64,000 nt of DNA from Membranipora membranacea (Eukaryota > Bryozoa > Gymnolaemata > Cheilostomatida > Membraniporidae), in NCBI GenBank assembly GCA_914767715.1, contig OU612071.1, positions 3,658,001-3,722,000 of the forward strand, given 5' to 3'. The notes under the pieces are model-generated. The model had not been told where the DNA came from. It did no database searches and was given only the letters and a program-made list of their open reading frames with translations. The number at the start of each line of letters is the position of its first letter. Within the stretch, counting starts at the first letter, position 1. The position numbers were made by a program, and so were the translations under genes. Shown piece after piece: positions 1 to 64,000 of this stretch.

Positions 1-2774
1 CCATATCCTAGAAAGTTAAATACAGTGGCCTTAGAACACTATAATTGAACATATCGTCAGAATCAGCTCATCTGGGAATTCAATTTCCTTATTATATGTT
101 TGAATTGCTCGGGTACGAGCTCACTGGTGATGCCTTGAACTCGCCACAGAAATTTGCCTCCCCCACTATTTTTTATAAACTACAGCCCTAACACAACAGA
201 TTGGTGCTGGACCAGCTGTCCGACAGTGAGCTTCGAAGTTTTTTGATGAGCATTATTAATACTGTGATAATTCATGCTAAATTGTTAATGAGAACAAAAA
301 TGAAATTTCCTAGAAGGACATTAGCTGTAGTAGTTCACACAATATCGTCGAGGGATTATCCCAGACAAGTTTATGTGAAAGCTATCTGCAGGTCATGACC
401 TGATGATGATATGTCATACAGCATAGCATGGAAGTATATTTAGCTTGTGGCTTTTGATATGACAGGGTGAAACTCAAAGTCAATTTGTGCAACACACCAG
501 TAGATCTAGGGGAGGCACTGTCTGTCCTGTTTATCTGTCCTAGAATAAAAACTCACGTGGCCTAGGAAACATGCCCGCATATGGCAACACGCCTATTGTA
601 TTGAATTACTCTCAAGGTTGTTATCCTGCTACATGCAAACCTGGTCCAAAATCAAATTCACACTTGAATCAAATATTGGCCGTAAGATGCGATTCAGCTT
701 CAACAAATATTGAAGAACCTGTAAAAGATGATGCTTTGTAATTTCCCTACTGATCTGATAAAACTCAATCACATCAATAGAACTTGCAACTCTTGTGTCA
801 CTGATCGACAGAGTATGGAGAGTGCTAAGAGGCTGGGCCAATCTTGCATCATTTAGAGAAAACTGCTATTCTAGAGTTACATCACACAAGCTAAAGAAGA
901 GCTGTACAGTTAATTAGAGTCAAATGATCAAGCTGGCGATCAGGTGTATTTAAGAGCTAAGTAATATTTTTTTATGAGTTTGCATGGCATGATCAGAAGT
1001 GCCATAAAACAACCCACGAGGTTTTTGATCAGGTTATGATAATGACGATTGCAATAATAGGAGCAATAATAGACACTTGACAGAAAAATAATACATTTTT
1101 TCCACAAATGGTACTCAAAACAGAACATAAAAGACATTTATCATTGTTAAAAGCTTGTCACAGTTAAACCTGACAAAAATTTGGTGCAGTTAATGTCTTG
1201 AATTATAATCACTTTATTTTTGGGAACTATTAAAAACAGGAACAGGATTTACATAAACAGTGTCAAATTGCATTTGAGCGATTTTCTGTTATACATTTCT
1301 ATTTCTTGAGTTTTTCTGCAGGTTCAATGATATATGAATAAAACAGCAATCAAAACAGAAAGCCCACGCAGTGCTTATTGCTGTCTGCTCAATATAGGAC
1401 ATATAACACACCAGTTTTGGTTGCCGTATCTAACACAATTTTCATTATAGATAATAATCATGGTGACACCTGTCACAATAAAATAATATCATTTATGGCA
1501 CAAATTAATGAATCATATTTCGACAATTATTAGGGACAGGAGCCAAATTTTACAAAAATAACAATCATGATTATTGGGGTGACGCATTATAGTTTGTCAA
1601 AATGCCAACTCAAGTGACGTCATTTCAATTATTATCATATCATTTTTAGGCCAATGTTAGGAACAGGTGCCGTTTTTTGCGGATTACTATTCTGACTCTG
1701 TTATTTTATACAGAGCTTGTTAAGAAGCTGCTCTGTAGTCAAAAGGAAGGTTCAATTCATTAGAAGATAAATCACAGGCTTAGATTGAAAATGGTCCTCG
1801 TAGTTATGTGAAAAAAATGGCAATACACGCTGGTTGCTGTCAAGGGGTCACGCTGTGTGCAAATGAATGGATTTTTAATTTGATTATAAAATACGAAATT
1901 TGAAGCAAGGATTAGGAACAGTTCGAATAAAAAAGGGCCAATTATTTTGCTTTTTTCCACTATATCGCTGTTTAAATGACACACACCACAAATTTCAGCA
2001 GTATATCAAATGTATCAATATCAGGTTTGACCATCAAAGGTGGATACATTTTGCGACATTATCAATAACGTCAAACATGCTGTCAAAAGGTCCAGCACTA
2101 TGGCCAGACAAGTTTATTTTGAGAATTCTCACATACAAAGCCGCTTTGATTAAGCATAGCACAAAGAGGAAAGGCCAACAGAATAAGGTACAATGTATTA
2201 TTCTTCCTCGAATTGCGCCACACGGAATGCCAAAAAACACCTTAAAAAGCCCCTCAAATTGGCTGTTTGTCAATGTAGCGCAGCCATCCACTTTGCTAAA
2301 AACAGCCCCTCCGGCCTCATTTCCCCGATAAAGTGACGCAATGTAATACAATCATGTTTTTGATGAGTTATTAGCGATCAGTTGCTCAGCAGCTTTCCAA
2401 CGGTATATAGAATGTCCAAATCGGTCAACGCTGGTATCATAACCTTAAGACCGAACCTAGTTATTTCTGTTACAACGTGCAAACTTTTATTTGATGTAGG
2501 ATTTAGCTTCGCAAAGTATAATTAGTGACTGATCGTTCCCTAATATTACAACAGATGGTATATTTATGCTGTTTACATAGTTATGCTGCATGTAAATCAC
2601 TACATAGATAAAACTTTGGCACAATATACGGTGTCAGTACTAGCGAACACAAAGCCATTATGGATACTCTAACTAGGCTTTAGTAGAGAGAAATAATGGG
2701 GTTTGCAAAAAATACCAAAATGCTGTATTTTTTCAATATCATATCAACCATATAGTCTGGCCTTTGATTTGTAG

Positions 2775-2972
2775 ATTGCAGCCCTAAGGTTGGCTCTCAG
2801 GCTAAGCTGAGCTGTTACAGTGATACTCTGGCGGCAACCTGGTCTACTGAAATCTCATTTGACGGCACCGTTACAGAAATACCCAAGGACTTGAATCAGA
2901 GACTAACAGACAGCCTCCTTGAAGAGAGCAGATACCCAATTCTGAATATTGTGTCATCAGTAGAATTCTGCT
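2775..2972 (+). CDS. Ig-like domain exon, U1 copy (splice donor lost)
   Basis: This 198-nt exon has an acceptor (TTTGTAG) at 2774 and enters in phase 1. The only open frame gives a 65-residue segment with Cys at its start, a GSQAKLSCYSD strand and a Trp about 11 residues after the Cys, as in the B-C strands of Ig-like domains. It ends in LNIVSSVEFC. In the other units a GTGAGT donor follows; here the same place reads GGGAGT, so the frame runs into a TGA within three codons. This copy is probably a dead exon. The Ig assignment is inference from the pattern only. Confidence 0.55.
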
Positions 2973-3533
2973 GGGAGTGATTTTAATTTTGTCTTCTCAA
3001 ATTCACTTTATTTTCTTTCATATGTTTCATGTAACGGAACGCTAATTGGAGTCCATTATTCTATGTTCTGGCTAATTTGAGTTTATGTGTAACCAAACTC
3101 AGCAGTCATTCGATGCTATACTGTTTTCCCATCATGTCGGCTGGTCTATCCGACTAAGACAAAGGTAAGCTTATGCTGAGCTGATGCTGACTTCTTCATG
3201 TCTTCACAACAAGAGATATGACGAGAAAACAGATTCTTGTGAATAACAAGCTCAAGGCTAAATAACTTACAGTTGGGCTTTTTGAAGTTGAGACTATATC
3301 CATGACAAGATGAATTTTCCAGCTTAGATGTGAGATATGAACTTTTTGTGTTGCATTTAAGATAAGATGTATTATGATATGATATATATCATTTTTTATT
3401 GCAGTAAATCAGCTATGTAATATTTAAATATTCATGATATAAATAGGTACTAGCATGATATAGCAGCTATTGTGGATCAGTGAAAACTTCAGGATGATGT
3501 TCTGTTAGATCTTCAGGGTGATGTTTGGTTCCT

Positions 3534-3924
3534 TTAGGGGTTAACACACTGAGCTCCCGCACATCCAGGGTCACAGTCATCGGGTGCAGTACCAGTACAG
3601 CAGCACTTACTTCCAGAGCAGGATCCCGTACAGTAACCTTTCACTCCACAAGAGACGTGACAGAAACCGTCAGACCCTGGACAGACTGAGGATGAGGAGC
3701 ACGCTACAATACAATAAAATACTAGTCAAGAAAACTGGCGTTTGAGGCAATATTCCAATCTGTCTACATATATTCTCAAGAGTAACAGCAAACATGTAAA
3801 GTGTGTTTGAGATACTGGGAACAAGTACTGAGCATAATAACTTACAAGCCGCTGTGGTGGAGCTGCAGAAAAAACCAAGGCAGATAAATGCTAGAATAAG
3901 GATCAGTGATTTGATGCTCGACAT
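3534..3924 (-). CDS. Crp1: secreted 12-Cys peptide precursor (U1 copy)
   Basis: Coding parts are 3846-3924 (79 nt) and 3534-3703 (170 nt), joined across a 142-nt GT-AG intron in phase 1. A noncoding exon 1 ends at 4291, followed by an intron of about 326 nt; 40 nt of 5' UTR precede the ATG in exon 2. The product has 82 residues: a 26-residue hydrophobic signal peptide ending in TTAA, then 56 residues with 12 Cys. Cys spacing is C-x5-C-x6-C-x3-C-x5-C-x3-C-x4-CCC-x7-C-x3-C-x4-C. The mature part has 4 Asp and 2 Lys, so it is mildly acidic. AATAAA lies at 3395-3400. Compared with the other copies, residue 18 is Phe instead of Leu and Gly46 has a silent change. A six-disulfide extracellular peptide (defence, toxin-like or structural) is inferred; the family is not recognised. 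Confidence 0.85.
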
Positions 3925-3992
3925 CAAAATAGAAGGTTGATCTATATGTCTCTGTGCAGATATGCTACAAAACAAATGACAAATGAGATATT

Positions 3993-3994
<2 letters not shown>

Positions 3995-4038
<44 letters not shown>
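3995..4038. repeat. (TA)n microsatellite in Crp1 intron 1
   Basis: A run of about 20 TA dinucleotides lies in intron 1, close to the exon 2 acceptor of Crp1. The other four copies carry only about 4-6 TA repeats here, so the expansion is private to U1 and explains its longer intron. Confidence 0.9.
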
Positions 4039-4043
<5 letters not shown>

Positions 4044-4341
4044 ATGAGAGATCAAGATGACTTTACCTGAGACCCTTGAGTATTCAATGCAGGAATGATA
4101 ACCAAAATACAGTGCGCAAACATACCCCATATTTCTTTATAGTCTATGCTACTAAGAGCTTTTACCCTTACAATACTATCATCATTCTGTGCTTTACATG
4201 GTGTATCATGGAAAAAGACTACCCCTATCAAATTTCATGAGATCAAACTAAATCAAATATTGTAAATTCAGATTTATCACAGATACTTACCTTCTTGAGA
4301 TAGAGAATGTTTGTGATGTTGATGTCTGCAGAGTCTTGAGC

Positions 4342-4348
4342 TTTTATA
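4342..4348 (-). promoter_or_regulatory. TATA box of Crp1
   Basis: TATAAAA on the minus strand lies about 50 nt upstream of the exon 1 donor (AAGAAG then GTAAGT at 4291). This predicts a transcription start near 4318 and a noncoding first exon of about 28 nt. The surrounding block, including TTGACACGTTAACACCAG, is conserved in all five units. Confidence 0.75.
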
Positions 4349-4399
4349 GTAAATAACAGTGAAAACTGGTGTTAACGTGTCAAAACGTCACTGGTTGGT

Positions 4400-6240
4400 A
4401 TTCTATTTAAGGTATCATAATGATGCATGTTATCAAAGGCTTAAAGAGGGAGTCACTTTCTCCCGTCCCTATCCAGGTTGGTAGATCACCCGATTCTTAT
4501 TAAGTACATGTGCTCCAATTCGGCGCCAAATACATCATAACAATTTGTTTACGTTTATAGGCAGGAATATGATGTCATAAGTAGGACTCACATAAACAAT
4601 TCCCTATCAATCAATCATGACTGATTTACATTTAGCGATATTTAGTATTTTTGAAAATCATTATAGCTACACACTCCTCAACCATATTTGACGCTGATGA
4701 TATAGTTTAACCTAATTTTTCTTTTTTAAAAGAAAATTAGATGTAAAAAAGTGTAGGAATACAATAATCTTGAGTTCAGTTTATAGTTAAATTACAGTGT
4801 CACAATGTCTGTCAAAACAGGTGCACTGCATGATATTGATTTTCTAATGAATTATGAATCAATATATCATTTATCATCATGCTTTACGCTAATAAATATG
4901 GCTCAAAGTTGGCAGAATTAAAGATACAGTTTTTTGGAACAGTTTATAGCGGGCGGAATTCCACGACTCACAGCTAGATCACAGTGAAGTACGTGAAAAA
5001 GGCCCTGATTACAGCAGGAGAGTTTCGAATCTCAAAGCATAGTGTTGGGGGTTAATCGGGTTAGAGGGGTAACAATGCTCTAGATGTTTAAGGATCAATA
5101 AGTTGGTAGTATTAACCCTTTCACATGCAGTAGAGGTAGACACATGGACAGACCGCACGAGACCACTAGTCTGAAAAATCTCTCAGTGGCACATCTGAAG
5201 GAATTGCGCAGGACTAGGTATATATGAGGTGTGAAATTCAACTACGTAATTATTAGGAAAATATCACAGAGAACCATAATCAGTAAGGCAGACACAAAAT
5301 AGCACGCTGGAATGGGGAGGGAGTAGATGGGCTGTGGTATAAAGACAGGTCAGGGAGCTCTGTGTAGTCTATTGGTGAAAAAACACTTCTTCACATCCGT
5401 CGGTGTTAAATAAGTCGCATAACAATTCTTGTTCCCATATTATTACTCCCCGCACAAGTTGACCACTGTAGATGGACTACCGGCTCAGTGGAATTTCCCA
5501 ATTGGTAATTACCGTGATGTCATATGTTTTGGATGTAAATTTGAGCATAGCATATTGGTAAAAGAAAGTCGCATAACATTTTTTTGGTCCATAATATTAC
5601 TCCCCACATAAGTAAACCCCTGTAGGTGTACTAACAATTCTCTATAATGAATGCTGTACCTGAATTTCTCACCCTCTTTAAGTTATATCATGTTTGTTTT
5701 TTCAAGATCAAATTAAACATTTAAGTCAAATCAAATAAAAAATGAATCTTATAAATCACGACATGCCGCCATTCATATTCATTATCACTCTGTGTGAAAA
5801 AGCTCAGGTTTATTCATGATAAATATTCTAAACTTCAAAAACATGAGCTGATCGATGTTACGTCAATTGATACGGTGAGCTAATTATAACAGCAAAATAT
5901 TTGTCTTGGTCAATAATAGACTAGTCCTGCAGCTGAAGCACATGACTGTGTTCTTTTAATTGTGTGTTTTATGCTGAGTTGTGGTACGATTTGCTGGATT
6001 TTGCTTCATCATAATTGTGGAGGCTCAAAAGTCAGACTAGATATTGGACGGATGGAAAAGTGAAAGTATTTTGTAGCAAGTGTCATATGCCATTTATTGA
6101 TCTTTTTTTGTCAACACATGATAGAAGAGTTATTACAATACAGATTCTATGACTGATCTATGATCTGCGTTATCGCCAATAAATCATTATTAATGGATAA
6201 TTTATGTCAAGCCTATCAAATATAATCTAATAATATAGGT
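4400..6240. repeat. Crp upstream repeat zone of U1
   Basis: This is the sequence upstream of Crp1, shared with 14,000-16,216, 22,030-24,050, 44,550-46,570 and 54,990-56,790. It is built of diverged direct repeats. For example, the segment around 5,440 (GGGGAGTAATA on the minus strand) recurs around 5,600. The roughly 70-codon ORF seen here in U2-U5 is shifted out of frame in U1 by loss of one A in its poly-A tract. I see no supported gene. Confidence 0.6.
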
Positions 6241-7332
6241 AATAATATGTATGTTTTTCACAAGCCTGGCAACAAATATAATTTTATTTTCTTTCGCCTT
6301 TGTCAATACTTGACTTGAAACTTTTCACCATCAGTAAACATGATGCTATCCCGGCGACATCAATTTTTTTTTGACCGTTGAAACTCCATGTATTTTATTT
6401 CATATATAACAGCAGAAACTATCAAATACTATCAATTCGAAAATCATGCAGAGCAGGACTGTCATTAGTTAACACTGTACATACTGGATTTATGACATTA
6501 TTGAGGGGTTCTTCATTGATTATTAATCATGAACAATTTTTACAAGAAATGTCGCCATCCTCTTCTAATGAAGTATCATGGAAAATTGACTTTCATCAAT
6601 TCTATAATAACACTGGGGAGGTCATTAAACGATCGCGATGATTAAGCTAAAGCATACGCTGTTGCGTGATGTCGTCTATCAGGGGTCTATCAGGCGTCTA
6701 TAAATTTATATTTTCAAAACTGCACTTTTGCATTGTCATGGTTCTGCTATATTTTGGTTTATTAATTAACATCTAGTGACAATGATAAAGAGAATAAATC
6801 AGCCACAGAATCTGTATTATAATAACTATTTCATCACCATGTCTTGGTCAAACAGAAATGGCAATTTGCCGTTCTTTTATCATCATCAAATAATTAAATT
6901 TGCCGATAGTTTTACTTTTTTCTTACCCATGACCTTGTCCGACTATTGACTTTCCTCAATCATGATGAGGCAAAAAAGACAGCATAGATCAGTCATAGGA
7001 TCTGTATATTAAAATCAGTCTTCTATCACAATGTTGCGATTTAAACATATCATCAATTCCGCTATCAGCAAAAATTGACAACGCCAACGCCAACTTGCTT
7101 CAAAATTGTTTGTGACTTCTAATCTCCCAATATCCTATCTGTTTTGACACTCCTCAATTATGATGATGCAAAATCCAGCAACTTGGCAGAAGACCATCGA
7201 TTAAAACCAACAAGTCATGCGCTTTAGCTACATAACTAGTCTATTTCTGACAAGGAGAAAATGTTGATGTTATAATTTGCTTGCCAATATCAAACAATGC
7301 CACATTAATCAGCCCACGTATGTCGAGGCAGG

Positions 7333-9445
7333 ATACAACATACAGTGGTGCGCGTACCACTGCACAACACACAGGTCTTCAGCTAGAAACCATGAGTCAA
7401 ACGCTGTTTCAAGGCCTTCTCTAGTACAACCTCCTCATGGCCGGCCCCAGCAGCATGAAGCCACCCCTGTGTGTTGCTGAGCATCTCAATCAATCTCATC
7501 GATCCCTCAGTGCATTTTGTCAGTTTCGGTGGTTTGACATAATTGTTGTGTTTACGCTGTTGCGCAACCAGGGAGGCTGCCAACTCTTCATTGTTTCAGT
7601 GCAACAATGTTCGCCCCATCACTCTCATGCTTATACTCTAAGCCAAACCAGTGCAGGGAGGTTTGCTTTCCATCAACTCATCGACGCAAAGTCGCTATCG
7701 TCAAGGCACCCGCCCCTCGTGCCACTCGTTCACTACTCAAATTCACCACATTGAGCATAGTACAACTCATACACAAGTCAGAGAGATGACTTGTTTGCGC
7801 TACAGCCAGTGGGCTGACTGTGATTTCCTGTCTCGCTCTGCCTGCCTTTTGTGCGAGGGCCAAGCTTTTAATCCTATGTTTGTAAAACCTTAGATCTAAC
7901 TCAGACCCACTTTGATTTTCACTCTGCAGAGATTAAACTACTTTAATTTGAGTATTAAAGGCATAATCTTGCTTAGCCTTCTACCCCAAGCAATTTGCTT
8001 ATCATCACTTAATCCCCTCATCCTAGTCCTTACAAGGATTATAACAAAAGGAATTAAATGCTGGCCAACTCCACAAAACAAAGTGAGTGTGTTAAACCCC
8101 AGCTTACAAGTAATAGGATTACTTAGCTTTTGTCTTCACACAGTGCTGTTGCCATATCCATGCAGATGCGCTTTCTGCCTCATGTACTATGCTTTTTGTG
8201 GCTTGTTTGAGTGCTCTTCCTGAAAGCCCAACTCTGGTCAGAAATTTGGTAGCTGATCTAGCCATGAATCCACGGCAGCCAACTTCCACTGCGAATAATT
8301 CGCAATTCCAACCTTTGCCTTGGCATTGTGTGACCAGATCTTCGTATCTTGTCAGTTTTCTCTCATGCGCATATGAGAGATTTTCTTCCCAAGGCACCGT
8401 CAATTCCATCAGTATTAGTGCTTTTTCTTTGTCAGACCAAACAATTAAGTCTGGTCTTTGGTTCGTGATCACAATATGCTGTGGCATGCTGAGCTGCTCT
8501 GTGAGGTCGCATCTCACCTGCCATTCTCCGCTGTTCATCAATCCCTTTTTGCGCAAAATCTTTTCACGCGCTTCACCACCAGCATTAGCATATTCACACT
8601 TCTCCATGACTTATTTACACAACACTTTCAGGACTTGATTATGCCTATACGTGTATCTTCCCAGGCTCTGTTGGCAATTCGACAGTATATGTCGAAGTGT
8701 GCCCTTCGCCGAGCACTCGGCGCATTTCGAGTTCTCGGTCAAATTCCAGCGTTCCAGGTTTGCCGGGGTCGGTAGTTGATCATAAGCTGCACCAACCAGA
8801 AAGCTGATCCTTTGTGGCTCCATCGACCACAATTCTGTCCATTTGAGCTGACGCTGCTCAACAGACTCCCAACAAGTCCACCTGCCTTGTTGGGCTTGGC
8901 CTACAGCTTGTGTCTGGCGGCGCTCCTCTTCCATCTTGCGCACCTCATCAACTACCATCTCCCGTCTAACCTTTGGGCTTTCCTTTGAGAACCACCGGTT
9001 TGCTTCCCAGCCGATGCCATGACGTGCAGTTGTCACAGCACCCACAATCTCACTTATCTCCAGTCGAGATTTGGCATCTCTGACAGTCTCTGTGACAGAC
9101 CATTTTTTACCAGTGTCAAGTGTTGGAGCACATTCCCTTATCACCTGGTCTGGTGACTCGTTCAAGATCATATCCAGTCTCGCCTTTGATGTTTTGTACT
9201 CTTCCACAAGCGATTTCATAGGTAGTGAAAGAGTAAACGAACTGGCATACAGTGCATTAGTGTTGAAGCTCCTTGGAACTCCAAGCCACTTACGCATGTG
9301 CTTGTTAATCATTTGCTCCATTCTCTCAACTGGTGTTAGCGGAATATCATAAACTGTCAGAGGCCACAGAATTCGAGGCATGAGTGCAAAGTTGAGAATC
9401 CAGGCTTTGTATTTGCCAGACAGACCACATTTTTCAATCGCAATG
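7333..9445 (-). mobile_element. 5'-truncated R2-like non-LTR retrotransposon
   Basis: This is a sharp island of higher GC between U1 and U2. Going 5' to 3' on the minus strand it holds the C-terminal part of a reverse-transcriptase ORF, a CCHC knuckle, a restriction-like endonuclease domain and a 3' region of about 790 nt ending near 7333. A GTGGT..ACCAC hairpin is present at 7348-7363. The order RT, CCHC, endonuclease is that of non-LTR elements with a restriction-like endonuclease (the R2/CRE/NeSL-like group). The catalytic RT palm is missing, so the copy is dead. No target-site duplication can be seen because both flanks are unit breakpoints. Confidence 0.8.
8119..9445 (-). pseudogene. LINE ORF fragment: RT C-terminus, CCHC and endonuclease
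   Basis: The reading frame is open from the truncation point near 9445 and continues in one frame to the stop at 8119, apart from one TAA at 8611-8613. The first part includes the RT-tail motif RKWLGVPRSF and an arginine-rich region. It ends with a knuckle C-x2-C-x7-H-x4-C (residues about 220-236 counted from the Met at 9381), followed by RHNQVL. After the stop comes RPDLIVW with 14 residues between the Asp and an ELTVPWE segment, the PD..E signature of a restriction-like nuclease, then a KLTRYEDLV helix. Function in an intact element would be nicking of target DNA and target-primed reverse transcription. The in-frame stop and missing N-terminus make it a pseudogene. Confidence 0.8.
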
Positions 9446-10598
9446 TCATTTTAATTATAATCATATTATTTTTAGGCCAATGTTAGGAACAGGTGCCGTT
9501 TTTTTGCAGATTACTATTCTGACTCTGTTACTTCACACAAAGCTTGTTAAGAAGCTGCTCTGTAGTCAAAAGGAAGGTTCAATTCATTAGAAAATAAATC
9601 GCAGGCTTAGATTGAAAATGGTCCTCGTAGGTATGTGCAAAAATGGCAATACACGCTGGTTGCAGTCAAGGGGTCACGCTGTGTGCAAATGAATGGATTT
9701 TTAATTTGATGATAAAATATGAAATTTGAAGCAACGATTAGGAACAGTTCGAATAAAAAAGGGCCAATTATTTTGCTTTTTTCCACTATATCGCGGTTTA
9801 AATGACACACACCACAAATTTCAGCAGTATATCAAATGTATCAATATCAGGTTAGACCATCAAAGGTGGATACATTTTGCGCCATTATCAATAACGTCAA
9901 ACATGCTGTCAAAAGGTCCAGCACTAAGGCCAGACAAGTTTATTTGAAAATGCTCACATACGAAGCCGCTTTGATTAAGCATAGCACAAAGAGGAAAGGC
10001 CAACAGAATCTGGTACTATGTATTATTCTTCCTCAAATTGAGCCACACGGAATTCCAAAAATGACCTCAAAAAGCCCCTCAAATTGGCTGTTTATCAATG
10101 TAGCGCAGGCATCCACTTTGCTAAAAACAGCCCCTTCGGCCTCACTTCCCAGATAAAGTGACGCGATGTAATCCAATCATGTTTTTGATGAGATATTATC
10201 GATCGGTAGCTCAGCAGCCTTCCAACGGTATATAGAATGTCCAAATCGGTCAACGCTGGTATCATAACCTTAAGACCGAACCTAGTTATTTCTGTTACAA
10301 CGTGCAAACTTTTATTTGATGTAGGATTTAGCTTCGCAAAGTATAATTAGTGACTGATCGTTCCCTAATATTAAAACAAATGGTATATTTATGCTGTTTA
10401 CATAGTTATCCTGCATGTAAATCACTACATAGAAAAAACTTTGGCACAATATAAGGTGTCAGCACTAGCGAACACAAAGCCATTATGGATACTCTAACTA
10501 GGCTTTAGCAGAGAGAAATAATGGGGTAAGCAAAAATATCAAAATGCTATATTTATTCAATATCATATCAACCATATAGTCTGGCCTTTGATTTGTAG

Positions 10599-10796
10599 AT
10601 TGCAGCCCTAAGGTTGGCTCTCAGGCTAAGCTGAGCTGTTACAGTGATACTCTGGCGGCAACCTGGTCTACTGATGTCTCATTTGACGGCACCGTTACAG
10701 AAATACCAAAAGACTTGAATCAGAGACTAACAGACAGCCTCCTTGAAGAGAGCAGATACCCAATTCTGAATATTGTGTCATCAGAAGAATTCTGCC
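10599..10796 (+). CDS. Ig-like domain exon, U2 copy
   Basis: This 198-nt exon has an intact acceptor (TTTGTAG) and an intact donor (GTGAGT from 10797). Both junctions are phase 1, the usual setting for exchangeable extracellular domains. It keeps the Cys..LSCYSD..TW pattern and ends in SSEEFC. The next exon-like segment (AACGCTAATTGG.., about 10,861-10,986) would bring an in-frame stop within three codons if joined in this phase, so the transcript structure is unresolved. No NHL or Thr-rich exons lie upstream of it here, so it is probably a stranded exon. Confidence 0.5.
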
Positions 10797-11089
10797 GTGA
10801 GTGATTTTAATTTTGTCTTCTCAAATTCGCTTTATTCTCTTTCATATGTTTCATGTAACAGAACGCTAATTGGAGTCCATTATTCTATGTTCTGGCTAAT
10901 TTGAGTTTATGTGTAACCAAACTCAGCAGTCATTTGATGCTATTATGTTTTCCCATCATGTCGGCTGGTCTATCCGACTAAGATAAAGGTAAGCTTATGC
11001 TGAGCTGATGCTGACTTCTTCATGTCTTCACAACAAGAGATATGACGAGAAAACAGATTCTTGTGAATAACAAGCTCAAGGCTAAATAA

Positions 11090-12800
11090 CTTATGCACTT
11101 TAAAATTTAATCAAGTTGAGTTTGAGCAAGCCCATAATTTACCACCCTGAAAGCCATGTCAAAAAATTCAGACACTTAATGATAATTTTTACACAATTAA
11201 TTGATTAGGCTCAGTTCTTTGAGAAGAAGGGGTTGTGCTCCCAACGTGTGCTCACTAGACCTGCCTGCTTCCTCACTGTATTGCCTAATAATGTGTACTA
11301 TCTTGCTCAGTAACAATGCTCACACATCTTCTTATTTTATTACCAACCTTCAAAATCAAAGAAATTCTTTGGCTCAATACCACTCATAAAATATTGTAAG
11401 CTTCATGATTCGATTTACCGAATCCATTCAAAAAAGACTACTTATCAATATCCTCTTACCTAAGGTTTTCTTGATAGTACAAAAATCTTGTGTTTGTGCT
11501 TACCAAAATGCATTGCATTGGCAACATACAAGCAGACATAGTGTGTAGAAGTGATTGTACCTGTGCAGGCATGTTGTAAAAATGAACCACTTGTTTAATG
11601 GTAACCCACAATGCAATGCTGCTGTCATTTCCATGTTCCCACAGTTCTGAGGGCAGATTAAAGCTGAATGCTGCAGTGGTGCCCTTATGGTATCATTGGT
11701 TTGTAACTGAGGCACATTTCAGGGACCAGGCCCTTTTTTGTTCAGTAACCTATTCTAGACATAATACAATATGATTTAACCTTAATCTGTTATGGAGACA
11801 CATACTACCCTTTCTATCCACTGTGGCTCGTTATACAAGCAATTTAATTTATATCCAGGAGATGAAGTGTATTGTAAACTACACTGATAAGAGACAGTAG
11901 CATCAGCTATGTTCGGTCAATCGTTAATGTGTGCTCCTATCTGCTGAGTGATGCAAACAGTGGCCATCTGGTTATATATTTTCAATGATGGATGAGATGT
12001 TACGTTTACTTTATTACTGAGTTGCAATATATACATTGATCAGAGAAACTATTTATTAAACTAAGTGTTCAATAATAGAAAGAAGAACGTTCTCTTATTG
12101 AAGCGTTTGGCTCAATAAGTAGTGAAATATTAACAACTTGTGTAAACCAAGAAGTCTGGTTTTTCCTTTTGCCTTGCTTTTGAATTTTCGGATAACTTAG
12201 ACAAGCAGTTGTCTTCCTCCGGATATTTAGAAGACAACTTTGTTAGACTGTTAAGATAAATGTCAAAACTGATGGTAATTTGATGAGTTGATATCAGACA
12301 ATAGAAAAATTGAAAAGGCCACTTTTACACAATAATATGATTAAGCGTTTTTGAAGGAAAATTGTTTGTTATAATGCCAGCGGTGCTGATATACTTGCAT
12401 TCATGATAGTCATTCTATTCCCAGAATTGGGTCTATTACAATTACAATTGTTTCATGATTTATTTCAAAGAGGGGTCTTAGGGTTGTCAAGTTTAACTTC
12501 CCAATATTGCATGAAGGATACCTAAGGCCAACCGATTGCTTTTTTTGTATATTTAGTATACACAGCAGCTGAAAACTGTGAACGGGTGCATCATGGTACA
12601 ACAGTCCTAATATCAGAATCAAGTTAGCTAAGCTGTGCTTGTCTTGTAGTCACATGACTATAAGACAACCAGGGAAACAATGCAGATAAATATCGTAATA
12701 TTAAGAGATCAAAGTTCCATCTTGTTTGTAAGAGAGTTATCTGCTCTTATATAATAAGCAGATAACTTGTGTTGTATCATTCTACTCAGGAGAGAGACTT
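11090..12800. repeat. Crp downstream region, U2 copy
   Basis: This is noncoding sequence 3' of Crp2, shared in reverse orientation with about 25,080-26,840 (U3), 47,600-49,370 (U4) and 57,820-59,890 (U5). U1 goes directly from its Ig-exon region to the Crp1 3' end near 3,270, so it has lost this block. ORFs of about 70 codons in it vary between units and show no domain. No gene is supported. Confidence 0.6.
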
Positions 12801-13080
12801 TCTGTTCTATCATCCTATAGTTAGGCTTTTTGAAGTCGAGACTATAACCATGACAAGATGAATTTTCCAGCTTAGATGTGAGATATGAACTTTTTGTGTT
12901 GCATATAAGATAAGATGTATTATGATATGATATATATCATTTTTATTGCAGTAAATCAGCTATGTAATATTTAAATATTCATGATATAAATATGTACTAG
13001 CATGATATAGCAGCTATTGTGGATCTGTGAAAACTTCAGGATGATGTTCTGTTCGATCTTCAAGGTGATGTTTGGTTCCT

Positions 13081-13471
13081 TTAGGGGTTAACACACTGAG
13101 CTCCCGCACATCCAGGGTCACAGTCATCGGGTGCAGTACCAGTACAGCAGCACTTACTTCCAGAGCAGGATCCCGTACAGTAACCTTTCACGCCACAAGA
13201 GACGTGACAGAAACCATCAGACCCTGGACAGACTGAGGATGAGGAGCACGCTACAATACAATAAAATACTAGTCAAGAAAACTGGCGTTTGAGGCAATAT
13301 TCCAATCTGTCTACATATATTCTGTAGAGTAACAGCAAACATGTAAAGTGTGTTTGAGATTTTGGGAACAAGTACTGAGCATAATAACTTACAAGCCGCT
13401 GTGGTGGAGCTGCAGAACAAACCAAGGCAGATAAATGCTAGAATAAGGATCAATGATTTGATGCTCGACAT
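13081..13471 (-). CDS. Crp2: secreted 12-Cys peptide precursor (U2 copy)
   Basis: Coding exons are 13393-13471 and 13081-13250, with a 142-nt intron between them. Exon 2 begins at 13511 and noncoding exon 1 ends at 13804. The signal peptide has the majority sequence (Leu18, Phe19, Cys20). The 56-residue mature part is the consensus, with one silent change at Asp38 (GAT for GAC). AATAAA is at 12942-12947. Gene structure, splice sites and TATA box are intact, so this copy should be expressible. Secretion is inferred from the signal peptide; pairing of the 12 cysteines and the target are unknown. Confidence 0.86.
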
Positions 13472-13854
13472 CGTGATAGAAGGTTGATCTATATGTCTCT
13501 TTGCAGATATGCTACGAAACAAATGACAAATGAGATATTTATTATATATATGTATGATGAGAGATCATGATGATTTTACCTGAGACCCTTGAGTGTTCAA
13601 TGCAGGAATGATAACCAAAATACAGTGCACAAACATACCCCATATTTCTTTATAGTCTGTGCTACTAAGAGCTCGTACCCTTACAATACTATCATCATTC
13701 TGTGCTTTACATGGTTTATCATGGAAAAAGACTACCCCTATCAAATTTCATGAGATCAAACTAAATCAAATATTGTAAATTCAGATTTATTACAGATACT
13801 TACCTTCTTGAGATAGAGAATGTTTGTAATGTTGATGTCTGCAGAGTCTTGAGC

Positions 13855-13861
13855 TTTTATA
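13855..13861 (-). promoter_or_regulatory. TATA box of Crp2
   Basis: TATAAAA on the minus strand sits about 50 nt upstream of the exon 1 donor at 13804. The expected start site is near 13830. The flanking sequence is nearly the same as at the other four genes. Confidence 0.75.
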
Positions 13862-13999
13862 GTAAATAACAGTGAAAACTGGTGTTAACGTGTCAAAACG
13901 TCACTGGTTGGTATTCTATTTAAGGTATCATAATGATGCGTGTTATCAAAGGCTTAAAGAGGAAGTACGGGTCAGATTCACTTTCTCCCGTCCCTATCC

Positions 14000-16216
14000 A
14001 GGTTGATAGATCACCCGATTCTTATTACGTGCATGTGCTCCAATTCGGCGCCAAATACATCATAACAATTTGTTTACATTTATAGGCAGGAATATGATGT
14101 CATAAGTAGGACTCTCATAAACAATTCCCTATCAATCAATAATGACTGATTTACATTTAGCGATATTTAGTATTTTTGAAAATCATTATAGCTACACACT
14201 CCTCAACCGTATTTGACTCTGCTGATGTAGTTTAACCTAATTTTTCTTTTTTAAAAGAAAATTAGATGTAAAAAAGTGTCGGAATACAATAATCTTGAGT
14301 TCAGTTTTAGTTGAATTACAGTGTCACAATGTCTGTCAAAGCAGGTGCACTGCATGATATTGATTTTCTAATGAATTATGAATCAATATATCATTTATTA
14401 TCATGCTTTACGCTATTAAATGTGGCTCAATGTAGCCTGTCTTGACAAGACATGCTATGCTCGATGTCATTACTGTGATATCAAAAGATATTTGGATGTA
14501 AATTTGAGCGTAGCAAATTGGTGAAAGTCTTTGTCTTTTGTTATCTCACCGCCGGGCGTTGAGGCTCCTCTATAGTGATTTACAGCTCGTCTGTACAGTG
14601 ATAGGTAGGTCAGTAGTCAGTGACAGCTGAATATCAAAAGAAAGTTGGCAGAATTAAAGATACAGTTTTTTGGAACAGTTTATAGCTGCCTGAATTCCAC
14701 GACTCACAGCTAGATCACAGTGAGGTACCTGAAAAAGGCCCTGATTACAGCAGGAGAGTTTCGAATCTCAAAGCATAGTGTTGGGGGTTAATCGGGTTAG
14801 AGGGGTAACAATGCTCTAGATGTTTAAGGATTAGTAAGTTGGTAGTATAAACCCATTCACATGCAGTAGAGATAGACACATGGACGGACCGCACGAGACC
14901 ACTGCTCTGAAAAATCTCTCAGTGGCACATCTGAAGGAATTGCGCAGGACTAGGTATATAGGAGATGTGAAATTCAACTACGTAATTATGAGGAAAATAT
15001 CACAGGGAACAATAATCAGTAAGGCAGACACAAAATAGCACACTGGAATGGGGAGGGAGTAGATGGGCTGTGGTATAAGGACAGGTCAGGGAGCTCTGTG
15101 TGGTCTATTGGTGAAAAAACACTTCTTCACATCCGTCGGAGTTAAATAAGTCGCATAACAATTCTTGTTCCCATATTATTACTCCCCGCACAAGTTGACC
15201 ACTGTAGATGGACTACCGAATCTCTATAATTAATGCTGGATCTGAATTTCAGTTCCTATCATGGTCCGATTCATTATCGTCATACTGCACAGCAGCCCCT
15301 GGTTGTTGCTCCAAGTCATCAGAAAAACGAATTTACAAATTGAAGTTCTTTCAGCTCAATGACAATTATGAAAATGAAACCAAATTAGCACATCAAAATC
15401 ATCGGCAGTAGAATTTTATGAAACAGTTATGCAACCCATGGTTCATTATTGATTTTGTAGTGAATTGTAAATCAACTGGTCATCATTCATCATGCTGTAT
15501 GCTACTAAGTACGGCTCAGTGGAAGTTCCCACTGGGTAATTACCGTGATGCCATATGTTTTGGATGTAAATATGAGCATAGCATATTGGTAAAAGAAAGT
15601 CGCATAGCATTTTTTTGGTCCATAATATTACTCCCCACATAAGTAAACCCCTGTAGGTGTACTAACAATTCTCTATAATGAATGCTGTACCAGAACTGCT
15701 CAACCTCTTTAAGTTTCATCATGTTTGTTTTTTTCAAGATCAAATTAAACATTTAAATCAAACCAAATAAAAAGTGAATCTTATAAATCACGACATACCG
15801 CCATTCATATTCATTATCACTCTGTGTGAAAAAGCTCAGGGTTATTTAGAATAAATATTCTAAACTTCAAAAACATGAGCTGATCGATGTTACGTCAATT
15901 GATACGGCGAGCTAATTATAACAGCGAAATATTTGTCTTGGTCAAGAATAGACTAGTCCTGCAGCTGAAGCACATGACTGTGTTGTTTTAATTGTGTGTT
16001 TATGCTGAGTTGTGGCACAATTTGCTGGATTTTGCTTCATCATAATTGCGGAGGCTCAAAAGTCAGACTAGATATTGGACGGATGGAAAAGTGAAAGTTT
16101 TTTTGTCAACACATGATAGAAGAGTTATTACAATACAGATTCTATGACTGATCTATGATCTGCTTTATCGCCACTATATCATTATTAATGGATAATTAAT
16201 GTCAAGCCTTGTTATC
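14000..16216. repeat. Crp upstream repeat zone of U2
   Basis: This copy matches the U1 zone but keeps an extra block at about 14,430-14,640 (shared with U3 and U4 and absent from U1 and U5). A 70-codon minus-strand ORF (15540-15752) is open here and in U3-U5. Its length follows from low divergence between units and it has no recognisable domain, so I do not call it a gene. Confidence 0.55.
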
Positions 16217-16230
16217 CAGGCAATCTACAA
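16217..16230. other. Head-to-head junction between U2 and U3
   Basis: The left side ends in GTCAAGCC, which elsewhere is the centre of the internal inverted repeat. The right side resumes at CAATCTACAAATC, the splice-acceptor end of the Ig-like exon on the opposite strand. About 14 bp between match neither side. This is the point where unit orientation flips. Confidence 0.75.
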
Positions 16231-18700
16231 ATCAAAGGCCAGACTATATGGTTGATATGATATTGAATAAATACAGCATTTTGATATTTTTTGCTAACCC
16301 CATTATTTCTCTCTGCTAAAGCCTAGGTAGAGTATCCATAATGGCTTTGTGTTCGCTAGTGCTGGTACCGTATATTGTGCCAAAGTGTTATCTATGTAGT
16401 GATTTACATGCAGCTTAACTATGTAAACAGCATAAATATACCATTTGTTTTATTATTAGGGAACGATCAGTCACTAATTATACTTTGCGAAGCTAAATCC
16501 TACATCAAATAAAAGTTTGCACATTGTAACAGAAATAACTAGGTTCGGTCCTAAGGTTATGATACCAGCGTTGACCGATTTGGACATTCTACATACCGTT
16601 GGAAAACTGCTGAGCTACTGATCGCTAACAGCTCATCAAAAACATGATTGGATTACATTGCGTCACTTTATCAGAGAAATTGGGCAGAAGAGGCTGTTCT
16701 TAGCAAAGTGGATGGCTGCGCTACATTGATAAACAGCCAATTTGAGGGGCTTTTAAGGTGTTTTTCGGCATTCCGTGTGGCCCATTTCGAGGAAGACTAA
16801 TACATAGTACCATATTCTGTTGGCCTTTCCTCTTTGTACTATGCTTGATCAAAGCGGCTTCGTATGTGAGAATTTTCAAAATAAACTTGTCTGGCCTTAC
16901 TGCTGGACCTTTTGACAGCATGTTTGACGTTATTGATAATGGCGCTAAATGTATTCACCTTTGATGGTCTAACCTGATATTGATACATTTGATATACTGC
17001 TGAAACTTGTGGTGTGTGTCATTAAAACCGCGATAAAGTGGAAAAAAGCAAAATAATTTGGCCTTTTTTATTCGAACCGTTCCTAATCTTTGCTTCAAAT
17101 TTCGTATTATATCATCAAAATAAAAATCCATTCATTTGCACACAGCGTGACCCCTTGACTGCAACCAGCGTGTATTGCCATTTTTGCACAAAACTACGTG
17201 GACCATTTTCGATCTAAGCCTGTGATTTATTTTCTAATGAAATGAACCTTCCTTTTGACTACAGAGCAGCTTCTTAACAAGCTCTGTATGAAGTAACGGA
17301 GTCAGAATAGTAATCTGCAAAAAAACAGCACCTGTTCCCAACATTGGCCTAAAAATGATATGATAATAATTAAAATGACATCAATTGAGTTGCCATTTTG
17401 ACAAACTATAATGCGTAACCCCAATAATCATGATTGTTATTTTTGTAAAATTTGGCTCCTGTCCCTAATAATTTCCGAAATATGATTCATATCATTAATG
17501 GCACTAATTTCATTTTGACAGGTGTCACCATGATTATTATCTATAATGAAAATTGTGTTAGATACGGCGAACAAAACTGGTGTGTTATATGTCCTATTTT
17601 GAGCTGACAACAATAACCACTGCGTGGGCTTTCTGTTGTTGATTGCTGCTTTATTCATATTTCATTGAACCTGCTGAAAAGCTCAAGAAATAGAAATGTA
17701 TAACAGGAAATCGTTCAAATGCAATTTGACACTGTTTATGTAAATCCTGTTCCTGTTTTTAATAGTTCCCAAAAACAAAGTGATTATAATTCAAGACTTT
17801 AACTGCACTTAATTTTTGTCAGGTTTAACTGTGACAAGCTTTTAACAATGATAAATGTCTTTTATGTTCTCTTTTGAGTACCATTTGTGGAAAAACAATG
17901 TATTATTTTTCTATCAAGTGTCTATTATTGCTCCTATTATTACAATCGTCATCATCATAACCTGATCAAAAACCTCGTGGGTTGTTTTATGGCACTTCTG
18001 ATCATGCCACGCACACTCATAAAAAAATATTACTTAGCTCTTAAATACACCTGATCGCCAGCCTGATCATTTGACTCTAATTAACTGTACAGCTCTTCTT
18101 TAGCTTGTGGGATGTAACTCTAGAATAGCAGTTTTCTCTAAATGATGCAGGATTTGCCCAGCCTCTTAGCACTCTCCATACTCTGGCAATCAGTGACACA
18201 AATATTGCATGTTCCATTGATGTGATTGAGTTTTATCAGATCAGTAGGGAAATTACAAAGCATCATCTTTTACAGGTTCTTTAATATTTGTTGAAGCTGA
18301 ATCGCATCTTACGGCAAATATTTGATTCAAGTGTGAATTTGTTTTTGGACCAGCTTTGCATGTAGCAGGCAAACAACCTTGAGAGTAATTCAAAACAATA
18401 GGCGTGTTGCCATATGCGGGTATGTATTCTAGGCCACGTGAGTTTTTATTCTAGGACAGGACAGAAAGTGCCTCCACTAGATCTACAGGTATGTTCACAA
18501 AACGACTTTGATTTTCACCCTGTCATACCAAAAGCCGCGAGCTAAATATACTTCCATGCTATGCTGTATGACATATCATCATCAGGTCATGACCTGCAGA
18601 TAGCTTTCACATAAACCTGTCTGGGATAATCCCTCGACAATATTGTGTGAACTACTACAGCTAATGACCTTCTAGGAAATTTCAAAGTTTTGTTCTCATT
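16231..18700. repeat. R zone of U3, inverted copy of 1-2760
   Basis: About 2.5 kb of AT-rich noncoding DNA. It is shared in inverted orientation with U1 and U2 and in direct orientation with 27,327-28,206, 40,268-41,760 and 49,837-52,680. Several 60-140 codon ORFs occur on both strands at once and change length from copy to copy, as expected of shadows. I see no domain, splice pattern or RNA gene. Confidence 0.6.
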
Positions 18701-18704
18701 AACA

Positions 18705-19130
18705 ATCAATAATAATAATAATAATAATAAAGTTTATTTGCTAAACGCTTAATAATATTTCTAAGCGTTATTACATCAAAACCAATAAAAAAAAGGTGAA
18801 ATAAAATGGATAAAATATGTGCATGAGGATAAATTAGAACATAATTCTGATACTGCTATATAAATTTATAAAATAAAATCTAATTACTTAAAGTACAACC
18901 TAAATAAATATGTTTTTGTAGCGGGCTTAAAACCGGTAAGGCTCGGCAACAGCTGCAAATCAGGGGGCAGGGAATTCCAGAGGGTTACGAGTGATGATGG
19001 TAGGGATTTTCCACCGAATGTGGCCAAGCTGGAGGTGTGAAGGGATGCGACAATGATTTTTTAGCTGCTTCTAGTGACACGGCGAGGTTCAGGAATGTAG
19101 AATTGATTGATGAAATAAGCATTTATTATC
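18705..19130 (-). mobile_element. LINE 3'-end remnant with (AAT)n tail
   Basis: On the minus strand a short frame reads SLVTLWNSLPPDLQLLPSL followed by GFK, the familiar C-terminal tail of CR1/jockey-type reverse-transcriptase proteins. It is followed by a 3' region ending in a TTA/AAT triplet microsatellite (18709-18731). Everything upstream of the tail is missing. Related remnants are at 41,768-42,170 (no triplet tail) and 52,690-53,005. U1 has an uninterrupted sequence at the equivalent place (about 250-310). Confidence 0.7.
18709..18731. repeat. (AAT)n microsatellite
   Basis: About seven AAT triplets at the 3' tip of the LINE remnant on the minus strand. The same run is present near 52,690 in U5 and missing from U4. 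Confidence 0.85.
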
Positions 19131-19639
19131 ACAGTATTAAGATAAATGCTCATCATAAAACTTCGAAGCTCACTGTCGGACAGCTGGTCCAGCACCAATC
19201 TGTTTTGTTAGGGCTGTAGTTTATAAAAAATGGTGGAGAAGCAAATGTCTGTGGCGAGTTCAAGGCATCACCAGTGAGCTCCTACCCGAGCAATTCAAAC
19301 ATATAATAAGGAAATTGACATCCCAGATGATCGGATTCTGACATTATATGTTCGATTATAGTGTTTTAAGGCCACTGTATTTAACTTTCTAGGTTATGGG
19401 AAAAGAATTGGCACCTATCCTTGAAATTGACAAAGAGAAAACATGATCAACACATAAAATATCATATTTCATTCTTACATTATATCATATGTTTCATCTA
19501 TATTCAAATATCCGTGTCATTTTCAGGTTGCTATTATCTTTTTCTTCACGTGTAAATAGAGAAGATAAAACTATCAAATTTAGTTTCGGCAGTGCTGTTT
19601 GGTTATATCATACAAACGTACATGCTGCTGCTTATACCG

Positions 19640-19860
19640 AAAGGCTGGGATAGACCGCTAGCACAGAACAGTCTGGGTGGCCAGAACAAGTAATAAAAAC
19701 CACCTTAGCCCTTTGTCCTTCAAACCCAATATCCGCAACAAACTCCTCTGATATGTACACAGCAACTCCACCATGAAACCGAGATCTGCTGAACCAGTTT
19801 TAACCATAATATAGTTCTCATTAAAATTGAGGTATGCTTCTGGAAGAGTAGTTTATAATA
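19640..19860 (-). mobile_element. LINE endonuclease remnant, U3 copy
   Basis: The minus strand reads FSRSRFHGGVAVYISEEF, matching the R..R..GGVA.Y strand of APE-type LINE endonucleases. The upstream matching sequence (ENYIMVKTG) is in another frame, so a frameshift has occurred. It is too short to place in a clade. The same fragment lies at 42,545-42,720 (U4) and 53,075-53,270 (U5). It is separated from the RT-tail remnant by ordinary unit sequence, so the two need not come from one insertion. Confidence 0.55.
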
Positions 19861-20184
19861 GATTTCACTACTTCGAGTGAAAAAAATAGCCAAATTACCC
19901 TGTTAAATTGTCCCATCACTAAACAGAGTATTGTTGCATGTCAACGTAATCTTCTTTGGTTGCAATTAAATTTTTTGTTCTGTATAGAAACTATCTGTTT
20001 CATTCAAAAATATCTAATTGTAAATGAAATCTGAGACAGAACCGTAATTAAAGTTCCCCTTTGCTTGCAATTCTCTTTGCTGTGCAATCAAGTTACGTTA
20101 TATTTGCAGCCAAGGTCAATTGATGTGAAACATAGCTAAGACTAATCTTCAGTAGGGAGATGCCAAGATAGGCCAGAAAAATTA

Positions 20185-20384
20185 ATGAGTTAAAAAAGGG
20201 GGTTAAAATCGCAAGTGTTGTCTCCGTCCGAGGACTGAGAAATATCAGTGCCTTAAGGGCGCGGCCGCCGTATTGCTCTCAGTTTGCAGGCAGGTCGGAG
20301 CACACCTGAGGCGTCATATGAGCCCAGTAGTCAGTAGACTGCAGCGGGATTCGAACCCAGGACCTCCAACGCTTGCGCGTCAAA
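20185..20384 (-). mobile_element. SINE-like insert with Pol III B box (U3 only)
   Basis: About 200 bp present in U3 but absent from U4, where AAAAATTA runs straight into CCTCAAACTC. Its GC content is clearly higher than that of the flanks. On the minus strand it contains GGGTTCGAATCCC (20346-20358), a perfect B box in a tRNA-like T arm, and ends in a T-rich tract. No A box or clear target-site duplication is visible, so a 5'-truncated tRNA-derived SINE is likely but not certain. Confidence 0.5.
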
Positions 20385-20849
20385 CCTCAAACTCAAGTTG
20401 AAACAGCGGACTTTTCTAAAAACTGCAAACTAAAAAAGTCTTCAATGGCAGAGAAAGATGTCTCTGTTTGCTCAGAGTCTTTTATCAACTAATTTTATGT
20501 GAAATACATTACAAATCCTCCTCCTTACTCTCATTCTTGCTACATCAATATGAATTGGCTTCATTGCCAGTTAGATCTTTATCGCTCTGTGATTCGAATA
20601 TTTTCCCTGCGATAAAAGTCTATCTGGCTTGGTTAATTGTAATTAAGGGATTAAAAAAATTAATGTATAGAAGGTTCAACTCATGGTAAGTATATCATTT
20701 CATAACAAAGTCACATAGGTAAAATTTAAAACTATCGGGTTAAAAGTTTTCAAGAAACAGGCCTGTCAACCTTAGATTTGAATTTCTGCAAATTGGAAAA
20801 ATGTCCAGATAGTACTTTGTCGCGCTGGGCCTGCAAATTTATATATGTT

Positions 20850-22240
20850 CATATATATGCTACCGGATTTCGGTTCACAAATACACAGCCACTTTTCATT
20901 AGATTATATGCAACTGAAAACCACTACATTATCAATACTTTTGTCATTCTGTGCTTTACACTCTGCTTCATGAATCAATACTACAACTATCGAATTAGAT
21001 GAGATCAAATGAAATGTAGCAACCAAATCAAACTTGATCAAGTCGGACTTACAACAGTATCTTACCTCCTTGACCTAGAGAATGTATGTAAATGTAATCT
21101 TAGGCAAATTTTAGGCAAATTTCATCATGTTTGTTTTTTCACAATCAAATTAAAACTTAATCTTTTAAATAACGGTATGACGTACATACAGTCATTCAAA
21201 TTCATTATCACGTATTCAAAAGATAAAAATATCCAGGCTAATTGGAATCTAATAGATTATGCCTCGACATACGTGGGCTGATTAATGTGGCATTGTTTGA
21301 TATTGGCAAGCAAATTATAAGATCAAAATTTTCTCCTTGTCAGAAATAGACTAGTTATGTAGCTAAAGCGCATGACTTGTCGGTTTCAATCGATGGTCTT
21401 CTGCCAAGTTGCTAAATTTTGCATCATCATAATTGAGGAGTGTCAAAACAGATAGGATATTGGGAGAATAGAAGTCACAAACAATTTTGAAGCAAGCTGG
21501 CGTTGGCGTTGCCATTTATTGCTAATAGCGGAATTGATGATCTGTTTTAATCCCAACATTGTGATAGAAGAGTGATTTTAATATGCAGATCCTATGACTG
21601 ATCTATGCTGTCTTTTTTGCTTGTATTTTGCCTCATACATATAATTACGTATATTATTAGATTATATTTGGTAGGCTTGACATTAATTATCCATTAATAA
21701 TGATTTAGTGGTGATAACGCAGATCATAGATCAGTCACAGAATCTTTATTGTAATAACTCTTCTATCATGTGTTGACAAAAAAATATCAATAAATGGCAT
21801 ATGACACTAGCTACAAAATACTTTCACTTTTCCATCCGTCCAATATCTAGTCTGACTTTTGAGCCTCCGCAATTATGATGAAGCAAAATCCAGCAAATTG
21901 TACCACAACTCAGCATAAACACACAATTAAAACAACACAGTCATGTGCTTCAGCTGCAGGACTAGTCTATTCTTGACCAAGACAAATATTTCGCTGTTAT
22001 AATTAGCTCGCCGTATCAATTGACGTAACATCGATCAGCTCATGTTTTTGAATTTTAGAATATTTATCATAAATAAACCTGAGCTTTTTCACGCAGAGTG
22101 ATAATGAATATGAATGGCGGCATGTCGTGATTCATAAGATTAAGTTCTTATTTGATTTGATTTAAATGTTTAGTTTAATCTTGAAAAAAACAAACATGGT
22201 GAAACTTAAAGAGGTTGAGCAGTTCAGGTACAGCATTCAT
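20850..22240. repeat. Internal inverted repeat of U3
   Basis: The left arm (about 20,850-21,640) and right arm (about 21,680-22,240, extending with gaps toward Crp3) are diverged reverse complements. The centre is near 21,660. Matching landmarks include TAGACTAGT, CATCATAATTG and ACTGATCTATG. The far end of the left arm (20,850-21,090) resembles the Crp exon 1, donor and intron 1 on the minus strand, with GGAGGTAAG standing where AGAAGGTAAG does in Crp genes. The 12-Cys exon is not found beyond it. Confidence 0.65.
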
Positions 22241-24050
22241 TATAGAGAATTGTTAGTACACCTACAAGGGTTTACTTATGTGGGGAGTAATATTATGGAC
22301 CAAAAAAATGTTATGCGACTTTCTTTTACCAATATGCTATGCTCAAATTTGCATCCAAAACATATGACATCACGGTAATTACCAAGTCGGAAAATCCACT
22401 GAGCCGTACTTAGTAGCATACAGCATGATGAATGATGACCAGTGGTTTACAATTCACTACGAAATCAATAATGAACCATGGGTTGCATAACTGTGTCATA
22501 AAATTCTACTGCCGATGATTTTGATGTGCTAATTTGGTTTCACTTTCATAATTGTCATTGAGCTGAAAGAACTTCAATTTGTGAATTTATTTTTCTGATG
22601 ACTTGGAGCAACAACCAGGAGCTGCTTTGCAGTATGACGATAATGAATCGGTCCACGATAGGAACTAAAATTCAGATCGAGCATTAATTATAGAGACTCG
22701 GTAGTCCATCTACAGTGGTCAACTTGTGCGGGGAGTAATAATATGGGAACAAGAATTGTTATGCAACTTATTTAACACCGACGGATGTGAAGAAGTTTTT
22801 TTCACCAATGGACTACACAGAGCTCCCTGACCTGTCCTTATACCACAGCCCATCTACTCCCTCCCCATTCCAGTGTGCTATTTTGTGTCTGCCTTACTGA
22901 TTATTGTTCTCTGTGTTATTTTCCTCATAATTACGTAGTTGAAATTCACATCTCATATATACCTAGTCCTGCGCAAGTCCTTCAGATGTGCCACTGAGAG
23001 ATTTTTCAGACCAGTGGTCTCGTGCGGTCCGTCCATGTGTCTATCTCTACTGCATGTGAATGGGTTTATACTACCAACTTACTGATCCTTAAACATCTAG
23101 AGCATTGTTACCCCTCTAACCCGATTAACCCCCAACACTATGCTTTGAGATTTGAAACTCTCCTGCTGTAATCAGGGCCTTTTTCACGTACTTCACTGTG
23201 ATCTAGTTGTGAGTCGTGGAATTCCGGCCGCTATAAACTGTTCCAAAAACCTGTATCTTTAATTCTGCCAACTTTCTTTTGACATTCAGCTGTCACTGAC
23301 TACTGACCTACCTATCACTGTACAGACGAGCTGTGAATCACTATAGAGGAGCCTCAACGCCCGGCGGTGATATAACAAAAGACAAAGACTTTCACCAATT
23401 TGCTATGCTCAAATTTACATCCTAATATCTTTTGATATCACAGTAATTACATTGAGCATAGCATATTTGTCAAGACAGGCTACATTGAGCCATATTCAAT
23501 AGCGTGAAGCATGATGATAAATGATATATTGATTCATAATTCATTAGAAAATCAATATCATGCAGTGCACCTGTTTTGACAGACATTGTGACGCTGTAAT
23601 TTAACTATAAACTGAACTGAAGATTATTGTATTCCTACACTTTTTTACATCTCATTTTCTTTTAAAAAAGAAAAATTACGTTAAACTACATCAGCAGAGT
23701 CAAATATGGTTGAGTAGTGTGTAGCTATAATGATTTTAAAAATACTAAATATCGCTAAATGTAAATCAGTCATTATTAATTGATAGGGAATTGTTTATGA
23801 GAGTCCTTCTTATGAATCATATTCCTGCCTATAAATGTAAACAAATTTTTATGATGTATTTGGCGCCGAATTGGAGCACATGTACGTAATAAGAATCAGG
23901 TGATCTATCAACCTGGATAGGGACGGGAGAAAGTGAATCTGACCCGTACTACCTCTTTAAGCCTTTGATAACATGCATCATTATGATACCTTAAATAGAA
24001 TACCAACCAGTGACGTTTTGACACGTTAACACCAGTTTTCACTGTTATTT
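22240..24050. repeat. Crp upstream repeat zone of U3
   Basis: Diverged direct repeats: 22,250-22,330 resembles 22,690-22,780 (both contain GGGGAGTAATA), and 22,332-22,470 resembles 23,395-23,560 (ATGCTATGCTCAAATTT and CAGCATGATGA-type blocks). This suggests local tandem growth before the whole unit was copied. No gene is supported. Confidence 0.55.
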
Positions 24051-24052
24051 AC

Positions 24053-24059
24053 TATAAAA
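24053..24059 (+). promoter_or_regulatory. TATA box of Crp3
   Basis: TATAAAA lies 51 nt before the exon 1 donor (exon end 24110). Transcription is expected to start near 24083, giving a noncoding exon of about 28 nt. Confidence 0.75.
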
Positions 24060-24449
24060 GCTCAAGACTCTGCAGACATCAACATCACAAACATTCTCTA
24101 TCTCAAGAAGGTAAGTATCTGTAATAAATCTGAATTTATAATATTTGATTTAGTTTGATCTCATGAAATTTGATAGGGGTAGTCTTTTTCCATGATACAC
24201 CATGTAAAGCACAGAATGATGATAGTATTGTAAGGGTACAAGCTCTTAGTAGCATAGACTATAAAGAAATATGGGGTATGTTTGTGCACTGTATTTTGAT
24301 TATCATTCCTGCATTGAACACTCAAGGGTCTCAGGTAAAATCATCATGATCTCTCATCATACATATTATATATATATAATAAAAATGTCATTGGTCATTT
24401 GTTTCGTAGCATATCTGCAAAGAGTTGTATAGATCAACCTTCTATCACG

Positions 24450-24840
24450 ATGTCGAGCATCAAATCACTGATCCTTATTCTAGCATTTATCTGCCTTGGT
24501 TTGTTCTGCAGCTCCACTACAGCGGCTTGTAAGTTATTATGCTCAGTACTTGTTTCCAATATCTCAAAGACACTTTACATGTTTGCTGTTACTCTTGAGA
24601 ATATATGTAGACAGATTGGAATATTGCCTCAAACGCCAGTTTTCTTGACTAGTATTTTATTGTATTGTAGGGTGCTCCTCATCCTCAGTCTGTCCAGGGT
24701 CTGACGGTTTCTGTCACGTCTCTTGTGGCGTGAAAGGTTACTGTACGGGATCCTGCTCTGGAAGTAAGTGCTGCTGTACTGGTACTGCACCCGATGACTG
24801 TGACCCTGGATGTGCGGGAGCTCAGTGTGTTAACCCCTAA
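24450..24840 (+). CDS. Crp3: secreted 12-Cys peptide precursor (U3 copy, Trp27)
   Basis: Coding exons are 24450-24528 and 24671-24840. Noncoding exon 1 ends at 24110, intron 1 is 299 nt, exon 2 starts at 24410 and intron 2 is 142 nt. AATAAA is at 24974-24979. The signal peptide is the majority type. The first base of exon 3 is G instead of C, so the junction codon is TGG and residue 27 becomes Trp instead of Ser, right after the predicted signal cleavage site (TTAA). The remaining 55 residues, with all 12 cysteines, are the consensus. The bulky residue could shift cleavage or alter the N-terminus; this is inference. The gene otherwise looks intact. Confidence 0.85.
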
Positions 24841-25079
24841 AGGAACCAAACATCACCCTGAAGATCTAACAGAACATCATCCTGAGGTTTTCACAGATCA
24901 ACAATAGCTGCTAAATCATGCTAGTAACTATTTATATCATGAATATTTAAATATTACATAGCTGATTTACTGCAATAAAAAATGATATATATCATATCAT
25001 CATACATCTTATCTTAAATGCAACACAAAAAATTCATATCTCACATCTAAGCTGGAAAATTCAACTTGTCATGGTTATA

Positions 25080-26840
25080 GTCTCAACTTCAAAAAGCCTA
25101 ACTGTAAGATGATAGAACAGAAAATCTCTCTCCTGAGTAGAATGATACAACACAAATTATCATCTCCTTATTATATAAGAGCAGATAACTCTCACAAACA
25201 AGATGGAACTTTGATCTCTTAATATTACGATATTTATCTGCATTGTTTCCCCGGTTGTCTTATAGTCATGTGACCACAAGACAAGCACAGCTTAGCTAAC
25301 TTGATTTTGATATTAGGACTGTTGTACCATGATGCACCCGTTCACAGTTTTCAGCTGCAGAGTATACTAAATATACAAAAAAAAGCAATCTGTTGGCCTT
25401 AGGTATCCTTCATGCAATATTGGGAAGTTAAACTAGACAACCCTAAGACCCCTCTTTGAAATAAATCATGAAACTATTGTAATTGTAATAGACCCAATTC
25501 TGGGAATAGAATGACTATCATGAATGCAAGTATATCATCACCGCTGGCATTATAACAAACAATTTTCCTTCAAAAACGCTTAATCATATTATTGTGTAAA
25601 AGTGCCCTTTTCAATTTTTCTATTGTCTGAAATCAATTCATCAAATTACCACCAGTTTTGACGTTTATCTTAACAGTCTAACAAAGTTGTCTTCTAAATG
25701 TCCGGAGGAAGACAACTGCTAGTCTAAGTTATCCGAAAGTTCAAACGCAAGGCAAAAGGAAAAACCAGACTTCTTGGTTTACACAAGTTGTTAATATTTC
25801 ACTACTTATTGAGCCAAACGCTTCAATAAGAGAACGTTCTTCTTTCTATTATTGAACACTTAGTTTAATAAATAGTTTCTCTTATCAACGTATATATTGC
25901 AACTCAGTAATAAAGTAAATGTAACATCTCATCCATCATTGAAAACAAATAACCAGATGGCCACTGTTTGCATCACTCAGCAGATAGGAGCACACATTAA
26001 CCATTGACCGAACATAGCTGATGCTACTGTCTCTTATCAGTGTAGTTAACAATACACTTCATCTCCTGGATATAGATTAGATTGCTTGTATAACGAGCGA
26101 CAGTGGATAGAAAGGGTAGGATGTGTCTCCATAACAGATTAGGGTTATATCATATTGTATTATGTCTAGAATAGGTTACTGAACAAAAAGGGCCTGGTCC
26201 CTGAAATGTGCCTCAGTTACAAACCAATGATACCAAAAGGGCACCACTGCAGCATTCAGCTTTAATCTGCCCTCAGAACTGTGGGAACTTGGAAATGACA
26301 GCAGCATTGCATTGTGGGTTACCATGAAACAAGTGGTTCATTTTTACAACATGCCTGCACAGGTACAACCAGATCTACACACTATGTCTGCTTCTATGTT
26401 GCCAATGTAATGCAATTTGGTAAGCACAACCACAAGATTGTTGTACTATCAAGAAAACCTTTAGGTAAGAGGATATTGATAAGTAGTCTTTATTGAATGG
26501 ATTCGGTAAATCGAATCATTAAGCTTACAATATTTTATGAGTGGTGTTGAGCCAAAGAATTTCTTTGATTTTGAAGGTTGGTAATAAAATAAGAAGATGT
26601 GTGAGCATTGTTACTGAGTAAGATAGTACACATTATTAGGCAATACAGTGAAGAAGCAGGCAGGTCTACTGAGCACACGTTGGGAGCACAACCCCCTTCT
26701 TCTCAAAGAACTGAGCCTAATCAATTAATTGTGTAAAAATTATCATTAAGTGTCTGAATTTTTTGACATGGCTTTCAGGGTGGTTAATTATGGGCTTGCT
26801 CAAACTCAACTTGATTAAATATTGAAGTGCCTCAGTTATT
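25080..26840. repeat. Crp downstream region, U3 copy
   Basis: Noncoding sequence between the Crp3 poly(A) site and the Ig-like exon, repeated in U2, U4 and U5. A short ORF at 26314-26496 differs in length and frame from its counterparts at 48736 and 59267. Nothing in it supports a gene. Confidence 0.55.
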
Positions 26841-26936
26841 TAGCCTTGAGCTTGTTATTCGCAACAGTCTGTTTTCTCGTCATATTTCTTGTTGTGAAGA
26901 CATGAAGAAGTCAGCATCAGCTCAGCATAAGCTTAC

Positions 26937-27063
26937 CTTTATCTTAGTCGGATAGACCAGCCGACATGATGGGAAAACAGAATAGCATCAAATGACTGCT
27001 GAGTTTGGTTACATATAAACTCAAATTAGCCAGAACATAGAATAATGGACTCCAATTATCGTT
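26937..27063 (-). other. Exon-like segment downstream of the Ig-like exon
   Basis: A 127-nt minus-strand segment bounded by an acceptor (ATGTAACAG) and a donor (GTAAGC), conserved in all units. Spliced to the Ig-like exon in phase 1 it gives a stop within three codons. Read in phase 0 it is open for about 39 codons but does not match the incoming phase. It may be a 3' UTR exon or a relic. Confidence 0.35.
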
Positions 27064-27128
27064 CTGTTACATGAAACATATGAAAGAGAATAATGTGAAT
27101 TTGAGAAGACAAAATTAAAATCACTCAC

Positions 27129-27326
27129 GGCAGAATTCTACAGATGACACAATATTCAGAATTGGGTATCTGCTCTCTTCAAGGAGGCTGTCCGTTAGTC
27201 TCTGATTCGAGTCTTCGGGTATTTCTGTAACAGTGCCGTCAAATGTGACATCAGTAGACCAGGTTACCGCCAGAGTATCACTGTAACAGCTCAGCTTAGC
27301 CTGAGAGCCAACCTTAGGGCTGCAAT
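27129..27326 (-). CDS. Ig-like domain exon, U3 copy
   Basis: 198 nt, phase 1 at both ends, with acceptor TTTGTAG and donor GTGAGT. It carries the Cys..LSCYSD..VTWSTDV pattern and ends at VSSVEFC. It lies on the same strand as, and downstream of, the module exons at 28501-28990, so it could be their continuation: a modular extracellular protein reading leftward from the NHL exon into U3. Confidence 0.6.
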
Positions 27327-28329
27327 CTACAAATCAAAGGCCAGACTATATGGTTGATATGATATTGAATAAATACAGCATTTTGATATTTTTGCTTACC
27401 CCATTATTTCTCTCTGCTAAAGCCTAGTTAGAGTATCCATAATGGCTTTGTGTTCGCTAGTGCTGACACCTTATATTGTGCCAAAGTTTTTTCTATGTAG
27501 TGATTTACATGCAGGATAACTATGTAAACAGCATAAATATACCATTTGTTTTAATATTAGGGAACGATCAGTCTCTAATTATACTTTGCGAAGCTAAATC
27601 CTACATCAAATAAAAGTTTGCACGTTGTAACAGAAATAACTAGGTTATGATACAAGCGTTGACCGATTTGGACATTCTATATACCGTTAGAAAGCTGCTG
27701 AGCTACTGATCGATAATAGCTCATCAAAAACATGATTGGATTTCATTGCGTCAGTTTATCGGAGAGATGAGGCCGAAGGGGCTGTTTTTAACAAAGTGGA
27801 TGGCTGCACTACATTGATAAACAGCCAATTGGAGGGGCTTTTTAAGGTGTTTTTTGGCATTCCGTGTGGCGCAATTCGAGGAAGACTAATACATAGTACC
27901 ATATTCTGTTGGCCTTTCCTCTTTATACTATGCTTAATCAAAGCGGCTTCGTATGTGAGAATTTTCAAAACAAACTTGTCTGGCCTTAGTGCTGGACCTT
28001 TTGACAGCATGTTTGACGTCATTGATAAATGTATCCACCTTTGATGGTCTAACCTGATATTGATACATTTGATATACTGCTGAAATTCGTGTTGTGTGTC
28101 ATTTAAACAGCAATATAGTGGAAAAAAGCAAAATAATTGGCCCTTTTTTATTCGAACTGTCTCTAATCGTTGCTTAAAATTTCGTATTATATCATCAAAT
28201 TAAAAAAACCACACGCATTATGACGCGACGTAAAAAGCCACTTTAGGCTCGTCAAATATTATTTTCAACCTAAAATTAGAATGAACTATGTCTCTAAGAA
28301 TGAATGTAACCTGTTTTGAACTTTCTAGT

Positions 28330-28430
28330 AATCATGTTTTTTGATGAGCAATTAGCGATCAGTAGCTCAGCAGCTTTCCAACGGTATATAAAATGTCCAA
28401 ATCGGTCAACGCTGGTATCATAACCTTAAG
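28330..28430. repeat. Inverted fragment of the R zone
   Basis: About 100 bp matching 2350-2450 in the same orientation, and hence inverted relative to the nearby U3 copy at 27,650-27,760. It lies just outside the unit boundary and ends abruptly at CCTTAAG. It is evidence of an inversion event at this boundary. Confidence 0.65.
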
Positions 28431-28500
28431 GTAATTGTCATGTTTTATGTGCTGTATCCTATGCTTTGCTCAGTGATGATATCTGCAATGAAGTACTTAC

Positions 28501-28644
28501 CTTGTTTACATATTTCTCTTATCTGTCTGACATTACCAGTTGCGAGGGTTGTTAGCATAGATAACGCGGCCATATCAGATAGTACTGAACACTTTATGTT
28601 ATCATACCTAGCAACGAGTTCTACTTCTCTCACCAACAGGTAAT
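28501..28644 (-). CDS. Phase-1 exon of the extracellular modular gene, copy 1
   Basis: 144 nt with acceptor ATATTGCAG and donor GTAAGT, phase 1 at both ends. It encodes about 48 residues beginning YLLVREVELVARYDN, with two Cys (about residues 19 and 44 of the exon). Position, phase and the strand-like V-E-L-V segment suggest another extracellular module, but I do not recognise the fold. Absent from copy 2 at 60 kb. Confidence 0.5.
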
Positions 28645-28804
28645 CTGCAATATAACTAACCCATAGGTAATACCGGTCATTTCATGACTCTAGGAGTTAT
28701 GTAAGGGTTTTGCTGTTTCCAATTAGTAACGTTTCTATTTCAAGTCAAGTTAGAATAAAAAATGGCTCTACTCTACAACAAGTATTGAACACTGTGCTCT
28801 TTAC

Positions 28805-28990
28805 CTTTGATTTCTACTTTGAGTGAACAGTTTGCATTTTCTCCTTTAATGCGATAGTTGTAGACCCTGACAGGTAGCTCCAGTGTGTGAGTAGTGTCAT
28901 CTAGTGTGAGATCCAGCGCTGATAGCCCAGTAGAAAGAGATACAACTCTTCTGATTACTTCTGGACACTTTTTGGTTTTTGAGCTTTTAC
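28805..28990 (-). CDS. Cys-module exon of the extracellular gene, copy 1
   Basis: 186 nt with acceptor TTTGATAG and donor GTAAAG, phase 1 at both ends. The product has a basic start (GKSSKTKK), then CPEVIRRVV, a D-x-T-x-D-D loop, LPVRVYNYRI and NANCSLKVEIKG. The layout of one early Cys, a VYNYRI strand and a late NC-SLKVEI strand resembles the module encoded at 29,703 (C-KDRNITVYV..NNCTVNTLVLING), so these are probably repeats of one two-Cys beta-sandwich module. No family name can be given. Asn-x-Ser/Thr sites fit a secreted or surface protein. Confidence 0.55.
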
Positions 28991-29179
28991 CTATCAAATG
29001 AGTAAATATCCCAACGCATAACACATCAGAACAATTTTCAGCTTAAAAATAATACAAGCATAGATTTACATCTTAGTTGATGCTGTCAGACGATACCAAT
29101 GGCTCGATGCTTAAGAACTTTAAGAAGAATATAAACATGAAGATACATAATGGGCCATAAATAGCTTACTATTATTGAT

Positions 29180-29344
29180 GATATCCACTGAGACCATACA
29201 GGTAGATACTTTGTATCTGAATCTATCGACAGGAAGGTCTATAAAATAATCAGATGAGATTTGTATATCCATCCTCTATCCTTGATGAGACATAGTATGT
29301 CAGATTCTTATCTTGACACATATCAGGTGTGCCGGGGTATGATC
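29180..29344 (-). pseudogene. Disrupted Cys-module segment, copy 1
   Basis: After an acceptor (TTCCTCAAG) at 29345 the minus strand reads SYPGTPDMCQDKNLTYYVSSR, very like the start of the module at 29,703. The frame closes at a TGA before a second acceptor-like TTTTATAG, after which LPVDRFRYKVSTCMVSVDI continues the module pattern. I find no good donor between the two halves. It is either a two-exon module with an unusual donor or a broken one. Confidence 0.4.
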
Positions 29345-29702
29345 CTTGAGGAAAGAAATATACAAAACTCTTGATAACCTGTTTAAATTATTCATGATAC
29401 TCGAATGATCCTAGCCGGATAAAAGACATAGCAAAGTATACCAATTATTAAGTTCAAAATTCAATTGAAGACAACCTGTAAGCAGTTGATACTTCTACAA
29501 TGAAAAATCATCAGAATTAACATTAAAATCAGAATAGGCTTGTTTTAGAATATCTATCAGTAATATGAAGCATTCTTCAGACTTCAAAGGTTGATATACA
29601 AATACTCTGATTGAATTTTGGTTTGAATGTGGATTTTGATTCTAAATAATATGTTACAATCAAATTAATTAGAGTTTGAGCCTCAACTATACATTTACTC
29701 AC

Positions 29703-30036
29703 CATTAATTAACACTAAAGTATTAACAGTACAATTGTTTGTGTGAATCATATGACTCCCCACTGATGATTCCATTTGAACATCAGGGCTTATTTTCACT
29801 AACGCTCTTCCCCCATAGGATGTTACATAGACTGTGATGTTTCTATCCTTACAATGTATTTTGGTAGTTGTGGGTATCGTTGGAGTTTTGGTGGTTGTGT
29901 AGGGTGTCTCTGTTGGCGATTTGGTTGTTGGCGGTGTGGTAGTTGAAGGTGTGCTAGTTGACAGTGGGGTGGTTGTCGGTGTGGTTGTTGCAGCAGCAGT
30001 GGTGTTCAAGGTAGAATTTGTTAGTGTGGTCGTCAT
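29703..30036 (-). CDS. Thr-rich mucin-like exon with Cys module, copy 1
   Basis: From an ATG at 30036 the frame encodes about 60 residues almost wholly of Thr, Ser, Pro and Ala, then a module beginning C-KDRNITVYVTS and ending NNCTVNTLVLING at a GTGAGT donor in phase 1. The Thr/Pro tract is a typical O-glycosylated spacer. No signal peptide follows the ATG, so it is more likely an internal exon between the NHL part and the modules. However, I find no clear acceptor just upstream, so the 5' edge is uncertain. Confidence 0.55.
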
Positions 30037-30319
30037 TTTTACATCGACACAATAAATTCCAGTATAGTTTAATAATTTTAAATTGAATTTATAGGTTAAC
30101 CATGCAATGCATTCTCATTTTGTTCAGAAAGTTCAGAAAGATATATAAGGTAAACATTTTGCGTTGCCATAAGGTGTGCGGATATTTCACTTAAGACATA
30201 TCAGCCATACAAAGACTTAGTGTTAAATGTGTATTTACCTGTGCCTACCAAATCAACATTGTGTACCAAGTCATACAATCACACATTTATAATGTACATA
30301 ATATACACAGTCAACTCAC

Positions 30320-30733
30320 AAGTAATCTACGGGATTCTTCCCATTGTTCGACATAAAGAGAGTGATTAGTGATATTACAGACCCGGGAAAGTAAAACTGA
30401 CCAGGGTGACCATCTTTGTATCCCCGTGACTGACACTCTGCGCTTAAGACAGATGTGATCCCTGTGAGGTGGTCAATCACCCTCAGGCAGTTATTATAAC
30501 AGTCAACTACAACCATATCTGTGATCTGTGTGAATCCATTTGTAGAGTTGAACTGAGCCTCAGATCCCCTCCCCTCTCTGTATCCTCTCTCATTAGGTTT
30601 ACCAGCTATGATTGTAGATGACATACCACCACCAGTCTTCAGAGAGTGTAGGTCAGTGTATATCAGATTGCCTGGTCTGAATATATCCATGTGAGAGGTG
30701 GTGGTGGAGTTTACAGCTGTAGATCTCTCTAAT
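30320..30733 (-). CDS. NHL-propeller exon, copy 1 (internally deleted)
   Basis: Acceptor TTTCACAG at 30734, donor GTGAGT below 30320; 414 nt. The frame starts LERSTAVNSTTTSHMDI and contains an NHL-type blade: IIAGKPNERGYREGRGSEA, then FN..NGFTQI and VVVDCYNNCLRVID. Compared with copy 2 (850 nt) it lacks about 143 codons between FPGSVI and LITLFMSNN, so the propeller cannot close. It is also one G short near the 3' end, so the exon exits in another phase. It is probably a decayed copy of a secreted or surface NHL protein. Confidence 0.6.
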
Positions 30734-33700
30734 CTGTGAAATTGATATCATATAGTAAGTAAGTGATATATGTATTTATGAACTGGCAAGTTGAATGGCC
30801 CTTATCAGTGAACATATTACAGGTGACACCAATATTGAAACTCTACGCTAATGGAATATAAATAATAAGTTTATGGGTTCCAATCGCCTGCGTAAACAAC
30901 ATCGATTCAGGTCCTTGTGATGGAATGATTAGGCTTATTATGAGGATTATAGTTATGCCTCTTTTCCCATCCTATCCGCGTTGGCCCTGCTACTATAATG
31001 AATTTATTTTCCGTGACAACCTTACCACAGGCTATCATTGATCACTAAAAGTTTGACTTATTGATCCGAAACTTTGGCAGTCAGCTTACTCTTGTATTGC
31101 ATGAAATTCTTCAATCTTCGGACCTAATAAAATGAAATAGCCAATTCAGAAATTATTCACCAAGGGACACAAACTATTTAATTGTGCAGCTATCTCAATG
31201 GGCTACACTTTTACGATATTTTGTAAAAATTGGCAGTTGAAAAAGTTTAGACCCGTTATACGCTATATGTTACACCGCTCTGTGGCCACGCCACGTGGCA
31301 CATTGCTGCTGTTCCTCAGCCTACCCTCTGGAATTTATTGCTCTATTTTTGGGCTGACTTTGTTGTTGTTACTCCACGATTCATTACATCCGTGTCACCC
31401 TGTAGATTACTTGGTACTTGGTTCTATCACGTATTGGAAAACTAAATTACTGAGTCGCTGGAATTCCTATTTTGTGACAGGATTAGCAAGCTCCTGTTGT
31501 CTTTGTAACATATTTGATGGATCACTTCTGCGTCTCTCTGCTCGTTGTTTGTGCTTGTGATTACTAAATACCATGGAGGTTATTGGGTGCATTTGTTTTC
31601 ATATCTATCTGTACCCTCTGACTTCTGCGGCTGACTGAATATAACTACATATCTCAAGTGCCCATTTTTGGTGCTGACAAAGTCTGCACAGTGGTTCTGA
31701 AGTTAATTGAGGCTAAAGCCCTCCTGTAGCAGGATGTAAATGATAAATGTCAATACAGATTAAATGATAGTCTACAATAAATGAAGTTTCAAATTAAGTG
31801 AGAATATTTAGACAAAATGGCGGGAAAATATTTATCTAAGTGTGCACAGTGGTGCTGAAATTCAGCGAACCTAAAGCCCCCCTATAAGTCATTCATTCAG
31901 AACCGTAATAAATGCTGTTTGCAACTTATGTTGTGAATTTCCCCAAAATTTAGTTGAATTTATTCTCTTTGCAAAATACTATACATCAGTATAGGCCACT
32001 TGCAACAATAAAAAAGTCCGCTGGGTTTCCTGAGTTGCTGCTAATCTAATCTGCCATTGAGGACTCGTTACTGTGCATTTGGTTTAATGTGCTTTCAATC
32101 TATGTTTAAAATATTAATAATAATTATTATGATTTCCCTAAGCTACGAGCTCAACTTACTATATAGCTTCACACTTTGAATAATGTTACTAGTATTCTAA
32201 ACTGGGCGTCTATTTGTGACCCTCAAAGAGGGTATCACTCTTTAGGGAGCAATAAAAAAATGGTTTACTTTGTTAAATAACTTTTGTATGGCTCGTGCCA
32301 GCAATCAGATCCAAAGTTTCACTGGATATGATAGGAAAACCATATTTATCCCTATTTTGTTTGGTGCTGAGGAGTTATGCTCTACGTTTCCATGGGAACA
32401 CAATCAATAATGAATTGGTCCAAACAATGACTTTGACATGGACACATTAAATCTTTAAAATTGCACTATTCATTATCCAATCAGTGACCTCAATTCCAAT
32501 ACAGCGCCGCCCGTATTATAATGATACTTGGCATGTGACTTGCTATGTGATTATACTAGGCCAAGACGTATTAGTAGGTTATCATAACTAGTACTAGGAA
32601 TTTAGAGCCCAAGAAATTAGTGACAAAACTGTTCCATTACTAACTGCAGTGCCATTGCTCATGCTTATCACTGCCATTGAGTTTCTGTACTGAAGGCAGA
32701 TAAGCAAAGGAATAGTAGGCCCAGGGATTCTACATAACTTCACTAACTAACTTGTGGACAGTAAATAACAAAAGAAGTAAAATCACTCATAGAAAATACA
32801 CTACACTACAGTCCTCCCAAGGAGGAACCTGTCCTGTGACTACATAATTAGTGATTTAACCTGTTCACTGGAAGAGTAGTTAAGGATTACCAGCTTCGAA
32901 AAGATGATGGTCACTGGTGAGTCCTACTCCTTAGATCATGAGTCTTTTATTTAATTTAGGATAACGATATGAAGTTTGTTTTATGTCATTCATGATGATA
33001 GATGTGTTCAAGAAGAATTGAATGTGATTAATTACACAACAAGCAGCGAGTGTGCATGATAACAGGACAGCGCAGCACACAGTGATTTCGTCAGTTTCAG
33101 CAATGAACTAAACAGTTCATTTGTTTCAGTTATGCTTCTGAGTCATTGCCACATTTTGCCAGTACAATAATAGGGAAAATATCATATAGATAGGCAGATT
33201 GATGTGTCAATGTTTATTGGTACAAGTTAATAAATAGTAAAGCACCTGTGATACCTAACCGAGTAGGCTACTAAAATATTGTTTAGATGTAAATGTCAGA
33301 TGGTTGTAGGGGTAGGCCTAGTTAGTATATGAATGTTATGATTGCTATATATGAATTTGTGTTCCACAGGTTTCCATGACAAAGAATCTGCTAGTGATTA
33401 AGGAAGCAATTGGAAGGCCTAGCATCTATTAGTAATAGATAGACCCAAGAAAAGCGCAATTTTACCCTGGTTAAAAACGTATTTATCTACCACACCAAGT
33501 GAGTATATTTGACAAAAAACTGTTTTACCTTTTGCACAACATTTGGGCATAACTGCTGGGAATGAGACCATTGTTTGAATAATAACAATACAATCTCAGA
33601 CAATAGGTTATGATCATTGTATGCAAAATAAAAGGAACACCCCAAAAGACAAGCTGTCAAAGCAAAAAAATAAGTTGCATTGCTTATTATTGATAGGCAG

Positions 33701-33949
33701 TAATATTAGCTAGGTTGACCTGCATTTGAGAAGCACATGCTTTAGAGTTGTAGCTGCAGGACAGGAAAATGCTCAGCCTTGATGTGATTTGATTGTTGAT
33801 AATTTTACCTCCTTCCTTGGGTTACACCAACCCTCATAGAAGTGATGTATCCATCAAAATGATTATCCAAATTGTTTTGAAAGAACTTTGTCCCGAGTTG
33901 CTTCATCAAATTTTATAAAGATGTAGTTTTAACATTTGGTTGTACTTAC
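30734..33949. other. Unassigned intergenic or intronic region
   Basis: AT-rich sequence between the NHL exon and the stalk exons. Apart from the shared block to 31785 and an ORF at 31198-31560 judged spurious, I see no exon with good splice sites, no RNA gene and no recognisable transposon. Parts may be intron if the two minus-strand exon groups belong to one gene. Confidence 0.4.
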
Positions 33950-35196
33950 ATGTGTTGTACCGATCTTTTCCATGGGTAGGTATAAACTGTGGTTTTATGC
34001 TTGCTCCAGCAGTTGTAACTGTTGCATAATCTACAAAAGTGCTGGTCATGTCAATGATAGTCACCAATGCAATCATTACATAGTACTTGCAGTAAATTAG
34101 AATAAGATGGTATAACAACCTCTTATTCCGTCATTTCCAGAGACAAAAACGGATCATTGACTTTCTAGACTAGAATTAACTCAATCTGTAAAGGTTTGTA
34201 ACAGTATAGATTAGGCCAGTCAAAAAACCTTGTTATTTCCTTCCTCACTGTCTATTTGGCTGTTTGGATTGGGATTTAGTTTCAAAGTTTGTTGGCCTGA
34301 CTGTTTCTGAGTTAGAATGCTTACCTGTGGTAACACTTGTAGACAGTTGAGGTTCCACTGCGGTCGATACCATCCTCTGTGTAGAAGAAGACTTTTTTAC
34401 TGCTCCTGAAAAAATAATTTGTGATGAGATCACATCATCACATTTTTTCTCAAACCACCACTAATATAGTCATCATTGCAGGCTAAATAAGAGTATATAA
34501 ATAACCTATTATATTGTAGTGATGAGTGTAATGAGGTCATTATGTTTCTGACTATGACTTTGCACTGCATTGAAGGGGTGAGGGCAGAGAGCAGTTGGGG
34601 CCTCATCAAAAAGTATGAAAAGGTGAAAACAACTCGTAGTCTTTGACCTGTTTTCAATAAGTATAACAATCATATCATGGACGCAATTGCTAATGATTAA
34701 TTCTATGATTTTCTAAAATCAATTCTCTATTATTACCAGGTTTGGGGGTGACTTCAACCACTAACTCTGACTCAGTGATGCTAGTATTCTTGTATGGTGA
34801 TGGCGACAAGGTGCACTCAGATGATTCTTCTGCAGACAAAGCTTCAGCTTCAACTTCAGGTGCCTGGACAGTTTCATCTAGAACTTCAGGAGTCAACACT
34901 GTTGCAGCTACAGCTTCAGCTACACCTGTGGAGCGAAAACAGGTCAAAATAAACAATTATTGGAAAACTACTCAACCAGGCCAAACGATTCTATATAGAG
35001 GGATTAGGATGGCATCATATGAAGGTATGCATACTGCCATACTCAAACATTATCATTACCATATCAAAAATCCTTATACCTACCAGTTGCTGGTGTTAAA
35101 TCTGTTATGAGGTCTATGTTTAGTCTTTGTGTGCTATCCAAACATTTCCGCCAGGCTTCCTTGATAGCTGATTCCAGTTTTCTTACAGTTGCGTCC
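33950..35196 (-). CDS. Ser/Thr- and acid-rich stalk gene, four exons
   Basis: Exons on the minus strand: 35084-35196, 34737-34925 (189 nt), 34325-34405 (81 nt) and 33950-34018 (69 nt). All have GT-AG sites, and the last three are multiples of three in phase 1-1. The first encodes a charged helix-like stretch (VRKLESAIKEAWRKCLDS). The second is Ala/Glu/Thr/Pro-rich (EVLDETVQAPEVEAEALSAE). The third is KSSSTQRMVSTAVEPQL-like. The fourth begins VTTAGASIKPQF. Together they resemble an extended, probably glycosylated linker. Further exons on either side are not identified; it may be the upstream part of the NHL gene or a separate gene. A plus-strand ORF over the second exon is a shadow. Confidence 0.45.
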
Positions 35197-35920
35197 CTTC
35201 AAGAGAAAAGGAATATGCTAGATGACCTAAATTACTGTGATATGAGCAGAAGCGTTATTGTGAGGCTATGGTTAGACCAAGTTGGGTCCATTTTTCTGCA
35301 TTCGGAGTCGCTCCTGATCCACTAGTCACGGTGCGGAGTGACCAGTGGCAGGGAGCAACAGGAATGCAGGCCATTGGATTAAATTTGTTCTAGGCTATGG
35401 TGATTGGTTTCATTATAAAAAATTGGAAAAGATGAATAATATACTAGCTTATGTCTGACAAGCCTGAAATGATACAGCTGAGATTCATTGATGGACAGGT
35501 CATCCTCAGGCCCATCAAAGAAAATCAATGTCCCGTCCTCTTCCACGTCATTCTAGTTACCAGGTCCATGTAGAATAAAATCAGCAATATGTCTCAGCGT
35601 AGCTAGCGTTGCAGTCTGGGAAATAAATAATATAAAATTTCCTGTACTCTTTAATTTTCTAATCTGGCAAACAAGAGACTGTCTCAATGCGAGTGAATCA
35701 GAGATTGTTATTAGTTTATTGTGTCAGAAACCTTAACCGATTCTTGCTCGTGTTAAAATCTTCCTGCCAGATGGTTTCAGGTTGTAGTGGTGATAGGTGA
35801 TAGGTTGTAGTCATTAATGTTGACGTCTTTATACTTTAAAAACAACTGAATGTCAGCGTACCCACAGAAAATTACTGGTGAAGCCATATTTGCAATCTGT
35901 TTTCTATAGACTTATATCAC
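35197..35920. other. Possible further minus-strand exons, unresolved
   Basis: On the minus strand, 35,440-35,560 is open and reads NDVEEDGTLIFFDGPEDDL followed by SINESQLYHF, a composition typical of real protein. Just upstream (about 35,570-35,625) is TATLATLRHIADFILHGP. I cannot find consistent splice sites linking them to each other or to the exon at 35084, so no gene model is given. Confidence 0.3.
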
Positions 35921-35964
35921 TGGAATGAACAGACACTCCTGTATGATGGCCTTTTATCATAACA

Positions 35965-36062
35965 TTTTGGCTACTTTCCCTCCTTTTTCGACCACTGAGA
36001 AGCCTTCCTCCATTTTTAACCACTGAAAACTTTTCCCTCCAATTTTTGGCCACTTTTACATA
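35965..36062. repeat. Short minisatellite, period about 28 bp
   Basis: Three to four imperfect units of the form TTTTTxxCCACTGA followed by CCTTCCTCC or TTTCCCTCC. The 100-codon minus-strand ORF across it is a by-product of the repeat. Confidence 0.6.
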
Positions 36063-36476
36063 TAGGCCGGCACAGGGTTTGGCTCCCTTGATTTCATCCA
36101 TTGTGGGATGTTGTATGGCCAGTGAATCCGCTAATGATAACAAATATGTCTCATTGAGTTTTATCATCAGCCACAAGCCTGGCAATACCCATGTGACAAT
36201 AAACACATCTCATATTGCTTAGCAATACCTCAAACAGTATGGGCTGGAGAAATGATTCACCAGCCTGTCATACAGTACAAAAATTGTCCTATTACATCTC
36301 AAAATATTCCACAGAATTTGTGTTATTGACTCAGTGTGAGGTTAGCTTAGAAGCAAGGCCAGGGATATTTTTAAAATCAGTGATCTTAAACAGAAAATTC
36401 AACTAGCTATGCTATATCACCCACAAGATTACTTCAAAAATATTTCACAATGCTCTGTCCTACATCCTGCCGGCAG

Positions 36477-36622
36477 CCTTCATGACACCAATATGAAACC
36501 TGATATTGAGATGAATAATAGTTGTAGATATGAAGCCTTAAGAAAGACCAGAAGGGACCGTAGTTATTCAGAATACCTTCTCGTGTCAACCTCTGAACCA
36601 GGAAGCGTGGCATCAAATCAAG
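36477..36622 (+). CDS. Possible exon with Tyr-rich cytoplasmic-tail look
   Basis: Acceptor CCGGCAG at 36476 and donor GTATGT after 36622, open throughout in one frame. The product reads MKPDIEMNNSCRYEALRKTR then a short segment with YSEYLLV. The mix of basic residues and tyrosines resembles an intracellular tail of a membrane receptor. No neighbouring exon has been found, so this is a weak call. Confidence 0.25.
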
Positions 36623-36699
36623 GTATGTTGGAGAGAAACAGGATGCGAAACCCTGTTACCCACACTAACATCTAACAGTTTCACCTTCCTGTCCTCTTT

Positions 36700-38920
36700 C
36701 GCATCCGGTTCTCAATAAGTAATCAGTTCTATTTTCAACGACCACAACTACCATACATCACCTTCGGTTTGGGGCAGTTATTTGTGAGTCATGAGAGGGT
36801 CAGGTAAAGTATGTGACATTTTCATATTCTCAAATTAAACTGAAAGTAGTATAGAATGTCGCAATATCTATAACTGTTATCATTGATGCCTCGTTCTTTC
36901 AGTGTTTAATAAATTTACCAACGCATGAAGACCAATCTTTTTAAGTATCAAAAAGGTGTATTACCAGCCAACTCCAAAAGAAAATTCCCAATTTATTCAA
37001 ATATTGTATCCTGGCATAATTCTAATGTCAGGGTGGACACTGAAGGGCGCTTGACATATGAACAGACAATACCCTAAACTGTATGGTTGGTAGGGCCCGA
37101 GTGGCTGCCACTATTAACTGCCAAAAATTCTTGTCAGTTCTTATCTTAAGATCCTACATTTAAGATTTGGCCTGTGTCTGTGTTTACCTGATTGTTGCTT
37201 GTCGGTGCGAGGCTGATAGTACCCGAGTTTCACCAACAAATTTCAACCAGTTCCACAGTCCCTTTGTTTACAATGCACTCAGTCAAAAATGTTTTTATTT
37301 TATTCCAGCATGGCAACGAGTTAGTACACAAAGTATGTCAATCTGAAACAGCTTTCCTCCAAATCATGTTTCAGGTCGGCATGGCAAATCTATTAGCTGC
37401 TCCATGATGTCTCAGGATTTGAATTTGGTGAGAGTGAAAGGTATTGTAAGTAAATATATAAATATCATAGAGCTATAGAGCTGAAAATTAAAATCATGCA
37501 GTCCAAAAATTATGCACTCCTGTTGTATTTTTCTCTTGTGAAAAAAAAACATTATTACATGAGTAAAGTCTGTGTTGCCTGCTGAAAATGGTTTTGCTAT
37601 GACTTACATAACCCATACCTTGTATTTATCTAGATCAAGCGTGATCAAATTTGCCTGCAATAGGGTTTGAGCCACTGCCAGCTCACCATTAGACTGAAGA
37701 TGGCCAGACTGCTGGTAATTTGAATCAAACTTGTTCCAGTATTTATCCCTAGTCCGTACCATAATCCAAACATGATTACATGAGTAAAGTCTGTGTTGCC
37801 TGTTGAAATGGGTTTTGCTATGACTCATATTATCCATACCCAGTATTTATCCATTTATACACATTATCCATCTATAGTATTCATAATCTTTGGTTATATT
37901 TTGCACTGCAGACTATTAATGGCCATTCAATACACTGATAGTCTACACTGCCTCAGATAACAAAGGAAATTAATTCCACTAGCAGATTCTGAAAAGGCCA
38001 CGGCCCCATGCCATGTTGTCTTTTAGCGTAACAAATTCTTACAGTGTAATGCTAGATAACCAAGTCTTTGGTTGCCAATACATTAATACGACCTGTTTTC
38101 TTTATATTTCAGAATGAAATGTCAACATGCTAAAGACTCGACCATCTGATACTAAAACCCCACTATCCTTCCTTAAATGCTTTGAGAGAAATTAATTTTA
38201 CTTATTAAAAGGAGGATAATAATTTGCACCTATCAAGCAGCTTATGGCTGGATTTTGTTAATTATAGCTCTTATCTTTCGGTCCACTAAACTGAACATCA
38301 AGCATTCGATAGCCTTTCTAAAATGCATATAAATGCCAATGATATATTTAAAACAACTAATTTTTTCATGAGCATTTTGGCTTAAAATTGCTCGGTGTTT
38401 TCCCATTCTATGACATGTCAATTTTTATTTTTGTTTTGAGGGAGGTCACCATCTATTTTAAAACTTTAAACAAAAACTGATGATTTTAAATCAATTTGAT
38501 TATAAATAAACTCTTCAATTAAGACACACAAAATAAGCTATTATTAGGTTGTCCCTGCTAGTGAGTAAATACAACTAGCAGTGTTAGGATATCACTAGGA
38601 GCAATAGGATATCATACTGAAACTCAATATTGCAATTATGTACAAAGTGATGTTGAGTCCTTAGCTGAAACAGTACAAGCCAGTGAAATTTTCAAATTAG
38701 GTTGCAGTATGTGACTGCTTCAAACAATAATACAAACAATATAAACAATATTATAAATGATGAAGCTATTTAACTTGGGGAAATTCCCTGCTGGTAAACC
38801 AAAAAAAATATCAGAAATTTAAGTTGCAGTCGAACGTTAGCAAATCAGCAGCAAAAATGTGTACACTTTCTGTGCTTACGAAATTTAAGTCATATATTCT
38901 AAGGTTTAAGTTTGAGGCAA
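36700..38920. other. Unassigned region
   Basis: AT-rich sequence with no exon, RNA gene or transposon protein that I can support. It contains the 85-bp direct repeat listed separately. Confidence 0.4.
37553..37850. repeat. Direct repeat pair of about 85 bp
   Basis: Positions 37,553-37,632 and 37,770-37,852 share ATTACATGAGTAAAGTCTG, TTTTGCTATGACT and CAxTATTTATC blocks with about 85-90% identity by eye, separated by about 140 bp of unrelated sequence. Confidence 0.7.
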
Positions 38921-38924
38921 GAGA

Positions 38925-39640
38925 TGGATGGATGGATTTATTACTATCATAGACAAAAATTTGTCACGAAATACGTTGTTAATACTAACAAGAAAGAAAA
39001 ACATGGAAAAATCAGATCTCTGTTGTACAAAAAGTTTTTTAGAATAGTATATTATTAAGTGTATGTATGAGATGTCTTAAAAAGCTGTCTCTACCCCATG
39101 TACCCCGATATTTAACGGTGCGGTAGCGACCTGAGGGGCATTTAGTTAGAAAGTCATTGATAAAGTGCTCTTCATCGTGTATGTACCGTAGTCCAAGTGT
39201 CTTGATCTGGTTGGCCACCAGAGCATCTACATCGGGGTGCTCAATCCCTAACTTGGCGGCATCTTTAAATATTTTGCATAAGCACTTCTTGTCGCTTGCA
39301 TGGATGCTTGTAAAAAGTATGGGGAGACAGTAAGTGATGAGGGATACAATAAAACTCTTGAATAACATATGAGAAAGGGGCTTTGAGCTATAGTATACAA
39401 AATTTTTCACAATATACATGCGTTGAGATGCAGTAGTCACTATGGATTGCACATGATCATGATAGCGGAGTTTATCGTCAACAGTAACACCAAGGTAATT
39501 TACTAAGAGCTGAGCGATATGTTTTTTTCGTCGTGTTTTATTGACGGCTCTCGATTTCATATGTCCATCATATCTCTCAATCACAGGCACTGTAATGCAC
39601 AGTCTCAAAGCTTCATTTCCAAGTGGCTATTGCTGTTCTG
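38925..39640 (-). mobile_element. 5'-truncated LINE (CR1/jockey-like RT tail)
   Basis: A single open frame (39039-39608 and a few codons upstream, to a stop near 39,620) encodes the RT C-terminal region. It includes NYLGVTVDDKLRYHDHV, the thumb-region motif of LINE reverse transcriptases, then FKSFIVSLITYCLPIL and a basic tail (RYRTVKYRGTWGRDSF). The minus-strand 3' end is a short (CCAT)n array at about 38,925-38,937, a common tail type for such elements. The catalytic YxDD region is missing. The frame is uninterrupted over 189 codons, so the insertion may be fairly young. Confidence 0.75.
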
Positions 39641-40267
39641 TGGTAATTTAGGCTACTATCAGAAGCTACATGTTGCTCTATAGTTGTCAAAAAATCCACA
39701 TATTGAAGGTAAAGTAATTACAGTAACTTTGAAAATACTGCAGAATGCCTGCCAAGAAGAGCGTTGCTCTTATAACCAAAATTACTCTTATCAGTCATAA
39801 GCAGTGTTTATCATAATGTTTAGCAAAATTTGCAGTGACAGTCTGCACTCATAGTTGGAGGATATGCAAGGTCATAACAAACACAGCAGTAGACTGATAT
39901 AAGGGAGATTGAAAAATGTTTTTAGGTATTTTTGTAAACTCAATCAAGCACCATCTAACTCCCTCATCCCTGAGGGCATACATCGGATGAAAGAATAATC
40001 AAAGGTCCTTTGTGCGCTTCATGATAAAAGGGAAAAAAGACCTACTTTGGCAACCAGGCTTGAGGTTAGCGCTAGACGGCATAGAGAGATATGATATCAC
40101 GACATGAATGGTATGTACATGACTTACACTTGTAACCATAGAAAACTTATGCTCCACTGTCATACCCTCATGTGAATTGTCCAAGTGCAAATTTTGAAGC
40201 AGAACTTGCTTCCACTTTTTCTCTTCAATGATAGCTTTAAAATGATTTGTGGCAGCACAATATTGCT
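39641..40267. other. Unassigned region before U4
   Basis: No gene seen. It ends where the R zone resumes at ATCCATTCATTTGC in mid-repeat. Confidence 0.4.
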
Positions 40268-41767
40268 ATCCATTCATTTGCACACAGCTTGACCCCTTGA
40301 CTCCAACCAGCATATATTGCCATTTTTGTACATAACTACGAAGACCATTTTCAATCTAAGCCTGTGATTTATTTTCTAATGAATTGAACCTTCCTTTGAA
40401 ATACTTCTTAACAAGCTCTGTATAAAATAACATATGAAGTAACGGAGTCAGAAAAGTAATCTGCAAAAAAACGGCACCTGTTCCTAACATTGGCCTAAAA
40501 ATGCTAAGATAATAATTAAAATGAAGTCAATTGAGTTTGCATTTTTACTAACTATAACGGGTAACCCCAAAAATCATGATTGTTATTTTTGTAAAATTTG
40601 GCTCCTGTCCCTAATAATTGCCGAAATATGATTCATTAATTTGTGCCATAAATGATATTATCTTTTATGGCACAAATTTCATTTTGACAGGTGTCACAAT
40701 GATTATTATCTATAATGAATATTGTGTTAGATACGGCAACCAAAACTGGTGTGTCATGTGTCCTATTTTGAGCTGACAACAATAAGCACTGCGTGGGCTT
40801 TCTGTTGTTAATTGCTGTTTTATTCATATTTTATTGAACCTGCAGAAAAGCTCAAGAAAAAGAAATGTATAACAGAAAATCGTTCAAATGCAATTTGACA
40901 CTGTTCATGTAAATCCTGTTCCTGTTTTCATAACATTAACTGCACTTTATTTTTGTCAGATTTAACCGTGACAAGCTTTAACAATGATAAATGTCTTTTA
41001 TGTTCTGTTTTGAGTACCATCTGTGGAAAAAAATGTAATATTTTTCTATCAAGTGTCTATTATTGCTCCTATTATTGCAATCGTCATTATCATAACCTGA
41101 TCAAAAACCTTGTGGGTTGTTTTATGGCACTTCTGATCATGCCACGCACAGTCATAAAAAATCATTACTTAGCTCTTAAATACACCTGTTCGCCAGCCTG
41201 ATCATTTGACTCTAATTAACTGTACAGCTCTTCCTTAGCTTGTGTGATGTAACTCTAGAATAGCAGTTTTCTCTAAATGATGCAAGATTGGCCGAGCCTC
41301 TTAGCACTCTCCATACTCTGTCGATCAGTGACACAAGAGTTGCAAGTTCTATTGATGTGATTGAGTTTTAACAGATCAGTAGGGAAATTACAAAGCATCA
41401 TCTTTTACAGGTTCTTCAATATTTGTTGAAGCAGAATCGCATCTTATGGCAAATATTTGATTCAAGTGTGAATTGGTTTTTGGACCAGCTTTGCATGTAG
41501 AAGGCAAACAACCTTGAGAGTGATTCAAAACAAATAGGTGAGTTGCCATATGCGGGTATGTTTTCTAGGCCAAGTGAGTTTTTATTCAAGGACAGATAGA
41601 CAGGACAGACAGTTCCTCCCCTAGATCTACAGGTATGTTGCACAAAACGACTTTGATTTTCACCCTGTCATATCAAAAGCCGCAAGCTAAATATACTTCC
41701 ATGCTATGCTGTATGACATATCATCATCAGGTCATGACCCGCAGATAGCCATCACATAAACCTAAAC

Positions 41768-42170
41768 GCTTAATAATATTGCAGAGCAAAAATTTCTAAG
41801 CGTTATTACATTAAAACCAATAAAATAAAGGTGAAATAAAATGGATAAAATATGTGCATGAGCATAAATTAGAACATAATTCTGATACTGCTATATAAAT
41901 CTATAAAATAATATCGAATTGCTTAAAGTACAACCTCACTAAATATGTTTTAGCAGCGGACTTAAAACCGGTAAGGCTCGGCACCAGCTGCAAATCAGGG
42001 GGCAGGGAATTCTAGAGGGTTACGAGTGATGACGGTAGGGATTTTCCACCGAATGTGACCAAGCGAGAGGTGTGATGGGATGGGAGGATGATTTTTGAGC
42101 TGCTTCTAGTGACACGGCGAGTTTCAGGAATGTAGAATTGATTGTTGAAATAAGCATTAATTATCACAGT
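41768..42170 (-). mobile_element. LINE 3'-end remnant, U4 copy
   Basis: Same remnant as at 18,705 in U3, with the LWNSLPPDLQLVP-type RT tail on the minus strand. About 130 bp at its 3' side, including the AAT microsatellite, has been lost, and the following unit sequence is shortened near 42,170. Confidence 0.6.
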
Positions 42171-42544
42171 ATTAAGTTGTGTTAAGGCTGTAGTTTATAA
42201 AAACTGGTGGGGGAGGCAAATGTCTGTGGCGAGTTCAAGGCATCACCTGTGAACTCCTACCCGAGCAACTCAAACATATAATAAGGAAATTGAAATCCCA
42301 GATGATCTGATTCTGACATGATATGTTCGATTATATTATTTTAAGGCCACTGTATTTAACAAAAATTGGCACCTATCCGTGAAATTGACAAAGAGAAAAC
42401 ATGATCAACACATAAAATATCATACTTTCATTCTTACATTATATCATATCTTTCATCTATATTCAAATATCCGTGTCATTTTCAGGTTGCTATTATCGTT
42501 CTGTTTGGTTATATCATACAAACGTACATGCTGCTGCTTTTACC

Positions 42545-42720
42545 AAAAGGCTGGGGTAGACCGCTAGCACAGAGCAGTCTTGGTGGCCAGAACAAATAAT
42601 AAAAATCACCTTAGCCCTTTGTCCTTCAAACCGAGTATCCGCCACAAACTCCTCTGATATGCACACAGCAATTCCACCATGAAACCGAGATCTGCTGAAC
42701 CAGTTTTAACCATAATATAG
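42545..42720 (-). mobile_element. LINE endonuclease remnant, U4 copy
   Basis: Counterpart of 19,640-19,860, with the HGG-A-V strand motif on the minus strand. Shortened at the 5' side compared with U3. Confidence 0.45.
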
Positions 42721-43339
42721 ATATAGATAAAAATCTAATTGTAAATAAAATCTGAGACAGAACCGAAATTAAAGTTCCCCTTTGCTGGCAATTCTCTTCG
42801 CTGTGCAATCAAGTTACGTTATATTTGCTGCCATGGTCAATTGATGTGAAACAAGGCTAAGACTAATCTTCAGTAGGGAGATGCCAAGATAGGCCAGAAA
42901 AATTACCTCAAACTCAAGTTAAAACAGTGGACTTTTCTAAAAACTGCAAACTAAAAAAGTCTTCAATGGCAGAGAAAGATGTCTCTGCTTGCTCAGAGTC
43001 TTTTATCAACTAATTTTATGTGAAATACATTACGAATCCTCCTCCTTACTCTCATCCTTGTTACATCATTATGAGTTGGCTTCATTGCCAGTTAGATCTT
43101 TATCGCTCTGTGATTTGAATATTTTCCCTGCGATAAAAGTTTATCTGGCCTTGGTAATTGTAATAAAGGGATTAAAAAAATTATTGTATAGAAGTTTCAA
43201 CTCATGGTAATTATATCATTCCATAGCAAAGTCACATAGGTAAAATTTTAAAACTATCGGGTTAAAAGTTTTCAAGAAACAGGCCTGTCAACCTTAGATT
43301 TGACTTCTGCAAATTGGGAAAATGTTCAGATAGTACTTT

Positions 43340-44780
43340 GTCGCGCTGGGCCTGCAAATTTATATATGTTCATATATATGTTACCGGATTTCGGTTCACA
43401 AATATACAGCCACATTTCATTAGAGTCTATGCAACTGAAAACCAGTACATTATCAATACTTTTGTCATTCTGCGCTTTACACTCTGCTTCATGAATCAAT
43501 ACTACCACTATCGAATTAGATGAGATCAAATGAAATGTAGCGACCAAATCAAACTTGATCAAGTCGGACTTACCACAGTAACTTACCTCCATGACCTAGA
43601 GAATGTATGTAAATGTAATCTTAGGCAAATTTTAGGCAAATTTCATCATGTTTGTTTTTTCACAATCAAATTAAAACTGAGTGTTTTAAATAACGTTATG
43701 ACGTACATACAGTCATTCAAATTTATTATCACGTATTCAAAAGATAACATATCCAGGCTAATTTGAATCTAATAGATTATGCCTCGACATACATGGGCTG
43801 ATTAATGTGGCATTGTTTGATATTGGCAAGCAAATTATAAGATCAAAATTTTCTCCTTGTCAGAAATAGACTAGTTATGTAGCTAAAGCGCATGACTTGT
43901 CGGTTTCAATCGATGGTCTTCTGCCAAGTTGCTAAATTTTGCATCATCATAATTGAGGAGTGTCAAAACAGATAGGATATTGGGAGAATAGAAGTCACAA
44001 ACAATTTTGAAGCAAGCTGGCGTTGGCGTTGCCATTTATTGCTAATAGCGGAATTGATGATCTGTTTTAATCCCAACATTGTGATAGAAGAGTGATTTTA
44101 ATATGCAGATCCTATGACTGATCTATGCTGTCTTTTTTGCTTGTATTTTGCCTCATACATATAATTACGTATATTATTAGATTATATTTGGTAGGCTTGA
44201 CATTAATTATCCATTAATAATGATTTAGTGGTGATAACGCAGATCATAGATCAGTCACAGAATCTTTATTGTAATAACTCTTCTATCATGTGTTGACAAA
44301 AAAATATCAATAAATGGCATATGAGACTAGCTACAAAATACTTTCACTTTTCCATCCGTCCAATATCTAGTCTGACTTTTGAGCCTCCGCAATTATGATG
44401 AAGCAAAATCCTGCAAATCGTACAACTCAGCATAAAACACACAATTAAAACAACACAGTCATGTGCTTCAGCTGCAGGACTAGTCTATTCTCGACCAAGA
44501 CAAATATTTTGCTGTTATACATAGCTCGCCGTATCAATTGACGTAACATCGATCAGCTCATGTTTTTTAATTTTAGAATATTTATCATAAATAAACCTGA
44601 GCTTTTTCACGCAGAGTGATAATGAATATGAATGGCGGCATGTCGTGATTCATAAGATTAAGTTCTTATTTGATTTGATTTTATTGTTTAGTTTGATCTT
44701 GAAAAAAACAAACATGATGAAACTTAAAGAGGTTGAGCAGTTCAGGTGCAGCATTCATTATAGAGAATTGTTAGTACACC
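43340..44780. repeat. Internal inverted repeat of U4
   Basis: Almost the same as the U3 copy, with the centre near 44,170. The left-arm tip (43,340-43,600) on the minus strand resembles the Crp exon 1 and intron 1 region. An 88-codon minus-strand ORF here (AECKAQND-type) has a counterpart in the intron of Crp5 (CKAQNNDS), which confirms the homology but not coding function. Confidence 0.65.
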
Positions 44781-46570
44781 TACAGGGGTTTACTTATGTG
44801 GGGAGTAATATTATGGACCAAAAAAATGTTATGCGACTTTCTTTTACCAATATGGTATGCTCAAATTTGCATCCAAAACATATGACATCACGGTAATTAC
44901 CAAGTGGGAAATTCCACTGAGCCGTACTTAGTAGCATACAGCATGATGAATGATGACCAGTGGTTTACAATTCACTACGAAATCAATAATGAACCATGGG
45001 TTGCATAACTGTGTCATAAAATTCTACTGCCGATGATTTTGATGTGCTAATTTGGTTTCACTTTCATAATTGTCATTGAGCTGAAAGAACTTCAATTTGT
45101 GAACTTATTTTCCTGATGACTTGGAGCAACGCAACCAGGAGGTGCTTTGCAGTATGACGATAATGAATCGGTCCGCGATAGGAACTAAAATTCAGATCCA
45201 GCATTAATTATAGAGACTCGGTAGTCCATCTACAGTGGTCAACTTGTGCGGGGAGTAATAATATGGGAACAAGAATTGTTATGCAACTTATTTAACACCG
45301 ACGGATGTGAAGAAGTTTTTTTTCACCAATGGACTACACAGAGCTCCCTGACCTGTCCTTATACCACAGCCCATCTACTCCCTCCCCATTCCAGTGTGCT
45401 ATTTTGTGTCTGCCTTACTGATTATTGTTCTCTGTGTTATTTTCCTCATAATTACGTAGTTGAAATTCACATCTCATATATACCTAGTCCTGCGCAAGTC
45501 CTTCAGATGTGCCACTGAGAGATTTTTCAGACCAGTGGTCTCGTGCGGTCCGTCCATGTGTCTATCTCTACTGCATGTGAATGGGTTTATACTACCAACT
45601 TACTGATCCTTAAACATCTAGAGCATTGTTACCCCTCTAACCCGATTAACCCCCAACACTATGCTTTGAGATTTGAAACTCTCCTGCTGTAATCAGGGTC
45701 TTTTTCACGTACTTCACTGTGATCTAGTTGTGAGTCGTGGAATCCCGGCCGCTATAAACTGTTCCAAGAACCTGTATCTTTAATTCTGCCAACTTCCTTT
45801 TGACATTCAGCTGTCACTGACTACTGACCTACCTATCACTGTACAGACGAGCTGTAAATCACTATAGAGGAGCCTCAACGCCCGGCGGTGATATAACAAA
45901 AGACAAAGACTTTCACCAATTTGCTATGCTCAAATTTTCATCCTAATATCTTTTGATATCACAGTAATTACATTGAGCATAGCATATTTGTCAAGACAGG
46001 ATACATTGAGCCATATTTACTAGCGTGAAGCATGATGATAAATGATATATTGATTCATAATTCATTAGCAAATCAATATCATGCAGTGCACCTGCTGTGA
46101 CTGACATTGTAACGCTGTAATTTAACTATAAACTGAACTGAAGATTATTGTATTCCTACACTTTTTTACATCTAATTTTATTTTAAAAAAGAAAAATTAC
46201 GTTAAACTATATCAGCAGAGTCAAATATGGTTGAGGAGTGTGTAGCTATAATGATTTTCAAAAATACTGAATATCGCTAAATGTAAATCAGTCATTATTG
46301 ATTAATAGGGGATTGTTTATGAGAGTCCTACTTATGACATCATATTCCTGCCTATAAATGTAAACAAATTTTTATGATGTATTTGGCGCCGAATTGGAGC
46401 ACATGTACGTAATAAGAATCAGGTGATCTATCAACCTGGATAGGGACGGGAGAAAGTGAATCTGACCCGTACTACCTCTTTAAGCCTTTGATAACATGCA
46501 TCATTATGATACCTTAAATAGAATACCAACCAGTAACGTTTTGACACGTTAACACCAGTTTTCACTGTTA
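44780..46570. repeat. Crp upstream repeat zone of U4
   Basis: Very close to the U3 zone, including the two sets of diverged direct repeats. No gene is supported. Confidence 0.55.
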
Positions 46571-46575
46571 TTTAC

Positions 46576-46582
46576 TATAAAA
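46576..46582 (+). promoter_or_regulatory. TATA box of Crp4
   Basis: TATAAAA lies 51 nt before the exon 1 donor (exon end 46633), as in the other copies. Confidence 0.75.
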
Positions 46583-46972
46583 GCTCAAGACTCTGCAGAC
46601 ATCAACATCACAAACATTCTCTATCTCAAGAAGGTAAGTATCTGTAATAAATCTGAATTTATAATATTTGATTTAGTTTGAACTCATGAAATTTGATAGG
46701 GGTAGTCTATTTCCATGATACACCATGTAAAGCACAGAATGATGATAGTATTGTAAGGGTACAAGCTCTTAGTAGCATAGACTATAAAGAAATATGGGGT
46801 ATGTTTGTGCACTGTATTTTGATTATCATTCCTGCATTGAACACTCAAGGGTCTCAGGTAAAATCATCATGATCTCTCATCATACATATTATATATATAT
46901 AATAAAAATGTCATTGGTCATTTGTTTCGTAGCATATCTGCAAAGAGTTGTATAGATCAACCTTCTATCACG

Positions 46973-47363
46973 ATGTCGAGCATCAAATCACTGATCCTTA
47001 TTCTAGCATTTATCTGCCTTGGTTTGCTCTGCAGCTCCACTACAGCGGCTTGTAAGTTATTATGCACAGTACTTGTTTCCAATATCTCAAACACACTTTA
47101 CATGTTTGCTGTTACTCTTGAGAATATTTGTAGACAGATTGGAATATTGCCTCAAACGCCAGTTTTCTTGACTAGTATTTTATTGTATTGTAGCGTGCTC
47201 CTCATCCTCAGTCTGTCCAGGGTCTGACGGTTTCTGTCACGTCTCTTGTGGCGTGAAAGGTTACTGTACGGGATCCTGCTCTGGAAGTAAGTGCTGCTGT
47301 ACTGGTACTGCACCCGATGACTGTGACCCTGGATGTGCGGGAGCTCAGTGTGTTAACCCCTAA
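46973..47363 (+). CDS. Crp4: secreted 12-Cys peptide precursor (U4 copy)
   Basis: Coding exons are 46973-47051 and 47194-47363. Exon 2 starts at 46933 and noncoding exon 1 ends at 46633. AATAAA is at 47497-47502. Residue 19 in the signal peptide is Leu instead of Phe. Exon 3 is the consensus nucleotide sequence with no change. Intact TATA box, splice sites and poly(A) signal indicate a working gene. Confidence 0.86.
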
Positions 47364-47599
47364 AGGAACCAAACATCACCCTGAAGATCTAACAGAACAT
47401 CATCCTGAGGTTTTCACAGATCAACAATAGCTGCTAAATCATGCTAGTACCTATTTATATCATGAATATTTAAATATTACATAGCTGATTTACTGCAATA
47501 AAAAATGATATATATCATATCATCATACATCTTATCTTAAATGCAACACAAAAAATTCATATCTCACATCTAAGCTGGAAAATTCATCTTGTCATGGTT

Positions 47600-49370
47600 A
47601 TAGTCTCAACTTCAAAAAGCCTAACTGTAAGATGATAGAACAGAAAATCTCTCTCCTGAGTAGAATGATACAACACAAATTATCATCTCCTTATTATATA
47701 AGAGCAGATAACTCTCACAAACAAGATGGAACTTTGATATCTTAATATTACGATATTTATCTGCATTGTTTCCCCGGTTGTCTTATAGTCATGTGACCAC
47801 AAGACAAGCACAGCTTAGCTAACTTGATTTTGATATTAGGACTGTTGTACCATGATGCACCCGTTCACAGTTTTCAGCTGCTGTGTATACTAAATATACA
47901 AAAAAAAGCAATCTGTTGGCCTTAGGTATTCTTCATGCAATATTGGGAAGTTAAACTAGACAACCCTAAGACCCCTCTTTGAAATAAATCATGAAACTAT
48001 TGTAATTGTAATAGACCTAATTCTGGGAATCGAATGACTATCATGAATGCAAGTATATCAGCACCGCTGGCATTAAAACAAACAATTTTCCTTCAAAAAC
48101 GCTTAATCATATTATTGTGTAAAAGTGGCCTTTTCAATATTTCTATTGTCTGAAATCAATTCATCAAATCACCATCAGATTGACATTTATCTTAACAGTC
48201 TAACAAAGTTGTCTTCTAAATATCCGGAGGAAGACAACTGCTAGTCTAAGTTATCCGAAAATTCAAAAGCAAGGCAAAAGGAATAACCAGACTTCTTGGT
48301 TTACACAAGTTGTTAATATTTCACTACTTATTGAGCCAAACGCTTCAATAAGAGAACGTTCTTCTTTCTATTATTGAACACTTAGTTTAATAAATAGTTT
48401 CTCTTATCAATGTATATATTGCAACTCAGTAATAAAGTAAATGTGACATCTCATGGTCATCCATCATTGAAAATAAATAACCAGATGGCCACTGTTTGCA
48501 TCACTCAGCAGATAGGAGCACACATTAACCATTGACCGAACATAGCTGATGCTACTGTCTCTTATCAGTGTAGTTTACAATACACTTCATCTCCTGGATA
48601 TAAATTAAATTGCTTGTATAACAAGCGACAGTGGATAGAAAGGGTAGGATGTGTCTCCATAACAGATTAGGGTTATATCATATTGTATTATGTCTAGAAT
48701 AGGTTACTGAACAAAAATGGCCTGGTCCCTGAAATATGCCTCAGTTACAAACCAATGATACCAAAAGGGCACCACTGCAGCATTCAGCTTTAATCTGCCC
48801 TCAGAACTGTGGGAACTTGGAAATGACAGCAGCATTGCATTGTGGGTTACCATTAAACAAGTGGTTCATTTTTACAACATGCCTGCACAGGTACAACCAG
48901 ATCTACACACTATGTCTGCTTGTATGTTGCCAATGTAATGCAATTTGGTAAGCACAACCACAAGATTGTTGTACTATCAAGAAAACCTTTAGGTAAGAGG
49001 ATATTGATAAGTAGTCTTTATTGAATGGATTCGGTAAATCGAATCATGAAGCTTACAATATTTTATGAGTGGTATTGAGCCAAAGAATTTCTTTGATTTT
49101 AAAGGTTGGTGATAAAATAAGAAGATGTGTGAGCATTGTTACTGAGTAAGATAGTACACATTATTAGGCAATACAGTGAAGAAGCAGGCAGGTCTACTGA
49201 GCACACGTTGGGAGCACAACCCCCTTCTTCTCAAAGAACTGAGCCTAATCAATTAATTGTGTAAAAATTATCATTAAGTGTCTGAATTTTTTGACATGGC
49301 TTTCAGGGTGGTTAATTATGGGCTTGCTCAAACTCAACTTGATTAAATATTAAAGTGCCTCAGTTATTTA
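47600..49370. repeat. Crp downstream region, U4 copy
   Basis: Repeat of the U3 downstream region. The 71-codon ORF at 48736 also appears at 59267 and in reverse at 11500, but in U3 a changed start and frame replace it. Not called as a gene. Confidence 0.55.
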
Positions 49371-49656
49371 GCCTTCAGCTTGTTATTCGCAACAGTCTGT
49401 TTTCTCGTCATATTTCTTGTTGTGAAGACATGAAGAAGTCAGCATCAGCTCAGCATAAGCTTACCTTTATCTTAGTCGGATAGACCAGCCGACATGATGG
49501 GAAAACAGAATAGCATCAAATGACTGCTGAGTTTGGTTACACATAAACTCAAATTAGCCAGAACATAGAATAATGGACTCCAATTAGCGTTCTGTTACAT
49601 GAAACATATGAAAGAAAATAAAGTGAATTTGAGAAGACGAAATTAAAATAACTCAC

Positions 49657-49836
49657 GGCAGAATTCTACTGATGACACAATATTCAGATTTGGGTATCTG
49701 CTCTCTTCAAGGAGGCTGTCTGTTAGTCTCTGATTCAAGTCTTTGGGTATTTCTGTAACGGTGCCGTCAAGTGTGACATCAGTAGACAAGGTTACCGCCA
49801 GAGTATCACTGTAACAGCTCACCTTAGGGCTGCAAT
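49657..49836 (-). CDS. Ig-like domain exon, U4 copy (18-nt in-frame deletion)
   Basis: 180 nt, with the same acceptor and donor as the other copies and phase 1 at both ends. Eighteen nucleotides are missing near the start, removing six codons that cover the GSQAKL strand just before the conserved LSCYSD Cys. The frame is kept, but the lost B-strand would probably impair an Ig-like fold. Confidence 0.5.
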
Positions 49837-50218
49837 CTACAAATCAAAGGCCAGACTATATGGTTGATATGATATTGAATAAATACAGCACTTTGATATT
49901 TTTTGCTAACCCCATTATTTCTCTCTGCTAAAGCCTAGTTAGAGTATCCATAATGGCTTTGTGTTCGCTGGTGCTAGTGCTGACACCTTATATTGTGCCA
50001 AAGTTTTTTCTATGTAGTGATTTACATGCAGGATAACTATGTAAACAGCATAAATATACCATTTGTTTTAAAATTTATGAACGATCAGTCACTAACTATA
50101 CTTTGCGAAGCTAAATCCTACATCAAATAACAGTTTGCACGTTGTAACAGAAATACCTAGGTTCGGTCTTAAGGTTATTATACCAGCGTTGACCGATTTG
50201 GACATTCTATATACCGTT

Positions 50219-50600
50219 GTTGTTGTGAAGACATGAAGAAGTCAGCATCAGCTCAGCATAAGCTTACCTTTATCTTAGTCGGATAAACCAGCCGACATGA
50301 TGGGAAAACAGAATAGCATCAAATGACTGCTGAGTCTGGTTACACATGAACTCAAATTAGCCAGAACATAGAATAATGGACTCCAATTAGCGTTCTGTTA
50401 CATGAAACATATGAAAGAGAATAATGTGAAAAATAAATATACCATTTGTTTTAATATTAGGGAACGATCAATCTCTAATTATACTTTGCGAAGCTAAATC
50501 CTACATCAAATAAAAGTTTGCACGTTGTAACAGAAATACCTAGGTTATTATACCAGCGTTGACCGAATTGGACATTCTATATACCGTTGGAAAGCTGCTG
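50219..50600. repeat. Local duplication inside the U4/U5 R zone
   Basis: After CTATATACCGTTG the sequence jumps back: 50,219-50,430 repeats 49,420-49,615 (the exon-like segment and its donor), then 50,437-50,590 repeats 50,050-50,220. The R zone then continues normally. This is a short tandem duplication with an internal deletion, found only here. Confidence 0.75.
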
Positions 50601-52689
50601 AGCTAATGATCGCTAACAGCTCAACAAAAACATGATTGGATTCCATTGCGTCATTTTATCAGAGAAATGAGGCAGAAGGGGCTGTTTTTAGCAAAGTGGA
50701 TGGCTGCGCTACATTGATAAACAGCCAATTTGAGGGGCTTTCTAAGGTGTTTTTGGCATTCCGTGTGGCGCAATTCGAGGAAGAATAATACATAGTACCA
50801 TATTCAGTTGGCCTTTCCTCTTTGTACTATGCTTAATCAAAGTGGCTTCGTATGTGAGAATTTTCAAAATAAACTTGTCTGGCCTTAGTGCTGGACCTTT
50901 TGACAGCATGTTTGACATTATTGATAATGGCACAACATGTATTCACCTTTGATGGTCTAACCTGATATTGATACATTTGATATACTGCTGAAATTTGTGG
51001 TGTGTCTCATTTAAACAGCAATATAGTGGAAAAATGCAAAATAATTGGCCCTTTTTTATTCGAACTGTTCCTAATCGTTGCTTCAAATTTCGTATTATAT
51101 CATCAAATTAAAAATCCATTCATTTGCAAACAGCGTGACCCCTTGACTGCAACCAGCGTGTATTGCCATTTTTGCACATAACTACGAGGACCATTTTCAA
51201 TCTAAGCCTGTGATTTATTTTCTAATGAATTGAACCTTCCTTTTGACTACAGAGCAGCTTCTTAACAAGCTCTGTATGAAGTAACATAGTCAGAATAGTA
51301 ATCTGCAAAAAACGACACCTGTTCCTAACATTGGCCTAAAAATGATATGATAATAATTAAAATGACATAAATTGAGTTTGCATTTTGACAAACTATAACG
51401 GGTAACCCCAATAATCATGATTGTTATTTTTGTAAAATTTGGCTCCTGTCCCTAATAATTGTCGAAATATGATTCATATCATTTATGGCACTAATTTTAT
51501 TTTGACAGGTGTCACCATGATTATTATCTATAATGAAAATTGTGTTAGATATGGCAACCAAAACTGGTGTGTTATATGTCCTATTTTGAGCTGACAACAA
51601 TAAGCACTGCGTGGGCTTTCTGTTGTTGATTGCTGCTTTATTCATATTTCATTGAACCTGCAGAAAAGCTCAAGAAATAGAAATGTATAACAGGAAATCG
51701 TTCAAATGCAATTTGACACTGTTTATGTAAATCCTGTTCCTGTATTTAATAGTTCCCAAAAATAAAGTGATTATAATTCAAGAGCTAAACTGCACTTAAT
51801 TTTTGTCAGGTTTAACTGTGAAAAGCTTTTAACAATGATAAATGTCTTTTATGTTCTGTTTTGAGTACCATTGTGGAAAAAAATGTATTATTTGTCTATC
51901 AAGAATCTATTATTGCTCCTATTATTGCAATCGTCATTATCATAACCTGATCAAAAACCTCGTGGGTTGTTTTATGGCACTTCTGATCATGCCACGCACA
52001 CTCATAAAAATCTGTTACTTAGCTCTTAAATACACCTGATCGCCAGCCTGATCATTTGACTCTAATTAACTGTACAGCTCTTCTTTAGCTTGTGTGATGT
52101 AACTCAAGAATAGCAGTTTTCTCTAAATGATGCAAGATTGGCCCAGCCTCTAAGCACTCTCCATACCCTGTCGATCAGTGACACAAGAGTTGCAAGTTCT
52201 ATTGATGTGATTGAGTTTTAACAGATCAGTAGGCAAATTACAAAGCATCATCTTATACAGGTTCTTCAATATTTGTTGAATCTGAATCCCATCTTACGGC
52301 AAATATTTGATTCAAGTGTGAATTTGTTTTTGGACCATCTTTGCATGTAGCAGGCAAACAACCTTGATGGTAATTCAAAACAATAGGCGTGTTGCCATAT
52401 GCGGGTATGTTTTCTAGGCCACATGAGTTTTTATTCTAGGACAGGACAGACAGTGCCTCCCTTTGATCTACAGGTATGTTGCACAAAACGACTTTGATTT
52501 TCACCCTGTCATACCAAAAGCCGCAAGCTAAATATACTTCCATGCTATGCTGTATGACATATAATCATCAGGTCATGAACTGCAGATAGCTTTCACATAA
52601 ACTTGTCTGGGATAATCCCTCGACGATATTGTGTGAACTACTACAGCTAATGACCTTCTAGAAATTTCATAGTTTTGTTCTCATTAACA

Positions 52690-53005
52690 ATTAATAATAA
52701 TAATAATAATAATAGAGTTTATTTGTGAAACGCTTAATAAAATTGCAGAGCAAAAATTTCTAAGCGTTATTACATTAAAACCAATAAGATAAAGGTGAAA
52801 CAAAATGGATAAAATATGTGCATGAGGATAAAATTAAAACATAATTCTGATACTGCTATATGAATTTATAAAATAAAATCTAATTACTAAAAGTACAATC
52901 TAAATAAATATGTTTTAGTAGCGAACTTAAAACCAGTTAGGCTCAGCAACAGCTGCAAATCAATGGGCAGGGAATTCCAGAGGGTTACGAACGATGATGG
53001 TAGAG
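52690..53005 (-). mobile_element. LINE 3'-end remnant, U5 copy
   Basis: Shorter copy of the 18,705 remnant. It retains the AAT microsatellite and 3' region but is cut off inside the RT-tail motif, where a deletion joins it to sequence near the endonuclease remnant (53,075-53,270). Confidence 0.6.
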
Positions 53006-53074
53006 AAGGTAAAACTATCAAATTCCGTTTCAGCAGTTCTGTTTGGTTATATCATACAAACGTACATGCTGCTG

Positions 53075-53270
53075 CTTATACCGAAAGGCTGGGGTAGACC
53101 GCTAGCACAGAACAGTCTGGGTGGCCAGAACAAGTAATAAAAACCACCTTAGCCCTTTGTCCTTCAAACCGAATATCCACAACAAACTCCTCTGATATGT
53201 ACACAGCAATTCCACCATGAAACCGAGATCTGCTGAACCAGTTTTAACCATAATATAGTTCTCATTGTAA
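53075..53270 (-). mobile_element. LINE endonuclease remnant, U5 copy
   Basis: Counterpart of 19,640-19,860 and 42,545-42,720, recognised by the R-F-HGG-A-VYIS pattern on the minus strand. Confidence 0.45.
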
Positions 53271-53759
53271 TTAAGGTATGCCTCTGAAGGAGTAGTTTAT
53301 AATATATTTCACTACTTTGAGTGAAAAAAATAGCCAAATTACACTGTTAAGTTGTCCCATCACTAAACAGAGTATTGTTGCATGTCAACGTAATCTTATT
53401 TGGTTGAAATTAAAATTTTTGTTCTGTATAGAAACTATCTGCTTCATTCAAAAATATCTAATTGTAAATGAAATCTGAATCCTCCTCCTTACTCTCATTC
53501 TTGCTACATCAATATGAATTGGCTTCATTGCCAGTTAGATCTTTATCGCTCTGTGATTTGAATATTTTCCCTGCGATAAAAGTCTATCTGGCTTGGTTAA
53601 TTGTAATTAAGGGATTAAAAAAATTAATGTATAGAAGTTTCAACTCATGGTAATTATATCATTTCATAACAAAGTCACATAGGTAAAATTTAAAACTATC
53701 GGGTTAAAAGTTTTCAAGAAACAGGCCTGTCAACCTTAGATTTGAATTTCTGCAAATTG

Positions 53760-55190
53760 GAAAAATGTCCAGATAGTACTTTGTCGCGCTGGGCCTGCAA
53801 ATTTATATATGTTCATATATATGCTACAGGATTTCGGTTCACAAATACACAGCAACTTTTCATTAGAGTCTATGCAACTGAAAACCACTACATTATCAAT
53901 ACTTTTGTCATTCTGTGCTTTACACTCTGCTTCATGAATCAATACTACAACTATCGAATTAGATGAGATCAAATGTAATGTAGCAACCAAATCAAACTTG
54001 ATCAAGTCGGACTTACCACAGTAACTTACCTCCTTGACCTAGAGAATGTATGTAAATGTAATCTTAGGCAAATTTTAGGCAAATTTCATCATGTTTGTTT
54101 TTTCACAATCAAATTAAAACTGAGTGTTTTAAATAACGTTATGACGTACATACAGTCATTCAAATTTATTATCACGTATTCAAAAGATAAAATATCCAGG
54201 CTAGTTTGAATCTAATAGATTATGCCTCGACATACGTGGGCTGATTAATGTGGCATTGTTTGATATTGGCAAGCAAATTATAAGATCAAAATTTTTTCCT
54301 TGTCAGAAATAGACTAGTTATGTAGCTAAAGCGCATGACTTGTCGGTTTCAATCGATGGTCTTCTGCCAAGTTGCTAAATTTTGCACCATCATAATTGAG
54401 GAGTGTCAAAACAGATAGGATATTGGGAGAATAGAAGTCACAAACAATTTTGAAGCAAGCTGGCGTTGGCGTTGCCATTTATTGCTAATAGCGGAATTGA
54501 TGATCTGTTTTAATCGCAACATTGTGATAGAAGAGTGATTTTAATATGCAGATCCTATGACTGATCTATGCTGTCTTTTTTGCTTGTATTTTGCCTCATG
54601 CATTTTATTACGTATATTATTAGATTATATTTGGTAGGCTTGACATTAATTATCCATTAATAATGATTTAGTGGTGATAACGCAGATCATAGATCAGTCA
54701 CAGAATCTTTATTGTAATAACTCTTCTATCATGTGTTGACACAAAAATATCAATAAATGGCATACTTTTACTTTTCCATCCGTCCAATATCTAGTCTGAA
54801 TTTTGAGCCTCCGCAATTATGATGAAGCAAAATCCAGGAAATCGTAGAACAACTCAGCATAAAACACACAATTAAAACAACACAGTCATGTGCTTCAGCT
54901 GCAGGACTAGTCTATTCTTGACCAAGACAAATATTTTGCTGTTATAATTAGCTCGCCGTATCAATTGACGTAACATCGATCAGCTCATGTTTTTGAAGTT
55001 TAGAATATTTATCATAAATAAACCTGAGCTTTTTCACACAGAGTGATAATGAATATGAATGGCGGCATGTCGTGATTTATAAGATTCAGTTTTTATTTGA
55101 TTTGATTTAAATGTTTAATTTGATCTTGAAAAAAACAAACATGATGAAACTTAAAGAGGTTGAGCAGTTCAGGTGCAGCATTCATTATAG
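53760..55190. repeat. Internal inverted repeat of U5
   Basis: Third complete example, with the centre near 54,610. The left-arm tip (53,760-54,045) carries the decayed Crp 5' region on the minus strand, including the CTTACCTCC donor-like site at about 54,025. Confidence 0.65.
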
Positions 55191-56790
55191 AGAATTGTTA
55201 GTACACCTACAGGGGTTTACTTATGTGGGGAGTAATATTATGGACCAAAAAAATGTTATGCGACTTTCTTTTACCAATATGGTATGCTCAAATTTGCATC
55301 CAAAACATATGACATCACGGTAATTACCAAGTGGGAAATTCCACTGAGCCGTACTTAGTAGCATACAGCATGATGAATGATGACCAGTTGATTTACAATT
55401 CACTACGAAATCAATAATGAACCATGGGTTGCATAACTGTGTCATAAAATTCTACTGCCGATGATTTTGATGTGCTAATTTGGTTTCACTTTCATAATTG
55501 TCATTGAGCTGAAAGAACTTCAATTTGTGAATTTATTTTTCTGATGACTTGGAGCAACAACCAGGAGCTGCTGTGCAGTATGACGATAATGAATCGGTCC
55601 ACGATAGGAACTGAAATTCAGATCAAGCATTAATTATAGAGACTCGGTAGTCCATCTACAGTGGTCAACTTGTGCGGGGTGTAATAATATGGGAACGAGA
55701 ATTGTTATGCGACTTATTCAACACCGACGGATGTGAAGAAGTGTTTTTTCACCGATAGACTACACAGAGCTCCCTGACCTGTCCTTATACCACAGCCCAT
55801 CTACTCCCTCCCCATTCCAGTGTGCTTTTTTGTGTCTGCCTTACTGATTATTGTTCTCTGTGATATTTTCCTCTTAATTAAGTAGTTGAATTTCACATCT
55901 CATATATACCTAGTCCTGCGCAATTCCTTCAGATGTGCCACTGAGAGATTTTTCAGACCAGTGGTCTCGTGCGGTCCGTCCATGAGTCTATCTCTACTGC
56001 ATGTGAATGGGTTTATACTACCAACTTACTGATCCTTAAACATCTAGAGCATTGTTATCCCTCTAACCCGATTAACCCCCAACACTATGCTTTGAGATTC
56101 GAAACTCTCCTGCTGTAATCAGGGCCTTTTTCACATACTTCACTGTGATCTAGTTGTGAGTCGTGGAATTCCGGCCGCTATAAACTGTTCCAAAAAACTG
56201 TATCTTTAATTCTGCCACCTTTGAGCCATATTTAATAGCGTAAAGCATGATGATAAATGATATATTGATTCATAATTCATTAGAAAATCAATATCATGCG
56301 GTGCACCTGTTTTGACAGACATTGTGACGCTGTAATTTAACTATAAACTGAACTGAAGATTATTGTATTCCTACACTTTTTTACATCTAATTTTCTTTTA
56401 AAAAAGAAAAATTACGTTAAACTACATCAGCAGAGTCAAATATGGTTGAGGAGTGTGTAGCTATAATGATTTTCAAAAATACTAAATATCGCTAAATGTA
56501 AATCAGTCATTATTGATTGATAGGGAATTGTTTATGAGAGTCCTACTTATGACATCATATTCCTGCCTATAAATGTAAACAAATTGTTATGATGTATTTG
56601 GCGCCGAATTGGAGCACATGTACGTATTAAGAATCGGGTGATCTATCAACAAGGATAGGGACGGGTGAAAGTGAATCTGACCTGTACTCCCTCTTTAAGC
56701 CTTTGATAACATGCAACATTATGATACCTTAAATAGAATACCAACCAGTGACGTTTTGACACGTTAACACCAGCTTTCACTGTTATTTAC
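55190..56790. repeat. Crp upstream repeat zone of U5
   Basis: Shorter than in U3 and U4: the block equivalent to 23,270-23,490 is deleted at about 56,220, as in U1. No gene is supported. Confidence 0.55.
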
Positions 56791-56797
56791 TATAAAA
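56791..56797 (+). promoter_or_regulatory. TATA box of Crp5
   Basis: TATAAAA lies 51 nt before the exon 1 donor (exon end 56848), with the same spacing as in Crp3 and Crp4. Confidence 0.75.
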
Positions 56798-57182
56798 GCT
56801 CAAGACTCTGCAGACATCAACATCACAAACATTCTCTATCTCAAGAAGGTAAGTATCTGTAATAAATCTGAATTTATAATATTTGATTTAGTTTGATCTC
56901 ATTAAATCTGATAGGGGTAGTCTTTTTCCATGATACACCATGTAAAGCACAGAATAATGATAGTATTGTAAGGGTACAAGCTCTTAGTAGCATAGACTAT
57001 AAAGAAATAAGGGGTATGTTTGTGCACTGTATTTTGGTTATCATTCCTGCATTGAACACTCAAGGGTCTCAGGTAAAGTCATCATGATCTCTCATCATAC
57101 ATATATATATAATAAAAATCTCATTGGTCGTTTGTTTTGTAGCATATCTGCAAAGAGTTTTATAGATCAACCTTCTATCACG

Positions 57183-57573
57183 ATGTCGAGCATCAAATCA
57201 CTGATCCTTATTCTAGCATTTATCTGCCTTGGTTTGTTCCGCAGCTCCACCACAGCGGCTTGTAAGTTATTATGCTCAGTACTTGTTCCCAATATCTCAA
57301 ACACACTTTACATGTTTGCTGTTACTCTTGAGAATATATGTAGACAGATTGGAATATTGCCTCAAACGCCAGTTTTCTTGACTAGTATTTTATTGTATTG
57401 TAGCGTGCTCCTCATCCTCAGTCTGTCCAGGGTCTGACGGTTTCTGTCATGTCTCTTGTGGCGTGAAAGGTTACTGTACGGGATCCTGCTCTGGAAGTAA
57501 GTGCTGCTGTACTGGTACTGCACCTGATGACTGTGACCCTGGATGTGCGGGAGCTCAGTGTGTTAACCCCTAA
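57183..57573 (+). CDS. Crp5: secreted 12-Cys peptide precursor (U5 copy)
   Basis: Coding exons are 57183-57261 and 57404-57573. Exon 2 starts at 57143 and exon 1 ends at 56848. AATAAA is at 57707-57712. Cys20 in the signal peptide is replaced by Arg, a charged residue at the end of the hydrophobic core, which might weaken export. The mature part is the consensus protein with two silent changes (His42 CAT, Pro67 CCT). A plus-strand ORF from 57084 reads through both introns' edges and is not the real product. Confidence 0.85.
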
Positions 57574-58780
57574 AGGAACCAAACATCACCCTGAAGATCT
57601 AACAGAACATCATCCTGAAGTTTTCACAGATCCACAATAGCTGCTATATCATGCTAGTACCTATTTATATCATGAATATTTAAATATTACATAGCTGATT
57701 TACTGCAATAAAAAATGATATATATCATATCATAATACATCTAATCTTAAATGCAACACAAAAAATTCATATCTCACATCTAATCTGGAAAATTCATCTT
57801 GTCATGGTTATAGTCTCCTGAGTAGAATGATACAACACAAATTATCATCTCCTTATTATATAAGAGCAGATAACCCTCTTACAAACAAGATGGGACTTTG
57901 ATCTCTTAATATTACGATATTTATCTGCATTGTTTCCCTGGTTGTCATATAGTCATGTGACCACAAGACAAGAACAGCTTAGCTAACTTGATTCTGATAT
58001 TAGGACTGTTGTACCATGATGCACCCGTTCACAGTATTTAGCTGCTGTGTATACTAAATATACAATAAAAAGCAATCTGTTGGCCTTAGGTATCCTTCAT
58101 GCAATATTGGGAAGTTAAACTAGACAACCCTACGACCCCTCTTTGAAATAAATCATGAAACTATTGTAATTGTAATAGACCCAATTCTGGGAATAGAATG
58201 ACTATCATTAATGCAAGTATATCAGCACCGCTGGCATTATAACAAACAATTTTCCTTCAAAAACGCTTAATCATATTATTGTGTAAAAGTGGCCTTTTCA
58301 ATTTTTCTATTGTCTGAAATCAATTCATCAAATTACCACCAGTTTTGACGTTTATCTTAACAGTCTAACAAAGTTGTCTTCTAAATGCCGGAGGAAGACA
58401 ACTGCTAGTCTAAGTTATCCGAAAGTTCAAAGGCAAGGCGAAAGGAAAAACCAGACTTCTTGGTTTACACAAGTTGTTAATATTTCACTACTTATTGAGC
58501 CAAATAAATAGTTTCTCTTATCATCGTATATATTGCAACTCAGTAATAAAGTAAATGTAACATCTCATCCATCATTGAAAATAAATAACCAGATGGCCAC
58601 TGTTTGCATCACTCAGCAGATAGGAGCACACATTAACCATTGACCGAACATAGCTGATGCTACTGTCTCTTATCAGTGTAGTTAACAATGCACTTCATCT
58701 CTTGGATATAAATTAGATTGCTTGTATAACGAGCGACAGTGGATAGAAAGGGTAGGATGTGTCTCCATAACAGATTAGGG

Positions 58781-59195
58781 CAGGGGCGTATATTCTAAAA
58801 ATTTTCACTCACTGACTTTTTAGAGATGAGCACAATGATCGGGCCCAGCCCGATCCACACGCCGTAGGCATGGCGGGGAGGGGGTGGGAGGGGCGCTTAA
58901 GCGCCCTCCCACCACAGAAATTTTTGCATATCGGTAGCAAAATAGTGCAAGCAGAGAGGTATTTCAATAGCTCACTGATCTGTTGGGTACTTTCAGAAAA
59001 CAACTCAATAGCAGTAGAAGATTACGGTAAAAATGCTCCAGTTATAAAGCACCCATTTGAAAAGAAACTGTTCTTGATGGGATTCGAACCCACAACAATC
59101 TGATGAACAGTGTTTATAAAGCAGACGCTCTACACACTGAGCTATTCAGCCACTCACGGAAATCCGTGGGCCGTGAGTGCTAATATACGCCACTG
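58781..59195. mobile_element. Nonautonomous hAT element (MITE), 415 bp
   Basis: It is absent from the same place in U4, which gives the empty site (CAGATTAGGGTTATATC). The insertion is flanked by an exact 8-bp duplication, GATTAGGG (58773-58780 and 59196-59203). The ends are imperfect inverted repeats, CAGGGGCGTATATT and CAGTGGCGTATATT. The 8-bp duplication and CAGNGG termini are hallmarks of the hAT superfamily. It has no transposase. Inside are a near-perfect GC-rich hairpin (58884-58913), a tRNA-like segment on the minus strand and a subterminal hairpin (CACTCACGG..CCGTGAGTG). Confidence 0.88.
59069..59151 (-). tRNA. tRNA-like sequence (pseudo) inside the hAT MITE
   Basis: The minus strand has T8-A9, a 4-bp D stem (GCTC/GAGC) with A-box sequence TAGCTCAGTGTGTAGAGCG, and an anticodon stem-loop TCTGC-TTTATAA whose triplet would be TAT. 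There are then about 10 extra nt before the 3' half of the stem, and a T arm with a perfect B box (GGGTTCGAATCCC). The extra bases after the anticodon loop sit where tRNA introns occur. The acceptor stem halves (GGCTGAA and CAAGAAC) do not pair, so it is probably a decayed tRNA or SINE head that still carries a Pol III promoter. Confidence 0.45.
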
Positions 59196-60187
59196 GATTA
59201 GGGTTATATCATATTGTATTATGTCTAGAATAGGTTACTGAACAAAAAGGGCCTGGTCCCTGAAATGTGCCTCAGTTACAAACCAATGATACCAAAAGGG
59301 CACCACTGCAGCATTCAGCTTTAATCTGCCCTGAGAACTGTTGGAACTTGGAAATGACAGCAGCATTGCATTGTGGGTTACCATTAAACAAGTGGTTCAT
59401 TTTTACAACATGCCTGCACAGGTACAACCAGATCTACACACTATGTCTGCTTGTATGTTGCCAATGTAAGGCAATTTGGTAAGCACAACCACAAGATTGT
59501 TGTACTATCAAGAAAACCTTTAGGTGAGAGGATATTGATAAGTAGTCTTTATTGAATGGATTCGGTAAATCGAATCATGAAGCTTACAATATTTTATGAG
59601 TGATATTGAGCCAAAGAATTTCTTTGATTTTGAAGGTTGGTAATAAAATAAGAAGATGTGTGAGCATTGTTACTGAGTAAGATAGTACACATTATTAGGC
59701 AATACAGTGAAGAAGCAGGCAGGTCTACTGAGCACACGTTGGGAGCACAACCCCCTTTTTCTCAAAGAACTGAGCCTAATCAATTAATTGTGTAAAAATT
59801 ATCATTAAGTGTCTGAATTTTTTGGCATGGCTTTCAGGGTGGTTAATTATGGGCTTGCTCAAACTCAACTTGATTAAATATTAAAGTGCCTCAGTTATTT
59901 AGCCTTAAGCTTGTTATTCGCAACAGTCTGTTTTCTCGTCATATTTCTTGTTGTGAAGACATGAAGAAGTCAGCATCAGCTCAGCATAAGGTTACCTTTA
60001 TCTTAGTTGGATAGACCAGCCGACATGATGGGAAATCAGAATAGCATCAAATGACTGCTGAGTTTGGTTACACATAAACTCAAATTAGCCAGAACATAGA
60101 ATAATGGACTCCAATTAGCGTTCTGTTACATGAAACATATGAATGAGAATAAAGTGAATTTGAGATGACAAAATTAAAATCACTCAC

Positions 60188-60385
60188 GGCAGAATTCTAA
60201 TGATGACACAATATTCAGAATTGGGTATCTGCTCTCTTCAAGGAGGCTGTCTGTTAGTCTCTGATTCAAGTATTTTGGTATTTCTGTAACGGTGCCGTCA
60301 AATGAGACATCAGTAGACGAGGTTACCGCCAGAATATCACTGTAACAGCTCAGCTTAGCCTGAGAGCCAACCTTAGGGCTGCAAT
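60188..60385 (-). CDS. Ig-like domain exon, U5 copy, in line with NHL gene copy 2
   Basis: 198 nt with intact acceptor and donor, phase 1 at both ends. It lies on the same strand as the Thr-rich exon whose phase-1 donor is at 60908, with an intron of about 520 nt between them. Joining them keeps the frame. This is therefore the best candidate for a working Ig-like exon: a fusion between the NHL-gene duplication and unit U5. Confidence 0.6.
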
Positions 60386-60907
60386 CTACAAATCAAAGGC
60401 CAGACTATATGGTTGATATGATATTGAATAAATACAGCACTTTGATATTTCTTGCTAACCCCATTATTTCTCTCTGCTAAAGCCTAGTTAGAGTATCCAT
60501 AATGGCTTTGTGTTCGCTAGTGCTAGTGCTGACACCTTATATTGTGCCAAAGTTTTTTCTATGTAGTGATTTACATGCAGCATAACTATGTAAACAGCAT
60601 AAATATACCATCTGTTGTAATATTAGGGAACGATCAGTCACTAATTATACTTTGCGAAGCTAAATCCTACATCAAATAAAAGTTTGCACGTTGTAACAGA
60701 AATAACTAGGTTTGGTCTTAAGGCTATTATACCAGCGTTGACCGATTTGGACATTTATCTATCAGTAATAAGAAGCATTCTTCAGACTTCAAAGGTTGAT
60801 ATGCAAATACTCTGATTGAAAATGGGTTTGAATGTGGATTTTGATTCTAAATAATATGCAACAATCAAATTAATTTGAGTTTGAGCCTCAACTACACATT
60901 TACTCAC

Positions 60908-61241
60908 CATTACTTAACACTAAATTATTAACAGTACAATTGTTTGTGTGAATCATATGACTCCCAACTGATAGTTCTATTTGAACATCAGGGCTTATTT
61001 TCACTAACGCTCCTCCCTCATAGGATGTTACATAGACTGTGATGTTTCTATCCTTACAAGGTATATTGGTAGTTGTGGGTATCGTTGGAGTTTTGGTGGT
61101 TGTGTAGGGTGTCTCTGTTGGCGATTTGGTTGTTTGCGGTGTGGTAGTTGAAGGTATGCTAGTTGACAGTGTGGTGGTTGTCGGTGTGGTTGTTGCAGCA
61201 GCAGTGGTTGTCAAGGTAGAAGTTGTTAGTGTGGTCGTCAT
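60908..61241 (-). CDS. Thr-rich mucin-like exon with Cys module, copy 2
   Basis: Same design as 29,703-30,036: about 60 Thr/Ser/Pro-rich residues, then C-KDRNITVYVTS to NNCTVNNLVLSNG and a GTGAGT donor in phase 1. Differences from copy 1 are scattered substitutions with no stop or frameshift over 334 nt. As in copy 1, there is no clear acceptor at the 5' edge, so the ATG marks only where the frame is certain. Confidence 0.58.
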
Positions 61242-61553
61242 TTTTACATCGACACAATAAATTTCAATATAGTTTAATGATTTTAAATTGAATTTATAGG
61301 TTAACCATGCAATGCATTCTCATTTTGCTAGTGGATAACTAGGTTATTAGCCTCATTCGCTCACAATTTTCAAAAGCAATAGTTCAGAAAGAGAGCAATT
61401 ATTTATAAGGTAAACATTTTGCGTTTCCATAAGGTGTGCGGATATTTTACTTAGTGTTATATTTGTATTTACCTGTGCCTACCAAATCAACATTGTGTAC
61501 CAAGTCATACAATCACACATTCATAATGTACATAATATACACAGTCAACTCAC

Positions 61554-62403
61554 AAGTAATCTGCAGGATTCTTCCCCATTGTTTGACATGAAGAGAGTGA
61601 TTAGTGATAAGAAGAGAAGAGAAGAGGGATTGTTCAAACATCCGGAGCACAGATCCAGTGTGGATACTTTGTCTGTATTCATGTCTTTTAGTCGGATTTT
61701 GTGATTGGAAATGTCAGCTACAAGTAGTGCCTGATTACCTAGGGTCGCAATGTCTGCTGGGATGCTGAACAGGGAGTTTAGGAGAAAGCTGTCTCTGTAC
61801 CCTTTGTTCCCACGTATAAGCGTGATTGTCTTCTCTCTGTGTATAATATGGTAGACAGCGTAATTTCCTGCATTGACATACAGGTCACTGTTGACATCCT
61901 GTGTTAGCTGTCCGACACTCCAAAGCATGTGAGACTTAATAAAGGTACCAACGGTTCCACTGTTTATTCCTATTGTTCTAACAGCCTTGTTATCGCTGTC
62001 AGCGACGAGATGCTGTTCAACATCACTTTTGTCTCTTATTACAGACCCGGGAAAGTAAAACTGACCGGGGTGACCATCTTTGTATCCCCCTGACTGACGC
62101 TCTCCGCTTAAGACAGATGTAATCCCTGTGAGGCGGTCAATCACCCTCAGACAGTTATGATAACAGTCAACTACAACCACGCGCATATATGTGATCTGTG
62201 TGAATCCATTGATAGAGTTGAACCGAGCCTCAGATCCCCTTCCCTCTCTGCATCCTCTCTCATTAGGTTTACCAGCTATGATTGTAGATGATATACCATC
62301 ACCAGTCTTCAGAGAGTGTAGGTCAGTGCATATCAGATTGACTGGTCTGAATATATTCATGTGAGAGGTGGTGGTGAGGTTTACAGCTGTAGATCTCTCT
62401 AAT
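61554..62403 (-). CDS. NHL-propeller exon, copy 2
   Basis: 850 nt between acceptor TTTCACAG and donor GTGAGT, open throughout (283 codons); the ATG at 62360 is internal. It encodes several NHL-like blades. The first has IIAGKPNERGCREGRGSEA then NGFTQI and VVVDCYHNCLRVID. Others have HLVADSDNKAVRTIG, SDLYVNAGNYAVYHI, and PADIATLGNQALLVADISN. NHL propellers serve as binding platforms; with Thr-rich and Cys modules downstream, an extracellular adhesion or recognition protein is likely. The segment LERSTAVNLTTTSH precedes the first blade. Earlier exons, including a signal peptide, were not found. Confidence 0.65.
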
Positions 62404-64000
62404 CTGTGAAATCAATATCATATAGTAAGTGATATGTATTTATGAACTGGCAAGTCAAATTACGAGGATTATGCTGAATGAAAACAAATGAAGAAATGCA
62501 ATTCTTTGCTCACCATTCAATTTAGTATATATATATTAAAGATATTTCACAATGAAACTTTGAAACAAATCAATTTGTCTTTTTTTGGGTTGTCTTATTG
62601 CCATACATAACCAGGAGGGAATAAACCAAATTTTTATTTTGCAACCTAGTTTCAACATCTCGATTCCTAGAGATATAATGAAACAGGCTTTTGCATCAAC
62701 TAACAATATTTCTAGTCAATGAATATGAAAAAATAGCAGTTTAAACCAATAGTAATCAACTAAGTATGAGAGGTCACAAGGAGAATCATTTTTTAACCAA
62801 TACCACCAGTGACTAGTTCACACGGCATGTCTTCCCTAAATCTCATATTTCTACAAGAAGCTATTCTGGTGTCGAACATTCAAGGTTTTCAACCTCTCAT
62901 ATTTATCACAGTAGACCGAATACGTACATAATCCTGAAACTAGGCCAATCAATTAGAAACTATGTATCCTGAACTCCTGATCACCGATCAGTACTGAATC
63001 ATGTCAACTTGAATGGCCCTTATCAGTGAACATATTACAGGTGACACCAGTATTGAAACTCTACGCTAATGGAATAAAAATAATAAGTTTATGGGTTCCA
63101 ATCGCCTGCGTAAACAACATCAATCAGATCCTTGTGATGGAATGATTAGGCTTATTATGAGGATTATAGTTATGCCTCTTCTCCCATCCCATCCACGTTG
63201 ACCCTGCTACTATAATGAATTTATTTTCCATGACAACCTTACCACAGGCTATCATTGATCATTAAAAGTTTGACTTATTGATCCGAAACTTTGACAGTCA
63301 GCTTACTCTTGTAATGCATGAAATTCTTCAATCTTCGGACCTAATAAAATGAAAAAGTCAATTCAGAAATTATTCACCAAGGGACACAAACTATTTAATT
63401 GTGCAACTATCTCAATGAGCTACACTTTTACAATATTTTGTAAAAATTGTCAATTGAAAAAGTTTAGAACTGTTATAAGTTATATGAAACCGTTCTGTGG
63501 TCACGTCGCGTGGTATATTGCTGCTGTTCCTCAGACTACCCTCTGGAATTTATTGTTCTATTTTTGGGCTGACTTTGTTGTTGTTACTCAACGATTCATT
63601 ACATCCGTGTCACCCTGTAGATTACTTGGTACTTGGTTCTATGACGTATTGGAAAACTAAATTACTGAGTCGCTGGAATTCCTATTTTGTGACAGGATTA
63701 GCAAGCTCCTGTTGTCTTTGTAACATATTTGATGGATCACTTCTGCGTCTCTCTGCTCGTTGTTTGTGCTTGTGATTACTAAATACCATGGAGGTTATTG
63801 GGTGCATTTGTTTTCATATCTATCTGTACCCTCTGACTTCTGCGGCTGACTGAATATAACTACATATCTCAAGTGCCCATTTTTGGTACTGACAAAGTCT
63901 GCACAGTGATTCTGAAGTTAATTGAGGCTATAGCCCTCCTGTAGCAGGATGTAAATTATAAATGCCAATACAGATTAAATGGTAGTCTACAATAAATGAA
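62404..64000. other. Upstream region of NHL gene copy 2
   Basis: Noncoding as far as can be seen. ORFs at 63349 and 63497 overlap in different frames. Their counterpart in copy 1 (31198) is frame-shifted over its 5' third relative to them, so none is supported as a gene. Confidence 0.4.

Follow-up and report, generated by a model that had tools for sequence, protein, structure and literature searches.

A probable acidic branch of the CS-alpha-beta defensin superfamily, amplified as near-identical twelve-cysteine peptide genes in Membranipora membranacea

The 64,000-nucleotide stretch of DNA analysed here (the window) carries five copies, U1 to U5, of a gene for a small cysteine-rich peptide (Table 1). 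In each of them the DNA bears out the predicted layout of a TATA box, a noncoding first exon, a signal-peptide exon and a single exon for a 56-residue domain, followed by an AATAAA motif, with splicing deduced from the sequence. The predicted first exon ends in a GTAAGT donor and the predicted second intron measures 142 bp and lies in phase 1 in all five copies. The precursor comprises 82 amino acids with a predicted signal peptide, and its mature part of 56 amino acids contains 12 Cys, 4 Asp and 2 Lys; a computed pI of 4.56 and a net charge of about -2.7 agree with the mild acidity ascribed to it earlier. The proposed cysteine array, C-x5-C-x6-C-x3-C-x5-C-x3-C-x4-CCC-x7-C-x3-C-x4-C, matched exactly five times in a six-frame scan of the whole window, once per copy and nowhere else, and the 52 residues across it are the same in all five; since the copies are duplicates, this is no chance recurrence of the pattern. 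Tblastn and a cysteine-density scan for an additional paralogue in the window returned weak or low-Cys matches only. An NF-kB-like site is present in U1 alone among the five copies. We also considered a retained-intron product, as the signal-peptide frame is open through intron 2 in 5/5 copies, and rejected it: five of the seven changed codons there are nonsynonymous, so this reading frame looks unconstrained.

Table 1. Positions of the genes, cysteine patterns and related domains (window coordinates, except for the two relatives in the last lines).
Feature	Position	Strand	Details
U1	3400..4349	-	TATA 4349; exon 1 end 4291; AATAAA 3400
U1 exons	exon 2 3964-3846; exon 3 3703-3534	-	ATG 3924, signal peptide in exon 2; mature domain and stop in exon 3
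U1 12-Cys pattern	3546-3701	-	six-frame pattern scan
U2	12947..13862	-	TATA 13862; exon 1 end 13804; AATAAA 12947
U2 exons	exon 2 13511-13393; exon 3 13250-13081	-	ATG 13471
U2 12-Cys pattern	13093-13248	-	six-frame pattern scan
U3	24052..24979	+	TATA 24052; exon 1 end 24110; AATAAA 24974
U3 exons	exon 2 24410-24528; exon 3 24671-24840	+	ATG 24450; Trp27, not Ser27
U3 12-Cys pattern	24673-24828	+	six-frame pattern scan
U4	46575..47502	+	TATA 46575; exon 1 end 46633; AATAAA 47497
U4 exons	exon 2 46933-47051; exon 3 47194-47363	+	ATG 46973
U4 12-Cys pattern	47196-47351	+	six-frame pattern scan
U5	56790..57712	+	TATA 56790; exon 1 end 56848; AATAAA 57707
U5 exons	exon 2 57143-57261; exon 3 57404-57573	+	ATG 57183
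U5 12-Cys pattern	57406-57561	+	six-frame pattern scan
CS-alpha-beta-like core of U5	57424..57516	+	precursor residues 34-64, C-x6-C-x3-C-x5-C-x3-C-x4-CCC; same core in the other four copies
C-terminal extension of U5	57517..57570	+	Cys70, Cys74, Cys79
10-Cys relative	C6:4760181-4760333		signal exon, phase-1 intron and single domain exon as in the window genes
10-Cys relative	C7:3515143-3515295		signal exon, phase-1 intron and single domain exon as in the window genes

Among the five window copies, residues 28-82 show no nonsynonymous and four synonymous changes (0/126 nonsynonymous versus 4/39 synonymous sites in mature codons 28-82; Fisher p 0.0028), as against 93 variable columns of 1006 in introns and upstream DNA (9.2%; p 1.8e-5 against nonsynonymous changes in the mature codons). 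The absence of amino-acid change over these residues, alongside silent changes and drifting noncoding DNA, indicates that the mature peptide is under purifying selection, and the gene family is no relic. The signal peptide is variable at three residues, and residue 27 is Ser in every window copy except U3.

The description as a five-copy family holds for the window, but the genome contains at least 14 copies, located on C7:3,494,244-3,738,038 (244 kb). Thirteen of these are near-identical and span about 194 kb, 12 of them with an intact precursor; their variable mature codons comprise five synonymous and one nonsynonymous change. None of the 12 Cys is lost in a 70% identical paralogue, whose core loops are likewise 6-3-5-3-4 (dN 0.276; dS 2.6, near saturation). 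Both 10-Cys relatives jointly lack the last two cysteines (Cys74 and Cys79 of U5), and the one on C6 is the sole basic peptide among the four distinct members, with a pI of 9.69 if its KKK stretch is kept. The number of relatives leaves out weak C4 and C11 matches of one genome search; a C2 match to the C6 relative, which has lost most Cys, was read as chance or a decayed relic. A genome scan with PF24552 gave 11 rows, of which seven loci (C2, C4, three on C8, C9 and C10; best of the seven C9, E 0.0084) were without a clear CS-alpha-beta gene and judged unlikely; this inspection left out one C8 row and the C5 rows, among which a pair exceeds the cut-off when summed and has an internal stop. 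Viral contigs and genome contigs scanned with the domain, an NHL-like protein and retroelement ORFs yielded nothing informative.

According to the original prediction, the framework could not be matched to a named knottin, defensin or toxin family. This held only in part. The published CS-alpha-beta consensus C-X(3,18)-C-X3-C-X(7,9)-[GS]-X-C-X(4,13)-C-X-C (quoted in PMC3210614) is matched by each of the four distinct peptides of the family (p 0.038, 0.020, 0.009 and 0.006 by permutation), in the window peptide by residues 34-62. A profile of the four members found nasonin-1 as its best match in the PDB (E 0.0017), and it reached CS-alpha-beta structures because homologues had been recovered from the same genome. 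By name, 14/17 of its PDB matches are of defensin or scorpion-toxin type, a count from the family profile alone; the 17 include two entries of unverified fold, 6bi5 'Defensin-1' and 6px8 'Venom polypeptide'. In searches with single sequences, we take 8/8 and 7/9 matches of the window peptide (largely the same entries) and 8/10 of the 70% identical paralogue to be CS-alpha-beta proteins. Single-sequence PDB scores (E about 0.02) were, however, little better than that of the best of five decoys (P-selectin, E 0.059), and two decoys matched scorpion peptides (Venom protein 51.1, E 0.15; neurotoxin V, E 2.8), indicating that cysteine density alone attracts such matches.

Pfam gave weak defensin matches to excised cores or the paralogue (PF24552 at E 0.0037, 0.011, 0.02 and 0.19; PF01097 at E 0.021), with best scores below the curated cut-offs (15.2 of 20.4 bits for PF01097, 17.7 of 27 bits for PF24552); of 20 Cys-preserving shuffles of two cores, one gave any Pfam match, at E 1.1. 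The whole mature window peptide had no match in Pfam, and its whole-length search against a large protein database returned nothing at E 1 or better. Models computed by AlphaFold2 without an alignment (pLDDT 54.7 and 57.8) found no match with Foldseek. The label 'unrecognised' thus stands insofar as no named family was reached at a curated cut-off, Pfam included and with an NCBIfam search likewise uninformative; it falls short insofar as the proposed HMM and cysteine-pattern searches led to the CS-alpha-beta consensus and to nasonin-1, albeit with sub-cut-off Pfam scores. These sequence comparisons most likely place the peptide in the defensin (CS-alpha-beta) superfamily, as an atypical and acidic member, and do not leave it wholly unplaceable. 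The superfamily is known; the window family is new in combining 12 Cys with a CCC triplet, an extended C-terminus and a negative net charge.

With nasonin-1 (PDB 2koz, 2e3e; arthropod defensins, PF01097) the window peptide has in common the core C-x3-C ... K-G-Y-x-T-G-x-C ... C-x-C, yet it differs from arthropod defensins in having six extra Cys, in being acidic and in scoring under the PF01097 cut-off. The last Cys of the 8-Cys pattern of MGD-type mollusc and nematode peptides stands two residues past C-x-C; this strict pattern is absent here and fits only with the last Cys farther on (permutation p 0.005). Typical insect defensins have six Cys, and macins, which are CS-alpha-beta peptides too, 8-12 (PMC5116183). 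The likeness to macins lies in the high Cys count and in an N-terminal Cys ahead of the core; the extra Cys, however, is placed differently, macin C7 falling between C6 and C8 of the reference array and that of the window peptide between C8 and C9, where it creates the CCC. Ten-Cys macins form their fifth bond between C5 and C10 (PMC5116183). The sponge Suberites domuncula has an ASABF-type peptide that fits the same consensus (PMC3210614): comparing Cys positions alone, its six core Cys are spaced identically (6, 3, 9, 4, 1; permutation p 0.0007). Its precursor has 83 amino acids versus 82, and in both peptides one more Cys separates the third core Cys from the fourth. In contrast to the window peptide with its 12 Cys, CCC, C-terminal extension and pI of 4.56, the sponge peptide has 8 Cys and a mature pI of 9.24; ASABFs are cationic, and the window peptide departs from the defensin/ASABF type in lacking a cationic mature part.

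Could the core instead be a trans-defensin of the beta-defensin, big-defensin C-domain or coral SCRiP type, helix-free and three-stranded, with adjacent cysteines of the CCC bonded in opposite directions? We regard this as unlikely. The low-confidence full AlphaFold2 model does consist of three strands without a helix, and the window peptide fits a beta-defensin regex, but so do 10% of permutations. Leaving aside 6bi5 'Defensin-1' (E 6.2), whose type the name does not settle, no PDB match up to E 10 is named as a beta-defensin, a big defensin or a SCRiP, nor is any Pfam match named as a big defensin; helianthamide was matched by the core alone, at E 6.3. The gene structure is of little help to this reading, as many secreted proteins have a phase-1 intron behind the signal peptide. 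Big-defensin and beta-defensin genes have in common a phase-I intron at the 5' end of the Cys-rich region, and in most big-defensin genes there are three exons, the coding sequence lying in exons 2 and 3, as here (PMC7203481); big defensins have six Cys and a cationic C-domain, unlike the window peptide, whose precursor consists of a signal peptide and a Cys-rich domain only, without the N-terminal hydrophobic domain of big defensins. SCRiPs of corals and sea anemones resemble it in being small, secreted and mostly anionic, with five single Cys and then a CCC, which in SCRiPs is near the C-terminus (PMC2652719, PMC10892658), but the window peptide has four more Cys. Nor does it fit the SCRiP pattern C-x6-7-C-x4-6-CP-x3-6-C-x4-6-C-x5-6-CCC: its loops are 6, 3, 5, 3 and 4 and no Pro follows the third core Cys, whereas loop 2 is 4-6 and the last loop before CCC 5-7 in 24/24 listed SCRiP frameworks, compared with 3 and 4 here.

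Other arrays fared no better. Patterns of snakins, granulins, WAP domains, alpha-defensins and CC-type knottins did not fit the window peptide, and a loose knottin pattern fitted it together with 61% of permutations. In mytimycin, a mature peptide of 54 aa with 12 Cys precedes an EF-hand extension of 75 aa, whereas the window frame has no such extension and stops after VNP. A venom, allomone or structural (matrix) peptide in place of an immune effector appears improbable: the scaffold is common to scorpion toxins, and a fixed sequence with amplification would suit a bulk product, but venom families often diversify and this peptide is held fixed. We consider it very improbable that the product is a secreted inhibitor of microbial proteases akin to the molluscan Family I84. 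Those inhibitors also have 12 Cys, three exons and tandem copies, with an acidic pI (4.98-6.11; PMC9198434), and the CS-alpha-beta motif occurs in plant trypsin inhibitors as well (PMC7203481). The array C-x5-8-C-x4-5-C-x7-9-C-x4-CTC-x6-23-C-x5-7-C-x3-6-C-x5-8-C-x4-CxC, however, does not fit the window peptide, with 0/4 patterns for array and modules matching, and the I84 cysteines are split six and six over two exons (PMC9198434), while those of the window gene all lie in one.

The genes probably form a lineage-specific family that was amplified recently and whose products would be secreted peptides of the CS-alpha-beta type (cis-defensin superfamily). A spliced mRNA would join the noncoding exon, the signal-peptide exon and, across the phase-1 intron, the one domain exon, and signal-peptide cleavage near Ala26 would release the acidic peptide of 56 residues, about 5.3 kDa in mass, for secretion. 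Residues 34-62 would fold into a helix and a beta-hairpin, with 34-55, 41-60 and 45-62 as the usual disulfides; another, 51-70, may form as in 8-Cys members from molluscs, nematodes and sponges. We hypothesize two extra bonds, between 28 and 61 and between 74 and 79; the last two Cys are missing together in both 10-Cys relatives. The 13 near-identical copies, 12 with an intact precursor, may provide a high dose of a single product. Its role is most likely that of a secreted host-defence effector with a specific target, such as a microbial wall precursor, an enzyme or a channel; with a net charge of about -3, charge-driven membrane lysis is disfavoured. More tentatively, and with some doubt on our side, the family might constitute a new subfamily of CS-alpha-beta peptides: the additional Cys of the CCC would be locked to the N-terminal Cys, a separate C-terminal loop would have its own bond, and cationic membrane attack would have given way to an acidic, target-specific secreted effector with its output set by copy number, 13 near-identical genes for one sequence.

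An orphan 12-Cys family would in this way find its place in a known superfamily and widen it by an acidic, CCC-bearing form with six disulfides, if all Cys pair. The locus would offer a clean case of dosage amplification, with a mature peptide almost unchanged over 13 copies whose introns and flanks drift. Tracing the origin of the extra disulfides could start from the 10-Cys relatives that this genome also contains.

The putative secreted peptide's 12-Cys pattern put forward in the original prediction occurs exactly five times in the window, in gene copies U1 and U2 on the minus and U3–U5 on the plus strand, with identical 52 residues each, and the three-exon layout proposed with it was found in all five. 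Each copy starts with a TATA box and a short noncoding exon ending at AAG/GTAAGT, followed by a second exon with the start codon and a hydrophobic signal peptide whose end reads ...TTAA, a 142-bp phase-1 intron, and a last exon that holds the entire Cys-rich domain and the stop codon, with AATAAA downstream. The predicted precursor has 82 residues, and cleavage of its putative signal peptide would fit the hydropathy and the residues Thr/Ala at −3/−1.

All five copies sit within segmental duplications in both orientations: U2–U5 are 94–98% identical across 3.5–3.8 kb, and U1 matches them at 94–96% across a gene-holding block of ~2.2 kb, its flanks being rearranged. Among the five, 93 of 1006 intron and upstream columns vary (9.2%), and mature codons 28–82 contain four synonymous and no nonsynonymous changes. 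Assuming site independence, though the copies have common ancestry, 0/126 nonsynonymous sites differs from the flanking rate (p ~5e-6; Fisher 1.8e-5) and from 4/39 synonymous sites (Fisher p 0.0028). As an unused domain would drift as introns do, the lack of nonsynonymous changes indicates that the domain is in use; gene conversion is disfavoured as the source of this identity, because silent sites are about as variable as introns. The gene family is real, selected and amplified.

In the 339-Mb, 18-contig genome, where the window spans 3,658,001–3,722,000 of contig C7, the domain has at least 14 matches, located between C7:3,494,244 and 3,738,038. Thirteen are near-identical copies spread over ~194 kb, of which 11 were read by script as complete precursors; across all 13, the mature parts differ at six codons (five silent, one Pro-to-Ser), and 15 of 142 columns vary in intron 2. 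The fourteenth, a diverged paralogue with 70% identity, has an intact precursor and a 783-bp second intron, has retained the full set of 12 Cys as well as the core loops, and gives a dN/dS of 0.105 against the window copy, with dS close to saturation. Searches with this paralogue, and then with one of its matches, yielded two 10-Cys relatives, both of which have a signal exon as well as a phase-1 intron immediately 5' of the domain; upstream of the relative on contig C6, a TATA-like box can be read together with a first exon. In this relative, KKK follows the signal peptide, which would make it basic (pI 9.69 if KKK is kept), in contrast to the acidic cluster members.

Features of the window and of the wider family
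Feature	Location	Strand	Remarks
Twelfth near-identical copy	C7:3544262		signal exon intact by tblastn, though scripted start pattern did not match
Thirteenth near-identical copy	C7:3573504-3573671		domain exon intact; lacks TATA box, first donor and signal-exon start; probably 5'-truncated
Paralogue	C7:3494244		
10-Cys relative	C6:4760181-4760333		E 0.093
10-Cys relative	C7:3515143-3515295		E 0.0023; within the same C7 region
Weak match to C6 relative	C2:3435403-3435483		E 0.105; most Cys absent; presumably chance or a decayed family relic
NHL-repeat-like gene, two duplicated copies	window 29551-31785, 60756-64000		
Retroelement remnants	window 8122-9450, 39042-39626	minus	by eye, except ORF 8614-9450 (zf-RVT match slightly below cut-off)
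~207-bp insertion	window 14434-14640, 23276-23481, 45797-46000		upstream of U2, U3, U4; missing at the corresponding place in U1 and U5
Two ~210-bp modules	window 27323-27532, 50220-50432		inside duplication blocks; each occurs six times, other copies 95-99.5% identical to these
tRNA-like match	window 59077-59144	minus	32 bits (gathering 29); uncalled by ARAGORN; possibly a tRNA-derived SINE

The NHL-repeat-like gene scores 18.2 bits with Pfam NHL, under the cut-off of 20; its four closest homologues are 44–56% identical, and a Thr-rich mucin-like ORF adjoins it. By eye, intron 2 of the paralogue seems to hold a stretch similar to the tRNA-like match.

The window core, C34-x6-C41-x3-C45-x5-C51-x3-C55-x4-C60-C61-C62, fits the consensus of CS-alpha-beta (cis-) defensins as it appears for nematode and sponge ASABFs in passages of PMC3210614 (permutation p 0.037), a consensus that is cheaply matched because 12 Cys are packed into 56 residues. 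All four distinct members, namely the window peptide, the paralogue and the two 10-Cys relatives, fit it. The six canonical Cys of the Suberites domuncula ASABF, as presented there, are spaced identically in the window peptide, a far less cheaply matched feature (p 0.0007).

Single members searched against the PDB matched CS-alpha-beta entries in 8 of 8, 7 of 9 and 8 of 10 cases, the first two sets being largely the same entries; one decoy almost equalled these E values, and two likewise matched a scorpion peptide. Folds were presumed from entry names in all PDB searches, 6bi5 'Defensin-1' in the profile search below being counted by name alone. A core-only search returned six CS-alpha-beta entries among ten; the other four were helianthamide, two spasmolytic polypeptides and a venom polypeptide of unspecified type. 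The signal was clearer with a four-member profile, which matched nasonin-1 at E 0.0017 and 17 entries in all. Of these, 14 bear the names of defensins (arthropod, plant or other), nasonins or scorpion toxins; one is unspecified and two are unrelated. Pfam defensin models matched all four cores, excised only after the first PDB matches had been obtained: PF24552, which we take to be a defensin model, at E 0.0037, 0.011, 0.02 and 0.19, and for one member also PF01097 (E 0.021) and PF14866 (E 1.3). None of the four cores reached curated cut-offs; among 20 Cys-preserving shuffles, half made from the window core and half from that of the paralogue, one gave a match, to gamma-thionin at E 1.1. As whole sequences, the paralogue matched PF01097 (E 0.061), and the window peptide and both 10-Cys relatives had no Pfam match.

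The main rival is a trans-defensin of the beta-/big-defensin/SCRiP type. The CCC triplet holds the CC of trans- as well as the C-x-C of cis-defensins. The gene layout is that described for big defensins in part of PMC7203481, and coral SCRiPs are, in excerpts of PMC2652719 and PMC10892658, also mostly anionic with CCC near the end. However, the window peptide falls outside the SCRiP loop ranges and the sequence matches lean to the cis side, and for these reasons we rank the trans-defensin below the cis-defensin. AlphaFold2 without relatives in the input reached pLDDT values of 54.7 and 57.8, the full model showing strands without a helix, and Foldseek found no matches; these models say little about the fold and lend the cis-defensin no support. 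The strict 8-Cys mollusc pattern is absent from the window peptide.

For a cis-defensin, bonds 34–55, 41–60, 45–62 and 51–70 would be expected, as in the 8-Cys mollusc and nematode peptides whose array is given in PMC5116183. Additional bonds may link 28–61 and 74–79; the absence of precisely the Cys pair 74 and 79 from the 10-Cys relatives points to the latter bond. Among the literature matches listed, the titles and abstract openings do not describe the 12-Cys framework, in itself a weak statement. The net charge, near −3, speaks against membrane lysis driven by electrostatics. We infer that the peptide would more likely serve as a target-binding secreted defence effector, the dose of which would be raised through copy number.
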